The position numbers were made by a program, and so were the translations under genes. Below the pieces are notes generated by a model. It ran no database searches. It saw only the letters and a program-made list of their open reading frames with translations, and was not told where the DNA came from. Below, piece by piece: positions 1 through 64,000 of a stretch of 64,000 bases of DNA (its first letter is position 1; each line of letters begins with the position of its first letter). Source of the DNA: Desulfovibrio sp. JY (lineage in GTDB: Bacteria > Desulfobacterota > Desulfovibrionia > Desulfovibrionales > Desulfovibrionaceae); assembly GCA_021730285.1 (NCBI GenBank), contig CP082962.1, forward strand, positions 744,001 through 808,000, read 5' to 3'.

Positions 1-2
1 TA

Positions 3-134
3 GAAACCCGCCTGGAGCGGTTGGCCATCCTGGCGGATGCGGCCAAGGATGCCGAGGAGCGCCAGCAACGCCGGCTACGGACGCGCCGATTGTACGAGCG
101 CGGCGTGCGCCGGGAAGCGAGGTTGTCAGTATGA
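3..134 (+). CDS. C-terminal fragment of unrecognised protein (start lies left of the window)
   Basis: The frame is open from the window edge and stops at a TGA that overlaps the ATG of the next gene (ATGA). The 43 visible residues are charged and helix-prone, with many Arg and Glu, and contain no motif I can name. The overlap shows it is co-transcribed with the small Cys-rich gene behind it, so it probably belongs to the integrated element. Its function is unknown and the N-terminus is missing. Confidence 0.5.
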   Translation, partial: ETRLERLAILADAAKDAEERQQRRLRTRRLYERGVRREARLSV

Positions 135-313
135 AGCAACAACAAACAGCCCGCCGGGCCCAGGGCTACATGCGCAAGACGAATCGGCGTTGCCGGGACT
201 GCGTCTGGTTTCTGCAGGGTAAAGGCGGCCCGCAATGCGGCAAGGGATGGTTCCCGACGGGAGAGCTTTCCTACTGCGAACAGGAATGGACGCCGAGGGA
301 GGGAAAGCCATGA
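131..313 (+). CDS. Small Cys-rich protein, element-encoded
   Basis: A 60-residue basic protein with the spacing CRDC (about residues 21-24) followed by single Cys residues near 37 and 48, a pattern that could bind one zinc ion. It overlaps the gene before it and the gene after it by ATGA junctions, so the three form one translationally coupled unit. Short proteins of this kind are common in prophages and integrative elements. I do not recognise a family and give no function. Confidence 0.5.
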   Translation: MKQQQTARRAQGYMRKTNRRCRDCVWFLQGKGGPQCGKGWFPTGELSYCEQEWTPREGKP

Positions 314-729
314 TCACCATGCCCTGCATCTCCATCCGTCAGCCCTGGCCATGGGCCATCCTTGTTTTGGGCAAGGACATCGAAAACCGATCCTGGGCGA
401 CGCGGTTCCGTGGCCCAATCCTGATCCACGCCGGCAAGCACTTCCGCCCTGATGAAATCCGTGAGGACGTCAGGGACTGCGCCATGATGGCCAGGAAAGC
501 CGGGCACGCGGTTCCGAACAAGGTCACCTTGCACGATCTCAAGGCCCAAACCGGTGGCATCGTCGGTATGACCACCATCGTGGATTGCGTGCGCGGCCAT
601 CCCTCGCCCTGGGCCATCCCGGGGCAATGGCATTGGGTGCTGGCAGACGCCCACCCCCTCCCGTTCCATCCCTGCCTGGGCCGGCTCGGGATTTTCCAAG
701 TTGAATACCCGCATAGCCTCGCTGCCTGA
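310..729 (+). CDS. ASCH-domain protein
   Basis: A 139-residue protein. The opening ISIRQPW followed by KDIENRSW is the hallmark of ASCH-domain proteins, a PUA-like beta-barrel fold thought to bind RNA or nucleotides and frequent in phages. I chose the ATG at 310 because it overlaps the upstream stop codon and gives the usual N-terminus; the frame is open further upstream to 235, but that part has no conserved look. It lies in the operon leading to the serine recombinase. The fold is fairly sure; the substrate is not known. Confidence 0.7.
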   Translation: MITMPCISIRQPWPWAILVLGKDIENRSWATRFRGPILIHAGKHFRPDEIREDVRDCAMMARKAGHAVPNKVTLHDLKAQTGGIVGMTTIVDCVRGHPSPWAIPGQWHWVLADAHPLPFHPCLGRLGIFQVEYPHSLAA

Positions 730-742
730 CGGAGGTTTACGC

Positions 743-913
743 ATGAACAGAAAAGCTCTTGAAATAGCATTGGCCGCAGGACAAAACTTGTCCCGAAGGC
801 TGGAAACGCTCAAAGAGGCTCTTGAAGCGGGAAACGAGGCCGCCGCGCTCGATATGGCCAGGGAGATCACAGGTGCGAAGAGACAAGGACAGCAAGGGCA
901 AGCCTGTCGTTGA
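743..913 (+). CDS. Short helical protein upstream of the recombinase
   Basis: A 56-residue ORF with a good ribosome binding site (GGAGG at 731-735) ahead of the ATG. The N-terminal 40 residues look like an amphipathic helix rich in Ala, Leu and Glu. Its 3' end overlaps the start of the recombinase gene in another frame, so the two are probably coupled. It could be a small regulator of integration or excision, but no motif supports a specific role. Family unrecognised. Confidence 0.4.
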   Translation: MNRKALEIALAAGQNLSRRLETLKEALEAGNEAAALDMAREITGAKRQGQQGQACR

Positions 914-2501
914 ACTGCTCAGGGTATCGACCTCAATGCAAGCCGGTGATGACCGCGCGGGCCTGCCTCGGCAGATGGAGGCCAATCGCCGGACCGTCGA
1001 ACGCCACGGCCTTGTCGTGGTGCGGACGGTCCGGCTGGTGGACGTCAGCGGTACGGCCACGATCCATGCGCCCGAGGTCCAGGAGATGCTTGCCATGCTC
1101 AAGTCTGGCCAGGCTCATGGCATCGTCTGCGCCGATTTCGACCGCTTGCTTCGCCCGGATGACTTTCGATCCCTGGCCATCCTCCAGGACATCCGAGAGG
1201 CCGGCGCGATCATCTACCTGCCCGACGGCACTGTGGACATCAACACTCAGGCCGGTTTCCTCATGTCCGGCCTGCAATCCATCATAGCCGGAAATGAATT
1301 GGCCCAGATCAAGAAGCGAATGATCGGGGCCAAGGAGGAAAAACGCCGCCAAGGGAAATGCCCGCAGTCCGCAATCTGTCTCCCGACCGGCGTCGGTTAT
1401 GATCGGCAAACCGAACAATGGTTCTATACCACGGATGCTGAAATCGTCCGGGACCTGTTCGCCCGTTTTCTGGCCGGAGAGCACAACCTGTCTGAGCTTC
1501 AACGACAGATTGGCTTGCATCACCGGACCATTTCCAACCTGCTGCGCAACGAAATTTATATCGGTGTCCGGGCCTATACCCAAAAGCGGGCCAGCGAGAA
1601 GCGATTGAAAGCGGATGGTCGCCAGGGCGATCGCCGCAAGGTCGCGCGCCTCCCCGAGGAGATCATCCGGGTCAAGGTCATCGACGAGCCTCTCATCGAT
1701 CCCATGGATTTTTGGAGGGCCCAGGAAATCTTATCGGCTAAGCGAGGTGGATTCGTGGAGCGTCGGCAGCAGGCCGACGACCTCTTCCTATTCAAGGGGC
1801 TCCTCCGGTGCGCCGTTTGCGGCGAACCGATGTACACGGTCCCCGGTGGCAAGGCTGGCCCCAAAAAAGACTACTATTACTGCCGGCAAAAGTCTGACCA
1901 CTTCAAGAAAGCTGGTGGCCCAGGATGCCTCTCCCATTACATGCATCGCGAAAACGTGGAAGAAATGGTCATGCGTTTTATTGAGCGAAAACTATCTGAC
2001 CCTGATTATGTAAGCGAGCAAGTGGCGCTCAATTTTGGATCAGAAGCAAACGTTCATCACGACGCCGAATTAGCGAACATTCAGGATAAGTTAACGAGGC
2101 TGGAGAAAAGCAAAAAAAGGGCAATAGACCTACACGTGGAAGGCATCATCGAACGTCCAGATTTGGACCGCAAGTTGGCATCTATCAAGTCGGAACAGGA
2201 ACGCTTGCGAGCGCATCTTCATGCCATGGCAATCTCAAGCGGCCCCACGATTCAGGATGTCGAGGCGGTTACCGCTATCACGGTCAAGGCTCTTGCTACT
2301 TTTAAGACCTGGACAAGGCGGGAACAGCGTTCATTTCTTCGTGCCGCAATGCTCAAGTTTTGGATAACCGACCAAAAGATCACAAAATTTACGCTGCCAT
2401 TTTGTCAGAAGTCTGCGCCCCGCATGGGCAGGGATTCATGGCCGCGACCAGCATCACGTCGGCCGGATAGGACAGCGACACCGCCGCCCGGGCGATGGTG
2501 A
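873..2501 (+). CDS. Large serine recombinase (integrase) of an integrated element
   Basis: About 542 residues from a GTG start preceded by GGGAG. The N-terminal resolvase domain carries RVSTSMQ with the catalytic Ser near residue 19. Next come the recombinase domain and a zinc ribbon (CAVC near residue 313, paired with later Cys residues around YYYC and GPGC). A coiled-coil stretch (about 410-470) follows, the normal order for large serine integrases that move phages and integrative elements. The last roughly 25 codons are read from chromosomal comM sequence on the opposite strand, so the stop codon at 2499-2501 is supplied by the host. This places the element boundary inside the gene's 3' end. 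Family assignment is firm; the exact native C-terminus is uncertain. Confidence 0.9.
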
Positions 2502-3489
2502 CCTTCCCATCCTCCAGCGGCTGGCGCAGCACTTCCAGGACGGATTTCTTGAACTCCGGCAGCTCGTCGAGAAAAAGCACCCCCCGGTGGGCCATGGACA
2601 CCTCGCCGGGGCGCGGATAGGAGCCGCCGCCGATGAGCCCGGCGTCGGAAATGGTGTGGTGCGGGCTGCGAAAGGGCCGGGCCGCGAGCAGCCCGGACCC
2701 GGGCTCCAGCCGGCCGGCCACGGAATGGATGGTCGTGACCTCGAGGGCCTCGTCGAAACGCAGCGGCGGCAACACCGTGGGGATGCGCTTGGCCAGCATG
2801 GTCTTGCCCGAACCCGGCGGGCCGATGAAAAGGAGGTTGTGCGAGCCCGCGGCCGCTATCTCCACCGCCCGCTTGGCATGCTCCTGGCCCTTGACCTCGG
2901 CGAAATCCTCGGCAAAGGCGTCGCCTTCCCCGGTCGCGGCAAAAGGCGGCGCGACGGCCGGGGCAATGTCCTCCTCGTCCTTGAAAAACCGCAGGACCTG
3001 GGCCAGATCGGCCGCCGGATACACGGAGAGCCCCTCGACCACCGCCGCCTCGGCGGCATTGGCCCGGGGCACCACGAGCCCCCTGGCCCCCTCGCGTCGG
3101 GCACGGGCGGCCAGGGGCAGGATACCGGGCACGGGCTTGAGCTCGCCGGACAGGGACAGTTCGCCGGAAAGAAAATAGCCGGACGCCGCATCCCGCGGAA
3201 TCGCCTCCACGGCCGCAAGCAGCGCCATGGCCAGGGGCAGGTCGTAGCCCGAGCCCTCCTTGCGCATGTCGGCCGGGGCCAGATTGACGGTGATGCGCGC
3301 CGGCGGCAGCCGCAGCCCCGCGTTTTTCAGCGCCGCAAGCACCCGTTCCTTGCTCTCGCGCACCGCCCCCTCGGCCAGCCCGACCATGGTGAAAGACGGC
3401 ATGCCCTGCCGCGCCAGATCGACTTCCAGGGTCACGGGATAGGCGTCGACGCCTAAAAGCGCGGCGGTACGAATTGTGGAAAGACTCAT
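2389..3489 (-). pseudogene. comM: comM (YifB-type Mg-chelatase-like ATPase), 3' end removed by insertion
   Basis: The remaining 366 residues start with [13 protein letters not shown] and contain the N-terminal chelatase-fold domain, the Walker A motif GPPGSGKT (about residue 220) and the Walker B motif [10 protein letters not shown]. Intact ComM/YifB proteins are about 510 residues. Here the sequence breaks right after MNPCPCG and ends with a short foreign tail, so the C-terminal AAA lid and Mg-chelatase C-terminal region are missing. ComM is a branch-migration helicase used during natural transformation; this copy is probably inactive. The start at 3489 is preferred over upstream frame because it gives the family N-terminus. 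Confidence 0.85.
2415..2440. other. Inferred attachment-site junction of the integrated element within comM
   Basis: Reading comM on the minus strand, the protein matches the family up to AAMNPCPCG and then departs into non-family sequence and a stop. The departure point falls at about 2415-2422, within the 3' end of the recombinase gene, as expected for a site cut by that recombinase. The exact crossover dinucleotide cannot be defined from one end. The other end, with the rest of comM, should lie left of the window. Confidence 0.6.
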
Positions 3490-3655
3490 AATCGTTCGAT
3501 AACCGATATCCCCGCCTTGCGGTCCACGCAAGGATTTTACCCGACCCGCCCTTTCCATTTGCCGGAGGCGATGCTAGCATCGGCAAGCCTCCGTATGATA
3601 GCGAGCCTTGGCCTCAAGGCGGCGCGACCCCAACCCCACCGGGAATCCCGACGGC

Positions 3656-5626
3656 ATGACCTCCGCCCGCTTCTCCCTGACACGCTCTGTTGGCGGCGCG
3701 GTATTGCTTACGGTCGTGTGCGTCAACACCCTGCTTCTGGCCGCTTTCGGCATCCTGGATTATGCCGGCGAAAAGCAGCGCCTGGACACGGAACTGCGCT
3801 ACGACCTGTCGGCCATCGCCGACCAGCTCGCCGACAACCTGGCCATGCCCCTGTGGTATCTTGAAAAAGACCACGCCGCCCGCCTCGTCGACGGCGTCAT
3901 GCGCAACGAACGCATCGCCGCGGTCGTGGTGACCGAACAAGGCCACAAGGGCATCTCCATCGGCCGCACCCGGGACCGCGACTGGAAGCCCACCGCCCTG
4001 ACCGAACGACCGGCCCTGTCCGACGTCATCAGGGAGCGGCGCGAGATCCATTACGAAAAAAACCGCCTCGGCACCCTCGAACTTTTCGCCACCCGCCGCT
4101 TCGTCGCGCAAGACCTGCAGCGTTCCCTGCTGCGCATCCTCCTGCGCATCCTGGGGCTCAATGCCGCCCTGGCCCTGGCCCTGGCCGTGGTCGTGCGCTG
4201 GCGGATCATCCGGCCGCTGTCGCGCCTGGAGCGCTACGCCGCCCGAGTCAGCCTCGGCGACGACGCCCCCGGCGACCCGGCGGAACTGGCGGACCTGCGC
4301 TTCGAACTGCAAAGCCTCGGGCGCACCATGCAGTCCACGGTGCAGCGCCTGTCGGCCGCCCAGCGCAATTACCGCGACATTTTCGAGAACGCCACCGAGG
4401 GCATCTTCCAGACCACGTTCGACGGCCGCATCCTCTCGGCCAACGCCGCCATGGCCGGCATGCTCGGCTACGACTCGCCCCAGGCGCTCATGGACGGCAT
4501 CACCGACGTCGGCCAACAGCTTTTCCACAACCCCGAGGAGCGCCGCGACATGCTGCGCCGGCTGGTGCGCGAAGGCAGCGTGACCGGCTTTCTGGCCCGC
4601 TTCCTGCGTCGCGACGGGCAGACCATCTGGGTGCGCATCAACACCCGGCTGGTGCGCGACGCTTCCGGCAACCCACTTTACACCGAAGGCACCCTGTCCG
4701 ACGTCACGGCCCGGCTCCGGGCCGAGCGGCGGCTGGAGATCTTAAACCGCCACCTGCGCGAGGCCGTCAGGGAACGCACCGGCCGGCTGGCCGAAAAGGC
4801 GGCGGAACTGGAGGCGGCCAACGCGCGCCTGACCGAACTCGACCGGCTTAAATCGGGATTTCTGGCCACCGTCTCCCACGACCTGCGCACCCCGCTGACC
4901 TCCATCATGGGGTTTGCCAAGCTCATCGCCCGCGACTTCAACCGCTTCTTCGCCCCCTTCGCCCAGGGAGGCGGTCCAGGCGACCGCCTGCGCCGCCAGG
5001 CGGAGCGCATCACCGCCAACCTGGCCATCATCGAAAGCGAGGGCGAACGCCTTACCCGGCTGATCAACGACTTCCTCGACCTGTCCAAGATCGAAGCCGG
5101 CCGGGCCCAGTGGCGCGACGCCGCCGTTATTCCGGCCGCGATCATCACCCGGGCCGCCGACGCCGTCAGCGCCGACTTCGAGGCCAAGCCGGACGTGGCC
5201 TTTTCCATGGACCTGGCCCCGGACCTGCCCGCGCTTCTGATCGACCCCGATCGCTTAAGCCAGGTGCTGGTCAACCTGCTCGGCAACGCCGCCAAGTTCA
5301 CGGACGAAGGCCATGTGCGGCTGCGGGCCTTCCGGCGGGACGGCATGCTGCGGGTGGAGGTGGCCGACAGCGGCCAGGGCGTGCCCCGGGAGTCCCTGGA
5401 AAAAATCTTCGACAAGTTCCACCAGGCCCAGGCCGGCGACACGATGGAAGAAGGCCGCCGCCGCAAGGGCACGGGCCTGGGGCTGGCCATCTGCCGCCAG
5501 ATCGTCGAACACTACAAGGGCCACATCTGGGCCGAATCCGAACTCGGCCGCGGCAGCACCTTCATCATGGAACTGCCCCTGCCCATAACCGTCGGCCCGG
5601 ACGCGGCCACGGAGGAAACGTCATGA
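3656..5626 (+). CDS. Membrane-bound PAS sensor histidine kinase
   Basis: A 656-residue sensor kinase. One TM helix near the N-terminus and a second at about residues 160-180 enclose a periplasmic sensing region. Then come a HAMP-like segment, a PAS domain (about 230-355), a short coiled coil, the HisKA box SHDLRTPLTS with the phospho-accepting His, and the HATPase domain with N box (LVNLLGNAAKF), G1 box (DSGQGVP) and GTGLGLAI. No response regulator gene is adjacent, so its partner is elsewhere. The ATG at 3656 gives a TM helix close to the N-terminus. It overlaps the dehydrogenase gene by ATGA. The signal sensed is unknown. Confidence 0.88.
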   Translation: MTSARFSLTRSVGGAVLLTVVCVNTLLLAAFGILDYAGEKQRLDTELRYDLSAIADQLADNLAMPLWYLEKDHAARLVDGVMRNERIAAVVVTEQGHKGISIGRTRDRDWKPTALTERPALSDVIRERREIHYEKNRLGTLELFATRRFVAQDLQRSLLRILLRILGLNAALALALAVVVRWRIIRPLSRLERYAARVSLGDDAPGDPAELADLRFELQSLGRTMQSTVQRLSAAQRNYRDIFENATEGIFQTTFDGRILSANAAMAGMLGYDSPQALMDGITDVGQQLFHNPEERRDMLRRLVREGSVTGFLARFLRRDGQTIWVRINTRLVRDASGNPLYTEGTLSDVTARLRAERRLEILNRHLREAVRERTGRLAEKAAELEAANARLTELDRLKSGFLATVSHDLRTPLTSIMGFAKLIARDFNRFFAPFAQGGGPGDRLRRQAERITANLAIIESEGERLTRLINDFLDLSKIEAGRAQWRDAAVIPAAIITRAADAVSADFEAKPDVAFSMDLAPDLPALLIDPDRLSQVLVNLLGNAAKFTDEGHVRLRAFRRDGMLRVEVADSGQGVPRESLEKIFDKFHQAQAGDTMEEGRRRKGTGLGLAICRQIVEHYKGHIWAESELGRGSTFIMELPLPITVGPDAATEETS

Positions 5627-6774
5627 CGACCACCCGCCTTTTTTGCACCCCGCCCCGCATCCAATTCGGTCCCCGCGCCCTGGAACACGTCGGCCGGGAA
5701 GCCGCGCGCCTGGGGAAAACGGCCCTTGTCGTGACCGGCCGCTCCTCCTCGACCAAAAACGGCTCCCTGGAGCGGACCTGCGCCCTGCTGACGGCGGCCG
5801 GGGTCGCGGCCGTGCCCTTCGCCCGGGTGGAATCCGATCCGAGCCTCGATACGGTGACGGAAGGCGCGGAACTGGCCAGGGAAAAAGGCTGCGACGTGCT
5901 CGTGGCCCTCGGCGGCGGCAGCGCCATGGACGCGGCCAAGGCCATCAGCTGCCTGCTGGCCAATCCCGGGCCGCTGGCAAACCTCGAAGGCGCAACCGGC
6001 CTCAAACAGGGACCGCCGCTTGTCGCCGTACCGACCACCGCCGGCACGGGCAGCGAGGTCACACGGGTCGCCGTCCTCACCGACACGGCCCGCAAGTACA
6101 AGCTGCTGCTGGTCGGCGAAACGCTCATGCCGGCGGCGGCCATCCTCGACCCGGAACTGACCGCCTCCATGCCGCCCAAAGTGGCCGCGGCCACGGGCAT
6201 GGACGCCCTGACCCACGCCATCGAGGCCTACGTCTCGAAGCTGGCCACCCCGCTCTCCGACACCCTGGCCCTGGCCGCCATCGAGACCATCGGCGCCAAC
6301 CTGGCCCTGGCCGTGACCGCCCCGGACAACCTGCATGCCCGCGCGGCCATGCTCTATGCCCAGATGCAGGCGGGGCAGGCCTTTTCCAACGCTTCGGTCG
6401 GCCTCGTCCACGCCATGTCCCGGCCCATGGGCGCGCGCTACGGCGTGCCCCACGGCGCGGCCAACGCCATGCTGCTGCCCCATGTCGCGGCCTACAACCG
6501 GCCGGCCTGTCCGCAGCGCATGGCCCGCATCGCCATGGCCCTCGGACGGTGCATCGACGGCATGGACCTGGGAAAAGCCTCGCGCCAGGCGGCTGTCGCC
6601 CTGAAGGAACTGGCCGCCGAGCTGCCCCTGCCGCGCACCCTGGGCGACGTGGGCGTGCCGACGGGCGATCTGGTCGACATGGCCCGGGAAGCGGCGGAAA
6701 ACGGCAGCAGCCGGGTCAACCCCCGCCGCCCCAGCCCGGAAGACATCGCTTCGATTTACCACGAATTGGCTTAG
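5623..6774 (+). CDS. Iron-containing (type III) alcohol dehydrogenase
   Basis: A 383-residue NAD(P)-dependent alcohol dehydrogenase of the Fe-ADH family. It has the dinucleotide-binding segment GGGSAMDAAKA and the metal site made by the Asp and His of GMDALTHAIEAY together with the His residues of LVHAMSRPMG and GVPHGAANA. Such enzymes interconvert alcohols or diols and aldehydes in the cytoplasm and are abundant in alcohol-oxidising Desulfovibrio. Length is normal. The start overlaps the histidine kinase stop (ATGA), so the two genes are coupled. The substrate cannot be told from sequence. Confidence 0.88.
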   Translation: MTTTRLFCTPPRIQFGPRALEHVGREAARLGKTALVVTGRSSSTKNGSLERTCALLTAAGVAAVPFARVESDPSLDTVTEGAELAREKGCDVLVALGGGSAMDAAKAISCLLANPGPLANLEGATGLKQGPPLVAVPTTAGTGSEVTRVAVLTDTARKYKLLLVGETLMPAAAILDPELTASMPPKVAAATGMDALTHAIEAYVSKLATPLSDTLALAAIETIGANLALAVTAPDNLHARAAMLYAQMQAGQAFSNASVGLVHAMSRPMGARYGVPHGAANAMLLPHVAAYNRPACPQRMARIAMALGRCIDGMDLGKASRQAAVALKELAAELPLPRTLGDVGVPTGDLVDMAREAAENGSSRVNPRRPSPEDIASIYHELA

Positions 6775-6789
6775 GGAGAGGTAGAAAGT

Positions 6790-6956
6790 GCGAGAGGGGA
6801 ACCCTTTTTGGGAAAAAGGGTTCCCCTCTCGCGCTCTCCCCTCCCCAAAACTTTTAACGATTACGAATGCGGTGACGGTAATGCGCTGTAACCATTGAAA
6901 GTCTTTAGGATGGGGGGTCCGGGGGAAACCCTTTCTTCAGAAAGGGTTTCCCCCGG
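6790..6956. repeat. Family 1 composite element (GCGAGAGGGG hairpin, then GGGGGAAAC hairpin)
   Basis: The first hairpin (6790-6832) starts 16 bases after the dehydrogenase stop codon. The second (6919-6956) contains the stop codon of the convergent AbrB-type gene. They are joined by a spacer with remnants of the ACTTTTAACG and GTAACC motifs seen in other copies. It sits between two convergent genes. Confidence 0.8.
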
Positions 6957-8007
6957 TTCCTCCATGCGAATGCCGCATGGCTCGGCTGGCCAGAAAGCGG
7001 GCCATGGGCGGGGCGAGGAACGTCACCAGGAAGAAGCGGACCGTCTGGAGCGTCATGACGAAGGACAGGTCGACGGGGCTCGTGGCCGCGATGATGGCCA
7101 CGGTGTCCATGCCGCCGGGGCAGGTGGCGAGGTAGGCGGTCAGGGCGTCGACCCCGGCCAACCGCACGATGACCCAGGCCAGCACGCCGCAAAAGCTCAT
7201 GAGCGCGACGATGGAGGCCAGGATGGCCGGCAGGGAGCGCGCGGCGTGCAGCGCCACCTGGCGGGTGAAGCCGAGCCCGATGCGCCAGCCGATGGCGCCG
7301 TAGGTGGCGGCGAGAAGCCAGGCCGGCACATCGGCGATGGCCACGCCCGAGAGGTGCAGCGCCCCGCCCACGGCCATGGGCGCGAGCATGGCCCCGGACG
7401 GAATATGCGTGCCGAACCCGACCAGCGCCCCCAGGGCAAAGAGTCCGAGCAGCGGCAGCAGCGTCTGCCACTGCGGCGCCGGGAACCAGACCACGTCGAG
7501 CCAGACCGAACCGCCCTTCCCCTGCCAGAAATGCGCCACCAGCGAAGCGGCCAGGGCCACGCAGATCACGCGCAAATACTGCATGAAGGCCACCAGCCGC
7601 GCATCCGCGCCGTTGGCTTCGGCCATGACCACCATGGCCGTGGCCCCGCCCGGGGACGTGCCCCAGATGCCAGTGGTTTCGGGCATGACATGGCGGCGGT
7701 AGAGCAGCCAGCCGAGCACGCCGCTGGCGGCGATGGTGGCCAGGACCACGGCCAGAAAAAGCGGCCAGCGGCTTAAAAACGAGGGCAGGATGTCCGGAGT
7801 GGCGGCCCGGGAGATAAACGCCCCGACAACGGTCTGGGCCAGGATGTAGGGGGCGCGGGGCAGCGCGATGTCGCCGCCGCAAAGGGCCATGACGATGCCG
7901 GCCAGCATGGGGCCGATCAAGAGCGCGGCCGGCAGGTGCATGCGCCATAGGCCCGCCGTGGCCGCCACTGTCATCACCGTCAGCAGCAACCACTTTTTCG
8001 CTTGCAT
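6937..8007 (-). CDS. AbrB-family integral membrane protein
   Basis: About 356 residues with some ten hydrophobic helices and two similar halves, each with a Gly/Pro-rich segment (TGIWGTSPGGATAMVV in the first, YLATCPGGMDTVAIIA in the second). This duplication is typical of the AbrB/ammonia-monooxygenase-related membrane family, whose transported substrate is unsettled. The ATG at 8007 is followed directly by a TM helix; the frame is open upstream, but that part is low-complexity repeat DNA. The last residues (GGNPF) and the stop lie in a family 1 hairpin, so the tail was probably altered by the repeat. Confidence 0.75.
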   Translation of the reverse strand: MQAKKWLLLTVMTVAATAGLWRMHLPAALLIGPMLAGIVMALCGGDIALPRAPYILAQTVVGAFISRAATPDILPSFLSRWPLFLAVVLATIAASGVLGWLLYRRHVMPETTGIWGTSPGGATAMVVMAEANGADARLVAFMQYLRVICVALAASLVAHFWQGKGGSVWLDVVWFPAPQWQTLLPLLGLFALGALVGFGTHIPSGAMLAPMAVGGALHLSGVAIADVPAWLLAATYGAIGWRIGLGFTRQVALHAARSLPAILASIVALMSFCGVLAWVIVRLAGVDALTAYLATCPGGMDTVAIIAATSPVDLSFVMTLQTVRFFLVTFLAPPMARFLASRAMRHSHGGTGGNPF

Positions 8008-8172
8008 GCGTGCTCTCCCCGGATGGGCGGGCGAGCGGGGCTCCGCCCCGGACCCCGGCAGAGGCTCCGCCTCTGCACTCCGCCGGGGGGCTTGATGCCC
8101 CCCGGTCCCCCCTTGACGCTTTGCCGGGTGGGACTTCGCGGGTTGATGGGAATGGGAATGGGAATCGAGTCT

Positions 8173-8241
8173 TTGTTGCCGCAATCGGCCCGCCGGCACG
8201 AAGCGCTTCGCGCTGCGACACCGGGCCGATTGCGGCAACAA
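8173..8241. repeat. 69-base inverted repeat with perfect 19-bp stem
   Basis: The arm TTGTTGCCGCAATCGGCCC (8173-8191) is matched perfectly by its complement at 8223-8241. The 31-base loop contains its own small hairpin (GCGAAGCGCTTCGC-like). It resembles the hairpin at 51006-51074 in size and in part of the loop, but the arms differ. Confidence 0.75.
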
Positions 8242-8326
8242 CCGCGCCAGCGGCGAAGCGCCGCATTTCAAGAAAAAAAGAATGCTTCCTTTATCCGTTC
8301 CCGGCTCAACCCGACCAAAGCCGAGT

Positions 8327-8406
8327 CGGGGGGACCGGGGGGCCCGTGGCCCCCCGGTAGGGTGGTCCGGGAGGGGCAACGCCCCTCCCGGCCGCCGGAG
8401 GCATCC
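8327..8406. repeat. Family 2 element (GGGAGGGGC hairpin)
   Basis: It holds GGGGGGCCCG-type and GGGAGGGGCAACGCCCCTCCC hairpins (positions 8378-8391 onward) and ends with GCCGCCGGAGGCAT, the flank shared with family 1. It begins 5 bases downstream of the lepB stop, reading along the minus strand. Confidence 0.75.
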
Positions 8407-8410
8407 CTAT

Positions 8411-9010
8411 CTACCGCACAAGGCGGCCGATGCGGCTCCAGCGAATGTCGGACGGGCCGTCCCAGGACCAGTAGATGACCCAGGCCTTGCCCCGGATCTT
8501 GTCCTTGTCCACGAAGCCCCAGAAGCGGGAATCGTAGGATTCGTCGCGATTGTCGCCCATTACGAAGTATTTTCCGGGCGGCACGGTGATGGGACCGAAA
8601 TTGTCGCGCCGGGCCTGGATGCCCGGATCGGTGTGCTTGACGTAGGGCTCGTCGAGCTTCTGGCCGTTTCTGTAGACGACCTTGTCCTTCATCTCCAGCA
8701 CGTCGCCGGGCACGCCGATGATGCGCTTGATGAAGTCCTTGGAGGTGTCCTCGGGAAACTCGAAGACGATGACGTCCCCGTGCTGGGGATTTTCGAGGGG
8801 CAAAATGGACTTGTCGGTAAAGGGGATGCGGGTGCCGTAGAGGAATTTGTTGACCAGCAGGTGGTCGCCTATAAGCAGCGTATCGAGCATGGAGCCGGAG
8901 GGGATCTTGAAGGCCTGGACCACGAAGGTGCGGATGACGAAGGCCAGCACCAGGGCTACGGCCAGGGCTTCAAGATATTCCAACAGCAGCTTTTGCCATC
9001 TCGGGTTCAT
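8411..9010 (-). CDS. lepB: Signal peptidase I
   Basis: A 199-residue membrane protease that cleaves signal peptides of exported proteins on the outer face of the inner membrane. The N-terminal TM helix (about residues 10-30) is followed by the catalytic Ser in IPSGSMLDTL and the catalytic Lys in KRIIGVPGD. The C-terminal boxes VMGDNRDESYDSRFWG and KAWVIYW are intact. Length fits the short single-anchor form. It lies downstream of lepA on the same strand, about 100 bases away, an arrangement common in bacteria (lepA-lepB operon). Confidence 0.95.
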   Translation of the reverse strand: MNPRWQKLLLEYLEALAVALVLAFVIRTFVVQAFKIPSGSMLDTLLIGDHLLVNKFLYGTRIPFTDKSILPLENPQHGDVIVFEFPEDTSKDFIKRIIGVPGDVLEMKDKVVYRNGQKLDEPYVKHTDPGIQARRDNFGPITVPPGKYFVMGDNRDESYDSRFWGFVDKDKIRGKAWVIYWSWDGPSDIRWSRIGRLVR

Positions 9011-9112
9011 CGTCGTGATTCCTTGTTTTCGGGGGCGGCGGGACGGGCAGGCCCGCGCGAGCCGCGCGCGGACGCCCCGGCCGTGGTCGGAGGTTTGGAA
9101 AAGGCGGGCCGG

Positions 9113-10915
9113 TTAGTCGTCTCCGGCCTTGAGCGCCGCCAGGAAGGCTTCCTGGGGCAGTTCCACGTTGCCCATGCGCTTCATGCGCTTCTTGCCTTCC
9201 TTCTGCTTTTCCAAGAGTTTACGTTTCCGTGTGATGTCACCGCCGTAACATTTGGCCGTGACGTTTTTCCCCATGGGCGCGTTTCGCTCGCGGGCGATGA
9301 TCTTGGTGCCGATGGCCGCCTGGATCACGACCTCGAAGAGCTGGCGCGGGATAACGCGCTTGAGCTTCAGGGCCAGGGCCCGGCCGTAATGGTAGGCGTT
9401 GTCGCGGTGCACGATGACGGCCAGCGCGTCGACCGGGTCGCCGTTGATCATGATGTCGAGCTTGACCAGGTCGGAAGCCCGGTAGTCGATGATCTCGTAG
9501 TCGAGGGACGCGTAGCCGCGCGTGGCGGACTTGAGCCGGTCGAAAAAGTCGTAGACGATCTCGGCGAACGGCAGTTCATAGGTGATGATGACGCGGCTGG
9601 CCGTGAGATAGCGCACGTCCTTCTGGATGCCGCGTTTTTCCTCGCACAACTTGAACACGCCGCCCACGTACTCGTTGGGGGTGTGGATCTCGAGGCGTGC
9701 ATAGGGCTCGTAGAGGGTGGCGATTTCCTGGGTCTTGGGCAGTTTGCTCGGGTTCTCGATGGAGATGGTCGCGCCGGAGAGCGTTTCCACCTTGTAGATG
9801 ACCGAGGGCGCGGTGGCGATGAGGTTGGCCCCGAACTCGCGCTCCAGCCGCTCCTGGATGATCTCCATGTGGAGCAGCCCCAGAAAGCCGCAGCGAAAGC
9901 CGAATCCGAGCGCCTGGGACGTCTCGGGCTCGTAGGTGAATGCGGCGTCGTTTAAGCGCAGCTTTTCCAGGGCGGTCTTTAAAACCTCGTACTCGGCCGC
10001 GTCCACCGGGTACAGGCCGCAAAAGACCATGGGCTTGATTTCCTTGAACCCGGGCAGGGCCTCGGTTGCGCCGTCCTCGGCCGCGGTGACGGTGTCGCCC
10101 ACGCGGGCGTCGGTCAGCGTCTTGATGTTAGCGCACAAAAAGCCGGCTTCGCCCGGCCCGAAGCTCGGGATGTCGATGGGCCCCGGGGAAAACGCGCCCA
10201 GGCGGATGACCTCGAAGGTCGCGCCCGTGGACATCATCTTGATGCGCTGGCCATGCGTCACCGTGCCCTGGACCACCCGGAACAGGACCACGACGCCCTG
10301 GTAGGAGTCGTACCAGGAGTCGACGATCAGGGCCTTGAGCGGCGCGGCGGCGTCGCCCTTGGGCGGCGGAATCTTGGTGATGATCTGTTCGAGGACCTTG
10401 TCCACGTTGGCCCCGGTCTTGGCCGAAACGGACACGGCGTCGGCGCAGGGAAGCCCGATGGCCTCCTCGATCTCGGCCTTGACCGCCTCGGGGTCGGCGC
10501 TCGGCAGGTCGATCTTATTGAGGACCGGGATGATCTCCAGGTCGTTGTCCAGGGCCAAAAACACGTTGGCCAGGGTCTGGGCCTCCACGCCCTGGGTGGC
10601 GTCGACCACCAGCAGCGCCCCCTCGCAGGCGGCGAGGCTGCGCGAGACCTCGTAGGAAAAGTCCACGTGGCCGGGCGTGTCGATGAGGTTTAGGATGTAG
10701 TCGGTCCCGTCGGCGGCCTTGTAGGGAATGCGCACCGTCTGGGCCTTGATGGTAATGCCGCGTTCCCGCTCGATGTCCATGCGGTCGAGGTATTGCTCGC
10801 GCATCTCCCTGGCGGTAATGACGCCGGTGAGTTCGAGAATGCGATCGGCAAGAGTCGACTTGCCGTGGTCGATGTGGGCAATGATGCTGAAATTTCGGAT
10901 GCGAGCGATGTCCAT
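9113..10915 (-). CDS. lepA: Elongation factor 4 (LepA), ribosome back-translocating GTPase
   Basis: A 600-residue translational GTPase of normal length. It has G1 (AHIDHGKST), G3 (DTPGHVDF) and G4 ([10 protein letters not shown]) motifs, then EF-G-like domains and the LepA-specific C-terminal domain with [17 protein letters not shown]. It acts on ribosomes to remobilise or pause elongation. I chose the ATG at 10915 because it gives the family start [16 protein letters not shown]; the open frame upstream runs into the sat promoter region. It is divergent from sat. Confidence 0.95.
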
Positions 10916-11066
10916 AGGATGAGGGGGCCTTTGGCGAAGCGACGCCAGGAGTCGGCTAGGCACATAATGGAAGGTGGTGTCGAGGTCAATGCGGGCGAGG
11001 GGCCGGCGGGGGGCCGGAAGCGAAAACCGCCCGTTGCGGCATGGCCTAGAGACATTTTCGTGGTGT

Positions 11067-11084
11067 TTGACACATTTTTCACTT
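11067..11084 (+). promoter_or_regulatory. Candidate Rex operator upstream of sat
   Basis: TTGACA-N6-TCACTT resembles the Rex box TTGTGA-N6-TCACAA, with 8 of 12 half-site bases matching. It touches the -35 element of the proposed sat promoter. In Desulfovibrio vulgaris, Rex, an NADH-sensing repressor, is known to control sat. Binding here is an inference. Confidence 0.4.
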
Positions 11085-11111
11085 GGTATTCCCCTGGCCC
11101 TGGTGTATACG
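11083..11111 (+). promoter_or_regulatory. Candidate sigma-70 promoter for sat
   Basis: TTGGTA at 11083-11088, a 17-base spacer, then TATACG at 11106-11111. It lies about 100 bases ahead of the sat start and overlaps the candidate Rex box. Spacing is ideal but both hexamers are imperfect. Confidence 0.4.
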
Positions 11112-11208
11112 AAGCGCACTCATGGGGACGGCCGGCTCCGGTACTACATCCGGCCACCCACGGATAACGCGGAAACGTTAAACAAAATCACCGGTAAGGA
11201 GGCGCTAC

Positions 11209-12492
11209 ATGTCCAAATTGGTTCCGCCGCATGGAGGCAAAGGTCTGGTCATTCGCCTGCTCGAGGGCGCTGCGAAGGAAGCCGAGCTCAAGAAGGCCGC
11301 TGGCCTGAAGAAGGTCGAGATCACCGCCCAGGAAAAGGGCGACCTGATCATGATCGGCATCGGCGGCTTTTCGCCCCTCGAAGGCTTCATGACCAAGGCC
11401 GATTGGAAGAGCGTCGTCGAGAAGATGACCCTGGCCGATGGCACCTTCTGGCCGGTTCCCGTCATGCTGGCGGTTACCAAGGAAGACGCCGCCGGGATCA
11501 AGGCGGGCGAGGAGATCACCCTCGAGCGCAACGGCGAAATCTACGCCACCATGAAGGTCACCGAAAAGTTCGAGATGACCGAAGCCGACAAGAAGTGGGA
11601 ATCCGAGCTGGTCTACAAGGGCCACGGCGACGACTCCGCCGACGACAAGTTCTGGAAGGTCGCCCTTGAGGACCATCCGGGCGTCAAGATGGTCATGGCC
11701 CGCAAGGACGTCTGCCTGGCCGGTCCGGTCAACGTCCTGTCCGAGGGCGAGTACCCGACCAAGTACAAGGGCGTCTACCTGCGCCCGGCCGAGACCCGCG
11801 CCATCTTCGACGAGCGTGGTTGGGCCAACGTCGCCGCTCTGCAGCTGCGTAACCCCATGCACCGCTCCCACGAGTACCTGTGCAAGATCGCCATCGAAGT
11901 TTGCGACGGCGTCATCATCCACTCGCTGATCGGCAACCTGAAGCCCGGCGACATCCCGGCCGAAGTGCGCGTCGACTGCATCGACACCCTGGTCAAGCAC
12001 TACTTCGTCGAGAAGAACGTGGTCCAGGGCGGCTATCCCCTCGACATGCGTTATGCCGGTCCCCGCGAAGGCCTGCTCCACGCCACCTTCCGCCAGAACT
12101 ACGGCGTCAACAAGATGATCATCGGCCGTGACCACGCCGGCGTCGGCGACTTCTACGGCATGTTCGAGGCTCAGGAAATCTTCGACCGCATTCCCTATGC
12201 CGACGGCAAGGCCCCCAAGGCCGGCCAGGCCCTGCTCTGCCAGCCGCTGAAGATCGACTGGACCTTCTACTGCTACAAGTGCGACGGCATGGCTTCCCTG
12301 CGCACCTGCCCGCACACCAAGGAAGACCGCGTCATCCTGTCCGGCACCAAGCTGCGCAAAATGCTGTCCGAGGGCGGCGAGATTCCGGATCACTTTGGCC
12401 GCGACGAAGTCCTGGTCAAGCTGCGCAAGTACTACGAAGGTCTCACCAACAAGGTCGAGATCAAGATGCACCACGCCGCCGAAGGCAACTAG
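11209..12492 (+). CDS. sat: Sulfate adenylyltransferase (ATP sulfurylase)
   Basis: A 427-residue homo-oligomeric-type ATP sulfurylase that makes adenosine 5'-phosphosulfate from sulfate and ATP, the activating step of dissimilatory sulfate reduction in the cytoplasm. It carries [11 protein letters not shown], with the His-x-x-His nucleotide site, and [13 protein letters not shown] Cys-rich segment, [15 protein letters not shown], is typical of this prokaryotic family and could bind a metal. AAGGAGG at 11197-11203 gives a strong start. Codon use is highly biased, as expected for one of the most expressed genes of a sulfate reducer. A clear terminator follows. Confidence 0.97.
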
Positions 12493-12517
12493 GCAGCGAC
12501 GCATCCCACGGATACTC

Positions 12518-12547
12518 GGGGGGGCGCTTCGGCGTCCCCCTTTTTTT
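12518..12547 (+). terminator. Intrinsic terminator of sat
   Basis: GGGGGCGC-TTC-GGCGTCCCCC forms a strong stem and is followed by seven T residues. It starts 26 bases after the sat stop codon. Confidence 0.88.
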
Positions 12548-12967
12548 GTGCCCAGCATCCGCCCGTCCGCATCCCCTCCTCTCGCAAGTCCCCGGCCGCG
12601 GGTCGCTCCCTGTCGCATTTCATAGTAATATACTCTAATATTAGTATATTTTTCACACACGCCACTGTTTAAAATCCATACGCATTTTCGACCTCTGTAT
12701 AAAAAACTCCCGTCGCCGCGCGATATTCCCCTTGGCCCGGTTGTTGCTATTGCCCTATGCACAAAAAACGGTTCTATATTTTGTGCATCCAAGCGACACA
12801 ACACGCCCCTCCCAACAACAGAGGGGGACAGCGGCCAAACACAAATCCCGGGTGGAAAGTCTTCGACGCAGAAGCTGCAAGGCTGCACACGGAAAAAATA
12901 AAAACCGGTTCAGTGATTCCCCTTCCAGGGACTCTGACGAAAAGCCCCGACACAACGGAGGATCATG
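12548..12967. other. Gene-free AT-richer interval ahead of the DUF4405 gene
   Basis: No convincing gene. It holds two perfect inverted repeats: AATATACT with its complement around 12638-12651, overlapping the palindrome CTAATATTAG, and TGCACAAAA with its complement at about 12756-12787. A further weak hairpin lies near 12913-12938. It may be a long untranslated leader or a binding region, but no known riboswitch was recognised. Confidence 0.4.
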
Positions 12968-13783
12968 ATGCGCAAGTTAACGTCCCTTGTCGCGCTGCTC
13001 GCATTTGTCCTGACCATCATCACCAGCCTTATCTTGTACATCGCTCCCCAGGGACGCGTCGCCTACTGGTCCGACTGGACGCTTTTCGGCCTCGACAAGA
13101 CGCAGTGGGGCAACCTGCACGTCAACCTGGGCATGCTGTTTCTTCTCGCCCTGGCGCTTCATGCCTATTACAATTGGAAGGCCATTGTGGCCTATCTGAG
13201 CCGGGCCAGAAAACTGGTGATCGTCACGCCGGCCTTTGTTGCGGCCTGCGCCATCGTGCTGCTGGTGGGGCTCGGCACCTATGCCGGGCTGCCGCCCTTC
13301 TCGACCTTCCTGGCCGGCAGCGACTATTTCAAGGAACGCGCGGCCCGGCTGTACGGCGAACCGCCCTACGGCCATGCCGAACTTTCTCCCCTGGCCTCGC
13401 TCGCGCCCAAGCTCGGCCTGACGCCGGAGGTCATTGTAAAGGGCCTCAAAAAGGCCGGCTACGACGCGGCCGCGCCGGACGCCACCTTGCTCTCACTGTC
13501 ACGGCGCTACGGCGTCTCGCCGCAAAAGCTCTACCAGGCCTTCGCACCCGATACGGGCAAGGAACTGCCGGAGCTGCCGCCGCCCGGCACCGGCAACCGC
13601 AGCCTGTCCGACCTGTGCCAGACCTACGGCCTCGACACGGCGCGCATCGTGGCCGGGCTCAAGGACCGCGGCATCGCGGCCACACCCGACGCCACCATCA
13701 AGACCATAAGCGAGAAAAACGGCCAGGGACCGCTCGAAGTCTACGCCGCCATCCGGCAGGCCGCCGTCGCCGCGAGGCCGTAA
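12968..13783 (+). CDS. DUF4405-type membrane protein with tandem C-terminal repeats
   Basis: About 271 residues. The N-terminal half has three hydrophobic helices (residues 6-27, 54-72 and 85-110) with the His of NLHVNLGM and HAYYNW, a pattern of DUF4405/cytochrome b561-like membrane proteins that may bind heme. The C-terminal half holds two copies of a repeat of about 55 residues built on GL-x-IV-GLK-G and PDAT, ending with a Tyr-Ala segment. ATG 12968 gives a 6-base gap to GGAGG (12957-12961); ATG 12965 would be too close. Function unknown; a membrane electron-transfer role is only a guess. Confidence 0.65.
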   Translation: MRKLTSLVALLAFVLTIITSLILYIAPQGRVAYWSDWTLFGLDKTQWGNLHVNLGMLFLLALALHAYYNWKAIVAYLSRARKLVIVTPAFVAACAIVLLVGLGTYAGLPPFSTFLAGSDYFKERAARLYGEPPYGHAELSPLASLAPKLGLTPEVIVKGLKKAGYDAAAPDATLLSLSRRYGVSPQKLYQAFAPDTGKELPELPPPGTGNRSLSDLCQTYGLDTARIVAGLKDRGIAATPDATIKTISEKNGQGPLEVYAAIRQAAVAARP

Positions 13784-13982
13784 ACGCCCCAACAGTCGCC
13801 AAACGGGCCGGCAGGCGCGAACGCGGCGCGTGTGCCGGCCCGTGACGTTTTCCGGGACCGCCGCCGCATCCCCTCTTTCCTTTGTGTCCGCGCCGCTGCA
13901 ACCATGCGGCGATCCGGCGTTACGCCGGTAACGCCCCGCACGACGCTTGCCGCAGTTGGCCAATCCCTGTATGCCAAAGTCC

Positions 13983-16900
13983 ATGGAGCAGTACCTCGCC
14001 GATTTGCATATCCATTCCCGCTATTCCAGAGCCACCAGCAAGGGGCTGACCCCGTACAACCTGGCCGCCTGGGGCGAAATCAAGGGGCTCACCGTGGTGG
14101 CCACCGGGGACTTCACCCACCCGGGCTGGCTCGACGAGCTCAAGGCAGCCCTGACTCCGGACGGGAGCGGGCTTTTGCGCCTCGATGATCCCAAGGGCCT
14201 GGCCGGGGAAATACCCTGGTTGCCCGACGCGCATCCGGCCGGCCGGGTGCGCTTTTTGCTTTCGGCGGAAATAAGCTCCATCTACAAACGCGGCGGCAAG
14301 GTCCGCAAAGTCCACAACCTCGTCTACATGCCCTCCTTCGAGGCGGCCGAAAAGCTCAATGCCAAGCTGGCCAAGGTCGGCAACCTGGCCTCCGACGGCC
14401 GACCGATCCTCGGCCTCGACAGCCGCCATCTGCTGGAGATGACGCTTGAGACCGACCCGCTGGCCTTTCTCGTGCCGGCCCATATCTGGACGCCGTGGTT
14501 CTCGCTTTTCGGCTCCAAGTCGGGCTTCGATTCGGTGGAGGAGTGCTACGGGTCCCTGGCCAGGGAAATCTTCGCCATGGAGACCGGGCTGTCCTCGGAC
14601 CCGGAGATGAACTGGACGCTGTCGGCCCTGGACCGCTTCCGGATGATCTCCAACTCCGACGCCCATTCCGGCGAAAAGCTCGGCCGCGAATGCAACATCT
14701 TTTCCGGCGACCCCTCTTTCGAGGGCATCTACCGGGCGCTTCGCGGCCAGGGTGTCGGGCCGAAATTTTGCGGCACCGTGGAATTTTTCCCGGAAGAGGG
14801 CAAATACCACCTCGACGGCCATAGGGAATGCGGCGTGGTCATGGAGCCGGCCGAAGCCAAGGCCCGGGGCGGGCTGTGCCCGGTGTGCGGCAAGCCCATG
14901 ACCCTCGGCGTGCTGCACCGGGTGCTCGATCTGGCCGACCGCGCCGAGCCCGTGCGGCCGGAAGGCATGCCCGGGTTCACGTCGCTTATTCCCCTGGACG
15001 AGCTGGCCGGCGAGGTCATGGGCGTCGGGCCCAAGACGGCCAAGGCCCATGGGCTGGTGGCCCGGATGCTGGCCCGCTTCGGCGCGGAACTGACCGTGTT
15101 GCGCGAGGCTCCGGCCGAGGAGATCGGCCGGGTGAGCACCGCCCTGGCCGAGGCCGTCAGCCGCATGCGCCGGGGCCGGGTCTTGCGCACGCCCGGATTC
15201 GACGGCCAGTACGGCCGCATCGCGGTTTTCACCCCCGAGGAACGCCGCGAGCTCAAGGTCGGCCGTTTTCTGGCCGTGCCGCCGACGCCGGACAGGACCA
15301 AGACCGCCCGCGAACCGGCCGTGGAGGACGATCCGCCCTCGGACCCACCCCCCGCGCCGAAAGGAGTCGCAGAGCCGGCCCCGCCGAAGCCCTTTGACCG
15401 GGGCCTCAACCCAGCCCAGCGCGCGGCCGTTTCGTCCCAGGCCCGCCACCAGCTGGTGGTCGCCGGACCGGGCACGGGCAAGACCCATACGCTTTTGGCC
15501 AAGATCCGGGCCCTGCTCGATGCCGGCGTGCCGCCGGACGACATCCTGGCCGTGACCTTTACCCGCCGGGCGGCCGGGGAACTCCGGGAGCGGCTGGCCC
15601 GCGACGCCGGCGTCGCCGAAGACGCCGTGGAGAGCGCCTCGGAAAACGCCGCCCTGCCCCGGGCCGACACCCTGCACGCCCTGGCCCTGGCCTCCTGGAC
15701 CGCCTCCGGCGGCCAGGAACCGGTGCTCCTCTCCGAAGAAGCCGCCAGACGCCTTTTTGCCACGGTCAACCCGGAACTTTCCGGAGCCCGGCTGCGGGCC
15801 GCCTGGCGCGAACTGTCCCTGGCCCGGGAACGGCTCACACCGCTCCCCCCGGCCGACACCGCCGGCCCCGGGCTCTATGCCGACCGCTACGCCCGGCAGA
15901 AAGCCGACTGGAACCTGCTCGATTTCACCGATCTGCTGGAATTCTGGCTGGAAAAGCTTGTCGCCGGCAGCGAACAGCCGACCTGCACCCATGTGCTGGT
16001 GGACGAGGTCCAGGACCTGACGCCGCTGCAACTGGCCGTGATCGCCGCCCTGGTCGGGCGCGACCGGGCCAGCCTTTTCGCCATCGGCGACCCGGACCAG
16101 TCCATCTACGGCTTCCGGGGCGCGGCCCCGGGGGTGCGGGCCGAACTGCTCGCGGCCTGGCCGGATCTGGAAGTCGCCACCCTGGCCGAGAACTACCGCT
16201 CCACCCAGCCGATCCTGAACCTGGCCGCCGGACTTTTTCCGGGCCGCGCGCCGCTTATCTCGCGCCTCAGTTCCGAAACACCCGTGGCCAGCGAGATACA
16301 GCTTTTCGAGGCCCCGACCGCCGCCGGCGAGGCCGGCTGGATGGGCGAGCGCATCCAGGCGCTTCTCGGCGGCACCTCGCTGACCCTGGCCCGCGACCTG
16401 TCCGCCGACACCCTGGCCCCGGGCGATCTGGCCGTGCTGGTGCGTTTTTCCGGGCTCATCGGCCCCATCCGCAAGAGCCTCGAACGCTTCGGCATCCCCT
16501 GCGCCGCGCCCGAGGCCGACGCCTACTGGAACGAGCCCCGGGTGCGGCTGCTTCTGGCCGCGGCCGGACGCCTCCTGGGCCTGCCCGCGCCGGCGGACGT
16601 GGAAAAGCCGCCTACCCTGCCCGACCGGGTGCTGGCCAAGGGACCGCTGGGGCTGTCGGCCTACCTTGGCGACATCGCGCCTTTCGACCGCCTGTTCTGG
16701 CAGGGACCGGAATTTCGGGATCTGTGCCGGGGCTTCGACGCCCACGACGGCTGGGCCGGACTGCTCAACCACGTGGCCACCCAGACCGAACTGGAGCTGG
16801 TGGGCAAACGCGCCCAGAAGGTGCGCATCATGTCCCTGCACGCGGCCAAGGGGCTGGAATTCGCGGCCGTGTTTCTGCCGGCCCTGGAAGACGGCATCCT

Positions 16901-17192
16901 GCCCTTTGCCGGTTCGGACTTTTTAAGCGGCAAACCCGGGCACCTGGCCGGACAGATGGACGAGGAGGAGGAGCGGCGGCTTTTTTACGTCGGGCTCACC
17001 CGGGCCAAAAGCCGCCTGTTCCTCTCCCATGCCCTGCGTCGCGATCTTTTCGGTCGCAGGCTCATGCTCAAGCGTTCGCGGTTTCTGGAAAACCTTGATC
17101 TCGGGGGGGTGCGGCGCCGGGCGCTGCGGGCGCGCACGGTCAGCCAGGTCAAACAGCTGGGGCTTTTCGACGCGGACGCGCCTACCAGATGA
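13983..17192 (+). CDS. Endonuclease Q-like PHP nuclease fused to a UvrD-type helicase
   Basis: About 1069 residues. The first 410 or so form a PHP phosphoesterase of the TIGR00375/endonuclease Q type: DLHIHSRYSRATS, GDFTHPGWL, a SAEISSIYK block and the late SNSDAHSG. A zinc-binding segment ends in GLCPVCGKPM, then a helix-hairpin-helix follows (GVGPKTAKAHGL). After a Pro-rich linker (about 440-475) an SF1A helicase begins: GPGTGKTHT, VDEVQDLT, GDPDQSIYGFRG, ENYRST and RRLFYVGLTRAK. Endonuclease Q nicks DNA at deaminated bases, so the fusion suggests coupled nicking and unwinding in repair. The start is uncertain; ATGs at 13947 and 13971 are also in frame and none has a good ribosome site. Confidence 0.85.
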   Translation: MEQYLADLHIHSRYSRATSKGLTPYNLAAWGEIKGLTVVATGDFTHPGWLDELKAALTPDGSGLLRLDDPKGLAGEIPWLPDAHPAGRVRFLLSAEISSIYKRGGKVRKVHNLVYMPSFEAAEKLNAKLAKVGNLASDGRPILGLDSRHLLEMTLETDPLAFLVPAHIWTPWFSLFGSKSGFDSVEECYGSLAREIFAMETGLSSDPEMNWTLSALDRFRMISNSDAHSGEKLGRECNIFSGDPSFEGIYRALRGQGVGPKFCGTVEFFPEEGKYHLDGHRECGVVMEPAEAKARGGLCPVCGKPMTLGVLHRVLDLADRAEPVRPEGMPGFTSLIPLDELAGEVMGVGPKTAKAHGLVARMLARFGAELTVLREAPAEEIGRVSTALAEAVSRMRRGRVLRTPGFDGQYGRIAVFTPEERRELKVGRFLAVPPTPDRTKTAREPAVEDDPPSDPPPAPKGVAEPAPPKPFDRGLNPAQRAAVSSQARHQLVVAGPGTGKTHTLLAKIRALLDAGVPPDDILAVTFTRRAAGELRERLARDAGVAEDAVESASENAALPRADTLHALALASWTASGGQEPVLLSEEAARRLFATVNPELSGARLRAAWRELSLARERLTPLPPADTAGPGLYADRYARQKADWNLLDFTDLLEFWLEKLVAGSEQPTCTHVLVDEVQDLTPLQLAVIAALVGRDRASLFAIGDPDQSIYGFRGAAPGVRAELLAAWPDLEVATLAENYRSTQPILNLAAGLFPGRAPLISRLSSETPVASEIQLFEAPTAAGEAGWMGERIQALLGGTSLTLARDLSADTLAPGDLAVLVRFSGLIGPIRKSLERFGIPCAAPEADAYWNEPRVRLLLAAAGRLLGLPAPADVEKPPTLPDRVLAKGPLGLSAYLGDIAPFDRLFWQGPEFRDLCRGFDAHDGWAGLLNHVATQTELELVGKRAQKVRIMSLHAAKGLEFAAVFLPALEDGILPFAGSDFLSGKPGHLAGQMDEEEERRLFYVGLTRAKSRLFLSHALRRDLFGRRLMLKRSRFLENLDLGGVRRRALRARTVSQVKQLGLFDADAPTR

Positions 17193-17325
17193 ATCGCCAC
17201 AGATAGCGTTCGTAGGCCCGGGACATCCGATGGGCCGTCGGCGCCTTGACGCCAAGGTCCTGCAACCGGCAATACACGTGCAGCGGGTTGAAAAAATGCT
17301 GCATGAAATTACGAATTTGTCGCAT
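17182..17325 (-). CDS. Small protein with NPLHVYCRLQDLG motif
   Basis: A 47-residue ORF, MRQIRNFMQHFF onward, with an AAGGTG ribosome site 8 bases before the start. The core NPLHVYCRL and the end AYERYLWRF look like a class of tiny conserved proteins that I associate with Desulfovibrio genomes, though I could not search for it. It overlaps the last bases of the helicase gene tail to tail. Aromatic-rich and basic; function unknown. Confidence 0.5.
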   Translation of the reverse strand: MRQIRNFMQHFFNPLHVYCRLQDLGVKAPTAHRMSRAYERYLWRFIW

Positions 17326-17480
17326 GACACCATCACCTTGAAACACCGGCGGGATGCATCCGCCATTGCAAACGCGGCGCACCGACTGGCCGCTCACATA
17401 ATGACAACCGGCACTTCATACGCCCGAACTTCCGGACGCTCAAGCTTTCACAATCGTTTTTTATAATCAATATTTTCGAT

Positions 17481-18263
17481 ATGATACAAAATTACAACTG
17501 CCCTGCGGCCTGGCGGCTGGCGGCCCCGAGCTGCGTGTGGCCGGAAACCGCCAAAGTCAATTGTCGACGACTGGCCCGCACCGTGCCCGAAGTCGGCCTG
17601 TATCTGCTGGAACTCGACAGCTGCCTGGCCTACGGGCCGGACGACCTGCCCCAAAAGACCTACGGCCTGGCCTACCATCTGCACCTCCCCTTCGACCTGC
17701 CCTGGGAACGCGGCGGCACGGGCGCGTTCACGGCCATGGAAGGGCTGCTGACCAAAACCGCCCATCTCTCGCCCTGGGCCATGGTGCTCCACCCGCCCCG
17801 AAGCCTGACCGATCTGGAGGATTTTCTGGCCGCCATGGCGGTCACGGGCCGCGATCCCGCCACGCTGCTGCTGGAAAATACCGAGGACGCCTCGCCCGAG
17901 GACGTGCTGGACATGGCCGTGGCCGCCGGCTGCGGCGTGTGTCTCGATCTCGGCCACATGCTGGCCCTGGGCCAGACGTTGCCGACCGACCGGGCCGAAC
18001 TCGTCGAGCGTACGCGCATGCTCCACGTCTACTCGCCCTTCGGGGCCGAAGGTCCGCCCCCGGGCCGCAGCCATGCCCACCGCACCCTGACCTGCCTGTC
18101 CCCGGAAGGCCGCGACGTCCTCGTCTGGATGCTCGGCAACCTGCGCCCGCGCACGGTGGTGCTGGAAGTTTTCGCCCCGTTCCATCTGGTGGAGAGCATG
18201 GCCGTGCTCGACGCCCTGACCTGCGGCAAGACGTCCGAGGCCGCCTGCGGGGACAAGGCGTGA
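17481..18263 (+). CDS. cbiR: Cobamide-remodelling phosphodiesterase-like TIM-barrel protein
   Basis: A 260-residue protein of the AP-endonuclease/xylose-isomerase TIM-barrel superfamily, with LLLENTED, VCLDLGHML and MLHVYSPFG strands that place acidic and His metal ligands. Its position directly before cobU, with a GTGA overlap, fits CbiR, which hydrolyses the phosphodiester of cobamides so the cell can swap the lower ligand. The cobinamide-type product would feed CobU. The superfamily is fairly sure; the CbiR identity rests on context and general resemblance. The frame starts at an ATG with no strong ribosome site. Confidence 0.65.
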   Translation: MIQNYNCPAAWRLAAPSCVWPETAKVNCRRLARTVPEVGLYLLELDSCLAYGPDDLPQKTYGLAYHLHLPFDLPWERGGTGAFTAMEGLLTKTAHLSPWAMVLHPPRSLTDLEDFLAAMAVTGRDPATLLLENTEDASPEDVLDMAVAAGCGVCLDLGHMLALGQTLPTDRAELVERTRMLHVYSPFGAEGPPPGRSHAHRTLTCLSPEGRDVLVWMLGNLRPRTVVLEVFAPFHLVESMAVLDALTCGKTSEAACGDKA

Positions 18264-18784
18264 TCCGGCTCCTGCTCGGCGGCGTCAAATCCGGCAAATC
18301 GGCCCTCGGCGACCGGCTGCTTCTTGCCGCCGCGCCGCCCCACCGGGTGGTGGCCACCGGCCGGGCCCTGGATTTCGATTTCCGGGAGCGCATCGCCGCC
18401 CATAAAAAAGCCCGACCGGCCTCCGTGGCCGTCATCGAGGCCGGCGAGGGCGCCATGGGCGTGCTGGCCCGCGAGGCGGCGCGCGGCGGCGCCGTGCTTT
18501 TGGACAGCCTGGACTTTTGGCTGTTCGCCTGCCATGACACAACTGTAATGCAACCGCTACACGCGGCCCTTAGCCTCGGCATGACGCCCTACGCCGACCC
18601 CGCCGGGCCGGAACTGATCGTGGTGAGCACCGAAACAGGACTGGGCGGCATCGCCGCCGACGCCGCAACGCGCCGTTTCGCGGACGCCCTCGGAACGCTC
18701 AATCAGACCGTGGCCGCCATGGCGGCCGACGTGCGCCTTATCGTGGCCGGCTGCGCCATAACGCTCAAGGGAAATGCCGCATGA
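18260..18784 (+). CDS. cobU: Adenosylcobinamide kinase / adenosylcobinamide-phosphate guanylyltransferase
   Basis: A 174-residue bifunctional enzyme of the nucleotide-loop assembly of vitamin B12. The P-loop GGVKSGKSAL opens the protein, followed by ATGRALDFDFRERIAAHKKAR, where Arg and His mark the guanylylation site, and VLLDSLDFWL in place of the usual LVDCLTLWL. The start is a GTG overlapping the cbiR stop (GTGA), and its stop overlaps the ATG of the DHH gene, so the three are one unit. Length is normal. Confidence 0.85.
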   Translation: MIRLLLGGVKSGKSALGDRLLLAAAPPHRVVATGRALDFDFRERIAAHKKARPASVAVIEAGEGAMGVLAREAARGGAVLLDSLDFWLFACHDTTVMQPLHAALSLGMTPYADPAGPELIVVSTETGLGGIAADAATRRFADALGTLNQTVAAMAADVRLIVAGCAITLKGNAA

Positions 18785-19785
18785 GCTATTTTCGCAAATT
18801 GACCAACGAGGTGACACGGCTGACGCAGATGTTCGGGCGCGACGACAAGTGGCTCATCGTCATCAACGCCGATCCCGACGCCATGGCCTCGGCCATGGCC
18901 CTGCGGCGCATCATGGTCCACCGGGTGGCCGACGTCGGCATCGCCCGGGTCAACGAGATCAAGCGCCCCGACAACCTGGCCATGATGCGCTTTCTACGCA
19001 TCCCCAACGTCATGCTCACCCCGGAGGTCAAGGCGCAATACGACCATTTCGCCATGGTCGACTCCCAGCCCACCCACCATCCGGATTTCAAGATCTGCGA
19101 CTTCAGCCTCATCATCGACCATCATCCGATCAAGTCCGAATTTCCGATCAAGGCCGCCTTCGCCGATATCCGGCCCGATTACGGCGCGACCAGCAGCATC
19201 ATGACCGAGTATCTCTACAACATGCACATCCGGCCGGGAAAACTGCTGGCCACGGCCCTGGTCTACGGCATCAAGACCGATACCCAGAGCTTCGAGCGCC
19301 ATTTTGTGGAGGCCGACGTCAAGGCGTTCAGCTATCTGGCCAAAAGCGCGGACATGCAGGTCGTGCGCAAGATCATCTCCAGCGAGTACCACCGCCACTG
19401 GCTCAAGTATTTTTCCAAGGCCTTCCGCAAGATGCGCTTCATCGGCCAACGAGGCCTGTTCGTGTACATGGACAGCCTGGAGAGCCCGGACATCCTGGTC
19501 ATGCTGGCGGACTTTTTCGCCCGGGTGCACGGGCTGTCCTGGAACATGCTGTGCGGGGTGATCAAAAAGCAGGTGGTGGTGATTTTCCGGGGCGACGGCA
19601 TCGGGCGCAACATGGGGCACGTGGCGTCCAAAATGTTCGGCGACATCGGCTCGGCCGGCGGACACAGAGGCGCGGCCCGGGCAGAAATCGAGCTGGAAAA
19701 ACTCGGCGGCAAACCCGTGGAGGAATTCCTCTACAAGCGCCTGACCGGGAAAAAACTCCCGACCAAGGAAAAATGCCCAATTTAG
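18781..19785 (+). CDS. DHH-family phosphoesterase
   Basis: A 334-residue DHH/DHHA1 protein. Metal-binding motifs are NADPDAMASA (motif I), MVDSQPTHH (II) and IIDHHP, the name-giving DHH (III). The C-terminal DHHA1 domain has GGHRGAARAEI. The family includes RecJ-like nucleases and oligonucleotide or cyclic dinucleotide phosphodiesterases such as NrnA. An additional N-terminal helix precedes motif I. It is coupled to cobU by ATGA, though a direct role in B12 metabolism is not known for this family. Substrate unassigned. Confidence 0.8.
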   Translation: MSYFRKLTNEVTRLTQMFGRDDKWLIVINADPDAMASAMALRRIMVHRVADVGIARVNEIKRPDNLAMMRFLRIPNVMLTPEVKAQYDHFAMVDSQPTHHPDFKICDFSLIIDHHPIKSEFPIKAAFADIRPDYGATSSIMTEYLYNMHIRPGKLLATALVYGIKTDTQSFERHFVEADVKAFSYLAKSADMQVVRKIISSEYHRHWLKYFSKAFRKMRFIGQRGLFVYMDSLESPDILVMLADFFARVHGLSWNMLCGVIKKQVVVIFRGDGIGRNMGHVASKMFGDIGSAGGHRGAARAEIELEKLGGKPVEEFLYKRLTGKKLPTKEKCPI

Positions 19786-19790
19786 AGGAG

Positions 19791-19956
19791 CTGGGGGGAA
19801 ACCTTTCTTGCAGAAAGGTTCTCCCCCCAGGCCCCCCTTCCAAAGACTCTTAACAGTTACGAGACACCACAGGCTATCCAGTTGTAACCGTTAAAAGTTT
19901 TGGGGAGGGGAGAGCGCGAGAGGGGAACTTTTTTTCAAAAAGGGTTCCCCTCTCGC
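19791..19956. repeat. Family 1 composite element (GGGGGGAAAC hairpin, then GCGAGAGGGG hairpin)
   Basis: The first hairpin (19791-19830) begins 6 bases after the DHH gene stop; the second (19916-19956) ends 18 bases from the stop of the convergent kinase. The spacer carries the inverted pair TAACAGTTAC and GTAACCGTTA, which lets the whole unit fold as one large structure. Confidence 0.82.
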
Positions 19957-19973
19957 ACCTTCTTCACCCTTCC

Positions 19974-21314
19974 CTATCGCACAGCGCGGACCGATATGGG
20001 GCAACAGAAATCGGCCCGGGTCACGTAGCCGAGTTCCACGTCCGCCGCGTAGGCGCTGGCGTAGTTGGCCCGGTCCGCGCTCCACACCCGGCGCACCGGC
20101 TGGCTGAAGGCCGCCGGCAGGCAGTAGCCCTCGCCGGTGGGTTCCGGGCGCAAGAGTGTGGCCAGCTCCGGCATGGTCGGCAGCCGCCAGTCGGCATGGC
20201 CGCCGGCGCGGGAAGCGTTGAGCCGGTCCACGTAGACCGCCGCTTCCTGCCAAGTGAGGCCGTAGGGCGCGGCCCGGCGCATCCAGGCCAGACCGCTTGC
20301 CGGGTCACGCAGCACGCCTTCCCCGTCCGGCTCGAAATTCCCCGGCCACCAGCTTTGCGGCCGCCACAGCACGTCCAGCCCGAAGGCCTCCCGCGCCTCG
20401 TGCACCGACACCATGGCCGGTTCGCGGCGCAGGGACGCGGCGTCCGGATGGTTGTCCGACGCGGCCAAAAACGCCCCGCCTCCGGCGCACACTCCCTCCA
20501 TGCGCCGCGACCAGCCCGCCGCGCAGACCTCGAGCGCCTCGGCCATCTCGCCGGCATCGGCAAAGCGGTCCCGGGGGCGTTCGGCCAGGGACCGGGCGAA
20601 AAGCCCGTCGAACTCGTCCCCGGCGTCAACTTCCCCATCCGCCACGCCGCCGGTCCCGGGCTCTGGCAGCCGGCCGGTCAGCATGCGGAAAAAAGTCACC
20701 CCCACGGCATAGAGATCGGACCTGGCGTCGGCCGCGTCCGGGTCGTCCTCCTGCTCCGGCGCGGCGTAATAGGGCGAGCCGACCTTCATGTTGTCCGGGC
20801 CGCGATACGTCTCGCCGCGCACCTTGGACAGGCCCAGGTCCGTGATCTTCACCACGTCGTCGTCGGTGACGAGCAGGTTGAAAGGCTTGACGTCGCGGTG
20901 GACGATGCCGGCGAAATGAAGTCTGGCCAGTCCCGTAAGAAGCTGTCTGGCGTAGCCCACGGCCCGCAGGACCGGAAGCCTTCGGCTCGGGTCCTCGACC
21001 CGGTAGGTCTCGCCCATGATCGCGCCCAAGGATTCGCCGTAATACTCCATGACGAAATAGGGCCACTCCCCGGCCTGTCCGTAATCGAACACGCCGACCA
21101 CGTTCTTGTGGCGGATCGAGCCCAGGCGCGCGGCCTCGTCGCGAAAGGTCGTAAGCACGCGCTCACGGCCCCACAAAGCCAGGGTCATCTCGTTGGGACG
21201 CAGGAGCTTTAAGGCCACGATGCGGTCCACGACCGGCACCCGGGCCCGAAACACCGCGCCCATGCCGCCACGGCCAAGCACGCCGAGAATGGGATATTTG
21301 TCGATACTGCGCAT
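19974..21314 (-). CDS. Ser/Thr protein kinase with C-terminal DUF1566-like domain
   Basis: A 446-residue protein. The N-terminal Hanks-type kinase (about residues 1-270) has LGRGGMGAV, VALKLL, the catalytic loop VHRDVKPFNLL, a DLG variant of the DFG motif and AAPEQ. The C-terminal part contains ASGLAWMRR, WQEAAVYVDRLN and DWRLPTMPEL, the pattern of DUF1566/Lcl-type domains seen in secreted and surface proteins. No TM helix separates them, so the sensor-like domain would be cytoplasmic. Kinase residues look complete, so it is probably active. Confidence 0.85.
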   Translation of the reverse strand: MRSIDKYPILGVLGRGGMGAVFRARVPVVDRIVALKLLRPNEMTLALWGRERVLTTFRDEAARLGSIRHKNVVGVFDYGQAGEWPYFVMEYYGESLGAIMGETYRVEDPSRRLPVLRAVGYARQLLTGLARLHFAGIVHRDVKPFNLLVTDDDVVKITDLGLSKVRGETYRGPDNMKVGSPYYAAPEQEDDPDAADARSDLYAVGVTFFRMLTGRLPEPGTGGVADGEVDAGDEFDGLFARSLAERPRDRFADAGEMAEALEVCAAGWSRRMEGVCAGGGAFLAASDNHPDAASLRREPAMVSVHEAREAFGLDVLWRPQSWWPGNFEPDGEGVLRDPASGLAWMRRAAPYGLTWQEAAVYVDRLNASRAGGHADWRLPTMPELATLLRPEPTGEGYCLPAAFSQPVRRVWSADRANYASAYAADVELGYVTRADFCCPISVRAVR

Positions 21315-21336
21315 GAAGAAAGAATGCCTCCGGCGG

Positions 21337-21372
21337 CCCGGGGGAAACTTTTTTCAAAAAGTTTCCCCCGGG
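21337..21372. repeat. Family 1 single hairpin (GGGGGAAAC type)
   Basis: CCCGGGGGAAAC pairs with its complement around a TTTTTTCAAAAA centre. It lies 18 bases past the stop of the toxin gene (minus strand) and is flanked by CTCCGGCGG, the shared family flank. Confidence 0.75.
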
Positions 21373-21389
21373 ACTCCCTTCAAAAACTT

Positions 21390-21695
21390 TCAACGGGGGG
21401 CAGGGGATGCCCGGTCCTTCCAATGATCAGGATGTCTGCGCAGGTGCATGACCGCGACGACGAGAATACAGTCCGTGCGCTTTTGATAGATGAGGCCATA
21501 GGGGAAACGGGCGACGCGGCAGCGACGGGTTCTTGCGGACAGCGCCTGCCATGCATCCGGGTTGGCCAGAATACGGGCCAACGTCTCTTTTACGGCCGCA
21601 GCGAATTCGAACCCCAGGCCAGGGCATTCGGCATTGTAATAGGCCACAGCCGCTTCAAGCTCCCGGGCGGCCGGATCGAGAAAAAGCGCCCGCAT
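21390..21695 (-). CDS. RelE/ParE-family toxin
   Basis: A 101-residue toxin-like protein: DPAARELEAAVAYYN, a GFEFAAAVKETL helix and FPYGLIYQ, then VVAVMHLRRHPDHW. These are typical of the RelE/ParE fold, where proteins either cut mRNA on the ribosome or poison gyrase. It starts 6 bases after the stop of an antitoxin-like gene, the usual order. ParE is slightly favoured by the HLRRHPDHW ending, but the target cannot be told. Confidence 0.85.
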   Translation of the reverse strand: MRALFLDPAARELEAAVAYYNAECPGLGFEFAAAVKETLARILANPDAWQALSARTRRCRVARFPYGLIYQKRTDCILVVAVMHLRRHPDHWKDRASPAPR

Positions 21696-21701
21696 GCCGC
21701 G

Positions 21702-21920
21702 CTAGCGGGACAGGCCCTCGAAGACATCCCGCGCGCCACGAGCACCCACCTGGCCGGCCTCGTAGGCGTCGATCCTGGATTCGGCCTCGCGCCCCCAGGC
21801 CGCGTCGATGGCTTGCGCGCCGTCGGCGTCGAAACTCGCCAGCGCGGCATCGATCAACTCGGCCCGCGACACGGGATCGAGCTCAAGCACCTGCTGTAAA
21901 AGTTGCGTTTGCGCCTTCAT
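21702..21920 (-). CDS. Addiction-module antitoxin component
   Basis: A 72-residue acidic protein. LQQVLELDPVSRAELIDAAL followed by a LASFD motif and a helix ending in YEAGQVGARGARDVF matches the family of putative addiction-module components (TIGR02574 type) paired with RelE/ParE toxins. The ATG at 21920 has GGAGG close upstream. It should bind the toxin and repress their shared promoter. Confidence 0.8.
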   Translation of the reverse strand: MKAQTQLLQQVLELDPVSRAELIDAALASFDADGAQAIDAAWGREAESRIDAYEAGQVGARGARDVFEGLSR

Positions 21921-21974
21921 GGGGCCTCCTCCTTTCCTCACCTAATCGCCCGTTCTCCACTTGGCAACCCGAGG

Positions 21975-22010
21975 CCAGGGGGAAACTTTTTGAAAAAAGT
22001 TTCCCCCTGG
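21975..22010. repeat. Family 1 single hairpin (GGGGGAAAC type)
   Basis: CCAGGGGGAAAC pairs with GTTTCCCCCTGG around TTTTTGAAAAAA. It is followed by GGACCCCTTTCAAAAACTT, the constant right flank of the family. Confidence 0.75.
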
Positions 22011-22075
22011 ACCCCTTTCAAAAACTTCTAATGGACCGCGCCCGGTGCGCGTGGTTCCTCTCGTTCTCCCTTTAT

Positions 22076-22124
22076 TGCCGGGGGCGGCTTTCCTGGCGGT
22101 ACGCCAGGAAAACCGTCCCCGGCA
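22076..22124. repeat. Long hairpin with 3-base loop beside a family 2 element
   Basis: The left arm TGCCGGGGGCGG and CTTTCCTGGCG pairs over 23 bases with the right arm, with two mismatched positions, around GTA. It abuts the family 2 copy at 22128. Confidence 0.65.
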
Positions 22125-22127
22125 GGA

Positions 22128-22206
22128 AGGGGGGACCGGGGGGCCCTCGGCCTCCCGGCGGGGTGGTCCAGGAGGGGCAGCGCCCCTCCTGGCCGCCGGA
22201 GGCATT
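22128..22206. repeat. Family 2 element (GGAGGGGC hairpin)
   Basis: It contains CCAGGAGGGGC pairing with GCCCCTCCTGG and ends in GCCGCCGGAGGCAT. It lies 29 bases past the stop of the metallophosphoesterase gene (minus strand). Confidence 0.75.
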
Positions 22207-22234
22207 CTCTCCCCTCCGCGTCGCGCGCCGTGCG

Positions 22235-22960
22235 TCACCGCAGCCTGTCGGCGTAGCGGCGGGGCAGGCCCCGGGCGATGATTTTTTTGACCACGGCCTC
22301 GATGTCGTAGGGCACGGCCCGGATGGTCAGCATGCCGGAGGCATCGTCGTAAAGGCCGTATTTGGCCCGGTTGTCGCCGTCGCGGGGCTGCCCCACCGCG
22401 CCCACATTGACGATATGGCCCTGGGAGAGCGGCAGCGGGTTGTCGCCAAGGGACAGTTCGTAGCGAAAAACGTCGCGACCGGTCAGGCTTGCCGCCTCCA
22501 GCATGTGGGTGTGGCCGACGAAGGAGACGCGTTCGGGCGTTCGGGCGAAGGCCCGACGCAGGGTCGTGTCGCCGGCCTCGAACAGGTACGTCGTGGTGTC
22601 GTTCGGCGGCAGGCCGTGGACGAAACGGCAGCCGTACAGGGCAAGCGAGGTGGGCAGCTCGGCGATGCGCGCGACAAGCTCCGGCGGCAGCAGTTCCCGG
22701 GTGCGCACGAGCGCTTCCAGGGACTGGGAGTTGAACAGGCGTTCCCGGGACGCATCGGCCACGGCCCATTCGTGGTTACCGCGAACGCTCGGGATGCCGC
22801 GCCGGGCCAAAAGCCGCAGCACTTCGGCCGGGTCGGGCCCGTAGCCGATATTGTCGCCGAGGCTCACGATGGCCTTCGGGGCATGACGGTCGATATCGGC
22901 CAAAACCGCCTCGAAGGCTTCCAGATTGGCGTGAATATCGGAGACGATGGCCAGGAGCAT
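22235..22960 (-). CDS. Calcineurin-like metallophosphoesterase (YfcE/MJ0936-like)
   Basis: A 241-residue protein starting MLLAIVSDIHANLEAF. Metal-binding motifs appear in order: SDIHAN, LGDNIGYGP, GNHEWA and GHTHM. Such enzymes hydrolyse phosphodiesters or protein phosphates in the cytoplasm. Length and motif order are normal for the group with a C-terminal cap. I rejected the longer frame to 23011 because its extra residues have no conserved look. Substrate unknown. Confidence 0.85.
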   Translation of the reverse strand: MLLAIVSDIHANLEAFEAVLADIDRHAPKAIVSLGDNIGYGPDPAEVLRLLARRGIPSVRGNHEWAVADASRERLFNSQSLEALVRTRELLPPELVARIAELPTSLALYGCRFVHGLPPNDTTTYLFEAGDTTLRRAFARTPERVSFVGHTHMLEAASLTGRDVFRYELSLGDNPLPLSQGHIVNVGAVGQPRDGDNRAKYGLYDDASGMLTIRAVPYDIEAVVKKIIARGLPRRYADRLR

Positions 22961-23016
22961 GGGGGACAGTGTGGCAGCTTCGCCCGGACCGGGCAAGCCC
23001 CGCCGGCACAAAGAAG

Positions 23017-23053
23017 GACGCGACCTCGGGGCCTATCCTCCCGGGGTCGCGTC
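23017..23053 (-). terminator. Hairpin downstream of the DVU0772-like gene
   Basis: GACGCGACC pairs perfectly with GGTCGCGTC. It lies 63 bases past the stop of the small gene at 23116-23460. There is no long T tract, so a terminator role is only likely. Confidence 0.5.
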
Positions 23054-23115
23054 AGGGCGTGAGGGGTATGGTGCGGGGGTTTCGGAGAAGGTTTGCGGAA
23101 ATATCGACCGAAATT

Positions 23116-23460
23116 CTAATTGAAGTGGGTGCGTTGCAGCCACTCCTTGATGGCTTCATTCGGCGCGTACACGCCCTTGTTGCCGCCCTGCTCCTCCATG
23201 AAATCCCGGGCCAGATCCTCGGGGAGATCGAAGGTGGCCAGTTCCACGCAATCCTCGGAATTGCGCCGCACAAGGCTCAATTCGGGCTTGCCGGACCAGG
23301 TGTTGACCACGAAATAGGTGGAGAAGTCGTGCTTTCCCGTGACCGGCTTATGTTCGGCGTACCAGGAGTTGTTGCCCCATTCCAAATACAGGGTCACAGC
23401 GTCTTCCGGGGTCATATTCCAATCGATGACCAGATTGGACAGATCGGTCTGGGTCTGCAT
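23116..23460 (-). CDS. Conserved Desulfovibrio protein of the DVU0772 type
   Basis: A 114-residue acidic, soluble protein (MQTQTDLSNLVIDWNMTPED onward) with YLEWGNNSW, TYFVVNTW and ATFDLPEDLARDF. I recall it as resembling the conserved hypothetical DVU0772 of D. vulgaris. It has a very good ribosome site (GAGGAGG) and lies alone on the minus strand. No catalytic motif is visible and the function is unknown. A family 3 element stands upstream, about 320 bases from the start. Confidence 0.7.
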   Translation of the reverse strand: MQTQTDLSNLVIDWNMTPEDAVTLYLEWGNNSWYAEHKPVTGKHDFSTYFVVNTWSGKPELSLVRRNSEDCVELATFDLPEDLARDFMEEQGGNKGVYAPNEAIKEWLQRTHFN

Positions 23461-24075
23461 GGCATTCCTCCTCAGTGCGGTTGCGGTCAACCGGGAACAG
23501 ACGCGGTTTCGATATGAGACAAAAATAATCCTTTTTATCCTTCGGTCAAGAAAAAAAAGTGTTTTTCCTCCCTTCTTCCGAGGCAATGGCATTATCCAAC
23601 CGTAATATTTAAGAAACATTAAAATTTGCTAAAAAATGACAAGGACCTTGCTTGCCCCTCTCAGGAAGCCAGCGCAAGGGCATCCCCTGGCGCGGCCAAC
23701 GCGGGATGCCGTTTGCGTTGTTCTCTTGGCTGGCGGTTGATCGGCGGCGGCTGGTTGGTCGCTGGCAGCTAGCTGTTGGTCGCCTTGGGGGGGGCGTGGC
23801 GGCGCGCGGCGCATATTTGAAGAATACGCCTTCGCCGCCACGCCCCCCCAAGGCGACCCAGATCACGCATCTCCAAAGCGGGAGCAGTCCTGGCACTGCC
23901 GCCGATCCGGCTCGGACAGACGGCCAAGCGATCCATACGACAAAGGCAATTCCTGATCGGTTGGAGCGACAGCACATTGCCTGAGCCCCCGCCTCCCAAT
24001 GTGAATAACACTACACATCATACTGATATATTTACCGTTGAAAGTTTTTGAAGGGGGTCCAGGGGGAAACTTTTT
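23461..24075. other. 615-base gene-free interval carrying family 3 and family 1 elements
   Basis: No plausible coding sequence. The part next to 23460 is AT-rich (23520-23640) and may hold the promoter of the DVU0772-like gene. The middle holds the family 3 element and repeats of GGTTGATCGGCGG/GGTTGGTCGCTGG type just before it (about 23736-23790). The right end holds a family 1 hairpin. Confidence 0.55.
23778..23894. repeat. Family 3 element, copy 1 (TGAAG core in a long stem)
   Basis: The arm GGTCGCCTTGGGGGGG and GCGTGGCGGCG pairs with 23832-23858 over about 26 bases. The inner core GGCGCATATTTGAAG followed by AATACGCC is identical in all three copies. After the stem comes GATCACGCATCTCC and AAGCGGGAGCAGTCCTG, partly conserved in the other copies. 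Confidence 0.75.
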
Positions 24076-24094
24076 TCAAAAAGTTTCCCCCTGG
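24059..24094. repeat. Family 1 single hairpin (GGGGGAAAC type) at a gene end
   Basis: CCAGGGGGAAAC pairs with GTTTCCCCCTGG. The stop codon of the Spy-like gene falls inside it. Confidence 0.78.
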
Positions 24095-24519
24095 CCGCCG
24101 CGACGAGCCACCTGGACTCTGGCCCGCGCCGCCTTGAGGCGCTCCTCGCGGTACGCGCGCACCTGAGTCATCTTCTCCGGGGGCAACACGGCCGCCAGCT
24201 TGGCGTCGGTTTCATCGGCCAGGGCGCGCAGGTCCTTACGCAGGGCCAGCATACCGGCCATGCCGGGATTGGTGGCCAGGCGGGCGCGGGCGATGTCCTG
24301 GCGCTTTTTGGTTTGTTCGATCAGGATGGGACGCATGGCGCCCTTTTCCTTCGGCGAAAGGGCCACATGGGCGGCCACGTCGCGCAGAGAGGCGTCGGCC
24401 AGCTTCTCGGGCGGCTGGGAGAGTTGCGCCGGAAGCTCGGCGGCGTGGACGCCCGACGCCACGGCCAGGAGCAGCACGGCTATGGCGAGGGCTTTTGTCA
24501 GCAAAGCTTTGTAACGCAC
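24076..24519 (-). CDS. Periplasmic Spy/CpxP-like protein
   Basis: A 147-residue protein from a GTG start with GGAGG 6 bases upstream. A signal peptide covers about residues 1-24, ending VASGVHA before AELPAQL. The mature part is all-helical, with LSPKEKGAMRPILIEQTKKRQ and LRALADETDAKLAAVLPPEKM, which resembles the LTxxQ helices of Spy and metal-resistance sensor proteins. It may act as a periplasmic chaperone or stress sensor. The last residues (GQGETF) come from the family 1 hairpin, so the native tail was probably changed. Confidence 0.7.
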   Translation of the reverse strand: MRYKALLTKALAIAVLLLAVASGVHAAELPAQLSQPPEKLADASLRDVAAHVALSPKEKGAMRPILIEQTKKRQDIARARLATNPGMAGMLALRKDLRALADETDAKLAAVLPPEKMTQVRAYREERLKAARARVQVARRGGQGETF

Positions 24520-24748
24520 GAAAAACCTCCGCAGGGACGGTGTCCCGTTTCTGGACAGGCAGTCGGGCGCGGCAAGACGGCGGTTACAGGCCGCCGGGGA
24601 CAGTCGCCCCCGGGCTGGACGACGGGGCAGGCCGCGCGTAGGAACCCTGGGCTCCGGGGCTGCTCTGGCGAATGCTCCGCCCTCTTGAAACGAAAGCGCC
24701 CCGAAACCCCTGTGCCCGCCCGGCAGCCAGCGCGGTAGAGGTGGGAAA

Positions 24749-25912
24749 ATGTCCGCAGACGAGCCGCAACGCCGGGACTGGCTCCCGGTCATCCTTTTGG
24801 CGTTCGCCACCTTTGTCTTCAACACGACGGAATTCGCGCCCATCTCGTTGTTGGGCGACATCGCGCAATCCCTGGACGTCACCACGGCCAAGGCCGGACA
24901 GCTCGTCACCATCTACGCCTGGATGGTCGCGATCCTTTCCCTGCCCCTCATGCTCGCCTGCGCCAAAATGGAGCGGCGCGGGCTGCTGCGCAACGTGTTC
25001 CTGGTCTTCATCGCCAGCCATGTCGTTTCCGGTCTGGCCGGCAACTATTACGTCCTGCTGCTCTCGCGCATCGGCGTGGCCTGCGCCCATTCCATATTCT
25101 GGTCCATCGTCATCCCGATGGGCATCCGCGTGGCGCCGAAAAATTACGAATCCCGGGCGCTCGGCATCCTGTCCATGGGATCGGCCGTGGCCCTGGTGAT
25201 GGGCCTGCCGCTCGGGCGGGTGATCGGCCTGCATCTGGGCTGGCGCATGACGTTCGTCTGCATCGGCGCCATGGCGCTTGTGGCCATGGCGGCGCTCATG
25301 CGCCAACTCCCCGTGATGCCGAGCCGGCACGCCGGAAATTTCAAAAGCCTGCCGAGCCTTTTCAAACGTCCGGCCCTTGTCGGCCTGTATATTTTGACCG
25401 TGGTGCTGATTACCGGCCATTTCACGGGCTACACGTACATCGAGCCGTTCATCACCCGGGTGGCCCGGGGCAGCGAGGATTTCGCGACCCTGGTGCTGCT
25501 CGTGTTCGGCCTGGCCGGCATTGCGGGGTGTTATCTGTTCATCCGCTGCAACCCCAAGCACCCCTTGGCCACCTTTACCGTACCGGTGTGCCTGACGGCC
25601 GTGTGCCTGCTGCTCCTGCGCCCCGTCATGGGAAGCCTGCCCGCGCTGCTGACGGTGTGCGCGGTCTGGGGCATGGCCATGTCCGCCGTCAATCTGGTCT
25701 TGCAGTACAATGTGGTGAAGGTGGCCCCGGACGCGACGGACGTGGCCATGTCCATCTATTCCGGCATCTACAATATCGGCATCGGATCGGGGGCGTTGGT
25801 GGGGGGACTGGTCACCGTCCACATGGGCCTTGATGCCGTGGACAACGTGGCCGGGGCCATCGCCGTGGCCGCCAGCCTCTGGTGCCTGTATTATCTGCGC
25901 CGCGTCGGCTGA
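24749..25912 (+). CDS. MFS transporter, SotB-like
   Basis: A 387-residue major facilitator with twelve hydrophobic segments. The N-terminus NTTEFAPISLLGDIAQSLDV, the loop KMERRGLLRN and LGILSMGSAVALVMGLPLGRVIG match the drug:H+ antiporter-1 subfamily, including SotB/YdeA sugar-efflux proteins. It sits in the inner membrane. The GAGG ribosome site is good. It is divergent from the Spy-like gene, with about 230 bases between. The substrate is unknown; sugar efflux is a guess from family resemblance. Confidence 0.8.
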   Translation: MSADEPQRRDWLPVILLAFATFVFNTTEFAPISLLGDIAQSLDVTTAKAGQLVTIYAWMVAILSLPLMLACAKMERRGLLRNVFLVFIASHVVSGLAGNYYVLLLSRIGVACAHSIFWSIVIPMGIRVAPKNYESRALGILSMGSAVALVMGLPLGRVIGLHLGWRMTFVCIGAMALVAMAALMRQLPVMPSRHAGNFKSLPSLFKRPALVGLYILTVVLITGHFTGYTYIEPFITRVARGSEDFATLVLLVFGLAGIAGCYLFIRCNPKHPLATFTVPVCLTAVCLLLLRPVMGSLPALLTVCAVWGMAMSAVNLVLQYNVVKVAPDATDVAMSIYSGIYNIGIGSGALVGGLVTVHMGLDAVDNVAGAIAVAASLWCLYYLRRVG

Positions 25913-25948
25913 TCGCGCCGGCGCACGCGTGCTTCCCGATCTTCCAGG

Positions 25949-26650
25949 CTACCCGCAGCGGCGAAGCACGGCCAAGGCGGCCCCGGCCTGGGCGGCCACG
26001 GTGGTTTCGCCAAGCTGCCAGCCGTCGTACAGCTCGAACGCGGCCGTGTCCTGTTCCAGACCCGAAAGCGCGGCCAGCAGCGTGCGCGCGGGATCGGGCT
26101 TGATGCGGGCAAGCGCCAGGCAGGCCAGGCCCCGGGCGGCCGGGTCGCAGTCGGCAAGCGCGGCCGTGATTTCTTTCAGGCCATGGGCGGCCAGCTCGGG
26201 CGCGGCCTCGGCCAGCCGGGCCACGGCCCACCAGGCCCCGCGCCGCAGCGGCGCATGGTCGATGAACGTGCAGTCGCCCTCCATGTCCTGGACATAGGAG
26301 ACGAGCACCCGGTGGTAGTCGGCGGCCAGCACCGGGCAGACGGCCAGCGTCTCGCCCATGCATTCCGGAATGCCCCAGCCGATGTTGCCGGACTCCTCGT
26401 TGACGCGCCACATGAGGTTGCGCCAGACGTCGCGGGCGTCCTCCAGGCGGGCGGCGGCGATGTCCGCCATGGCCGCGCCAAAGGCGGTAACGGCACGCCA
26501 GCGCACAAGGGCGTCCGTATCGAGCAGCAGCGAAAAAAGCGGCCCCAGACGCGTCTTGGCCGCAACACCGGCCAGTTCCGCCAACCCGGCTTCCTGGTCG
26601 CCCAAAAGCGCCTGCCGCACCCGCGCTATGAGTTCCCTACGCGATGTCAT
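25949..26650 (-). CDS. HEAT-repeat-like protein of the DVU0298 type
   Basis: A 233-residue helical protein. Repeated helix pairs (LLDTDALVRWRAVTAFG, RRGAWWAVARLAEAAPEL, DPAARGLACLALARI) look like HEAT or PBS-lyase repeats, used for protein-protein contacts. The central WRNLMWRVNEESGNIGWGIPE is striking and conserved-looking; I recall this as the DVU0298 type found in Desulfovibrio. The partner is unknown. It has no signal peptide and should be cytoplasmic. Confidence 0.7.
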   Translation of the reverse strand: MTSRRELIARVRQALLGDQEAGLAELAGVAAKTRLGPLFSLLLDTDALVRWRAVTAFGAAMADIAAARLEDARDVWRNLMWRVNEESGNIGWGIPECMGETLAVCPVLAADYHRVLVSYVQDMEGDCTFIDHAPLRRGAWWAVARLAEAAPELAAHGLKEITAALADCDPAARGLACLALARIKPDPARTLLAALSGLEQDTAAFELYDGWQLGETTVAAQAGAALAVLRRCG

Positions 26651-26691
26651 GGATGTTCATCCTTGAGGAAGGGAAGAAAGAGGGAAACAGT

Positions 26692-26902
26692 GCGAGAGGG
26701 GAAACCCTTTCAGGAAAGGGTTCTCCCCTCTCGCGCTCTCCCCTTCCTAAAGTTTTCAATGGGGAGGGGCAGTGCCTTCAAGGGGTTTTCCATCCCTTAT
26801 CCTTGTGAAAAGGATAAAATCACAATTCCCTTTTACCCCTTTAAAAGTCTTTTGAAAGGGGGTCCGGGGGGAAACTTTTCGTAAGACAAAGTTTCCCCCC
26901 GG
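26692..26902. repeat. Family 1 composite element with extra inner hairpin
   Basis: GCGAGAGGG hairpin (26692-26734) and GGGGGGAAAC hairpin (26864-26902). Between them lies a further inverted repeat, TTATCCTTGTGAAAAGGATAA (about 26797-26817). The second hairpin ends 26 bases past the stop of the TPR gene. Confidence 0.75.
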
Positions 26903-26927
26903 ATAGCATATCCGTCCCCTTCCTCTC

Positions 26928-27557
26928 TTACTTGGCCAAAGCGGCTTCGATTTCGCGGACCATGTCGGGGTGGGGTTCGTAGCCGGTGGTGCGGGCGCGT
27001 TCCACGAATTCCTTGGCCTTGGCGAAATCGCCGCGTTCCATGGCGATAAGGGCCAGGTTGTTGAGGGCCGGGCCGAACATGGGCTCGATCTCCAGGGCCT
27101 TGGTGCTGTGAAATTCCGCGCTTTCGAGATCGCCCTTCATGAACAGCGCGCTGCCGAGGGTGGCCATGGCCTGGACGTATTTGGGGTCGATCTTGATGGC
27201 CCGGCGCAGGGCCTTTTCGGCCTTGTCCACCTCGCCGCGCTGCAGATGCACGAAGCCGATGTTGCCGTAGGGCACGGCGAAAAGGGGCCGGGCCCGGCAG
27301 GCCTTCTCGTTCCACTCCAGGCAGCCGTCGAGGTCGCCCTTGTTCATGGCCAGGCCGCCCAGCTGGACAAAGCCCTCGGCCAGGCCCGGCGAGCATTCCA
27401 CGGCCTGGTGGAATTCCGCCTCGGCCTCGATCAGCCGTCCCTTGGCCACGTAGGCCGTGCCCAGGTTGTAATGGGACACGCCGCAGCCGGGGTTTTGCGA
27501 CAGGCGCTTTTTGATTTCGTCGATGAATTCGTCGGGAGTCTGGGCGGTGTATTCCAT
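26928..27557 (-). CDS. Tetratricopeptide-repeat protein
   Basis: A 209-residue cytoplasmic TPR protein with five or more repeats of about 34 residues, for example SHYNLGTAYVAKGRLIEAEA, PYGNIGFVHLQRGEVDKAEK and ALNNLALIAMERGDFAKAKE. TPR arrays mediate protein-protein contact. It is the last gene of a minus-strand run after the YkgJ-like gene and a small conserved gene, with only 20 bases to the gene ahead, so it is likely co-transcribed. Partner unknown. Confidence 0.85.
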   Translation of the reverse strand: MEYTAQTPDEFIDEIKKRLSQNPGCGVSHYNLGTAYVAKGRLIEAEAEFHQAVECSPGLAEGFVQLGGLAMNKGDLDGCLEWNEKACRARPLFAVPYGNIGFVHLQRGEVDKAEKALRRAIKIDPKYVQAMATLGSALFMKGDLESAEFHSTKALEIEPMFGPALNNLALIAMERGDFAKAKEFVERARTTGYEPHPDMVREIEAALAK

Positions 27558-27577
27558 GCGCGTTCCTTACCTCGGTT

Positions 27578-27937
27578 CTATTTGGTCGGGCCAAGTTCGG
27601 CGTCGACGCCTTCCCTGGCCAACAGTTCCTTGTACCATTTGCAAAAGGCGTACATGCCCTGGTGCTTTTCCGAGCCGTTCATGACCCCCATGCACACTTC
27701 CCAGGCGCCCTTGGCGAATTCGTTCGACGCGCCCTTGTGGGCGGCCAGGAATTCGTTGACCAGTTGCTGCCCGGTGCGGCGCGAGGCGTCCTCGCGCATA
27801 TCCAGGGGATCGTTGGGCTCCTGGAAGGGGTCCCAGGCATCGAAGCCGATCTTGTCGATGAAGCGGCGGCGACGGGGGCTCAGCTTTTCGTACATGGCGC
27901 GCTTGGCAGCCGCAAGATCCTCGGGCGAAAGAGCCAT
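27578..27937 (-). CDS. Conserved small protein, function unknown
   Basis: A 119-residue soluble protein: MALSPEDLAAAKRAMYEKL, RRRRFIDKIGFDAWDPFQEP, then KGAWEVCMGVMNGSEKHQGM. Its start codon abuts the stop of the YkgJ-like gene. The Trp-rich WDPFQEPNDPLDMR stretch and the conserved gene group (YkgJ-like, TPR, ferredoxin) suggest a Desulfovibrio-specific family. No motif supports a function. Confidence 0.65.
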   Translation of the reverse strand: MALSPEDLAAAKRAMYEKLSPRRRRFIDKIGFDAWDPFQEPNDPLDMREDASRRTGQQLVNEFLAAHKGASNEFAKGAWEVCMGVMNGSEKHQGMYAFCKWYKELLAREGVDAELGPTK

Positions 27938-28786
27938 CTACTTCTCCCCGTCCGTATCGCCATCGGCGTCGGGGCCCGGAATCACCCAGGTTGTCGAGCC
28001 GCCGCAGGAAGCGCAGGCCGAAGACCCGGGGGCCTCGCCGCACGAGCCGCAGTTCGCGCCATTGGCCTGGGACGCCGCCATGGGAGCCTGGGCCGCGGCC
28101 GGCGGGGCCGGCGGCATCTGCACCAGGTCGTCCTCGGTCACGATGCCGAGGTATTCCTCGTCGTATTCGGTGATAAGCGCCAGGGACACCGGCACCAGCA
28201 TGTCGCCCATCAGCGGCAGCTTGGTCGGCAGCGAGGCCACCACGTCCTGGGACAACAGCATGAGCTTGTCCTGGAGCTTTTCGATCTTGACCGTGGGGTA
28301 GCGACCGCCTTGCTCGAATCCGGCCTTGCCGCAAATATGGGCTTCGCCGCCGATCTCGAGGGGCACGCCGTACAGCCGGCAGGTGATGGGGCGGGAATGA
28401 TAGAGGATGCAGCGGTCGTCGTCGCCGAGAAGCGGGCAGCGGATGCGCTCCCGAGCCAGGTCGGCCAGGATCTCGCTGGTCGGCACGCCCTGCTCGCCGG
28501 CCCGAAACGCCTTGCGCTTGAGCTTGTAGTGCTCGCGGTCGGCCTTGTTGGCCCGCTCCAGGACGGCGTCGCGCGCCGCACCGGGGGGAAAGGCCTCGTT
28601 GAATTTGTGGTTAAGGTGCAGGGCCTCGATAAAGGTCAGGTCGAACAGGGCATGGCAGCAATCGCTGCATCCCTCGCCGCAGGCGACCATACCGGGGCAG
28701 GCCTTGGCCACCTTGGCGAAAACGGCGTCGGCCTCGGCGGCAATGGCTTCGTAACGGGCAAAGGCTGGGGAAAAATCCAGGGGCAT
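27938..28786 (-). CDS. YkgJ-type zinc/iron-chelating Cys-cluster protein
   Basis: A 282-residue protein. The N-terminal half has ACGEGCSDCCHAL, then IRCPLLGDDDRCILYHSRPITCRLYG, the Cys pattern of the YkgJ (CxxxCxxCC) family thought to bind Zn or an Fe-S centre. The C-terminus has a Pro/Ala linker and a second Cys set, CGSCGEAPGSSACASCGG. That tail, two CxxC pairs, is unusual for the family and could bind another metal. Start 28786 is chosen because the upstream part is low-complexity. Function unknown. Confidence 0.8.
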   Translation of the reverse strand: MPLDFSPAFARYEAIAAEADAVFAKVAKACPGMVACGEGCSDCCHALFDLTFIEALHLNHKFNEAFPPGAARDAVLERANKADREHYKLKRKAFRAGEQGVPTSEILADLARERIRCPLLGDDDRCILYHSRPITCRLYGVPLEIGGEAHICGKAGFEQGGRYPTVKIEKLQDKLMLLSQDVVASLPTKLPLMGDMLVPVSLALITEYDEEYLGIVTEDDLVQMPPAPPAAAQAPMAASQANGANCGSCGEAPGSSACASCGGSTTWVIPGPDADGDTDGEK

Positions 28787-28917
28787 GGCTTGGGCTCCAC
28801 GAACGTCCCGGGCCGTGCGCCCATCACGCGGCTCCGCGAGGGTCAAACGGCCCGGGCCGGAGACGGTAACGGGAGCGGACGGCGGTCGACCACTCCCGTT
28901 GCCGGTTACTAGGCGAT

Positions 28918-29106
28918 CTACTCTTCCTCGACGACGATGGCGTCCTGGTCGCAAACCTCGACGCAGGATTCACAGCCCAGGCACTCTTCCATGTTCACGG
29001 CCACGGCCTTGCCGTCGCGCAGCTCATAGACCTCGACCGGGCAGACATCCACACATTCACCGTCGCCGATACACTTCTTCGTATCGACAATGACTTTGTA
29101 TCCCAT
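28918..29106 (-). CDS. Ferredoxin with Asp in place of one cluster Cys (7Fe type)
   Basis: A 62-residue ferredoxin. The first cluster motif reads CIGDGECVDVCP, so an Asp stands where the second Cys would be. The second reads CLGCESCVEVCD, a full set. In Desulfovibrio ferredoxins this Asp form holds a [3Fe-4S] cluster that can convert to [4Fe-4S], next to a regular [4Fe-4S]. It is a cytoplasmic electron carrier, perhaps for pyruvate oxidation. GGAGG precedes ATG 29106. Confidence 0.92.
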   Translation of the reverse strand: MGYKVIVDTKKCIGDGECVDVCPVEVYELRDGKAVAVNMEECLGCESCVEVCDQDAIVVEEE

Positions 29107-29491
29107 GAACAACCTCCGGGCAACAGAGCACAATAAATGTATTTTTTCCAAGGAATGGCGGCAGCTTACACGTGCACGCCCGAAAGATCCGGAAAAGTTT
29201 ACGCAGGATTAGCCCCGGCGTGATTCCGTGTCAAGGGAACTGGCCGCAAGCGGCGCGGCGTTGCGCCCGGGGGAGCCGGGGCAACTTTTTTTCTTGTTTT
29301 TTTTCCGAAACCGACCGAACCGTGAGGGGCATGTAACCGGTCACGCTTTTATACGTCTTCTCCATCCCCCTTAAAGAAATGATACTTTTTTTAAATAAAG
29401 CTCTAAAGTTCCTGGTGGACATGGCCGAAAGGAAGGATGAAGCCTAACTATAAACTTTTCACGCAGGGATGCCTGAAAGCCAGGGAAGGCC
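29107..29491. other. Gene-free interval between divergent ferredoxin and glycosyltransferase genes
   Basis: About 385 bases, AT-rich next to the ferredoxin start and around 29280-29430, with T runs and several hairpin-prone spots such as CCCGGGGGAGCCGGGG. It must hold the ferredoxin and glycosyltransferase promoters, but I find no close sigma-70 or sigma-54 match. Confidence 0.4.
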
Positions 29492-30436
29492 ATGGGCAAG
29501 CTCACCTACTTACAGCCGCGACGCGGCGATATCTCTCCGGTTCTGGTGCTGCTCACCTCGCACAGGCTCGACTGCTTTCTCGTCTGCATCCGTTGCCTGG
29601 AACGCTTTACCAGCCTCGACCGCTTCAAGCACATCTACGTGGTCGGCAACGCGCTTTCCCCCGAGCACACGGCCGTGGCCCGACGCTTCGTCGGCCGCCA
29701 CGCCAACGCCACCCTGGTCGAACGCGGACCGCGCGGCCTGGTCCCGGCCGTGCTGACCGCCGAAAACGAAATCCTCGCCGCCCACATCGACGACGTCATC
29801 ATCAAGATCGACGAGGACCTTTTCGTCACCCCGCACTGGCTCGAACACCTCGTCGACGGCTACATCGACCACGCCGAGCGCCCCGACGTGCCGGTGGTCA
29901 TGCCGCTGGTGCCCATAAGCCCGCCCGGCCGCCACGTGCTCAACCGGTTCCTGCGCGTGTCCTACCCGTCCGAGCGGCACATGTACGGCGGGCCGCCCAT
30001 CGAGGAAAACTGGGTCTACCACCGCTGGATATGGGAAAAGCTGCTCCACGAGAACATGGCCCAGGTGTACCTGCGCGATGCGCCGGCCAAGTACGGCTAT
30101 GTCAGCTACCTGACCATCAACTGCGTGATCTTCGACGCGCGGCTCATGCGCAAGGTGCTGCCCTTTTCCACCACGCGGGTGGCCGGCCAGCCGACCAGCG
30201 ACGAGATGGCCATAAACGCGGCCCTGGCCGCCGGCAAGCAGAAGGTCGCGGTGCTCGGCAGAAGCCTGGCCCACCACTACAGCTTTTCCAGGTGCGAGGA
30301 CTACCTGCGCTCCCACGTGCCCCTCGACGAGGTCTGGCGCTACATGCAGGGAATAACCGAGATGCCGGTGACCACACGGCGTTGCCCCGTCCCCACCGGC
30401 GGCGGCGACCTCAAGCTGCTGCGGGCAGGGGGATAG
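29492..30436 (+). CDS. Glycosyltransferase-like protein (GT-A fold)
   Basis: A 314-residue soluble protein. LVLLTSHRLDCFLVCIRCL and FKHIYVVGNAL at the front and IDDVIIKIDEDLFVTPHW in the middle, whose IDED could be the metal-binding DxD motif, fit a family-2-like glycosyltransferase. The C-terminus has RCEDYLRSHVPLDEVWRYMQ. It is a single gene next to an acyltransferase, so a role in surface polysaccharide or lipid decoration is possible. The ribosome site is close to the ATG (AGGGAAGGCC). Confidence 0.55.
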   Translation: MGKLTYLQPRRGDISPVLVLLTSHRLDCFLVCIRCLERFTSLDRFKHIYVVGNALSPEHTAVARRFVGRHANATLVERGPRGLVPAVLTAENEILAAHIDDVIIKIDEDLFVTPHWLEHLVDGYIDHAERPDVPVVMPLVPISPPGRHVLNRFLRVSYPSERHMYGGPPIEENWVYHRWIWEKLLHENMAQVYLRDAPAKYGYVSYLTINCVIFDARLMRKVLPFSTTRVAGQPTSDEMAINAALAAGKQKVAVLGRSLAHHYSFSRCEDYLRSHVPLDEVWRYMQGITEMPVTTRRCPVPTGGGDLKLLRAGG

Positions 30437-30584
30437 GGAAGAAGCGCAATCTCGAAAAGCATCCGTTTGCAGCGGCTTCACTTTACCCAATTCTCCAACA
30501 TTGCCGCGAGGATTCCTGTGTCCGGGCGAACGCCGTACCAATGGGCAGGCACATCCCGTGCTATCCTCAGGGCAACAGCGTCAT

Positions 30585-32582
30585 TCATTGTGCATCGCCG
30601 AGAAAAACCGCTTTCCCTTGCCGGTTCAGCGGGGATCGACGGCCAACGTCATTAAAGAGGCTTCGCGCGCTTCCGGCAGCAACGAAGCGCTGGCCGAGCA
30701 GCCAGGAGCCACTCATACTGAGATGTTGTGTATCATAGTAAAGGGGCTGAGAAGGCGCATAGGGTGAACACTGCCCATCTTGGCAAACGAGATCACGGAC
30801 GTCCACGACCGTAACATTATCATATGCCGCAGCCACTGCGCCCAGCTGTATGTTGTACGATCCATCGCCTTGGTCAGCATATTTGGACAACGCACGGCAA
30901 TCGACAAGGTGGAGTGAAACGTTTCGAATATCACATTGCCTGTTATAGGAGGGAAAGACTGGAATTTGTGTGATCACATAGACTCGTTTACCCTGTTTGC
31001 GCAGTATATTGAACGTAGCTGCCACGTCGTCCCAGAAGCCGGCAATGCCGGCGTAACCGGACCAAGCCGCAGCCATGAACACCGTGTCGTATTTTTCGAG
31101 TTCCTTCGCTATCTGCTGCCGGTATCTGGTGCAGCTTTCACGCCGCCTACCACCGTATTTACCATCCCGACCGAGTATCGGTGGACATTCAGAATGGCTG
31201 ATATTACGGAAGGAGAACCCTGCGTCCATGGCTGCGGCCCCAAGCAGGCCGACATAATGTGCGGCATGGGAGTCACCCCAAAGAAGTGCCGTCGGCGGAG
31301 TACCGTTGCCGATAACACAACGCGGATCGGAAAACCGCTCCGCGTCAAAGATGCTGAGCTGGCAATCGTAAGTATATAGTTGCGCCTGGGCCGTGTCCGC
31401 ATCCAGCTCCCGCAACTGCTGCCGGTAGACTTCGGCATTCTGCACGATCGTCTCCTTCACCTTGAAGTGCCTCACACTTAGGCCCAAGAGCAAAAAAAAG
31501 CAGGCCGGCAGAACATAGTAGCGTACATAAACGGATTTGAAGGGCACGGTCACGTAGCGCAAGGGAAATTCGACGAACGCATATGAGGCGGCTGCAAGAA
31601 TGGCGGTGACGCCGAGCGCCCCCAAAGCCAACGTCCATGAAATAGTGCTGTGAAAATAGCGGACATAAGCCAGCACAGGCCAATGCCAGAGATACAGCGA
31701 ATAGGAAAGCAGGCCGATCCCTACCAGCACCCGAGTGGAGAGCAGACGGGAAACGAAGGTGGTCCGTTTTGTACCGGAGACGATGAGAAGTACGGCCCCC
31801 ATACAGGCCGGTAAGGAATTTAGGCCGGGAAACACGGAAGATTTGTCGATGCGCATAAAGGAGTACAAAAGCAGAGCGCAACCGAACCACGCCGCAGCCT
31901 CCCGCATACCACGTCCCAAAAGCGTTTCTTCCCCGCCTCGTAAGGGGAGCATGGCCGCCATCGCCCCGAGAAGGAGTTCTCCAGCCCGAGTAGGCAGCAT
32001 GTAAAAACTGAAGATCGGCGCTGTATTGGCCATGTGCTGGGCGAGAGAGAAGGACCCCAGGCACAACAAGCCATAAATCGCAAAGCGGAGTCTGGGACGT
32101 AGCTTCGCCGTGAGCATCACGGTCAGCGGCCACACAAGGTAAAATTGTTCCTCCACCCCCAAAGACCATGTGTGGAGCAAGGGGAGGTCGTCGATCGACG
32201 GTGCGAAATAACTGATGTCAATATGCTTCCAGAAATAAATATTTGATGTCGAGAACAGCACGTACGTAGCGGCTTGGCTCAGCTTGTGGAAGTCAGGTGG
32301 GGCGAGCAACGTCACCCCAGCCGCATAGACGACGGCCAACATGAGAAAACTAGCCGGCACGATACGCTTGATGCGGCGGGCGTAAAACATTGATAGAGAG
32401 AAGGAGCCGTTTGCGAGCCCCTTGAGGATGAGGCTGGTGATCAGAAAGCCGGAAATGACGAAAAAAATGTCGACGCCCGTAAAGCCCCCAGGTGCAATAC
32501 GGTCATTAATATGGTAGGCGATGACCGAGAGCACGGCTATGGCGCGAAGGCCGTCTATGTCCGAACGATACCCCGCTTTCAT
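30585..32582 (-). CDS. Acyltransferase 3 / SGNH fusion (OafA-like O-acetyltransferase)
   Basis: About 665 residues. The N-terminal half is an acyltransferase-3 membrane domain of about ten helices: YRSDIDGLRAIAVLSVIAYH, FTGVDIFFVISGFL and HTWSLGVEEQFYLVWP. The C-terminal half is an SGNH domain with LLWGDSHAAHY and late DTQHLSMSG, the family's Asp-His block. Such proteins add acetyl groups to O-antigen or other cell-surface glycans. Base composition is visibly lower in GC than its neighbours, suggesting transfer. Start 32582 (MKAGYRSDIDG) fits the family; ATG 32717 in the same frame is possible but lacks a ribosome site. Confidence 0.85.
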   Translation of the reverse strand: MKAGYRSDIDGLRAIAVLSVIAYHINDRIAPGGFTGVDIFFVISGFLITSLILKGLANGSFSLSMFYARRIKRIVPASFLMLAVVYAAGVTLLAPPDFHKLSQAATYVLFSTSNIYFWKHIDISYFAPSIDDLPLLHTWSLGVEEQFYLVWPLTVMLTAKLRPRLRFAIYGLLCLGSFSLAQHMANTAPIFSFYMLPTRAGELLLGAMAAMLPLRGGEETLLGRGMREAAAWFGCALLLYSFMRIDKSSVFPGLNSLPACMGAVLLIVSGTKRTTFVSRLLSTRVLVGIGLLSYSLYLWHWPVLAYVRYFHSTISWTLALGALGVTAILAAASYAFVEFPLRYVTVPFKSVYVRYYVLPACFFLLLGLSVRHFKVKETIVQNAEVYRQQLRELDADTAQAQLYTYDCQLSIFDAERFSDPRCVIGNGTPPTALLWGDSHAAHYVGLLGAAAMDAGFSFRNISHSECPPILGRDGKYGGRRRESCTRYRQQIAKELEKYDTVFMAAAWSGYAGIAGFWDDVAATFNILRKQGKRVYVITQIPVFPSYNRQCDIRNVSLHLVDCRALSKYADQGDGSYNIQLGAVAAAYDNVTVVDVRDLVCQDGQCSPYAPSQPLYYDTQHLSMSGSWLLGQRFVAAGSARSLFNDVGRRSPLNRQGKAVFLGDAQ

Positions 32583-32764
32583 GCGTTGGGGTGGTTCACA
32601 GCCACGAGGAGAGGCACCTGGACCATAATGGCGGAAGAACATGGCGTCATCGTGGCGGCGACCGCCTTTGCTTGACGTCGACTCAAGCATGTTGCCGCAT
32701 CTCGTTGTTCCCTTCATCCCGAGTAGTAGCTTTCCGTTCTTTTTGCGTTCCGCGCTCGACCGGC

Positions 32765-34105
<1,341 letters not shown>

Positions 34106-34156
34106 GAAAAGCCTCCGAGCGGGAAAATACGGGAAAAGGGAAAAAACGGCGGACCG

Positions 34157-34585
34157 TCAGCTGATGGGAATGCGGCGTCGCAGGAGTTCGGGCCGGACCT
34201 TGGGCACGAGCACCACCAGCACCCCGTCCTTCATCACGGCCGCGATCTCCGCCCGGGACACGCCCTTGGGCAGGGCGAACCGGCGGCAAAAGGGGCCGTA
34301 GGAACGCTCGAGGACCTGGTACACGCCGCCCTCGGTCTCCCTGGCAAAGGCGCGCCGGCCCTCGACCACCAGAAACCGGCCCCTGGCCTCCACGGAAACG
34401 TCCTCGCGGGACACGCCGGGCAATTCCAGCACGACGCGGAAATCCTCGGCCGTTTCCACCACGTCGGCCACGGGCTGCCAGGCGTAGGCGGCGTCTTTGG
34501 CACCGGCCGGTTCCAGGACCATGCCCTCGGCCTCCGCCCGTATTTCGGACAGGGCCATCCACGAGCTCCACTGCAGCTTGGCCAT
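34157..34585 (-). CDS. Hsp20-family small heat-shock protein
   Basis: A 142-residue alpha-crystallin-type chaperone: YAWQPVADVVETAEDFRVVL and ELPGVSREDVSV start the crystallin domain, and YGPFCRRFALPKGV with MKDGVLVVLVPK ends it. It holds unfolded proteins in the cytoplasm. It lies between the Trm112-like gene and htrA on the same strand, with gaps of about 45-50 bases, which suggests joint stress regulation. Confidence 0.92.
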   Translation of the reverse strand: MAKLQWSSWMALSEIRAEAEGMVLEPAGAKDAAYAWQPVADVVETAEDFRVVLELPGVSREDVSVEARGRFLVVEGRRAFARETEGGVYQVLERSYGPFCRRFALPKGVSRAEIAAVMKDGVLVVLVPKVRPELLRRRIPIS

Positions 34586-34629
34586 ACGCGGCTCCAAAAG
34601 GCCGGGGAAAAGGTCCCCGGGCTTGTACG

Positions 34630-34833
34630 TCAATCCTTGACCGAACGTTTGCCGGCGTCCCAGTCGGCCTGGGGCACGGCTTCCTCGACGAGCATGATGG
34701 GGATGTCGTCGCGCACCGGGTAGACCACGCCGCACGGTTTGCAGGCCAGGCCTTCGCCGTCGCCGAGGACCGTAAGCCCGCCCTTGCATTTGGGGCAGGC
34801 CAGGATGGTGAGCAGATCGGGATTTATGGTCAC
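34630..34833 (-). CDS. Trm112-family zinc-ribbon protein
   Basis: A 67-residue protein with LACPKCKGGL and LACKPCGVVYPVRDDIPIMLV, the pattern of Trm112/YcaR (UPF0434) proteins. In eukaryotes and archaea these activate methyltransferases; bacterial roles are less clear. A zinc ribbon is expected from the two CxxC pairs. It heads a run that continues with Hsp20 and HtrA. Confidence 0.88.
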   Translation of the reverse strand: MTINPDLLTILACPKCKGGLTVLGDGEGLACKPCGVVYPVRDDIPIMLVEEAVPQADWDAGKRSVKD

Positions 34834-34933
34834 AAGACGTCTCCTTTGCGAGAGTGTGGGCCAGTGATAGCCAAATCGGGGGCCGGGCGCAACGGAGGTT
34901 CACAATACCGCCGGCCCGGGCTATGCTTGTCCC

Positions 34934-35836
34934 ATGGCGCTCATTGACTTGCACACGCATTCCACGGCCTCGGACGGCACCCTCCCCCCGGGGGAACTTA
35001 TCGCCCTGGCCGCGAAAAAAGGCCTGGCCGCCGTGGCCCTGACCGACCACGACACCCTGGCCGGCCTGGCCGAAGCCCGGGCCGCCGGCCGGACATGCGG
35101 CGTGGACGTGGTGTCCGGGGTCGAACTGTCCGTGGCCGACGGGGACAGGTCGGTCCATCTGGTGGGCCTTTTCCTGCCCGACGCGCCCGGCCCTCTGGCC
35201 GAGGCCCTGGCCTATCTGCGCGACCGCCGCCACGACCGTAACCGCCGCATCCTCGACAAGCTGCGCGAATGCGGCATTCCCATAGAATACGACACGGTCA
35301 CGGCTCTGGCCAGGGGAGCGGTCGGTCGGCCGCACATCGCCCAGGTGCTCGTGTCCATGGGCGCGGTGACGGGCTTCAAGGAGGCCTTCACCCGCTACCT
35401 CGGCGCCTATGGCCGAGCCTACGTGCCCAAGGACAAGCTGCCCTTTGCCCAGGCCGCCGCGCTCATCCACGACGAGGGCGGGCTGACCGTCCTGGCCCAT
35501 CCCTACATCCTGGGACTGAACGGGCCCGGGCTGGCCGAAACGGTCGAGCGCTACCGCGAGGCCGGGCTCGACGCCATCGAGGCCTTCTACCCCGAGCACT
35601 CCCAGTCCCAGACGCTGGAATACCTGGCCCTGGCCCGCAAGCTGGGCCTCGGCGTCTCGGGCGGGTCGGATTTTCACGGCGACGCCAAGCCGGAAATCGA
35701 GATCGGGCGCGGCCGGGGCAATCTGCGGGTGGACATCTCCGTCCTCGATCTGCTGCGGGCAAGACGGGCCAAGCGCAACGCCGGGTTGGTCCCGGACGGC
35801 GAAAAAGGGCTTGACCAACCGCCCGGGGCAATGTAA
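34934..35836 (+). CDS. PHP-domain phosphoesterase (RNase AM / TrpH-like)
   Basis: A 300-residue PHP protein: DLHTHSTASDG, LTDHDTLAG, VELSV, VLAHPYILG and GGSDFHGD give the full metal-binding set. It resembles YciV/TrpH (RNase AM), which removes 5' nucleotides from 3',5'-bisphosphates and RNAs. The ATG at 34934 gives the family start MALIDLHTHS. It is divergent from the Trm112 run and lies just before rplU (34 bases), perhaps co-transcribed with it. Confidence 0.88.
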   Translation: MALIDLHTHSTASDGTLPPGELIALAAKKGLAAVALTDHDTLAGLAEARAAGRTCGVDVVSGVELSVADGDRSVHLVGLFLPDAPGPLAEALAYLRDRRHDRNRRILDKLRECGIPIEYDTVTALARGAVGRPHIAQVLVSMGAVTGFKEAFTRYLGAYGRAYVPKDKLPFAQAAALIHDEGGLTVLAHPYILGLNGPGLAETVERYREAGLDAIEAFYPEHSQSQTLEYLALARKLGLGVSGGSDFHGDAKPEIEIGRGRGNLRVDISVLDLLRARRAKRNAGLVPDGEKGLDQPPGAM

Positions 35837-35870
35837 AAAGCGCCTCTTCCCTATCGGAGGTCAAACCTAT

Positions 35871-36179
35871 ATGTACGCAATCGTTATGGCTGGCGGCAAG
35901 CAATACAAGGTCCAGGAAGGGGCCACCATCACCGTGGACCTGCTTCCGACCGAAGCCGGCTCCCAATACGTTCTGGACAAGGTGCTGCTGGTTGGCGGCC
36001 CCGAGGTCAAGGTCGGCGCGCCCTATGTTCCCGGCGCTGCCGTGACCTGCGAGGTTACCGGACACGTCAAAGGCAAGAAGATCACGGTCTTCCACAAGCG
36101 CCGCCGGCAGGATTCCCATAAAAAGCAGGGCCATCGCCAGGGCTACACCAAGCTTACGGTGCAGTCCATCCAGGCCTAG
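35871..36179 (+). CDS. rplU: 50S ribosomal protein L21
   Basis: A 102-residue ribosomal protein beginning [17 protein letters not shown], with the family ending [14 protein letters not shown]. The [11 protein letters not shown] segment is typical. The start at 35871 has GGAGG upstream; the open frame before it is not part of the protein. It forms the normal rplU-rpmA pair. Confidence 0.97.
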
Positions 36180-36203
36180 GCCGCAGTTTTAAGGAGCCCC
36201 GAC

Positions 36204-36482
36204 ATGGCACATAAAAAAGCGGGCGGCAGTTCCAGAAACGGCCGCGACAGCGCCGGACAGCGGCGCGGCGTCAAGCGCTTCGGCGGCCAGCAGGTCGTCG
36301 CCGGCAACATCCTGGTGCGTCAGCTCGGCACCAAGTTCCACCCCGGCGAGGGCGTGGGCATGGGCCGCGACTACACCCTGTTCGCGCTGGTCAACGGCGT
36401 GGTGAAATTCGAGAAGTATCTGCGCAACAGGCAGGTCAAGACCCGGGTGCTGGTCGTTCCGGCTTCCGACACGACCCAATAG
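36204..36482 (+). CDS. rpmA: 50S ribosomal protein L27
   Basis: A 92-residue protein starting [16 protein letters not shown] and continuing [21 protein letters not shown], the signature of L27. It follows rplU by 24 bases with AAGGAG before the start. In many bacteria obgE comes next, but here a terminator and flagellar motor genes follow. Confidence 0.97.
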
Positions 36483-36512
36483 CCTTTCGCGTCTTTTACG
36501 CCTTTTTTTCGC

Positions 36513-36541
36513 GGGCGGGGGGGAGTTCCCCTCGCCCTTTT
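36513..36541 (+). terminator. Intrinsic terminator of rplU-rpmA
   Basis: GGGCGGGGGGGA pairs with TCCCCTCGCCC around AGT and is followed by TTTT. It starts about 30 bases after the rpmA stop. Confidence 0.8.
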
Positions 36542-36666
36542 CGCGTTGGGCTCCTCTTTCCCGGCCGGCGGTTGCCCTTTGCGCGGGGTATGCGTACTTC
36601 TGCAGACAACCATCCGGCCCCTAAACGGATCGGTCGGTTCGGCCGATAGGCAAGGGTGGAGGACCC

Positions 36667-37695
36667 ATGGCGGAACAGGGGCACAAAGCCAACATCATCA
36701 TCAAGCGGGTGAAGAAGGTCGCGGGCGGCGCCCACGGCGGCTCGTGGAAGGTCGCCTATGCCGACCTGGTCACGGCCATGATGGCCTTTTTCCTGCTGAT
36801 GTGGCTTCTCAACATGGTGCCCCAGGAGAAAAAGGAACAGCTCGCCTCCTATTTCAACGACTTCAGCCTGTTCCAAAACCCCGGCCCCTCATCCCAACTG
36901 CTCGATTCCGGGGGGCTCGGCCCACCGGCCGCCGTCGTCGGCAGCCAGGACGAACGACCGGACGTGGCCATCGACCGGAACGGCAAGGCGCCTTCCGGCG
37001 GCAAAGGCCAGGATACCGGCAACCTCGACGGCGGCAAACGCCTCGACGCCAAGGGACGGGCCGAGGAAGCCAAGGCCGAGGCCGCAGCCAAGGCCCTGGA
37101 AGGACAGATCGAACAGGCGTTGGAAAAAGCCGTTCCGGAACTGGCCAGCCAGGTGTCCGTCACCCAGGACAAGGACAAGGTCCGCATCGAGATCATGGAC
37201 AAGGCCGAGCGGCCGCTGTTCGTCCTCGGCGGCGTGACGCTCCTGCCCGACGCCCAACGCATCCTGGCCGCCGTCACCGACGTCATCAAAAAGGAAGGCA
37301 TCAAAGTGGCCATCGAGGGCCACACCGACGCCTACCGTTATTCAGGCACCTACACCAACTGGGATCTTTCCGCCGGCCGGGCGCTTTCGGCCAGGCGGCT
37401 GATGATCCAGCAGGGGCTTTCCCCCGACCAGGTGGCCGCGGTCACCGGGTATGCCGATACCAAGCCGTATGTTCCCGGCAACCTGTACGATCCGAAAAAC
37501 CGCCGCATAAGCCTCCTGCTCTACCGGGAGCCCAAACCCGGCGAGAAGGCGGCCGGCGGCAGCGGAGGCGCCGACGCCGCCGGCGGCACGGAAAAAAGCA
37601 AGGCTGTGGTCACGCCCAAGACGCCGGACGTGGGACAGGTCCTGGAGCAGCAGATCGACAACCTTTACGACCGGTCGACCGAGAGCCAGTTCTAG
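36667..37695 (+). CDS. motB: Flagellar motor stator protein MotB
   Basis: A 342-residue protein. VAYADLVTAMMAFFLLMW has the proton-conducting Asp at about residue 31 and one TM helix. The C-terminal OmpA-like peptidoglycan-binding domain has IEGHTDAYRY, NWDLSAGRALSARR and NRRISLLLY. The region between (about 95-160) is long and Gly/Lys/Ala-rich. It anchors the stator to peptidoglycan. The gene order here is motB then motA, the reverse of the usual. Confidence 0.93.
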   Translation: MAEQGHKANIIIKRVKKVAGGAHGGSWKVAYADLVTAMMAFFLLMWLLNMVPQEKKEQLASYFNDFSLFQNPGPSSQLLDSGGLGPPAAVVGSQDERPDVAIDRNGKAPSGGKGQDTGNLDGGKRLDAKGRAEEAKAEAAAKALEGQIEQALEKAVPELASQVSVTQDKDKVRIEIMDKAERPLFVLGGVTLLPDAQRILAAVTDVIKKEGIKVAIEGHTDAYRYSGTYTNWDLSAGRALSARRLMIQQGLSPDQVAAVTGYADTKPYVPGNLYDPKNRRISLLLYREPKPGEKAAGGSGGADAAGGTEKSKAVVTPKTPDVGQVLEQQIDNLYDRSTESQF

Positions 37696-37719
37696 GCCCG
37701 GCGACTCCAGGGCGAAGCT

Positions 37720-38586
37720 ATGTTCGCAATCATCGGCATCCTCATCGTCATCGGCTGTATCCTGGCCGGTTTCATCATGGAAAAAGGCAATTTCGACCTG
37801 CTCCTTTCGGCCGCCCCGCCGGAGATGCTGATGATCGGCGGCGGCGCGCTGGGACAGCTGGTCCTAAGCGCCCCCAAAGACGTGCTCGGGGCCACCTTCA
37901 AGGGCGCGCTGTCCATTTTCGGCGGCATGACCACCAGCAAGCCCTACTACCTGGAACTTCTCACCACCCTGTCCGGGTTGTACATGAAGATCCGCCGCGA
38001 AGGCCTGGTGGCCATCGAAAAAGACGTGGAGCGGCCGGCGGAAAGCCCGATTTTCAGCAACTTCGCCAAGAACAAGAAAAACCACGAAGTGCTGACCTTT
38101 ATCTGCGACACCATGCGGATATTCTCCACGGTCAACATCGAGGCCCACGAATTCGAGACCATCATGGACGCGGACATCGAGGCCACGGTGCACGAGGCGC
38201 TCGTCCCGTCCCATGCCATTGCCAAGACCGCCGACGCCCTGCCGGGCCTCGGCATCGTGGCCTGCGTGCTTGGCGTCGTTCTCACCATGGGCAAGATCAA
38301 CGAACCGGCCGAAGTGCTCGGCCACAGCATCGGCGCGGCGCTGGTCGGAACGTTTCTCGGCGTGCTCATGGCCTACGGCTTCGTCGCGCCCATCGCCACC
38401 AACATCGAGCACCGGGCCAAGGAAACCGAGGCCATCCTGCTGACGGCCAAGGCGTCGCTGACGGCCTTCGTGGGCGGCAACCCCCCGCCCGTGGCCCTGG
38501 AGGCCGGACGCCGGGCCATCCCCATCAACAAGCGCCCCACCTTCGAGGAACTGGAAGAAGCCATCAAGATCAGCAAGGGCAAGTAG
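37720..38586 (+). CDS. motA: Flagellar motor stator protein MotA
   Basis: A 288-residue inner-membrane protein with four TM helices, including MFAIIGILIVIGCILAGFIM and FLGVLMAYGFVAPIATNIE at the ends. The cytoplasmic loop ends with KTADALPGLGIVACVLGVVL, where the Pro residues required for torque lie. With MotB it forms the proton-driven stator. It starts 24 bases after motB. Confidence 0.94.
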   Translation: MFAIIGILIVIGCILAGFIMEKGNFDLLLSAAPPEMLMIGGGALGQLVLSAPKDVLGATFKGALSIFGGMTTSKPYYLELLTTLSGLYMKIRREGLVAIEKDVERPAESPIFSNFAKNKKNHEVLTFICDTMRIFSTVNIEAHEFETIMDADIEATVHEALVPSHAIAKTADALPGLGIVACVLGVVLTMGKINEPAEVLGHSIGAALVGTFLGVLMAYGFVAPIATNIEHRAKETEAILLTAKASLTAFVGGNPPPVALEAGRRAIPINKRPTFEELEEAIKISKGK

Positions 38587-38637
38587 GCGCGCAGGCGTCG
38601 GCCTTTGCGGAAGGCCTGCCGGGGACCGGCCGGATTC

Positions 38638-39132
38638 TCAGCGCAGATAGGACGGCAGGACGATGTCGGCGCAGGGGATGGGAAAGGCCTTGGCCGTGAT
38701 GTCGGCCAGCACGCCGATATCGAGCCAGTATTCCTCGAAATAGCCGGCCGCGTTGTAGGCCTGGGCCTTGGCCGCCAGAAAGGTCACGTCGCCGCTCTTG
38801 GCGGTCACGGCCAGATCGAGGATCAGAAAAAGCCGCGTGGCCAGGGCATCGTCCTTTTCGCGCTTCGGGCAGCCCGTTGCCGCCTGGGCCGGATCGTATT
38901 CCACCGAGGCCCGGACCACGGTCTGACCGGGGTCGCCCGCGAACGTCTCCCATATGACGTTTTTCACGCAGGGCGAAACGGCGAGAAGCTCCCCGAGGGT
39001 CAGGCCGCCGACCCCGAGCGGCCGCCAGTTGCGGGCCGCCTCCTGGGCCTTGGGCGCAAAACAGCCCGCCACGGCCAAGACCGTGAGCAGAAGGACAGGC
39101 AGCATCGGCATCTGTTTCATGCGATTCGCCAT
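38638..39132 (-). CDS. Lipoprotein, function unknown
   Basis: A 164-residue protein with a signal peptide ending LLTVLAVAGC, a lipobox whose Cys (about residue 22) would be lipidated. The mature part has VKNVIWETFAGDPGQTVVRA and ends PCADIVLPSYLR. Cys residues in SPCV, GCPK and IPCAD could form disulfides. It lies downstream of a family 3 element that ends about 40 bases from the start. ATG 39120 is a second possible start. No family recognised. Confidence 0.6.
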   Translation of the reverse strand: MANRMKQMPMLPVLLLTVLAVAGCFAPKAQEAARNWRPLGVGGLTLGELLAVSPCVKNVIWETFAGDPGQTVVRASVEYDPAQAATGCPKREKDDALATRLFLILDLAVTAKSGDVTFLAAKAQAYNAAGYFEEYWLDIGVLADITAKAFPIPCADIVLPSYLR

Positions 39133-39172
39133 CGTTACGGTGATGTTTTTTCCCAATGAGTCGTCGGATGAA

Positions 39173-39286
39173 GGCCGGGGGGAGGGGGAGCGGCCGCGCG
39201 CGGCGCATATTTGAAGAATACGCCTTCGCGTCCGCTCCCCCTCCCCCCCGGCCCAGGTCGCCCGCTCCATATGCGGGAGTGCTCCC
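39173..39286. repeat. Family 3 element, copy 2 (TGAAG core in a long stem)
   Basis: The arm GGCCGGGGGGAGGGGG and AGCGGCCGCG pairs with 39227-39253 over about 26 bases. The core GCGCATATTTGAAG and AATACGCC matches copies 1 and 3 exactly. After the stem: AGGTCGCCCGCTCC and ATGCGGGAGTGCTCC. Confidence 0.75.
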
Positions 39287-39461
39287 TTGCGTGCGTTGCA
39301 TAGTGGCATACGCGCAGCCCAGGCCCCACATACCATTTTCGCTTTCAAAAAGGTGGGGAATCAAACCGCCCCCACCGGAAACAATAACCACCATTGAATT
39401 ATAACAACTCGTTATAATTCAACTTTAGATATTATCCCCGCTGAAAGTTTTTGAAGGGGGT

Positions 39462-39497
39462 CCAGGGGGAAACTTTTTTCAAAAAGTTTCCCCCTGG
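39462..39497. repeat. Family 1 single hairpin (GGGGGAAAC type)
   Basis: CCAGGGGGAAAC pairs with GTTTCCCCCTGG. It is followed by GCCGCCGGAGGCAT, the flank shared with family 2, and lies 32 bases past the stop of the diguanylate cyclase gene. Confidence 0.78.
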
Positions 39498-39528
39498 CCG
39501 CCGGAGGCATTTCCCCTGCGCCGCCTCG

Positions 39529-40494
39529 TTACGCCAGGGGGCGCACTTCGACGCGGTTGCGGCCGCCGCTTTTGGCTTGGTAGAGAGCCGCATCCGAGGC
39601 GGCGAGCAGGGCCTCGGGCTCGATATCCATGTTGGGGACGATGCCCGAGATACCGATGCTGACGGTGATGGTGTCCGCCGCCGGGGAACTGGCGTGCTCG
39701 ATGGCCGCCGCGCGCACGTTGGCCCGGATGAGCCCGGCGATGGACAGGGCTCCGGCCAGATCGGTGCCGGGCAGCAGGGCCACGAACTCCTCGCCGCCGT
39801 AGCGGGCCACGAAATCACCGGGACGCTTGAGCGCCGCCTCGATGGCCTCGGCCACCTGGCGCAGGCACAGGTCGCCTTGCAGATGGCCATAGGTGTCGTT
39901 GTAATTCTTGAAAAAGTCGATATCGATCATGAGCGCCGAAAGCGGCATGCCTTCACGCCGCGCGCGCAGCCATTCCTTGTGGAAGACGTCCTCGAAACAG
40001 CGCCGGTTGGGCACGCCGGTCAGCCCGTCCTGGTTGGAGAGCTGCTCGAACTTGCGGGTGAGCGCCTCGAGCTCGCGTTCGCGGGCCTTGCGCTGATCCA
40101 TCTCTTCCTTGAGCCGCAAGGCCGAACGGACCCGCGCCCGCAGTTCCATGCTGTTGACGGGCTTGGCCAGAAAATCCATGGCCCCGGCCTCGAAGGCGCG
40201 CTCCAGGCTGCCGGCCTCGTCCTTGACCGTGACGATGATGACGGGGATATCGCGCAGGCGCGGATCGGCCTTGATCAGCCGGGTGGCGTCGATGCCGTCC
40301 ATGTCCGGCATGACCACGTCCATAAGTACGAGATCCACGTCCGGAGCATCGTATTTGCGGCACCGCTCGTCGAGCAGGGCCAAAGCCTCGCCGGCCGAGC
40401 CGGCGCATAACGGCTCGACGTAGCCGGCCCCCTTGAGAATGGTGGACAGCAGCAGGCGGGAAGAGTCGGAGTCGTCCACGATCAGGATGTTCAT
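39529..40494 (-). CDS. Response regulator-diguanylate cyclase (PleD-like)
   Basis: A 321-residue protein. The N-terminal receiver (about 1-125) has VDDSDSSR, the phospho-accepting Asp in DLVLMDVVMPD and the Lys of LAKPVNS. A coiled linker (ELEALTRKFEQLSNQ) leads to a GGDEF domain: DGLTGVPNRRCFE, LMIDIDFFKNYND and the active site RYGGEEFVALL. It makes cyclic di-GMP when phosphorylated. A feedback I-site RxxD is not obvious before the active site. Start 40494 (MNILIVDDS) is the normal receiver start. Confidence 0.92.
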   Translation of the reverse strand: MNILIVDDSDSSRLLLSTILKGAGYVEPLCAGSAGEALALLDERCRKYDAPDVDLVLMDVVMPDMDGIDATRLIKADPRLRDIPVIIVTVKDEAGSLERAFEAGAMDFLAKPVNSMELRARVRSALRLKEEMDQRKARERELEALTRKFEQLSNQDGLTGVPNRRCFEDVFHKEWLRARREGMPLSALMIDIDFFKNYNDTYGHLQGDLCLRQVAEAIEAALKRPGDFVARYGGEEFVALLPGTDLAGALSIAGLIRANVRAAAIEHASSPAADTITVSIGISGIVPNMDIEPEALLAASDAALYQAKSGGRNRVEVRPLA

Positions 40495-40667
40495 GCCGAT
40501 CCCGGTGCGTGTTGCCTGGCCCAAAACCACGCGACGCATGCCGCGCGACTAGGCCGGAAAGAAGCCCGGCAGCCGAAGCGCCGTGACCGTCGTGACATGA
40601 TCCGGCAGGCCAGACAGAGTGCTTGTCACGCTTCGTATCTTGCCCCAACAGGGGAAAAAAGCAACCA

Positions 40668-41444
40668 TCAGCCGGCCGGACCACCCGGCGCGGCGCCCAC
40701 GCGACCGGCCAACCGCTCCATGGTGTCCCGGTCCGTGAAGTCGAAACGCAACGGCGTGAGCGTGACGTAGCCTTCCGTCAGAATGGCCCGGTCGGTATCG
40801 GGCGAGAGCGCCTCGGGGGGGATGACGCCGGTCAGCCAATAATAGTTGCGGCCGCGGGGGTCCTGGCGGGTGACGTACCAGTCGTTGTACACGGCGGACG
40901 TCGGCGGGCACAGCCGGATTCCCTTGACCTCGTCCACGGGACAGGAGGGGAAATTGAGGTTGAGCACGCAACGCGGCGGCGCGACCTCCCAGGGACGGGT
41001 GGCCAAAAACTCGGCCACGTAGCGGCCCTGGCCGGTCAGATCCACCGGGGCGTAGTTGTCATGGGACACGGCCACGGCCGGATAGCCCATGAGCGCCCCT
41101 TCGGTTGCGGCCGAGACCGTGCCGGAATAGATGATGTCCACCCCGACGTTGGCTCCGGCGTTGATGCCGGAAACGACCAGATCGGGCGGGGACGGGCACA
41201 GGGTCGTGAGCGCCAGCTTGACGCAGTCGGCCGGCGTGCCGGAAACACCCAGGCCCTTGAAGCCGTTTTCCGAAAATTCCTTGACCCGAAGCGGCATGGC
41301 GATGGTGATGGCATGTCCCACCGCCGACTGTTCGGATATGGGCGCGACGACCGTGACCTCGTGGCCGGCGGCCACGAGCCCCTTGTAGAGGTCGCGGATG
41401 CCAACGGCCTGGATGCCGTCGTCGTTTGTCAACAGGATGCGCAT
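40668..41444 (-). CDS. surE: 5'/3'-nucleotidase SurE
   Basis: A 258-residue survival protein E. MRILLTNDDGIQA gives the metal-binding Asp-Asp, then VVAPISEQSAVGHAITI, GTPADCVKLAL, GINAGANVG and SGTVSAATEGALMG complete the family. It removes phosphate from nucleoside monophosphates. The upstream continuation of the frame is rejected. It is divergent from the HD-domain gene. Confidence 0.95.
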   Translation of the reverse strand: MRILLTNDDGIQAVGIRDLYKGLVAAGHEVTVVAPISEQSAVGHAITIAMPLRVKEFSENGFKGLGVSGTPADCVKLALTTLCPSPPDLVVSGINAGANVGVDIIYSGTVSAATEGALMGYPAVAVSHDNYAPVDLTGQGRYVAEFLATRPWEVAPPRCVLNLNFPSCPVDEVKGIRLCPPTSAVYNDWYVTRQDPRGRNYYWLTGVIPPEALSPDTDRAILTEGYVTLTPLRFDFTDRDTMERLAGRVGAAPGGPAG

Positions 41445-41559
41445 GTCGTCTCCTCCGAGGCGTCCCCCCGGCTGAGGCACTATGCCCAAGGCGGCCGGGA
41501 TTGACAACCGCCCCTCCCCCGGGCAATTTTCCTTTTCCTGCAACATCAGTGACACCAAC

Positions 41560-42588
41560 GTGACCCGCAAAACACAGTTCATACAAGACCTCACCCCGGG
41601 CCAACCCGCCGCCAACGTGTTCCTCATCGGCGCGGCCAGACTCGGGCAGGCCAAAAACGGCCCCTTCTGGACGCTCACCCTGCAAGACGCCTCCGGAGAG
41701 ATCGAAGCCAAGATCTGGAGCCCGGCCGCCCAGTCCTACGCCGACCTGGCCGGCGGCCAGTTCGCCTTTGTCGAGGGGCAGGTCGGGGCCTACCGTGACC
41801 GGCCGCAAGTCAATATCGAGCGGCTGCGCGTGCTTTCGCCCGAGGAATACGCGCCGGATCTGGCCCAGTTCGTGCCTTCGAGCGCCGAGCCGCCCGAAGG
41901 GCTGCTGGAAAAGCTGACCGAACTGTGCCGGGCCGAAATTTCCCACGCCCCCTGGCGCAAGTTCTGCGCCAAGGTGCTGTCCCATCCGGAATTCCGGGAC
42001 AAGATCCTCGAAGCGCCGGGCGCGAAAAACGTCCACCACTCCTACCGGGGCGGGCTGCTCGAACACACGCTGGCCGTGGCCAATCTGGTGCTCTCCATCT
42101 GCGACCGCTACCCGGCCCTTGACCGCGACACCCTGCTCGCCGCCGCCGTGTGCCACGACCTGGGCAAGGCCTGGGAACTCACCTCCGGCCCGACCCGGGA
42201 CTACACCGACGCCGGCCGGCTGCTCGGGCATATCGTCATCACCCTGGAGCTGGTCGAGCCGCTTCTGAAAAAATCCGGCATCGAGCCGGAACTGGCGCTC
42301 CACTTCAAGCACATCCTGGTGGCCCACCACGGCGAGTACGAATTCGGCTCGCCCAGGCGTCCCAAGACCGCCGAAGCCTTCGTGCTGCACTTCGCCGACA
42401 ATATCGACGCCAAGATGAACCAGATTTTCAATACTCTTGAGACCGAGGAGCCCGGCCAGTGGTCGCCCTACGTGCGCACCCTGGAACGCTACCTCTACAA
42501 CCCCCCGCGGACGCCGCGCGAAACCCCGGTCAAAAACAACAAGCCCCGGGAAAAGGACGCCCAATGTTTATTACCTTTGAAGGCATAG
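41560..42588 (+). CDS. HD-domain protein, YhaM-like 3'-5' exoribonuclease
   Basis: About 342 residues from a GTG. The start [14 protein letters not shown] and the OB-fold ([18 protein letters not shown]) are typical of the YhaM family. The HD domain has [26 protein letters not shown] and a late [11 protein letters not shown], where His-Asp pairs bind metals. It degrades short RNA in the cytoplasm. The frame is open to an ATG at 41482, which would put the start only 38 bases from surE; GTG 41560 leaves room for promoters, but no ribosome site decides. Confidence 0.8.
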
Positions 42589-43199
42589 AGGGCTCGGGCA
42601 AGTCCACCCAGATCGCGCTCCTGAAGTCCGCCCTGGAAGCGACCGGCAAGAGCGTCGTCACCACGCGTCAGCCCGGCGGCTGCCCGCTTGGCGAAACGCT
42701 GCGTTCCATCCTGCTCTCCACCCAGACCAAGAACCTGGACCACCGGGCCGAACTGTTTCTCTACCTGGCCGACCGGGCCCAGCACATCGCCGAGGTCATC
42801 CGCCCCGCCCAAAACGCCGGGCATATCGTCCTTTGCGACCGCTTCGCCGACTCCACCGTGGTCTACCAGGGCTACGGCCGGGGCCTCGACGTGGCCATGC
42901 TCCACGAACTCAACGACATCGCCGTGGCCGGAGCCTGGCCCCAGCGCACCATCCTGCTCGACCTCGAGCCGGAACAAGGCCTGCGACGCGCCCTGGCCCG
43001 CAACCTCAAGACCGGAAACTGCGTCACCGAAGGCCGCTTCGAGGCCGAAGACATCGATTTCCACACCCGCATCCGCGACGGCTACCTGGCCCTGGCCAGC
43101 CTGCACCCCAGACGCTACGCCGTCATCGACGCCACCCCCGACGTCGACACCGTGGCCAAGGCCGTCTGGGAAGCCGTCTCCAGCCGTATGGGAGCGTAA
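42564..43199 (+). CDS. tmk: Thymidylate kinase
   Basis: A 211-residue kinase that makes dTDP from dTMP. It begins [17 protein letters not shown] (P-loop), has the DRF motif of [19 protein letters not shown], and ends near the family length. The usual TREPGG box reads TRQPGG here. The ATG at 42564 overlaps the end of the HD-domain gene by 25 bases, so they are coupled. Confidence 0.94.
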
Positions 43200-43216
43200 G
43201 ATTTTTAAAGAGAGAA

Positions 43217-43256
43217 CCGGGGGGAAACCTTTCTTGCAGAAAGGTTCTCCCCCCGG
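43217..43256. repeat. Family 1 single hairpin (GGGGGGAAAC type)
   Basis: CCGGGGGGAAACCTTTC pairs with GAAAGGTTCTCCCCCCGG around TTGCA. It lies 18 bases past the tmk stop. Confidence 0.78.
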
Positions 43257-43402
43257 ACCCACTCAACAAATACTATATCCAAAGACGTTCTACCATACCA
43301 AGAATAATACTAATTCTTGAGCAGCAATAAAGACAGAAAGAACCAAGATTTCCATGTCCCAACGAACACCCCCAGACGGTTTTCCACAACCAGGAGGAAG
43401 AT

Positions 43403-43810
43403 ATGGACTGGAAAAGAGTTGTAAATAATTTTAAATCTAAACGGAGACATATACCAGAAGAAAAAGACTGGGCAGATGCGTACCACGACAAGTCTATCGA
43501 CTCCCAGTTTGCTATTAGAGATGCTTATCGCAACAAACTCGAAAGATACTTAACATGGATGGACCCTAAATCACTTGGTGCCATGTCAAGAGAAATAGAT
43601 GACGCGACACTAAGAATTATGAAAAAATCTTTTTATATCATCATTCTAGTATCTATAATATCATGGCTTTTTGGTTATCAATCTTGTCGAAGCAACGCAG
43701 TTGATTTTATTGAACCAAGTATAATTTGCAATGACAGCACTACAGAGGAATGTATAGAGAGAACTTGGCGTATTCAAAAATATATGGAAAAATACCTTGC
43801 CCTTTTTTAA
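43403..43810 (+). CDS. AT-rich small membrane protein, unknown
   Basis: A 135-residue ORF with a good ribosome site (GGAGG at about 43392) and one TM helix (SFYIIILVSIISWLFGY, about residues 76-92), with a charged N-terminal domain of about 70 residues and a Cys-containing C-terminal part (CRSN, ICND, EECIER) outside or in the periplasm. GC content is far below the window average and codon use differs. It is probably transferred. No family recognised. Confidence 0.55.
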   Translation: MDWKRVVNNFKSKRRHIPEEKDWADAYHDKSIDSQFAIRDAYRNKLERYLTWMDPKSLGAMSREIDDATLRIMKKSFYIIILVSIISWLFGYQSCRSNAVDFIEPSIICNDSTTEECIERTWRIQKYMEKYLALF

Positions 43811-44153
43811 ATTCATAACAACTTCATACCATCATACAAAACAACAAGCATCACAACAAGACACGAACCTGCCAATACGCAAGGCATACCACTCTTGCCA
43901 CGTCGCCGATCATTAAACATTTAGACATTCAAGTGCACGCAAATATTATCCTCCATAGCATAGCACCATCATTTTAACGACACACCATATTCATTCTATT
44001 TCTGGCAACATTCTCCTTTCAAACGGATTACCCTTCTCCTCTGTCATTTCAAAGTACCTAAGGAACCGACAAGTGCCCCGGTCACTTGCGTGTGCCTCAT
44101 TGCGCGTCTTGGCCGTGAGCCGTTAGAAAGGGGGAGACCTGAAGGAGGTTCCC
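43811..44153. other. AT-rich gene-free interval
   Basis: About 340 bases with low GC up to about 44060, then normal. No ORF, tRNA or clear palindrome was seen. AAGGAGG at about 44142 belongs to the gene that follows. Confidence 0.4.
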
Positions 44154-44807
44154 ATGAACGTTCTGGCCATAAACGGCAGCCCGCGCAAGAAATGGAACAC
44201 CGCCACCCTGCTTGAAAACGCCCTTGAGGGGGCCAGGGAAGGCGGCGCGAATACCAAGCTCGTCCACCTGTACCAGCTGGACTACAAGGGCTGCATCAGC
44301 TGCTTCGAGTGCAAAAAGATCGGCGGCAAAAACTACGGCCGCTGCGCGGTGAAGGACGGCCTGACGCCGCTTCTGGAAGAGGCGGGACAGGCCGACGCGC
44401 TCATCCTCGGCACGCCGGTCTATTTCAGTGCGGAGACCGGCATGATGCGGTCGTTTTTCGAGCGCCTGGCCTTCCCCTACCTGACCTACACCCCGGGCTA
44501 TGCGTCACTTTTCACGCGCAAAATCCCGACGGCCCTCGTGTACACGATGAACCTTCCCGAGGAAGTGCTGCCCGAGTGGGGCTACGATATCTCCATGGAG
44601 CGCATGCGCGGGATCATGGCCCGCACCTTCGGAGCCTGCGAGCTGTTTTGCTGCACGGACACCTATCAATTCTCGGACTATTCCAAATATCTGTCCACGG
44701 TCTGGGACGCGGCGGCCAAGGCCAAACGGCATGAGGAAGTCTTCCCCAAGGACTGCGAAAAAGCCCGCGCACTCGGACGGCGACTGACTGAGGGCATGCC
44801 CGCCTAG
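44154..44807 (+). CDS. Flavodoxin-family FMN reductase-like protein
   Basis: A 217-residue protein. AINGSPRKKWNTATLLE is the FMN-phosphate loop and ILGTPVYFSAETGMM the flavin-ring loop of the NADPH-dependent FMN reductase/iron-sulfur flavoprotein group. Cys residues in YKGCISCFECKKIGG are characteristic of the multimeric-flavodoxin type, some of which bind a [4Fe-4S] cluster. It probably reduces quinones, nitro compounds or metals. Strong ribosome site AAGGAGG. Single gene. Confidence 0.8.
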   Translation: MNVLAINGSPRKKWNTATLLENALEGAREGGANTKLVHLYQLDYKGCISCFECKKIGGKNYGRCAVKDGLTPLLEEAGQADALILGTPVYFSAETGMMRSFFERLAFPYLTYTPGYASLFTRKIPTALVYTMNLPEEVLPEWGYDISMERMRGIMARTFGACELFCCTDTYQFSDYSKYLSTVWDAAAKAKRHEEVFPKDCEKARALGRRLTEGMPA

Positions 44808-44841
44808 GCCTCGAGGCCTTACAAGTTTCCGAAAGAGCGAA

Positions 44842-45008
44842 CCGGGGGGAAACCTTTCTTGCAGAAAGGTTCTCCCCCCGGGCCCCCTTTCCAAAGACTC
44901 TTAACAGTTACAAGGCATCGCCGCTTATCCAGCTGTAACCGTTAAAAGTTTTTGGGAGGGGAGAGCGCGAGAGGGGGACCCTTTTTTCAAAAAGGGTCCT
45001 CCTCTCGC
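44842..45008. repeat. Family 1 composite element (GGGGGGAAAC hairpin, then GCGAGAGGGG hairpin)
   Basis: It is nearly identical to the unit at 19791-19956, including TTAACAGTTAC and GTAACCGTTAA in the spacer. It lies between the convergent flavodoxin-family and pspC genes. Confidence 0.82.
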
Positions 45009-45037
45009 ATCTCTTCCATTCCTGCCCTTCTTCCTTT

Positions 45038-45424
45038 TCAGGAACGACGCAGGCGGCGGTCGAAGTCGAACTCCCGCGAGGTGACGTGGTCTTCGAGCCG
45101 CCGGATGCGCTTGTCCAGCCGGTCGAAGCGGCGCTTGACCCGGGCCAGGGTATGGGTGCGGGACGAGACGTAGTCGTCGTAAAAGGCCCGTTCCTCGTCG
45201 GAATCCGGGGGCAGCACGGGCTCGGGCTTGATGACGAAACCGGCGATCAGGTAGGCCCCGACCATGGGCCATACGCCCGTGAAAAAGGTCAGGATGACAA
45301 TGAAAACCCGCATCCAGAAGACCGGCACGTCCAGAAAACGGGCCAGCCCCTTGCACACGCCAAGGAACATGCCGGAGCGGGAGCGGTAGAGTTGATTTAG
45401 GCGCAATTCGCTGTAGTGCCTCAT
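45038..45424 (-). CDS. pspC: PspC-domain protein (second copy in the locus)
   Basis: A 128-residue protein with the PspC core LYRSRSGMFLGVCKGLARFL followed by a TM segment VFWMRVFIVILTFFTGVWPMVGAYLI. The C-terminus ends in RRLEDHVTSREFDFDRRLR, which also ends the first copy (45805-46236). PspC sits in the inner membrane and relays envelope stress. The start overlaps the stop of pspB (ATGA). Confidence 0.9.
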   Translation of the reverse strand: MRHYSELRLNQLYRSRSGMFLGVCKGLARFLDVPVFWMRVFIVILTFFTGVWPMVGAYLIAGFVIKPEPVLPPDSDEERAFYDDYVSSRTHTLARVKRRFDRLDKRIRRLEDHVTSREFDFDRRLRRS

Positions 45425-45669
45425 TGCCCGTCCTCCCTGCCGCGCCCCGGATCGAGCACCAGGGCTTCGAGGTTTTCGACGCGGTCTTCCAGCCGGGACA
45501 GACTGCGGTGGATTTCCTGAAGCAGTTGAGCCTCCTCGGCATCGTTCCCCCGGGGCTTTGGCGCGCCCGGACGAACCAGCCGGATGCCGAGCAGGAAAAT
45601 GGTCCCCAGGATCACCAACCCGACCACCGTGGCTCCGGCCATGACCAATGCCGTAATCAGTCCCATCAT
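45421..45669 (-). CDS. pspB: PspB-like membrane protein (second copy)
   Basis: An 82-residue protein: one N-terminal TM helix (ALVMAGATVVGLVILGTIFL), then a coiled coil with LLQEIHRSLSRLEDRVENLEAL typical of PspB. It is coupled to the following pspC by ATGA. It works with PspC to keep PspA and PspF in the right state. Confidence 0.82.
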   Translation of the reverse strand: MMGLITALVMAGATVVGLVILGTIFLLGIRLVRPGAPKPRGNDAEEAQLLQEIHRSLSRLEDRVENLEALVLDPGRGREDGQ

Positions 45670-45760
45670 AGTTGTTTCCTTATTCTTCCTTCCACATCAG
45701 GCGCAAAGGCAACCCGGCTCTTCCCATATCCACCCCGTTAAAGTTTTTCGGGGAGGGGGT

Positions 45761-45800
45761 CCGGGGGAGGGACCTTTTTTCAAAAAGGTCCCTCCCCCGG
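45761..45800. repeat. Family 1 single hairpin (GGGGGAGGGACC type)
   Basis: CCGGGGGAGGGACC pairs with GGTCCCTCCCCCGG around TTTTTTCAAAAA. It lies 5 bases past the first pspC stop, so it separates the two pspBC pairs. Confidence 0.75.
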
Positions 45801-45804
45801 CATC

Positions 45805-46236
45805 CTACTTCCTCCGCTCCGTCTCGCCGAGGCGGCGGTCGAAGTCGAATTCCTTGGAGGTCACGTGGGATTCCAGACGGCCGATGCGCGCCTCGAGGTC
45901 CTGGGCCCGGTCGCGCACGGTATGGGCCTGCGCATCCAGCCGGACGCCGGTGACATCGATGGTGCGCGGCTCGCCCGCGTATTGCGGTTCGGGGCGCAGG
46001 AGCAGCGCGCAGGCCAGATAGATGATGAGCGCCGGCCAGCCCACGGTGAGAAAAAGCACCACGAAAAAGGCCAGCACCACCCAGGTCGGCAGCCCCAGCC
46101 AGCCGGCCAGCCAGGCGAAGCCGCCGGTGACCAAGCCGTCGCGCCGGGGGCGATCGCCCCGGTCGAAGCCTGGGCGGGGAGAGCTTACGAGGCGGCGGCT
46201 GTCCCGCCGTCCGCTACAGCAACCACGGTTTCTCAT
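45805..46236 (-). CDS. pspC: PspC-domain protein (first copy)
   Basis: A 143-residue protein with GLVTGGFAWLAGWLGLP and a TM segment (VVLAFFVVLFLTVGWPALIIY). The N-terminus is Arg-rich and longer than usual, with RNRGCCSGRRDSRR. The C-terminus ends GRLESHVTSKEFDFDRRLG, matching the second copy. It overlaps pspB (46233) by ATGA-type coupling. Confidence 0.82.
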   Translation of the reverse strand: MRNRGCCSGRRDSRRLVSSPRPGFDRGDRPRRDGLVTGGFAWLAGWLGLPTWVVLAFFVVLFLTVGWPALIIYLACALLLRPEPQYAGEPRTIDVTGVRLDAQAHTVRDRAQDLEARIGRLESHVTSKEFDFDRRLGETERRK

Positions 46237-46487
46237 GACTTGCCTCGCTTGTCCGCGTCCCGTTCCATCAGGGTCTCCAGATTGCGGACCCGGTCTTCCA
46301 GCCGCGTCAGGGTGGCCCGGACCTCTTCCAGCAGGGCCACGGCCTCGGTATCGGCATCGCGTCCGGCCCGCTCCACCCGGTCGCGGCGGCGGCGCAGGGC
46401 GGCGATGGCCGCGATGACCACCACGATAAGCAGGATTTGCCAGAGGAAATGGCCGCCCCCGTAAAAAAATGCATGGTGCCCGTACAC
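46233..46487 (-). CDS. pspB: PspB-like membrane protein (first copy)
   Basis: An 84-residue protein with one TM helix (FLWQILLIVVVIAAIAAL) and a coiled coil ALLEEVRATLTRLEDRVRNL that matches the other PspB copy. It lies after pspA on the minus strand, separated by about 500 bases that contain a family 3 element. Confidence 0.78.
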   Translation of the reverse strand: MYGHHAFFYGGGHFLWQILLIVVVIAAIAALRRRRDRVERAGRDADTEAVALLEEVRATLTRLEDRVRNLETLMERDADKRGKS

Positions 46488-46688
46488 ATTTTCTCCTTCA
46501 TGCGCCGGCAGGTCCCGCCGACTGTATCATCCGAAGCTGACCTGCCCTTTCTCCCCCGTCAAGAGGGTCCGGGCGACATCACGTCCCCCGGTGGAGGCGG
46601 GAGGGACAAAGGCGTCCCGGTTGCCGGAGCAACGGCGTTTCTTATCGCAGTCGACAGCGCATTCCGTTGCCCTATTCCGTCGGCTGGC

Positions 46689-46799
46689 CGGCTCGGGGCG
46701 GGGCGATCGCGCGCGGCGCATATTTGAAGAATACGCCTTCGCGCTCGCCCCACCTCGAGCCGCCCCTGGTCACACGTCCCATAGCGGGAAGCAATCCTG
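46689..46799. repeat. Family 3 element, copy 3 (TGAAG core in a long stem)
   Basis: The arm GGCTCGGGGCGGGGCGATCG pairs with 46740-46760, including some G-T pairs. The core GCGCATATTTGAAG and AATACGCC is identical to the others. After the stem: TGGTCACACGTCCC and ATAGCGGGAAGCAATCCTG. Confidence 0.75.
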
Positions 46800-46916
46800 A
46801 CCACACGACATGTTCCGATAGCGAACGCCCCGTAGGCAACCACGGCATCTTATCCTGATACAGGGAAAGGCGCTCCAACGTTCCTGAACCCCCTTTGAAA
46901 GTTTTTGAAGGGGGGT

Positions 46917-46952
46917 CCGGGGGGAAACTTTTTTCAAAAAGTTTCCCCCCGG
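46917..46952. repeat. Family 1 single hairpin (GGGGGGAAAC type)
   Basis: CCGGGGGGAAAC pairs with GTTTCCCCCCGG; followed by GCCGCCGGAGGCAT. It lies 32 bases past the pspA stop. Confidence 0.78.
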
Positions 46953-46983
46953 CCGCCGGAGGCATTCCATCTTCCCCCTTCCC

Positions 46984-47664
46984 TTATTCCGCTCGGCGGG
47001 CCTTGATGCGGGCCAGTTCGCGTTCCACATCCTCGTCGGCGGCGAGACGGTCGAAGCGGGCTTCCAGGGATTCGCCCTCGGCCGGGCGGCGGGTGACGCC
47101 GGGCGATCCGGCCAGTTCGGCCTCGGCCTCCATGCGTTCGATGCGGCTTTCGAATTCCTCGAAGCGCAGCAGGGCCTCGGTGGAATCGGCCCGGGAGATG
47201 TCCTCGCGCACGCGCTTCTTGCCGGTGGCCCGCAGATGGCGGTGGAGAAGCGTGCGCTGGCGTTCCTTGGCCGAAGCGAGCTTTTCCTCGAGCCGGCCGA
47301 TGTCCTCGCGGTAGGCGTCGACCATACCGGCGATGGCGGCCTGCTCCTCGGCCAGGGTCTCGGCTCGGCCTTCCAGGGCGCGCTTTTCCATGAGCGCCTC
47401 GCGGGCCATGTCCTCGCGCCCCTTGTCCACGGCCAGCTCGGCCTTCTCTCCCCAGCGGGCGGCGCGTTCCCGCACGGCGTCCAGGCCACGGCCGGACTTG
47501 GCGGCCTGGGCCATGGTGCGGGCGCAATCGGCCTTGAGCTCGACGAGGGTTTCCTCCATTTCCTGGATCATGAGCCGGATGAGCTTTTCCGGGTCTTCGG
47601 CCTTGTCGAGCATGGCATTGATGTTGGAATTGATGATATCCTTGAAGCGACTGAAAATTCCCAT
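46984..47664 (-). CDS. pspA: Phage shock protein A
   Basis: A 226-residue coiled-coil protein of normal length, starting MGIFSRFKDIINSNINAML and DPEKLIRLMIQEMEETL, the amphipathic helix and helix 2 of PspA/IM30. It coats stressed inner membranes and restrains PspF. The divergent pspF gene and a sigma-54 promoter lie upstream. The minus-strand order is pspA, then pspB-pspC twice. Confidence 0.93.
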   Translation of the reverse strand: MGIFSRFKDIINSNINAMLDKAEDPEKLIRLMIQEMEETLVELKADCARTMAQAAKSGRGLDAVRERAARWGEKAELAVDKGREDMAREALMEKRALEGRAETLAEEQAAIAGMVDAYREDIGRLEEKLASAKERQRTLLHRHLRATGKKRVREDISRADSTEALLRFEEFESRIERMEAEAELAGSPGVTRRPAEGESLEARFDRLAADEDVERELARIKARRAE

Positions 47665-47708
47665 GGCATACCTCCGGTGCGCGAAATGTCGCGCGACGGT
47701 TTTTTATA

Positions 47709-47724
47709 GGCAAAGGCCGTGCCA
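47709..47724 (-). promoter_or_regulatory. Sigma-54 promoter of pspA
   Basis: On the minus strand it reads TGGCACG-GCCT-TTGCC, the -24/-12 consensus TGGCACG-N4-TTGCA with one deviation at the end. It lies about 45 bases before the pspA start, and PspF-type activators act on such promoters. Confidence 0.85.
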
Positions 47725-47730
47725 TGGCGT

Positions 47731-47752
47731 ACATGCTGTCATTTCAGCATGT
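47731..47752. promoter_or_regulatory. Palindromic activator site upstream of pspA
   Basis: ACATGCTG-TCATTT-CAGCATGT is a perfect 8-base inverted repeat, placed 7 bases upstream of the -24 element and between pspA and pspF. It is a good candidate for PspF binding and possible self-control. Confidence 0.6.
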
Positions 47753-47831
47753 TATACCAGAAGCGAGAAATACCTGTTGCGAATAAGACCAAAAATGAGT
47801 TTATTTTACCATCTATGAGGTCAATTTTACC

Positions 47832-48929
47832 ATGACAGCCAACACCCCCGGCCTCGTCGAAGCCCTGGGCCAGTCCGACGCCTTCCTGGCCTTCATGGAA
47901 CGCGTGGCCGCCGTGGCCCGGGTCGACCGGCCGGTGGTTCTCGTCGGCGAGCGCGGCAGCGGCAAGGAGCTGGCCGCCGCCCGGCTCCATTTCCATTCCC
48001 CGCGCTGGGAAGGACCGTTCGTGGTCGTCAATCCGGCGGCGCTGCCCCGCACGCTTCTGGAATCCGAACTTTTCGGCCACGAGGCCGGGGCGTTCACCGG
48101 CGCGGCCAGACGCCGGCTCGGCCGGTTCGAGATGGCCGACCGGGGCACGCTTTTTCTCGACGAACTGCAAGCCGCGCCACGGGCCGTGCAGGAAAAATTG
48201 CTGCGGGCCGTGGAATACGGGGCCATCGAACGCATCGGGGCCGGCGAGCCCGTCAATGTGGACGCCCGGGTCGTGGCCGCCACCAATGTCGATCCGCGCG
48301 AGCTGGTGCGGCGCGGCCGGCTCATGCCCGATCTCCTCGACCGCCTCGCCTTTGCCGTGCTTTTCGTACCTCCCCTGCGCGACCGCCACGGCGACATCGC
48401 CTATCTGGCCGAACGCTTCGCCGCCCGGTTCGCCGCCGAACTCGGCCGGCCCGAGCCGCCCCGCTTCACCGCCGCTGCCCTGGCCTCCCTGGCTGCCCAC
48501 GACTGGCCCGGCAACATCCGGGAGCTCAAGAACACCGTGGAGCGGGCCGTGTTCGAGGCAGCCGGACCACGTATCGAACACGTGACCATTGATCCGTTCG
48601 ACCAGGGGAGGCTCTGCCTCCCCTGGACCCCACCGCCGGGAGGCCAAGGGCCCCCCGGTCCCCCCGAACGGAACAGCCCAGAGGGAAACGGGTTTCCTGA
48701 TGGGGTGGTCCAGGAGGGGCCTCGCCCCTCCTGGCCGCCGGAGGCGTCCCTCCCTCCATGGCCCGAAGCCATCGCCGCCTTCGAAACAGACCTGCTGCGC
48801 CGGGCGCTGGCGCGCGCGGGCGGCAACCAGCGCCGGGCGGCCGACGCCCTCGGGCTCACCTACCATCAGTTCCGGGGGCTTTATCGCAAGTACGCCCAGG
48901 CGCTTGACGCCGGGCGCAAAGCCCCGTAG
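47832..48929 (+). CDS. pspF: PspF-type sigma-54 activator with repeat-derived insertion
   Basis: A 365-residue enhancer-binding protein without an N-terminal sensor domain, as in PspF. It has Walker A (GERGSGKE), the sigma-54 contact loop GAFTGA, Walker B (GTLFLDEL) and the arginine-finger region. The Fis-type HTH ([23 protein letters not shown]) ends the protein. Between AAA+ domain and HTH, about residues 258-307, lies a Pro/Gly-rich segment encoded by a family 2 repeat in frame. It may act as a flexible linker. The gene is divergent from pspA and activates it by known family behaviour. Confidence 0.88.
48602..48749. repeat. Family 2 element inserted in the pspF coding region
   Basis: It contains three hairpins: CCAGGGGAGGC with GCCTCCCCTGG (48602-48626), a GGAGGCC/GGGGGGCC part (about 48638-48667), and CCAGGAGGGGC with GCCCCTCCTGG (about 48710-48733). 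It ends in GCCGCCGGAGGC. Orientation is opposite to that of the other three copies relative to their genes. It keeps pspF open. Confidence 0.8.
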
Positions 48930-48938
48930 CCCCAGCCG

Positions 48939-50201
48939 ATGCCGCATCAAGCCCCATCCGACATTTCGTGTCGCGCCGTCCGGTTGCCAAACGGCGTGCG
49001 CGTGGCCACCGAAGTCGTGCCCCTGGTCAAAACGGCCAGCCTTGGCGTGTGGATCGAAGCCGGTTCCCGCCACGAAGCCCCCGGCCAGGAAGGCATGGCC
49101 CACCTGTGGGAACACATGGCCTTCAAGGGGACCGCCACCCGCGACGCCCTGGCCATCGCCAAGGAGCTCGACATCCTGGGGGGCCTGGCCAACGCGTTCA
49201 CCTCCCGCGAGGTCACCTGCTTCCATATCCGCGTCATGGACGCCCACATGGAGCGGGCCTTTGCCGTGCTTTCCGACATCGTCCTCAATCCGGCCCTGGA
49301 CCCCGAGGAACTGGCCCGCGAAAAAGGCGTGATCGTCCAGGAAATCTCCATGGTGGAGGAGACGCCCGAAGACAAGGTGCACGAGGATTTCTGGGCCGCC
49401 GCCTGGGCCAATCCCGCCATCGCCCACCCCATCACCGGCACGCCTAATTCCGTCATGGCGGCGACGCCCAAAGCACTGGCCGCCTGGCGCAAGGCCCGCT
49501 ACCGCCCCGACGCCATCGCCATCGTCGCGGCCGGCTCGGTGGACCACGACGCCCTGGTCGCCATGACCGAGGCCACCTTCGGCCGGCTGCCGACCGTTTC
49601 CGCCCCGGCCCCGGGCGGCGTCGGGACCTACACCCCGCCGCGACTGGCCGTGCGCCGGGAAAGCGAACAAAATCACGTCATCCTGTCCTACCCGTCGGTC
49701 GGCAATACCAGCCCGGCGCGCTTCGGCCACACCATCCTGGCCACGCTGCTCGGCGGCAATATGTCTTCGCGCCTGTTCCAGGAAGTCCGGGAACGCCGGG
49801 GACTGGCCTACTCCATCTACGCCAGCATCAACGCCCTGGCCGAAACCGGCATCTTCGAAATCCAGGCCGCCGTGGAACCGGAACGCACCAAGGAACTTGT
49901 CGATGTGGTGCGCGCCGAGCTTGCCGCCGTGGCCGACGGCGCGGTAACCAGGGAAGAGCTGGAGCACACCCGCGAGCACCTCAAGGGACTGCTCTACCTG
50001 GGGGCGGAATCCACGGAAAATCGCATGATGCGCCTGGCCCGCAACACCCTGCTTTTTGGCCGCCATATCCCGCTTGCCGAGACCGCCGCCTCCCTGGACA
50101 CGGTCACGCTGGCCGATCTGGCCGGCATCGCCCGCGCCGCCTTCACCGACGCGAACGCGGGCCTTTGCATCCTCGGACCGGCTGCCGCAATCCCCGATTG
50201 A
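48939..50201 (+). CDS. M16-family zinc metallopeptidase
   Basis: A 420-residue insulinase-like protein with the inverted zinc site [11 protein letters not shown] (HxxEH) near residue 57 and the distal Glu in a VQEISMVEE segment. The second half has [18 protein letters not shown], typical of the C-terminal M16 domain. It has no signal peptide, so it is probably cytoplasmic, like processing-peptidase homologues. It begins 10 bases after pspF, and is perhaps co-transcribed with it. Confidence 0.9.
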
Positions 50202-50235
50202 CGCGGGTGCGGCCGCCCCAAAGGAGGCCAACGCC

Positions 50236-50802
50236 ATGTCTGATCAAGCACGCTACACCGTCGGCAAGGGGACCCTGCTTCTCATCGAAGGCGACATCAC
50301 GCGGGACGACGCGGACGCCATCGTCAACGCCGCCAACTCCGCCCTGGCCGGCGGCGGCGGTGTGGACGGGGCCATCCACCGGGCCGCCGGGCCGAAACTC
50401 CCGGAAGCCTGCCGCGCCATCATCGCCGAAATCGGCCGTTTGCCCGCCGGCGGGGCCGTCATCACCCCCGGTTTCGACCTGCCCGCACGCCACATCATCC
50501 ACACCGTCGGCCCCATCTGGCACGGCGGGAACTCCGGCGAACCCGAAAAACTGCGCTCCGCCTACACCCAATCCCTGGCCCGGGCCGTGGAAAACGGCCT
50601 GTCCAGCATCTCCTTTCCGGCCGTCTCCACCGGCGTCTACGGCTTTCCCGTGGAAAAGGCCGCGCCCATCGCCCTGACCGCCATGGCCGAAGCGCTCACG
50701 GCCGGCTCGATCCGGGAAGTTCGCGTCTATCTGCACGGAAAACATGCCTTCGACCTCTGGCGTTCAGCCGCGGATGCCTTATTTGGAGAAATTACGCTTT
50801 AG
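50236..50802 (+). CDS. Macrodomain protein (O-acetyl-ADP-ribose deacetylase-like)
   Basis: A 188-residue macrodomain protein: [21 protein letters not shown] and AIHRAAGP form the ADP-ribose site, and [17 protein letters not shown] the second loop. It probably removes acetyl or ADP-ribosyl groups. AAGGAGG precedes the ATG at 50236; the longer frame upstream overlaps the peptidase and is rejected. It follows the M16 gene closely. Confidence 0.9.
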
Positions 50803-50833
50803 GAAAGTATGTGTGCGTATGGGTGCGTACGGG

Positions 50834-50912
50834 TGCCTCCGGCGGCCGGGAGGGGCGTTGCCCCTCCCGAACCTCCCCACCGGGGGGCCGACGGCCCCCC
50901 GGTCCCCCCATC
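50834..50912. repeat. Family 2 element (GGGAGGGGC hairpin)
   Basis: GCCTCCGGCGGCC, then GGGAGGGGCGTTGCCCCTCCC, then a GGGGGGCCGACGGCCCCCC hairpin. It lies 32 bases past the macrodomain gene stop and has the same orientation relative to the gene as the copies after lepB and the phosphoesterase. Confidence 0.75.
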
Positions 50913-51005
50913 CGGCTTTGGCGGGGTGGGAGATGGGGCGAGGAACGCCGGAAAGGTCGGGGAGGTACCGACGGGCGAAAGCCCGGTTGCGGGCGAAGCC
51001 CGCGT

Positions 51006-51074
51006 GTGGCGCCGGAATTTTCCCGGCGTCGCATGCCGCTTCGCGGCAAGCCGCCAGGCAAATTCCGGCGCCAC
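51006..51074. repeat. 69-base inverted repeat with perfect 15-bp stem
   Basis: GTGGCGCCGGAATTT (51006-51020) pairs perfectly with 51060-51074. The loop holds a second hairpin, GCCGCTTCGCGGC. It is the same length as the hairpin at 8173-8241, with different arms. Confidence 0.72.
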
Positions 51075-51107
51075 GATGGCCCGTGAAAGGCAAGCAGGAG
51101 TACAAGG

Positions 51108-51875
51108 GTGAAATGGGATTCGGGACAATATTTGCGATTTGAAAAAGAAAGGACCCAGCCCTCCATTGATCTGGCCGGAAGGATTGAAAAAGAGGATGTG
51201 AAGCGGGTCCTCGACGTGGGCTGTGGGCCGGGCAACAGCAGCGAAGTGCTGGCCAGGCGGTTTCCCCAGGCCCGGGTGCTCGGCATCGACAGCTCGCCCG
51301 AAATGATCGAGAGCGCCAAGCAGGCGCATTCCGGGATCGATTTCGCGCTGTGCGACGCGGGCAAGGAGCTGGAGAGCCTGGAGGGCGGCTACGACGTCGT
51401 CTTCTCCAACGCCTGCATCCAGTGGGTGCCGGATCACAAGGCGCTGCTGAAAAATATGATGGGCCTGCTTGCGCCCGGCGGCGTGCTCGCCGTGCAGATT
51501 CCCATGAACCAGCACGAGCCCATCCACCAAATCATCGGGGAACTCGTCACCAGCGACGCCTGGAAGGACGCCTTCCCCAATCCCCGCGTTTTCCACACCC
51601 TCACCCAGGGGCATTATTTCGACCTGCTGGCGAAGCTCACTGCGTCCTTCACCATGTGGGAGACGACCTACTACCACGTCATGCCGTCCCGCGAGGCCAT
51701 CCTCGACTGGTACCGGGGCACGGGCCTTCGCCCCTACCTCGCGGCCCTCCCCGATGAGAGGAAACAAGACTTCGAACAGGCGGTCCTGGCCAAGGTGCGC
51801 GCGCAATACCCGCTCCAGGAAAACGCGCAGGTCATTTTCCGTTTCCCCCGATTCTTTTTCACCGCAACACGTTAA
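51108..51875 (+). CDS. Class I methyltransferase, trans-aconitate methyltransferase-like
   Basis: A 255-residue SAM-dependent methyltransferase starting at a GTG with AGGAG 6 bases ahead. KWDSGQYLRFEKERTQPSIDL and RVLDVGCGPGNSSEVLARRF give the opening and motif I. YDVVFSNACIQWVPDH and LLAPGGVLAVQIPMN are further motifs. It resembles Tam, which methylates trans-aconitate. The substrate call rests on overall likeness of N-terminus and WVPDH region. Confidence 0.82.
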   Translation: MKWDSGQYLRFEKERTQPSIDLAGRIEKEDVKRVLDVGCGPGNSSEVLARRFPQARVLGIDSSPEMIESAKQAHSGIDFALCDAGKELESLEGGYDVVFSNACIQWVPDHKALLKNMMGLLAPGGVLAVQIPMNQHEPIHQIIGELVTSDAWKDAFPNPRVFHTLTQGHYFDLLAKLTASFTMWETTYYHVMPSREAILDWYRGTGLRPYLAALPDERKQDFEQAVLAKVRAQYPLQENAQVIFRFPRFFFTATR

Positions 51876-51934
51876 TTTTAAATATTATTTAATCGTAACA
51901 ACCCCCTTTAAAAGTTTTTGGGGAGGGTGGGGGT

Positions 51935-51980
51935 CCGGGGGAGGGGACCCCTTTTTTCAAAAAGGGGTCCCCTCCCCCGG
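51935..51980. repeat. Family 1 single hairpin (GGGGGAGGGGACC type)
   Basis: CCGGGGGAGGGGACCCC pairs with GGGGTCCCCTCCCCCGG around TTTTTTCAAAAA. It lies between the methyltransferase and hslV, 60 bases past the methyltransferase stop. Confidence 0.75.
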
Positions 51981-52024
51981 TTCCTCCGCCAGCTTCACTC
52001 CCTCCCCAAAGGAGTTGCATGCGC

Positions 52025-52564
52025 ATGGAGTTACGCGGAACGACGATTCTGGCCGTACGCACGGATGCCGGCGTGGCCGTGGCCGGCGACGGCCAGGTGA
52101 CGCTTGGCCAGTCGGTGGCCATGAAGCATGGCGCGCGCAAGGTGCGCCGCATCTATCAGGACAAGGTGGTCATCGGCTTTGCCGGGTCCACGGCGGATGC
52201 GTTTACGCTGTTCGAGCGTTTCGAGGCCAAGCTGGAAGAGTTCAGCGGCAATCTGGTCCGCGCGAGCGTGGAGCTGGCCAAGGACTGGCGCAAGGACAAG
52301 TATCTGCGCCGGCTGGAGGCCATGCTCATCGTGGCCGACGCGGGCAATGTGCTGCTTTTGTCGGGCAATGGCGACGTGATCGAGCCGGATGACGGCGTGG
52401 CGGCCATCGGCTCGGGCGGTCCCTATGCCCTGGCCGCGGCCCGGGCGCTTTTGCGCAACACGGACATGCCTGCCAAGGAAATCGTGGAAAAAGCCATGTT
52501 CATCGCCTCGGAAATCTGTGTCTACACCAACGACCACATTGTGGTGGAGACCATTGACCGCTAA
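52025..52564 (+). CDS. hslV: ATP-dependent protease subunit HslV
   Basis: A 179-residue proteasome-like peptidase. The mature N-terminal Thr lies in [43 protein letters not shown] and [16 protein letters not shown] are family blocks. The Thr is freed by processing and acts as nucleophile. ATG 52019 is also possible (4-base spacing to AAGGAG, against 10 for 52025). It pairs with HslU, whose gene follows by about 100 bases. Confidence 0.94.
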
Positions 52565-52665
52565 AATTCCTTAAATAATACATTTGTATTTTTTAAAAAT
52601 ATGTCGTCCTCATAATCCGCGTCCCGTATTTCAAGGACGCGACAGACATATTGCAAGGAGAGCGC

Positions 52666-54051
<1,386 letters not shown>

Positions 54052-54070
54052 GAGAGGAGAGAAAGAAAGT

Positions 54071-54231
54071 GCGAGAGGGGAAACCCTTTGAAAAGGGTTG
54101 TCCCCTCTCGCGCTCTCCCCTTCTTAAACTTTTCAACCAGATAAGTGTAACATCAATAGCTGTTTCTATTAAAAGTCTTTGGAAAGGGGGCCTGGGGGGA
54201 TAACCTTTCTTCAGAAAGGTTTCCCCCCAGG
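54071..54231. repeat. Family 1 composite element (GCGAGAGGGG hairpin, then GGGGGGATAAC hairpin)
   Basis: First hairpin 54071-54111 is 20 bases past the hslU stop; the second is 54191-54231. The spacer shows degenerate forms of the TAACAG motif. It lies between two genes on the same strand. Confidence 0.78.
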
Positions 54232-54277
54232 ATACATTCCAACTTAAGCTCTCTACACCACTTTTGGAGTGCGGCAC

Positions 54278-55174
54278 ATGATGGGACGCGAACACGCCAA
54301 GGCGCGGCTTTTGCTTGAAGCCCTGCCCTACATCCGCAAGTTCTTCGGCAAGACGGTGGTCATCAAGTACGGCGGACACGCCATGGTGGACGAGGAGCTG
54401 CAAAAGAGCTTCGCCCTCAACATCATCCTGCTCAAGTACATCGGCATCAATCCGGTCATCGTGCACGGCGGCGGACCGCAGATCGGGCACATGCTCAAGC
54501 AGCTCGGCATTGTCAGCGAATTCAAGCAGGGGCTTCGCGTCACCGACGACGCCACCATGGACGTGGTGGAGATGGTGCTGGTCGGCAAGGTCAACAAGAA
54601 CATCGTCAACCTGATCAACTTGAACGGCGGTTCGGCCGTGGGCCTGTCCGGCAAGGACGGCCACATCATCACCGCCCGCAAGCTGGAGATGGTCGTCGAG
54701 AAAAGCGACGCGCCCCCCGAAATCATCGACCTCGGCAAAGTGGGCGAGGTGACGGGCATCGACACCAGGCTCATCACCACGCTCTTGGGCCAGGGATTCA
54801 TTCCGGTCATCGCGCCGGTGGGGGTGGACGAGAACGGCGAGACCTACAACATCAACGCCGACACCGTGGCCGGGGCCATGGCCTCGGCGCTCGGGGCCAT
54901 GCGGCTGGTGCTTTTAACCGACGTGGCCGGGGTTCTGGACAAGGAGCGCACGCTCATTTCCTCCCTGGACATCCGGGAGGCCTCGCAAGCCATCGCCAAC
55001 GGCGTGCTGACCGGGGGCATGATCCCCAAGGTCCAATGCTGCATGGAGGCCGTGGACGCCGGCGTGGAGAAGGCGCACATCCTGGACGGCCGGGTGGAAA
55101 ACTGCATCATTCTGGAGTTTTTCACCAACTCCGGCATAGGCACGGAGATCGTTTGCAAGAAGTGTGAGCTTTAA
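54278..55174 (+). CDS. argB: N-acetylglutamate kinase
   Basis: A 298-residue amino acid kinase of arginine synthesis, phosphorylating N-acetyl-L-glutamate. [20 protein letters not shown] and the late [15 protein letters not shown] and [15 protein letters not shown] are family motifs. The N-terminal helix ([16 protein letters not shown]) is as in arginine-inhibited, hexameric NAGKs, hinting at feedback inhibition. ATG 54278 has GGAG 8 bases ahead. It follows hslU on the same strand. Confidence 0.95.
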
Positions 55175-55181
55175 AAGCAGA

Positions 55182-55345
55182 CCGGGGGGAAACTTTTCTG
55201 AAGAAAAGTTTCCCCCCGGACCCCCCTTCAAAAGACTTTTAACGGTTACGGAATGTTATCGTTACTCCAGCCGTAAACGTCAAAAGATTTAGGAAGGGGA
55301 GAGCGCGAGAGGGGATAACCCTTTTCAAAGGGTTTCCCCTCTCGC
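55182..55345. repeat. Family 1 composite element (GGGGGGAAAC hairpin, then GCGAGAGGGG hairpin)
   Basis: First hairpin 55182-55219, 8 bases past the argB stop; second 55305-55345, 27 bases from the stop of the convergent methyltransferase gene. The spacer again carries TTAACGGTTAC and a partial complement. Confidence 0.82.
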
Positions 55346-55371
55346 ACTTTCTTTTCGTTCTCTTCCCTCTC

Positions 55372-56346
55372 CTACCATCTTCCCGGCATGGCGGCGAGCC
55401 AGGCTTCGGGGATGTATTGGCGGAAGGACTTGCCGATCTGCCACAGCCGCGTCAGCCGCCCTTCGATGATGATGGACCGGGGGCGGGGGCGCAGATGCCG
55501 GTAGTGGCGCGGGATCTGGAAGCGGTTGTTTTTGGAGAGCACCACATCGAGTTCCGCGTCCCGGTCGCGCACGACCAGGGCTTCGGGGAAGAAGAACGCG
55601 TGCTTGAGCCGCGTGGACAGGACCGAAAACAGGGCGGCGTGGATGGCGCAAAAGGGCTCGGCCGTGAGCCTGGCCGGGGGCGCGACCACGTTTTCGTTGG
55701 CCACGTAGGCCACCGGTCCCTCGGGCAGTCCGGCATACACGGCCGGGTCGCGGGCGTCGCCCTCGAGGGTGGCCCCGATGCCGAGCCCCGCCAGCACCTC
55801 TCCGGTACGGCGGGCCACGTCCGTATCGCATTCGATGCCGTAGAGCTGCGTCTCGGCCACCCCGTTGCGCTTGGCCTGAAGCCAGCCGGCGGCCAGCAGG
55901 ATGCCGGACCCCGTGCCGCAGTCGACGCCGAGGTACGGGTCCTGGACCAGGGCCGGCGGCAGGGGGCGGTTGGCCACGGAGCGGAAAATATGGGCCGTGC
56001 GCGGCAGATCGGCCAGCATCCGCAGCGGATAGGCGCCGATATCCCCCGACAGGGGCAGCGCCCCGTCCGGGCCTAGTTCCGACCACAAATCGTAAAACCG
56101 GCCCAGTTGCAGGCTGATCTCCTCCAGGGACACGGCGTGTTCCTCGGAACCCGGATACAGCACGGCATAAAAGTACTTGAGCAGCAGGCTCAAGACGTCA
56201 GCTTCGGTCATGGGCACGGCCGGGCTGGCCAACCGCTCGAAATCGTTGCGAAGCGCCCCGGGACGAAACGCCTCGCGAACGAGAACGGTTTCCCGGGCGT
56301 CAAAATTCGGTCGGGTCGATCGTAAAACGTCTGTCTGTCGCGGCAT
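55372..56346 (-). CDS. Predicted SAM-dependent methyltransferase
   Basis: A 324-residue soluble protein. LGVDCGTGSGILLAAGWL looks like motif I of a class I methyltransferase, and YGIECDTDVARRTGEVL like the acidic loop after strand 2. EGDARDP may be motif II. The N-terminal 110 residues are helical and without motifs. The usual catalytic NPPY is replaced by VANENV. Substrate unknown. Start 56346 (MPRQTDVLR) is preferred. Confidence 0.65.
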   Translation of the reverse strand: MPRQTDVLRSTRPNFDARETVLVREAFRPGALRNDFERLASPAVPMTEADVLSLLLKYFYAVLYPGSEEHAVSLEEISLQLGRFYDLWSELGPDGALPLSGDIGAYPLRMLADLPRTAHIFRSVANRPLPPALVQDPYLGVDCGTGSGILLAAGWLQAKRNGVAETQLYGIECDTDVARRTGEVLAGLGIGATLEGDARDPAVYAGLPEGPVAYVANENVVAPPARLTAEPFCAIHAALFSVLSTRLKHAFFFPEALVVRDRDAELDVVLSKNNRFQIPRHYRHLRPRPRSIIIEGRLTRLWQIGKSFRQYIPEAWLAAMPGRW

Positions 56347-56483
56347 GCGCGCTCCTTCCTTGGACTGACGGTGACGGCCCGGCGGCAAAAAAATCCGGGT
56401 CGGCGTAACCCTTGCAGGTTTGGTGCCGCCACGACGACCCGGCGAGGTTGAGGCCGGGACGTAAAACGCGTAAGCCCGACTCC

Positions 56484-57320
56484 GTGTTGCAGCATACCTT
56501 TTTGCATCTGCCCGGCCTTGGACCTACCACCGAGCGCCGTCTGTGGGCGGACGGCATCCTGACCTGGGACGATTTCCTCGACGCGAAGACGCCGCCGCTG
56601 GGATCGGTCAAGGTGCCCATGTGGCGCAACGAACTGCTCGCCTCCAAGGAACGGCTGGCCGCCGGCGACGCCGACTTCTTCGGCGAGCGCCTGCCCCCGG
56701 CCGAGGCCTGGCGGCTTTTTTTCGACTTTCGCGACAGCCTCGCCTGCGTGGACATCGAAACCGACGGCACGCCCCAAAACGAGGTCACGGCCATTTCCCT
56801 CTACGACGGCATCCACACCGTCCGCACCTACGCCCATGGACAGAACCTCCAGGATTTCACCACGGACATCCTGGACAGCAAGGTGCTGGTCACCTTCAAC
56901 GGCCGCTGCTTCGACGCGCCCGTGTTGCGCTCGCACCTGCGGGCCACGCTGCCCAAGGCCCATATCGACCTGCGCAACGTGCTCACCGGCATCGGCGTCA
57001 AGGGCGGGCTCAAAAAGTGCGAGGCCCGCTACGGCGTGGACCGGGGCGACCTGACCGGGGTCGACGGCTACTTCGCCGTGGTGCTGTGGCGCGAATACAT
57101 GAAACGCGGCGACCCGGCGCTCATGGAAACCCTGCTCGCCTATAACGCCGCCGACGTGCTGGCCCTGCCGGTGCTTTTGGCCCACGCCATAAACGAACTG
57201 CTCGAGACCACCCCTTTCGCCGGGCGCTACGCCCTGCCCATCCCCGCCCCCGGGGACAATCCCCATGCGCCGGACCCGGACGTGCTGCGCCGACTGGCCT
57301 GGGCCATCGGCCGCAAATAA
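56484..57320 (+). CDS. YprB-type RNase H-like 3'-5' exonuclease
   Basis: About 278 residues. ACVDIETDGT, VTFNGRCFDAPVL and AYNAADVLALPVL give the three acidic motifs (DxE, Asp and Asp) of a DEDD exonuclease, and LPGLGPTTERRLWADGI at the N-terminus is a helix-hairpin-helix-like part. The GTG at 56484 lacks a ribosome site; a TTG at 56412 lies in the same frame. It likely degrades RNA or single-stranded DNA. Before it, at about 56393-56444, a stem-loop (CCGGGTCG with CGACCCGG) occurs. Confidence 0.75.
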   Translation: MLQHTFLHLPGLGPTTERRLWADGILTWDDFLDAKTPPLGSVKVPMWRNELLASKERLAAGDADFFGERLPPAEAWRLFFDFRDSLACVDIETDGTPQNEVTAISLYDGIHTVRTYAHGQNLQDFTTDILDSKVLVTFNGRCFDAPVLRSHLRATLPKAHIDLRNVLTGIGVKGGLKKCEARYGVDRGDLTGVDGYFAVVLWREYMKRGDPALMETLLAYNAADVLALPVLLAHAINELLETTPFAGRYALPIPAPGDNPHAPDPDVLRRLAWAIGRK

Positions 57321-57393
57321 GCCCACCGACCGCACAACGCCGGCCGGCACGTTTCGGGGAAAAGCCCCTTTTTACGAATTTGTAAGATTCAGA

Positions 57394-57729
57394 CTACACC
57401 GTAAGCAGCGTGAGAAAACGCGCCAGCACATCGTCCAAAAGCTCGGGCGAAGCTTTGCCAACGACCTCGAGGTTGCGCGCGCGCCAATCAATGCTTTTCG
57501 TATGATCCGCGAGCACAACGCCGTAGCAACGTTCGCCTTCCGGAATGGGGACTTCGAAGGGGTAGCCTTTTATATGGCTCGTGATCGGCGACACAATGGC
57601 CAATCCGGACGCGCTGTTATAGGCTCCATGCGAAAGCACCAGGGCGTAACGCGGCCCTCCTTGTTCGTGCCCGGCCTGGGGATTGAAATCCAGGTGAACG
57701 AAATCACCTCGTTCCGGAAACCGACTCAC
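57394..57729 (-). CDS. mazF: MazF/PemK-family endoribonuclease toxin
   Basis: A 111-residue toxin. GDFVHLDFNPQAGHEQGGPRYALVLS and SGLAIVSPITSHIKGYPFEV are textbook MazF; the Arg of GPRYALVLS and the Thr/Ser of SPITS form the active site. It cuts mRNA at short sequences. The start overlaps the stop of mazE (ATGA-type), the usual order. Confidence 0.92.
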   Translation of the reverse strand: MSRFPERGDFVHLDFNPQAGHEQGGPRYALVLSHGAYNSASGLAIVSPITSHIKGYPFEVPIPEGERCYGVVLADHTKSIDWRARNLEVVGKASPELLDDVLARFLTLLTV

Positions 57730-57971
57730 CAGAGTTCCTTGCCTTTCGGTTCACCCCAATCCGTCGCGGTATGCTTGTTTTCGTCAGTGATCCGGCTTAC
57801 CAGGTCTTCCAGCTTATATTGCGGCCGCTTGCGGACTTTCTTTATGAGAATTCCCTCTTCCGCATTGATGATGCAGACCGTATCGCCGGCGTTAAGTCCC
57901 GCATCCGTGGCTATTCCTTTTGGAATACGCAACCCCAGGCTGTTGCCCCACCGTGTCACCAACGTCTCCAT
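57726..57971 (-). CDS. mazE: MazE/ChpA-type antitoxin
   Basis: An 81-residue antitoxin. METLVTRWGNSLGLRIPKGI is the AbrB-like swapped-hairpin DNA-binding domain; LKKV-like IKKVRKRPQYKLEDLV leads to the toxin-binding acidic tail, ending WGEPKGKELW. It neutralises MazF and represses the operon. A good promoter lies 95 bases upstream. Confidence 0.9.
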   Translation of the reverse strand: METLVTRWGNSLGLRIPKGIATDAGLNAGDTVCIINAEEGILIKKVRKRPQYKLEDLVSRITDENKHTATDWGEPKGKELW

Positions 57972-58065
57972 GCTGGCCCCCCAATTCCATTCGTTGTAAT
58001 GCGGACCTGTCCGTACCGACCGACATTGCGGAAAAGGCCGTACTGACCCCTCAACAGATATTCAT

Positions 58066-58095
58066 TGTATATACATAGCAAAAATACCTTGTCAA
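58066..58095 (-). promoter_or_regulatory. Sigma-70 promoter of mazEF
   Basis: On the minus strand TTGACA (58090-58095), an 18-base spacer, then TATACA (58066-58071); a 16-base spacer to TATATA is also possible. The -35 hexamer is perfect. The palindromic TGTATATACA at the -10 could be the MazE operator. Confidence 0.75.
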
Positions 58096-58181
58096 CGCCG
58101 AGGAGGGACGACTTTCCCGTTCGGGCGTGACAACGGCAATATGTTCCGCTAGTTGGAGCAGAAGAGGAAAAGGAGGACGTC

Positions 58182-58682
58182 ATGGAAGAAACGTTGCGGG
58201 AACTGGCGGTCCGGCTCGGCGCGGCCCTGACCGGACGGGGATGGATGCTCGGCTGCGCCGAATCGTGCACCGGGGGACTTCTCTCCAGCGTGCTGACCGA
58301 CACGTCCGGGTCCTCGGCCTGGTTCGCCGGGGCCGTGGTCTCCTACACCAACGACATCAAGCGCGACGTGCTGGGCGTTCCCCAGGAAATCCTCGATACC
58401 CTGGGCGCGGTCAGCCGCGAAACCGTGCTGGCCATGGCGCGCGGGGCGCGGGGAGTACTGAAGGCCGACGTCGGCGTGGCCATAAGCGGCATCGCCGGCC
58501 CCTCCGGCGGCACACCGCAAAAGCCGGTGGGCACGGTCTGGATCGCCTGGCAGAGCCCGGACGCCGTCAGCGCCCAACACTTCCAGTTCACCGGCGACAG
58601 GCAGGCCGTCAGGCAGCAGGCCGTGCACGAGGCCATGCACGGGGTCCTGGCCCTGGCCGAACGCATGAACGCCGAAAACTGA
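58182..58682 (+). CDS. pncC: Nicotinamide-nucleotide amidohydrolase (CinA C-terminal type)
   Basis: A 166-residue stand-alone CinA C-terminal domain: LGCAESCTGGLLSSVLTDTSGSS, VVSYTNDIKRDVLGV, then GIAGPSGGTPQKPVGTVWIAW, all family blocks. It deamidates NMN in pyridine nucleotide salvage. AAAAGGAGG ribosome site upstream. It is divergent from mazEF. Confidence 0.92.
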   Translation: MEETLRELAVRLGAALTGRGWMLGCAESCTGGLLSSVLTDTSGSSAWFAGAVVSYTNDIKRDVLGVPQEILDTLGAVSRETVLAMARGARGVLKADVGVAISGIAGPSGGTPQKPVGTVWIAWQSPDAVSAQHFQFTGDRQAVRQQAVHEAMHGVLALAERMNAEN

Positions 58683-58779
58683 CGCCGCCGCATGCGTCCG
58701 TAACCGCCTTGTCGCGCGCCGGTCACCGGGAGCGGTTAAGCGGTGGCATGGCCGCCGACAGGCGGCCGGGGAGGACGAC

Positions 58780-59037
58780 ATGGGCGTGAAAACAGCCCGC
58801 ATGGGCGGTGTGATGGGCGTGTGGGAGGCGGCGGACCGCCTGGAATCGCTGGCCCGGGAGCTGCGGGCCGGACAGCTTGGGCTTTCGGCCGGCCGGGTGT
58901 CCATGAACCTGTCGCCGGCGGTGATGCTCGATGTGGAGATAAAGGCCAGCCAGGCCGAAGACCGCGAGGGCCTTGCCGTGCGGCTGTCGTGGTGCCCGCA
59001 CCGCCCCGAAAGGGCGACCCCGCGGGGCGAATTCTAG
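58780..59037 (+). CDS. Amphi-Trp domain protein
   Basis: An 85-residue protein with WEAADRLESLARELRAGQLGL, VSMNLSPAVMLDVEIKA and AVRLSW, the beta-strand and helix pattern of the amphi-Trp domain found in many bacteria and archaea. Ribosome site GGAGG. No function is known for the domain. It follows pncC on the same strand. Confidence 0.7.
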   Translation: MGVKTARMGGVMGVWEAADRLESLARELRAGQLGLSAGRVSMNLSPAVMLDVEIKASQAEDREGLAVRLSWCPHRPERATPRGEF

Positions 59038-59119
59038 CGGCAGCATCCCATTCCGACGCGTTTTTTCCGAGAAATCCGGCGTTTTCCAGGGGACATCGAG
59101 GGGCGGTACGACCGTCCCG

Positions 59120-59653
59120 TCAGTCCGATTCGGTCCCGCCGGGCGCGACCGTGCAGACCTTGGCCGACGACGCGGCGGCGCGCAGGGCGGCAAGGCCCTT
59201 GTTGGAGACCACCCAGCCTTTGCCCTTGGCCTGGCCCTTGACCCGGATGCGCAGCAGATAGCCGTGGGTGAAAAGGTCGCGGAGGTCGTCGCCGTCAAAA
59301 GCGCCCTTGGCCAGATCCTTGGGCATCATGCCGCGAAAGCTCGAAATGCGCGAGTAGTGGTAGACGTCGCCCAAAATGCGCAGATGCTCGGCCTCCAACT
59401 CGCAGCCCTCCTCCGGCTCGACCCCGGGTAAAAGCGCCCTGCCCGCCGGCGTCAGACGCCACCCGGCCAGGGATTTGCCGCAGGGATAGGACAGCTTGAC
59501 CTTTTCGAGCAGCCCGGCGTCCTCAAGCGCGCCGAGATCGTCCTTGGCGAAGAACAGGGCCTGCCGTTTGGGCAGGGTGCCCTGGTAGCGTTCCACGGTG
59601 GCGAAGGCCGCCACGGCGCGCAGAATATCGAACTGTTTTGGCGTGGGTTTCAT
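59120..59653 (-). CDS. Unknown protein with winged-helix-like features
   Basis: A 177-residue soluble protein: MKPTPKQFDILRAVAAFATV and ALEDAGLLEKVKLSYPCG look like a winged helix, and a second one may lie at LAKGAFDGDDLRDLFTHGYLLRI with GWVVSNKGLAAL. It could bind DNA. No family recognised. It is convergent with the amphi-Trp gene and divergent from the dsr-linked gene. Confidence 0.55.
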   Translation of the reverse strand: MKPTPKQFDILRAVAAFATVERYQGTLPKRQALFFAKDDLGALEDAGLLEKVKLSYPCGKSLAGWRLTPAGRALLPGVEPEEGCELEAEHLRILGDVYHYSRISSFRGMMPKDLAKGAFDGDDLRDLFTHGYLLRIRVKGQAKGKGWVVSNKGLAALRAAASSAKVCTVAPGGTESD

Positions 59654-59821
59654 GGGACCGCTTCTTTTTTTGCAATTCTAGCAATTTTTCCAGGCATGAG
59701 GCAACAAGTGGGATTCCGGGGGGTTGCACGGCCCGGCCGGCGCTTTTCCAGCCTTTACAATTTGTCCTTTTCTGATAAGGAATCTGGCTGCTAAGCGATT
59801 GTGAAGAAAGGGACATTTTTC

Positions 59822-60364
59822 ATGCTTAAATTGGCGGATTTTCTGGTCCTTGAGCAAAAGGACGTGCTTGATCGCTGGTTCGATCTGATCCTCGGCACGT
59901 ACGCCGAAAATACGGCGGTCCTCTGGAAAAAACAGAAGGATCCCTTTGCCAATCCCGTGCGGCACAAATTCGAGATCGGCATGCGGGGCATTCTCCTGGC
60001 CCTGGCCGCCTGCGGGGAAAACATGCCCGACGTGGCGGTTTTCACCCCCATGCTCGACGAGATCGTACGGGTGCGGGCCGTCCAGGATTTCACCCCGTCC
60101 CAGGCCACGGCGTTCATCTATCTGCTCAAAAAGGCCATACGTGAAGCGCTGTGGCCCCAGATCACCGAGCACGATCTGTTCGTCGAACTGCTCGCCCTCG
60201 AATCAAGCATCGATGTGTTGGCCCTTTTCGCCTTTGACATCTATTGCCAGTGCCGCGAAAAGATTGTCGAATTACGGATCAACCAGATCAAGAAACAGTA
60301 TGACCGGCTCCTTAAGCGGGCCAATCTCCTCTGCGATTTACCCGCCGAGGGAGAGGAACCGTGA
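59822..60364 (+). CDS. RsbRD N-terminal-domain protein upstream of dsrMKJO
   Basis: A 180-residue helical protein: LADFLVLEQKDVLDRWFDLILGTYAE and DPFANPVRHKFEIGMRGILLAL match the RsbRD N-terminal sensor-like domain. No STAS domain follows. It precedes dsrM by 38 bases and appears to be the first gene of that transcription unit. A signal-sensing or regulatory role in sulfite reduction control is possible. Start 59822 has an AGGGA site; GTG 59801 in frame is the alternative. Confidence 0.78.
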   Translation: MLKLADFLVLEQKDVLDRWFDLILGTYAENTAVLWKKQKDPFANPVRHKFEIGMRGILLALAACGENMPDVAVFTPMLDEIVRVRAVQDFTPSQATAFIYLLKKAIREALWPQITEHDLFVELLALESSIDVLALFAFDIYCQCREKIVELRINQIKKQYDRLLKRANLLCDLPAEGEEP

Positions 60365-60401
60365 GGCGCTTTCGGGCAAACCTTTAACGAGGTGAGGGTA
60401 C

Positions 60402-61403
60402 ATGGCAGCGTTTTATTCCTTACTCGCGGTCTTGGCGCTCATCGTCATCCCCTGGCTGGGCGCCGGGATGGGGATGGGGGCGCTGTTCGGGATCGTCCTC
60501 CCGTACATCGCGATCATTGTTTTCATGGTGGGTTTCACCCTGCGAATCGTGAACTGGGCCAAGATCCCGGTTCCTTTCTGCATCCCCACCACCGGCGGTC
60601 AGCAGAAATCGCTGCCCTGGATCAAGAACAACCCTTGGGACAACCCCTACGACAAGCGTGGCGTGGTCATGCGCATGCTTTTCGAGGTGCTGACCTTCCG
60701 GTCGCTGTTCCGCAACACCTCGGTGAAGCTCCAGCAGGACGGTCCCAAGGTCGCCTACAGCTCGGAAAAATGGCTGTGGGGCTTCGCGCTGATCTTCCAC
60801 TACTGCTTTCTGGTCATCCTGATCCGGCACCTGCGTTTCTTCATGGCCCCGGTGCCCTGGGCCGTGCACGTGACGGAGTTTTTCGACACCATCATGCAGA
60901 TCGGCCTGCCCATCCTGTACCAGACCGACGCGCTGATCGTCATCGGCCTCCTCTTCCTGCTGGCCCGGCGCGTCTTCGACGGCAAGGTGCGCTACATCTC
61001 GCTCATGCAGGACTACTTCCCCCTGCTCCTGATCCTCGGCATCGCGTTAACCGGCATCTGGATGCGCTACGCCGTCAAGGTCGACGTGATCGCGGTCAAG
61101 GAACTGGCCATGGGCCTGGTCACCCTGCATCCGCACCTGCCCAAGGAACAGCTTGATCCGTCCGTCTACGCCCACCTGACCCTGGTGTGCGCGCTTTTTA
61201 TCTACTTTCCCTTTTCCAAGCTCATGCACATGGGCGGCGTCTTCCTCTCTCCCACCCGCGTCGTGCCCAATATGAGCCGGCGGGCCATGTGGGTGAATCC
61301 CTGGAACGACCCGAGCGTGAAGCCCCATTCGTACGAGGCCTATGAGAACGATTTCCGCGAGAAGATGATCGAAGCCGGTCTCCCCGTGGAAAAGCAAGCC
61401 TAA
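60402..61403 (+). CDS. dsrM: DsrM, membrane heme b subunit of the Dsr complex
   Basis: A 333-residue membrane protein similar to NarI-type gamma subunits, with at least five TM segments (for example residues 4-45 and 122-140). His residues in FHYCFLVILIRHLRFF and YAHLTLVCALFIYFPFSKLMH fit heme b ligands. It takes electrons from menaquinol and passes them to DsrK for sulfite reduction through DsrC. GAGGTGAGGG site upstream. It starts the conserved dsrMKJOP set. Confidence 0.93.
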   Translation: MAAFYSLLAVLALIVIPWLGAGMGMGALFGIVLPYIAIIVFMVGFTLRIVNWAKIPVPFCIPTTGGQQKSLPWIKNNPWDNPYDKRGVVMRMLFEVLTFRSLFRNTSVKLQQDGPKVAYSSEKWLWGFALIFHYCFLVILIRHLRFFMAPVPWAVHVTEFFDTIMQIGLPILYQTDALIVIGLLFLLARRVFDGKVRYISLMQDYFPLLLILGIALTGIWMRYAVKVDVIAVKELAMGLVTLHPHLPKEQLDPSVYAHLTLVCALFIYFPFSKLMHMGGVFLSPTRVVPNMSRRAMWVNPWNDPSVKPHSYEAYENDFREKMIEAGLPVEKQA

Positions 61404-61447
61404 GCGGGCCCAAACCTACCTATTCTGGAGAGAAGTGAGGAGCGACC

Positions 61448-63061
61448 ATGGCCAAGTATCCGCCACCGGAAGAACTCATCAAAATCAACTACACCACGCC
61501 GGTCAAGTCGTGGATGGACACCAAGACCGCGTTTCGGCCCGGCAATTTCAGCTATCCGGCCAAGCCCGACATTCTCAAGTACCTCGGCATGCCCAACCCC
61601 CGGGTTTGGAGCCCCATGGACGAGGACTGGAAGCTTCCGCCCGACTGGAAGCGCATCGTCATGGAGAAGTTCCGCGAGAAGCTCAAGAAGTACCGCTCGT
61701 TTAAGATCTTCATGGACGTGTGCGTGCGCTGCGGCGCCTGCGCCGACAAGTGCCACTTCTTCATCGGCGGCGGCGATCCCAAGAACATGCCGGTGCTGCG
61801 CGCGGAACTTTTGCGCTCCATCTACCGGGGCGAGTTCTCGGCCGCGGCCAAGGTGCTCGGCAAGCTGGCCGGAGCCCGCAAGCTCGAAGAGGACGTCATC
61901 AAGGAATGGTTCCTGTACTTCTACCAGTGCACGGAATGCCGCCGGTGTTCGCTTTTCTGCCCCTACGGCATCGACACCGCCGAAATCACCATGATGGCCC
62001 GCGAGCTGCTCCATGAATTGGGCTGCAACATCAACTGGATTCTCGAGCCGGCCGCCAACTGCAACCGCACCGGCAACCACCTCGGCATCCAGCCCCATGC
62101 CTACAAGGACATGATGGACTTCCTGTGCGACGACATCGAGGAAGTCACCGGCAAGCGCATCCGGCCCAACGTGAACAAGAAGGGTTGCGAAATCCTTTTC
62201 ATCACCCCCTCCGGCGACATCTTCGCCGACCCGGGCATCTACACCTTCATGGGCTACATCATCCTGTTCGACTACCTCGGACTGGATTACACCTGGAGCA
62301 CCTACGCGTCCGAGGGCGGCAACTTCGGCCTTTTCACCTCGGACAAGATGATGAAGAAGCTCAACGCCAAGATGTACGCCGAGGCCAAGCGCCTGGGCGT
62401 CAAGTGGATCCTTGGCGGCGAGTGCGGCCACATGTGGCGCGTGATCAACCAGTACATGCTGACCATGAACGGCCCGGCCGACTTCATGGAGACCCCGGTC
62501 TCGCCGATCACCGGCACCAAGTTCGACGCGGCCGCCGGCACCAAGATGCTGCACATCTGCGAGTTCACAGCCGACCTGATCAAGAACGGGAAGCTCAAGC
62601 TCGATCCTTCCCGCAACGACAACTTCGTCACCACCTTCCACGACTCCTGCAACACCGCCCGCGGCATGGGCCTGCTCGAGGAGCCGCGCTACATCCTCAA
62701 AAACGTCTGCCGCCAGTTCTACGAGATGCCCGAGAACACCACCCGCGAGCAGACCTTCTGCTGCGGCGGCGGCGCCGGCCTCAACAACGAGGAATTCACC
62801 GAAACGCGCCTGCGCGGCGGCCTGCCGCGCGGCAACGCGGTCAAATACGTGCGCGACCGCCACGGCGTGAACAACCTGGCCTGCATCTGCGCCATCGACC
62901 GCGCCACCCTGCCGCCGCTTTGCGACTACTGGGCCCCTGGTGTCGGCGTCTCCGGCGTGCATGAGTTGGTGGGCAATGCGCTCGTTCTCGACGGCGAGAA
63001 AAAGCGCACCACCGATCTCAGGCAAAACCCCCTGCCGGGGATGGAGGACGAGGAGGAATAA
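61448..63061 (+). CDS. dsrK: DsrK, HdrD-like iron-sulfur subunit
   Basis: A 537-residue cytoplasmic protein. CVRCGACADKC (residues about 94-104) and CTECRRCSLFC (about 161-171) bind two [4Fe-4S] clusters. The C-terminal CCG domain has TFHDSCNTARG and FCCGGGAGLNNE, which bind the special heterodisulfide-reductase-type cluster that acts on DsrC trisulfide. It lies 44 bases after dsrM with a good ribosome site. Confidence 0.95.
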   Translation: MAKYPPPEELIKINYTTPVKSWMDTKTAFRPGNFSYPAKPDILKYLGMPNPRVWSPMDEDWKLPPDWKRIVMEKFREKLKKYRSFKIFMDVCVRCGACADKCHFFIGGGDPKNMPVLRAELLRSIYRGEFSAAAKVLGKLAGARKLEEDVIKEWFLYFYQCTECRRCSLFCPYGIDTAEITMMARELLHELGCNINWILEPAANCNRTGNHLGIQPHAYKDMMDFLCDDIEEVTGKRIRPNVNKKGCEILFITPSGDIFADPGIYTFMGYIILFDYLGLDYTWSTYASEGGNFGLFTSDKMMKKLNAKMYAEAKRLGVKWILGGECGHMWRVINQYMLTMNGPADFMETPVSPITGTKFDAAAGTKMLHICEFTADLIKNGKLKLDPSRNDNFVTTFHDSCNTARGMGLLEEPRYILKNVCRQFYEMPENTTREQTFCCGGGAGLNNEEFTETRLRGGLPRGNAVKYVRDRHGVNNLACICAIDRATLPPLCDYWAPGVGVSGVHELVGNALVLDGEKKRTTDLRQNPLPGMEDEEE

Positions 63062-63064
63062 CCT

Positions 63065-63481
63065 ATGTACAATGCCAAATACATAATACCCGGCATTCTG
63101 TTCTTCCTGGCCCTCATCTTCGTCCCTGTCGGCTACAACATGGGGAAGAGTTTCGACGTGAAGCCGGAGCTCCCGAAGGACCAGAAGGACTGCATCGAGG
63201 ACGTCCAGGTCATGCGCGACAAGCACATGCAGATCCTAAACGACTGGCGCAACTCGGCCGTGCGTGACGGCGAGCGCATCTACGTCAACTCCAAGGGCAA
63301 GAAGTACGTCAAAAGCCTGACGAACACCTGCCTGGGGTGCCATAAGGACAAGGCCAAGTTCTGCGATCGGTGCCACGATACGGTTGGCGTGAACCCCTAT
63401 TGCTTCGATTGCCACAACATTACGCCGAACCAGAAATCGCCCATTCCCCCCGCCCAAACCGGCGAAGAGGGCGGACACTAG
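63065..63481 (+). CDS. dsrJ: DsrJ, triheme cytochrome c subunit
   Basis: A 138-residue periplasmic cytochrome held by an N-terminal TM segment (YIIPGILFFLALIFVPVG). Three heme motifs, CLGCH, CDRCH and CFDCH, lie within about 35 residues near the C-terminus. It transfers electrons within the Dsr complex. The start is 3 bases after the dsrK stop. Confidence 0.95.
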   Translation: MYNAKYIIPGILFFLALIFVPVGYNMGKSFDVKPELPKDQKDCIEDVQVMRDKHMQILNDWRNSAVRDGERIYVNSKGKKYVKSLTNTCLGCHKDKAKFCDRCHDTVGVNPYCFDCHNITPNQKSPIPPAQTGEEGGH

Positions 63482-63523
63482 GCCGGCGCGCCCGGTGACA
63501 ACTCCACCGAAGGGGATCATACC

Positions 63524-64000
63524 ATGAAGAGCAACAGACGAGAGTTCCTCAAGCTGGCCGCCGTGTCCGCCATGGGCGTCGGCGCCGCTCGCCTCGGCTT
63601 CCTGGGCGACGCCCCGGCTTTCGCCGGCCCGTTGCCCACGGCCGCTGACTTCGAAAAAGGCTTCAAGGCCAAGCACTGGGGCATGGCCGTCTTTTCGGCC
63701 AAGTTCACCCCCGAACTCATCGAGAAGTGCCGCACGGCCTGCCATACCGAACACAACGTGCCCGACATCCCGGGCAAAAAGCAGATCAAGTGGTTCTGGG
63801 GCGCCTCCTACCACGAGGCCTTCCCCACCGAGCAAGGCCAGTTCCTGTCCGAGGATGTGGAGCACCGTGAGTTTCCGCTTCTGTGCAACCACTGCGAACA
63901 GCCCATGTGCGTGCGGGTCTGCCCGACCCAGGCCACCTTCCAGCGGCCCGACGGCATCGTCATGATGGACTTCCACCGCTGCATCGGCTGCCGCTACTGC
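63524..64000 (+). CDS. dsrO: DsrO, periplasmic iron-sulfur subunit (right end cut by window)
   Basis: The first 159 residues of a ferredoxin-like protein. It opens MKSNRREFLKLAAVSAMG, a Tat signal peptide (RREFLKL). CNHCEQPMCVRVCP and CIGCRYC begin the cluster motifs. The remaining motifs and stop lie beyond the window. It is the next gene after dsrJ, and dsrP should follow. Confidence 0.93.
   Translation, partial: MKSNRREFLKLAAVSAMGVGAARLGFLGDAPAFAGPLPTAADFEKGFKAKHWGMAVFSAKFTPELIEKCRTACHTEHNVPDIPGKKQIKWFWGASYHEAFPTEQGQFLSEDVEHREFPLLCNHCEQPMCVRVCPTQATFQRPDGIVMMDFHRCIGCRYC

What the first reader, a model, noticed from the sequence alone, without database searches (positions are those of the whole stretch)
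23778..46799. Three copies of an element with invariant core and fully covarying long stems
At 23778-23858, 39173-39253 and 46689-46760 an identical core of about 30 bases (GGCGCATATTTGAAG with AATACGCC, itself a hairpin with a TGAAG loop) is held in an outer stem of 20-27 base pairs. The stem sequences are unrelated between copies, yet each is self-complementary. Pairing with sequence change is strong evidence that the folded form matters. A tract of about 35 bases after the stem (GRTCRC..., then GCGGGAG and ATCCTG-like) is also partly conserved. All three lie in the same orientation upstream of minus-strand genes. It could be a structured RNA, a folded recombination site or a mobile hairpin. 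I know no named family that matches.
Basis: partly seen in the sequence, partly recalled or inferred. Interest (0 to 1): 0.82.

Follow-up and report, generated by a model that had tools for sequence, protein, structure and literature searches.

The report
Invariant-tip hairpin repeat behind gene terminators
In some sulfate-reducing bacteria a short DNA hairpin has spread to dozens of places just past the ends of genes; its tip hardly ever changes while its long arms change freely but stay matched to each other, which marks it as an apparently undescribed repeat family that is useful for testing why bacterial hairpins are kept.

Summary
The three window copies belong to at least 50 in this 4.69-Mb genome; a sister species has at least 27, and another genus of the family has 17 and 23 in two species, with a related tip. 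In the 45 copies that align without gaps all 24 outer pairs change on both sides. No Rfam family matches.
New here: of 62 exact copies of a terminator palindrome, 31 have an element within 600 bp, all on the same strand, 158-508 bp away; random placement gives 0.8. Six species share one copy at glgB-pdxA: identical 23-base tip, three unalignable sets of arms. Tips are found flipped in place between species, as DNA template switching predicts.
Best reading: a new REP-like interspersed hairpin family, read as a folded single strand through its tip; mobiliser and role unknown. It lacks a REP tag, its stems are 20-40 bp, and no Y1 transposase was found in G000, G022 or G062. A 3'-end RNA role remains open.

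The parts
23808..23830 (+). Copy 1, invariant 23-nt tip GGCGCATATTTGAAGAATACGCC (core)
23778..23804 (+). Copy 1, 5' arm (G-rich)
23833..23858 (+). Copy 1, 3' arm (C-rich)
23859..23893 (+). Copy 1, partly conserved tail
24059..24094 (-). Terminator-like hairpin of the minus-strand gene to the right of copy 1 (28-mer 24063-24090 exact); it overlaps the called end of that reading frame (24076)
39202..39224 (+). Copy 2, invariant 23-nt tip
39173..39198 (+). Copy 2, 5' arm
39227..39253 (+). Copy 2, 3' arm
39254..39292 (+). Copy 2, tail
39462..39497 (-). Terminator-like hairpin of the minus-strand gene to the right of copy 2 (39529-40539; response regulator and GGDEF domains)
46715..46737 (+). Copy 3, invariant 23-nt tip
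46688..46711 (+). Copy 3, 5' arm
46740..46763 (+). Copy 3, 3' arm
46764..46799 (+). Copy 3, tail
46917..46952 (-). Terminator-like hairpin of the minus-strand PspA/IM30 gene (46984-47664) to the right of copy 3
46589..46877 (.). 289-bp stretch around copy 3 that is missing in the sister species G005 (8-base overlap of the flanking matches); the homologous stretches printed for five more distant species (G012, G013, G011, G002, G004) also show no element

Best explanation
A new family of interspersed palindromic elements, working like REP elements. Each copy is a 20-40 bp hairpin with a nearly invariant tip and freely changing arms. Shown: one old copy at glgB-pdxA in six species; many copies in G000 and G005, and in two species of another genus; position past gene terminators in most G000 copies, and no copy between divergent genes where both neighbours are known; one strand folds better; the tip is strongly conserved; tips flip in place. 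Inferred: a tip-recognising protein, not of the Y1 kind in most of these genomes, binds the folded single strand (minus strand of the core, mostly sense to the terminator-bearing gene) and spread the copies. The arms only need to pair, and are kept paired by arm-to-arm template switching during replication together with selection for the fold. The place past a terminator is tolerated or targeted because it lies outside transcripts and promoters.
For: Copy number: 50 in G000, 27 in G005, 2 in G002, 1 each in G004, G011 and G012, 0 in the other 8 of 14 genus genomes. 14-mer of the tip in 19 of 288 family genomes, control 0; G022 17, G062 23, G086 2 copies; the hits of 10 of the 19 genomes are not in long stems, leaving 9. 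CM hits in 7 of 149 family genomes, one of them (G150) without the tip, and in 6 of 297 class genomes, with capped candidates and strict filters. Covariation. 50 of 50 intergenic, tail-side gene pointing at the element in 47, divergent 0 of 50, by my own hexamer gene caller; other genus 0 divergent of 21 with both neighbours known; window background 9 of 58 gene pairs divergent. Terminator link: 31 of 62 exact terminators, 31 of 31 same strand, random mean 0.8 and maximum 5; 31 of 50 elements have such an exact terminator, 37 of 50 its 8-mer AAAAAGTT on the tail side; other genus: terminator on the tail side 14, head side 4, none found 10 of 28. Strand polarity: minus strand folds better as RNA in 47 of 50 and 19 of 20; A.C against G.T mismatches on the plus strand 44:22 and 32:7. 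Tip conservation: 4 of 276 changed against 89 of 576 arm, 114 of 456 tail and 280 of 681 spacer bases in 12 ortholog pairs; identical in six species at glgB-pdxA. Flips: 2 of 18 ortholog pairs, 1 of 7 valid pairs in the other genus, plus G002. Concerted change: among 41 double-changed pairs 37 are Watson-Crick in both species. Tail-side genes of many kinds: 77 Pfam families over the 38 genes scanned, none of the 25 listed in more than 2.
Against: No mobiliser was found: Y1_Tnp gives no match in G000, G022, G062 and G086, and none of 15 fetched Y1 loci of the genus holds the tip; the Y2 search is uninformative because its controls were silent. No clean target-site duplication is shown; the gaps in G005 can be deletions, and at two of three loci remnants of arm or tail point to deletion. 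The copy at glgB-pdxA is old, which is not what a purely selfish element predicts. In the other genus the orientation to the tail-side gene is mixed (16 against, 9 with). The tip conservation is partly ascertained, since copies were found by the tip, and 12 of the 16 same-orientation pairs were given to (one left out, L046, differs at one tip base). In an unselected 787-kb part of G005, of 7 loci 4 kept the element (tips with at most one substitution and, in one, an extra T) and 3 had lost it. Counts of mismatches and double changes are not independent events.
Confidence: 0.5

Rival explanations
1. A structured RNA of 3' ends: the hairpin is transcribed in the sense of the gene before it, by read-through of the terminator, and acts as a second barrier that stops 3' exonucleases, read-through or invasion of the next gene, in the manner reported for ERIC, NEMIS and BIME RNA.
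For: Orientation fixed to the tail-side gene in 47 of 50 copies; fold polarity favours that strand, and A.C excess on the plus strand means G.U on the minus strand, in two genera; tip under strong constraint; works for convergent sites (11 of 50) where a leader role cannot.
Against: Tip orientation flips between species at the same locus, G005 and G002 at glgB-pdxA and L013/L069, L177/L192, which a strand-specific RNA should not tolerate; the element lies beyond a terminator; no transcript data. C-to-T damage on the coding strand, and G.T pairs in single-stranded DNA, could also give the asymmetry.
Confidence: 0.3
2. No function: an old palindrome whose arms are kept complementary only by replication template switching, spread once and now decaying.
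For: Template switching is known to homogenise inverted repeats and to invert what lies between; flips are seen here; losses at 3 of 7 unselected loci.
Against: It does not explain why the tip is identical in six species while arms turned over, nor the conserved mismatch, nor the terminator link in two genera.
Confidence: 0.1
3. A cis-regulatory leader RNA (riboswitch-like) of the gene on the left.
For: 36 of 50 copies have a gene on the left that reads away from the element in the same direction as the tail-side gene.
Against: 11 convergent and 3 other sites have no such gene; arms of 20-40 bp with little sequence constraint; tail-side genes share no function, left genes were not tested; no Rfam match.
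Confidence: 0.04
4. A folded single-strand recombination site in the manner of integron attC.
For: Strand-polar hairpin with conserved unpaired bases; tips inverted in place.
Against: attC has a variable tip and conserved base boxes (recalled), the opposite of this; the sites lie between ordinary genes of many kinds. An integrase was not searched for.
Confidence: 0.04

Closest known systems
REP elements (GTAG and CGTC families) with their Y1 transposases (RAYT/TnpAREP)
   Same: Short palindromes in dozens of copies in intergenic DNA, patchy between species; some have conserved mismatches and one strand is told from the other; CGTC REPs also lack a dedicated transposase (PMC3733652, PMC8266576, passages read).
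   Different: Stems of 20-40 bp against 5-13 bp; no shared GTAG or CGTC tag at the foot; near-invariant tip with free arms; terminator link; no Y1 match in three of the four copy-rich genomes.
ERIC / NEMIS / BIME type interspersed hairpins
   Same: Hairpin repeats near 3' ends of genes; cotranscription and mRNA effects are reported for those (PMC1590033, passages read).
   Different: Those families conserve their sequence as a whole (recalled); here the arms are replaced and mainly tip, foot and part of the tail are kept.
Template-switch hairpins (quasipalindromes)
   Same: Arms homogenised, piece between the arms inverted in place.
   Different: The cases in the passages read are separate sequences at separate sites; here one tip sequence is shared by all copies.
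Intrinsic terminators
   Same: GC-rich hairpin past gene ends.
   Different: No T run after the stem on the plus strand in 50 of 50, on the minus strand TTTT within 24 nt in only 7 of 50; in most copies a separate terminator hairpin lies between gene and element.

Membership tests
REP element mobilised by a Y1 transposase | Palindrome repeated many times in intergenic DNA | tested here: met
   50 copies, 50 of 50 intergenic by my gene caller
REP element mobilised by a Y1 transposase | GTAG or CGTC tetranucleotide at one foot of the hairpin | tested here: not met
   Either strand, about 21 nt around each foot: GTAG in 4 of 50 copies, CGTC in 11 of 50; not a shared tag. Feet mostly read GGTTGGCC and GGCC-CTGG
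REP element mobilised by a Y1 transposase | Stem of 5-13 bp | tested here: not met
   24 outer positions plus 9 tip pairs; range in the cited paper
REP element mobilised by a Y1 transposase | Y1 transposase gene in the genome, flanked by the repeat | tested here: not met
   PF01797: no match in G000, G022, G062; one in G005 without the tip in the 3.4-kb locus
Known structured RNA family (Rfam) | Match above a family's gathering score | tested here: not met
   Window and 8 loci: 0 matches; at E up to 1, 18 hits below threshold, mostly miRNA families
Structured RNA (new) | Covarying pairs across homologs | tested here: met
   24 of 24 outer pairs on 45 selected copies; but also expected from template switching
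Structured RNA (new) | Transcribed | not testable with these tools
   No RNA data available here
Intrinsic terminator | U run directly after the hairpin | tested here: not met
   TTTT after the plus-strand stem 0 of 50, after the minus-strand stem 7 of 50
MITE with target duplication | Target-site duplication at a filled site against an empty site | tested here: inconclusive
   289-bp gap with 8-base overlap at copy 3 and about 357-bp gap with 6-base overlap at L045; both may be deletions

The most novel reading that the evidence does not exclude
A class of interspersed hairpin that splits its sequence into a constant address (the tip) and exchangeable arms: the arms are continually rewritten by template switching between themselves, which also flips the tip, while an unknown non-Y1 factor recognises the tip and places copies past terminators. 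The same locus in six species would then be a natural record of compensatory change produced by mutation rather than by selection.
Probability: 0.3. Interest if true: 0.8.

Novelty: new variant of a known kind. Interest (0 to 1): 0.6.

Why it matters
Covariation is the field's main evidence for functional RNA folds. Here is a repeat family in which compensatory changes are abundant and in-place tip inversions, the mark of DNA template switching, are visible between close species. It allows a direct test of how much covariation comes from mutation and how much from selection. It also adds a palindromic repeat family with a near-invariant tip, a strong link to terminators and no visible mobiliser, in an environmental family of sulfate reducers.

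Tried and rejected
Rfam at gathering score on the window and 8 loci: nothing; at E up to 1 on one copy 18 hits below threshold, mostly miRNA families, taken as chance. Y1 transposase as mobiliser: no match in G000, G022, G062. Y2 transposase: no match in 15 genomes, but the control genomes were silent too, so no conclusion. Viral contigs: 23-mer 0 hits; the 19-mer of the other genus 4 hits, none in a long stem. Plasmids: no match for copy 1. Single 14-mer hits in other genera (L142, L146-L153) and L160 in G013 are not in long stems (local pairing scores 0-17, complete members mostly 36-75): taken as chance. G150/L118 is a perfect GC hairpin without the tip: not counted as a member. First covariance model R1 from an unguided alignment gave only 22 pairs and was replaced by R2. 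Tail as an independent repeat: 14 hits in the genome, 12 of them at elements by position, so not pursued. Arms copied from neighbouring DNA (snap-back origin): considered, not tested. Functional theme among tail-side genes: none seen (38 of the 47 entries given, 25 of 77 families listed). Literature: seven listings by repeat, palindrome, terminator, RNA and genus terms and two on hairpin elements and quasipalindromes showed no description of this family; passages of six papers were read, none in full; subscription journals are mostly not in that library.
Full report
What is there. The window holds three copies of one element with an identical 23-base tip, at 23808, 39202 and 46715. The genome in which the window lies (G000, 4,686,982 bases, one contig) holds 50 copies with at most one mismatch in the tip, 32 forward and 18 reverse, and none of the reversed control. 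Pattern counts are floors: two G005 copies whose tips have one extra T were missed by the pattern and found by the covariance model.

Anatomy. Outward from the tip: a short internal loop, four pairs, a position that is unpaired in 37 of 45 copies (C.T 25, C.C 11, T.C 1), then about 20 pairs, a foot GGCC/GGCC, a two-base bulge and a few further pairs that reach into the tail. On 45 copies taken from the 66 scored (no gap and at most 4 unpaired in the first 22 stem positions), 24 of 24 outer pairs change on both sides, 93.7% of cells pair, and 210 cells carry double changes against 50 in shuffles. Within this genome the arms are not unrelated: they are G-rich on the 5' side and 62% identical on average. 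The tail (about 35 bases) is partly conserved and in several copies looks tandemly repeated (by eye).

Where it sits. With a simple hexamer gene caller of my own, 50 of 50 copies are intergenic; the gene on the tail side points at the element in 47; at 36 sites both neighbours run against the core strand, 11 sites are convergent, at 3 both run with it, 0 are divergent. In the window 9 of 58 neighbouring gene pairs are divergent. Between the tail-side gene and the element there is in most copies a conserved terminator-like hairpin (its 8-mer AAAAAGTT in 37 of 50). Its 28-base near-palindrome has 62 exact copies in the genome; 31 of the 62 have an element within 600 bp, all 31 on the same strand, 158-508 bp apart, median 239; random placement gives 0.8 on average and at most 5 in 1000 trials. 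The 38 tail-side genes scanned fall into 77 Pfam families; of the 25 listed none is in more than 2 genes.

Spread. In the genus, 6 of 14 genomes hold the tip: 50, 27, 2, 1, 1, 1. The covariance model R2 rings in 7 of 149 family genomes, one of which (G150) lacks the tip, and in 6 of 297 class genomes; both runs scored a capped number of candidates with strict filters. The 14-base inner tip is in 19 of 288 family genomes with no control hit; only G000, G005, G022 and G062 hold many, G086 two. The single hits of ten genomes (nine of other genera, and G013) and four viral contigs are not in long stems, which leaves nine genomes. The copies of the second genus share the inner tip (usually GATATATTTGAAGAATATC) in stems with 29-42 Watson-Crick pairs (20 complete copies), lie outside called genes in 27 of 28 cases, none between divergent genes of 21 with both neighbours known; the tail-side gene points at the element in 16 and away in 9. 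A terminator like that of one of their loci is on the tail side in 14, on the other side in 4, none found in 10 of 28. Several draft contigs end inside the hairpin, so draft counts are floors.

An old copy. The copies in G002 (two, in an inverted repeat of at least 5.3 kb with 100% identity), G004 and G011 lie between glgB and pdxA (genes named by NCBIfam on the G002 locus), the same place as copy L049 of G000 and its G005 ortholog L073. The G012 copy lies at a contig end with the pdxA side next to it; the glgB side is not held. The 23-base tip is identical in all six. The arms come in three versions that I could not align by eye (G000/G005; G002/G011/G012; G004). They pair in G000, G005, G004 and G011; G012 is cut off, and in G002 the arm next to glgB is mostly lost. 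Relative to the two genes the tip is flipped in G005 and G002 against the other four.

How the arms change. Of 18 ortholog pairs G000/G005 (one G005 copy used twice) 2 have the tip inverted in place. In the 16 others, over 384 stem positions, 296 are unchanged, 37 changed on both sides and are Watson-Crick in both, 47 changed on one side, 4 changed on both without pairing in both (some one-sided changes are shifts from small indels). In the second genus 1 of 7 valid pairs is inverted; an eighth row paired two different copies and is dropped, and one of the seven was not counted because of indels; the five counted show 3 double and 10 single changes. One G000/G005 pair (L043/L124) has eight double changes and no single one. 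Homogenised arms together with inverted spacers are what template switching produces (PMC8604942, PMC8794818; passages read). So the covariation here cannot be credited to selection alone.

Why I still think it matters to the cell or to a mobiliser. In 12 of the 16 same-orientation ortholog pairs the tip changed at 4 of 276 bases, the arms at 89 of 576, the tail at 114 of 456, the spacer at 280 of 681 (spacer and tail values are inflated where alignment fails; L027, both L038 rows and L046 were not given, and L046 differs at one tip base). The copies were found by the tip, which biases this. In 787 kb of G005 taken without regard to the tip, 7 G000 loci map: 4 keep the element (tips exact, or one substitution, or one substitution and an extra T), 3 have lost it, two of these with remnants that point to deletion. 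Half of such a small sample lost is fast turnover. One G005 element there (C1:22514) had no counterpart among the G000 loci held. Template switching does not conserve the tip, nor a mismatch, nor the place past terminators in two genera.

Which strand. The minus strand of the core folds better as RNA in 47 of 50 copies and 19 of 20 of the second genus, and with DNA parameters in 46 of 50. Unpaired cells on the plus strand are A.C more than G.T: 44:22 (63 copies, the fifth position left out, on a pairing that rewarded G.T) and 32:7 (20 copies; of these 20:2 within ten positions of the tip, 12:5 further out). A.C on one strand is G.T or G.U on the other. Positions 7 and 9 carry many of the first set, so events are fewer than cells. 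The minus strand is sense to the tail-side gene in 47 of 50. This fits an RNA, and equally a single-stranded DNA hairpin; C-to-T damage of the coding strand could add to it.

What it is most likely. A REP-like interspersed hairpin, old in the genus and expanded in at least two lineages, read through its tip. It fails the membership test for REP proper: no shared GTAG or CGTC tag, stems longer than the 5-13 bp listed in PMC3733652 (passages), and no Y1 match in G000, G022 or G062. The Y2 search says nothing because its controls were silent. The chief rival is an RNA element of 3' ends like those discussed in PMC1590033 (passages); against it stand the flips. No Rfam family matches. No description turned up in the searches listed in Tried and rejected; I saw listings and passages, no paper in full.

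Window copy 3. In G005 289 bp around it are missing, with an 8-base overlap of the flanking matches; the stretches printed for G012, G013, G011, G002 and G004 show no element there. That fits a gain in the G000/G005 line followed by loss in G005, or a gain in G000; I cannot tell which.

Noticed in passing
window 21341-21368, 21979-22006, 24063-24090, 39466-39493, 46921-46948: A 28-bp near-perfect palindrome GGGGAAACTTTTT..CCCC inside a double hairpin mostly ending GGCCGCCGGAGGC, a dispersed terminator-like repeat; 62 exact copies in the genome and related copies in other genus genomes.
   Followed up: partly
window 45731-45801: Another dispersed repeat: this stretch of the query matches many places in several genus genomes at about 79-87% identity.
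   Followed up: no
L013, L018, L022, L025, L026, L027 (tail side of the core): The tail appears several times in tandem, period about 50-60 bp; the 5' foot is often preceded by NTGG tetranucleotide runs (by eye).
   Followed up: no
G022 C5, C20, C30, C37; G062 C3, C4, C5, C7, C9, C14; G012 C216: Draft contigs begin or end within about 35 bp of the tip: short-read assembly seems to break at these hairpins, so draft counts are too low.
   Followed up: partly
L118 (G150:C85:3465-3520): A perfect long-armed GC hairpin with a tiny loop and no tip motif, found only by the covariance model.
   Followed up: no
L043 (minus-strand core) and L124: Ortholog pair with eight compensatory double changes and no single-sided one: the stem looks replaced as a block.
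   Followed up: partly
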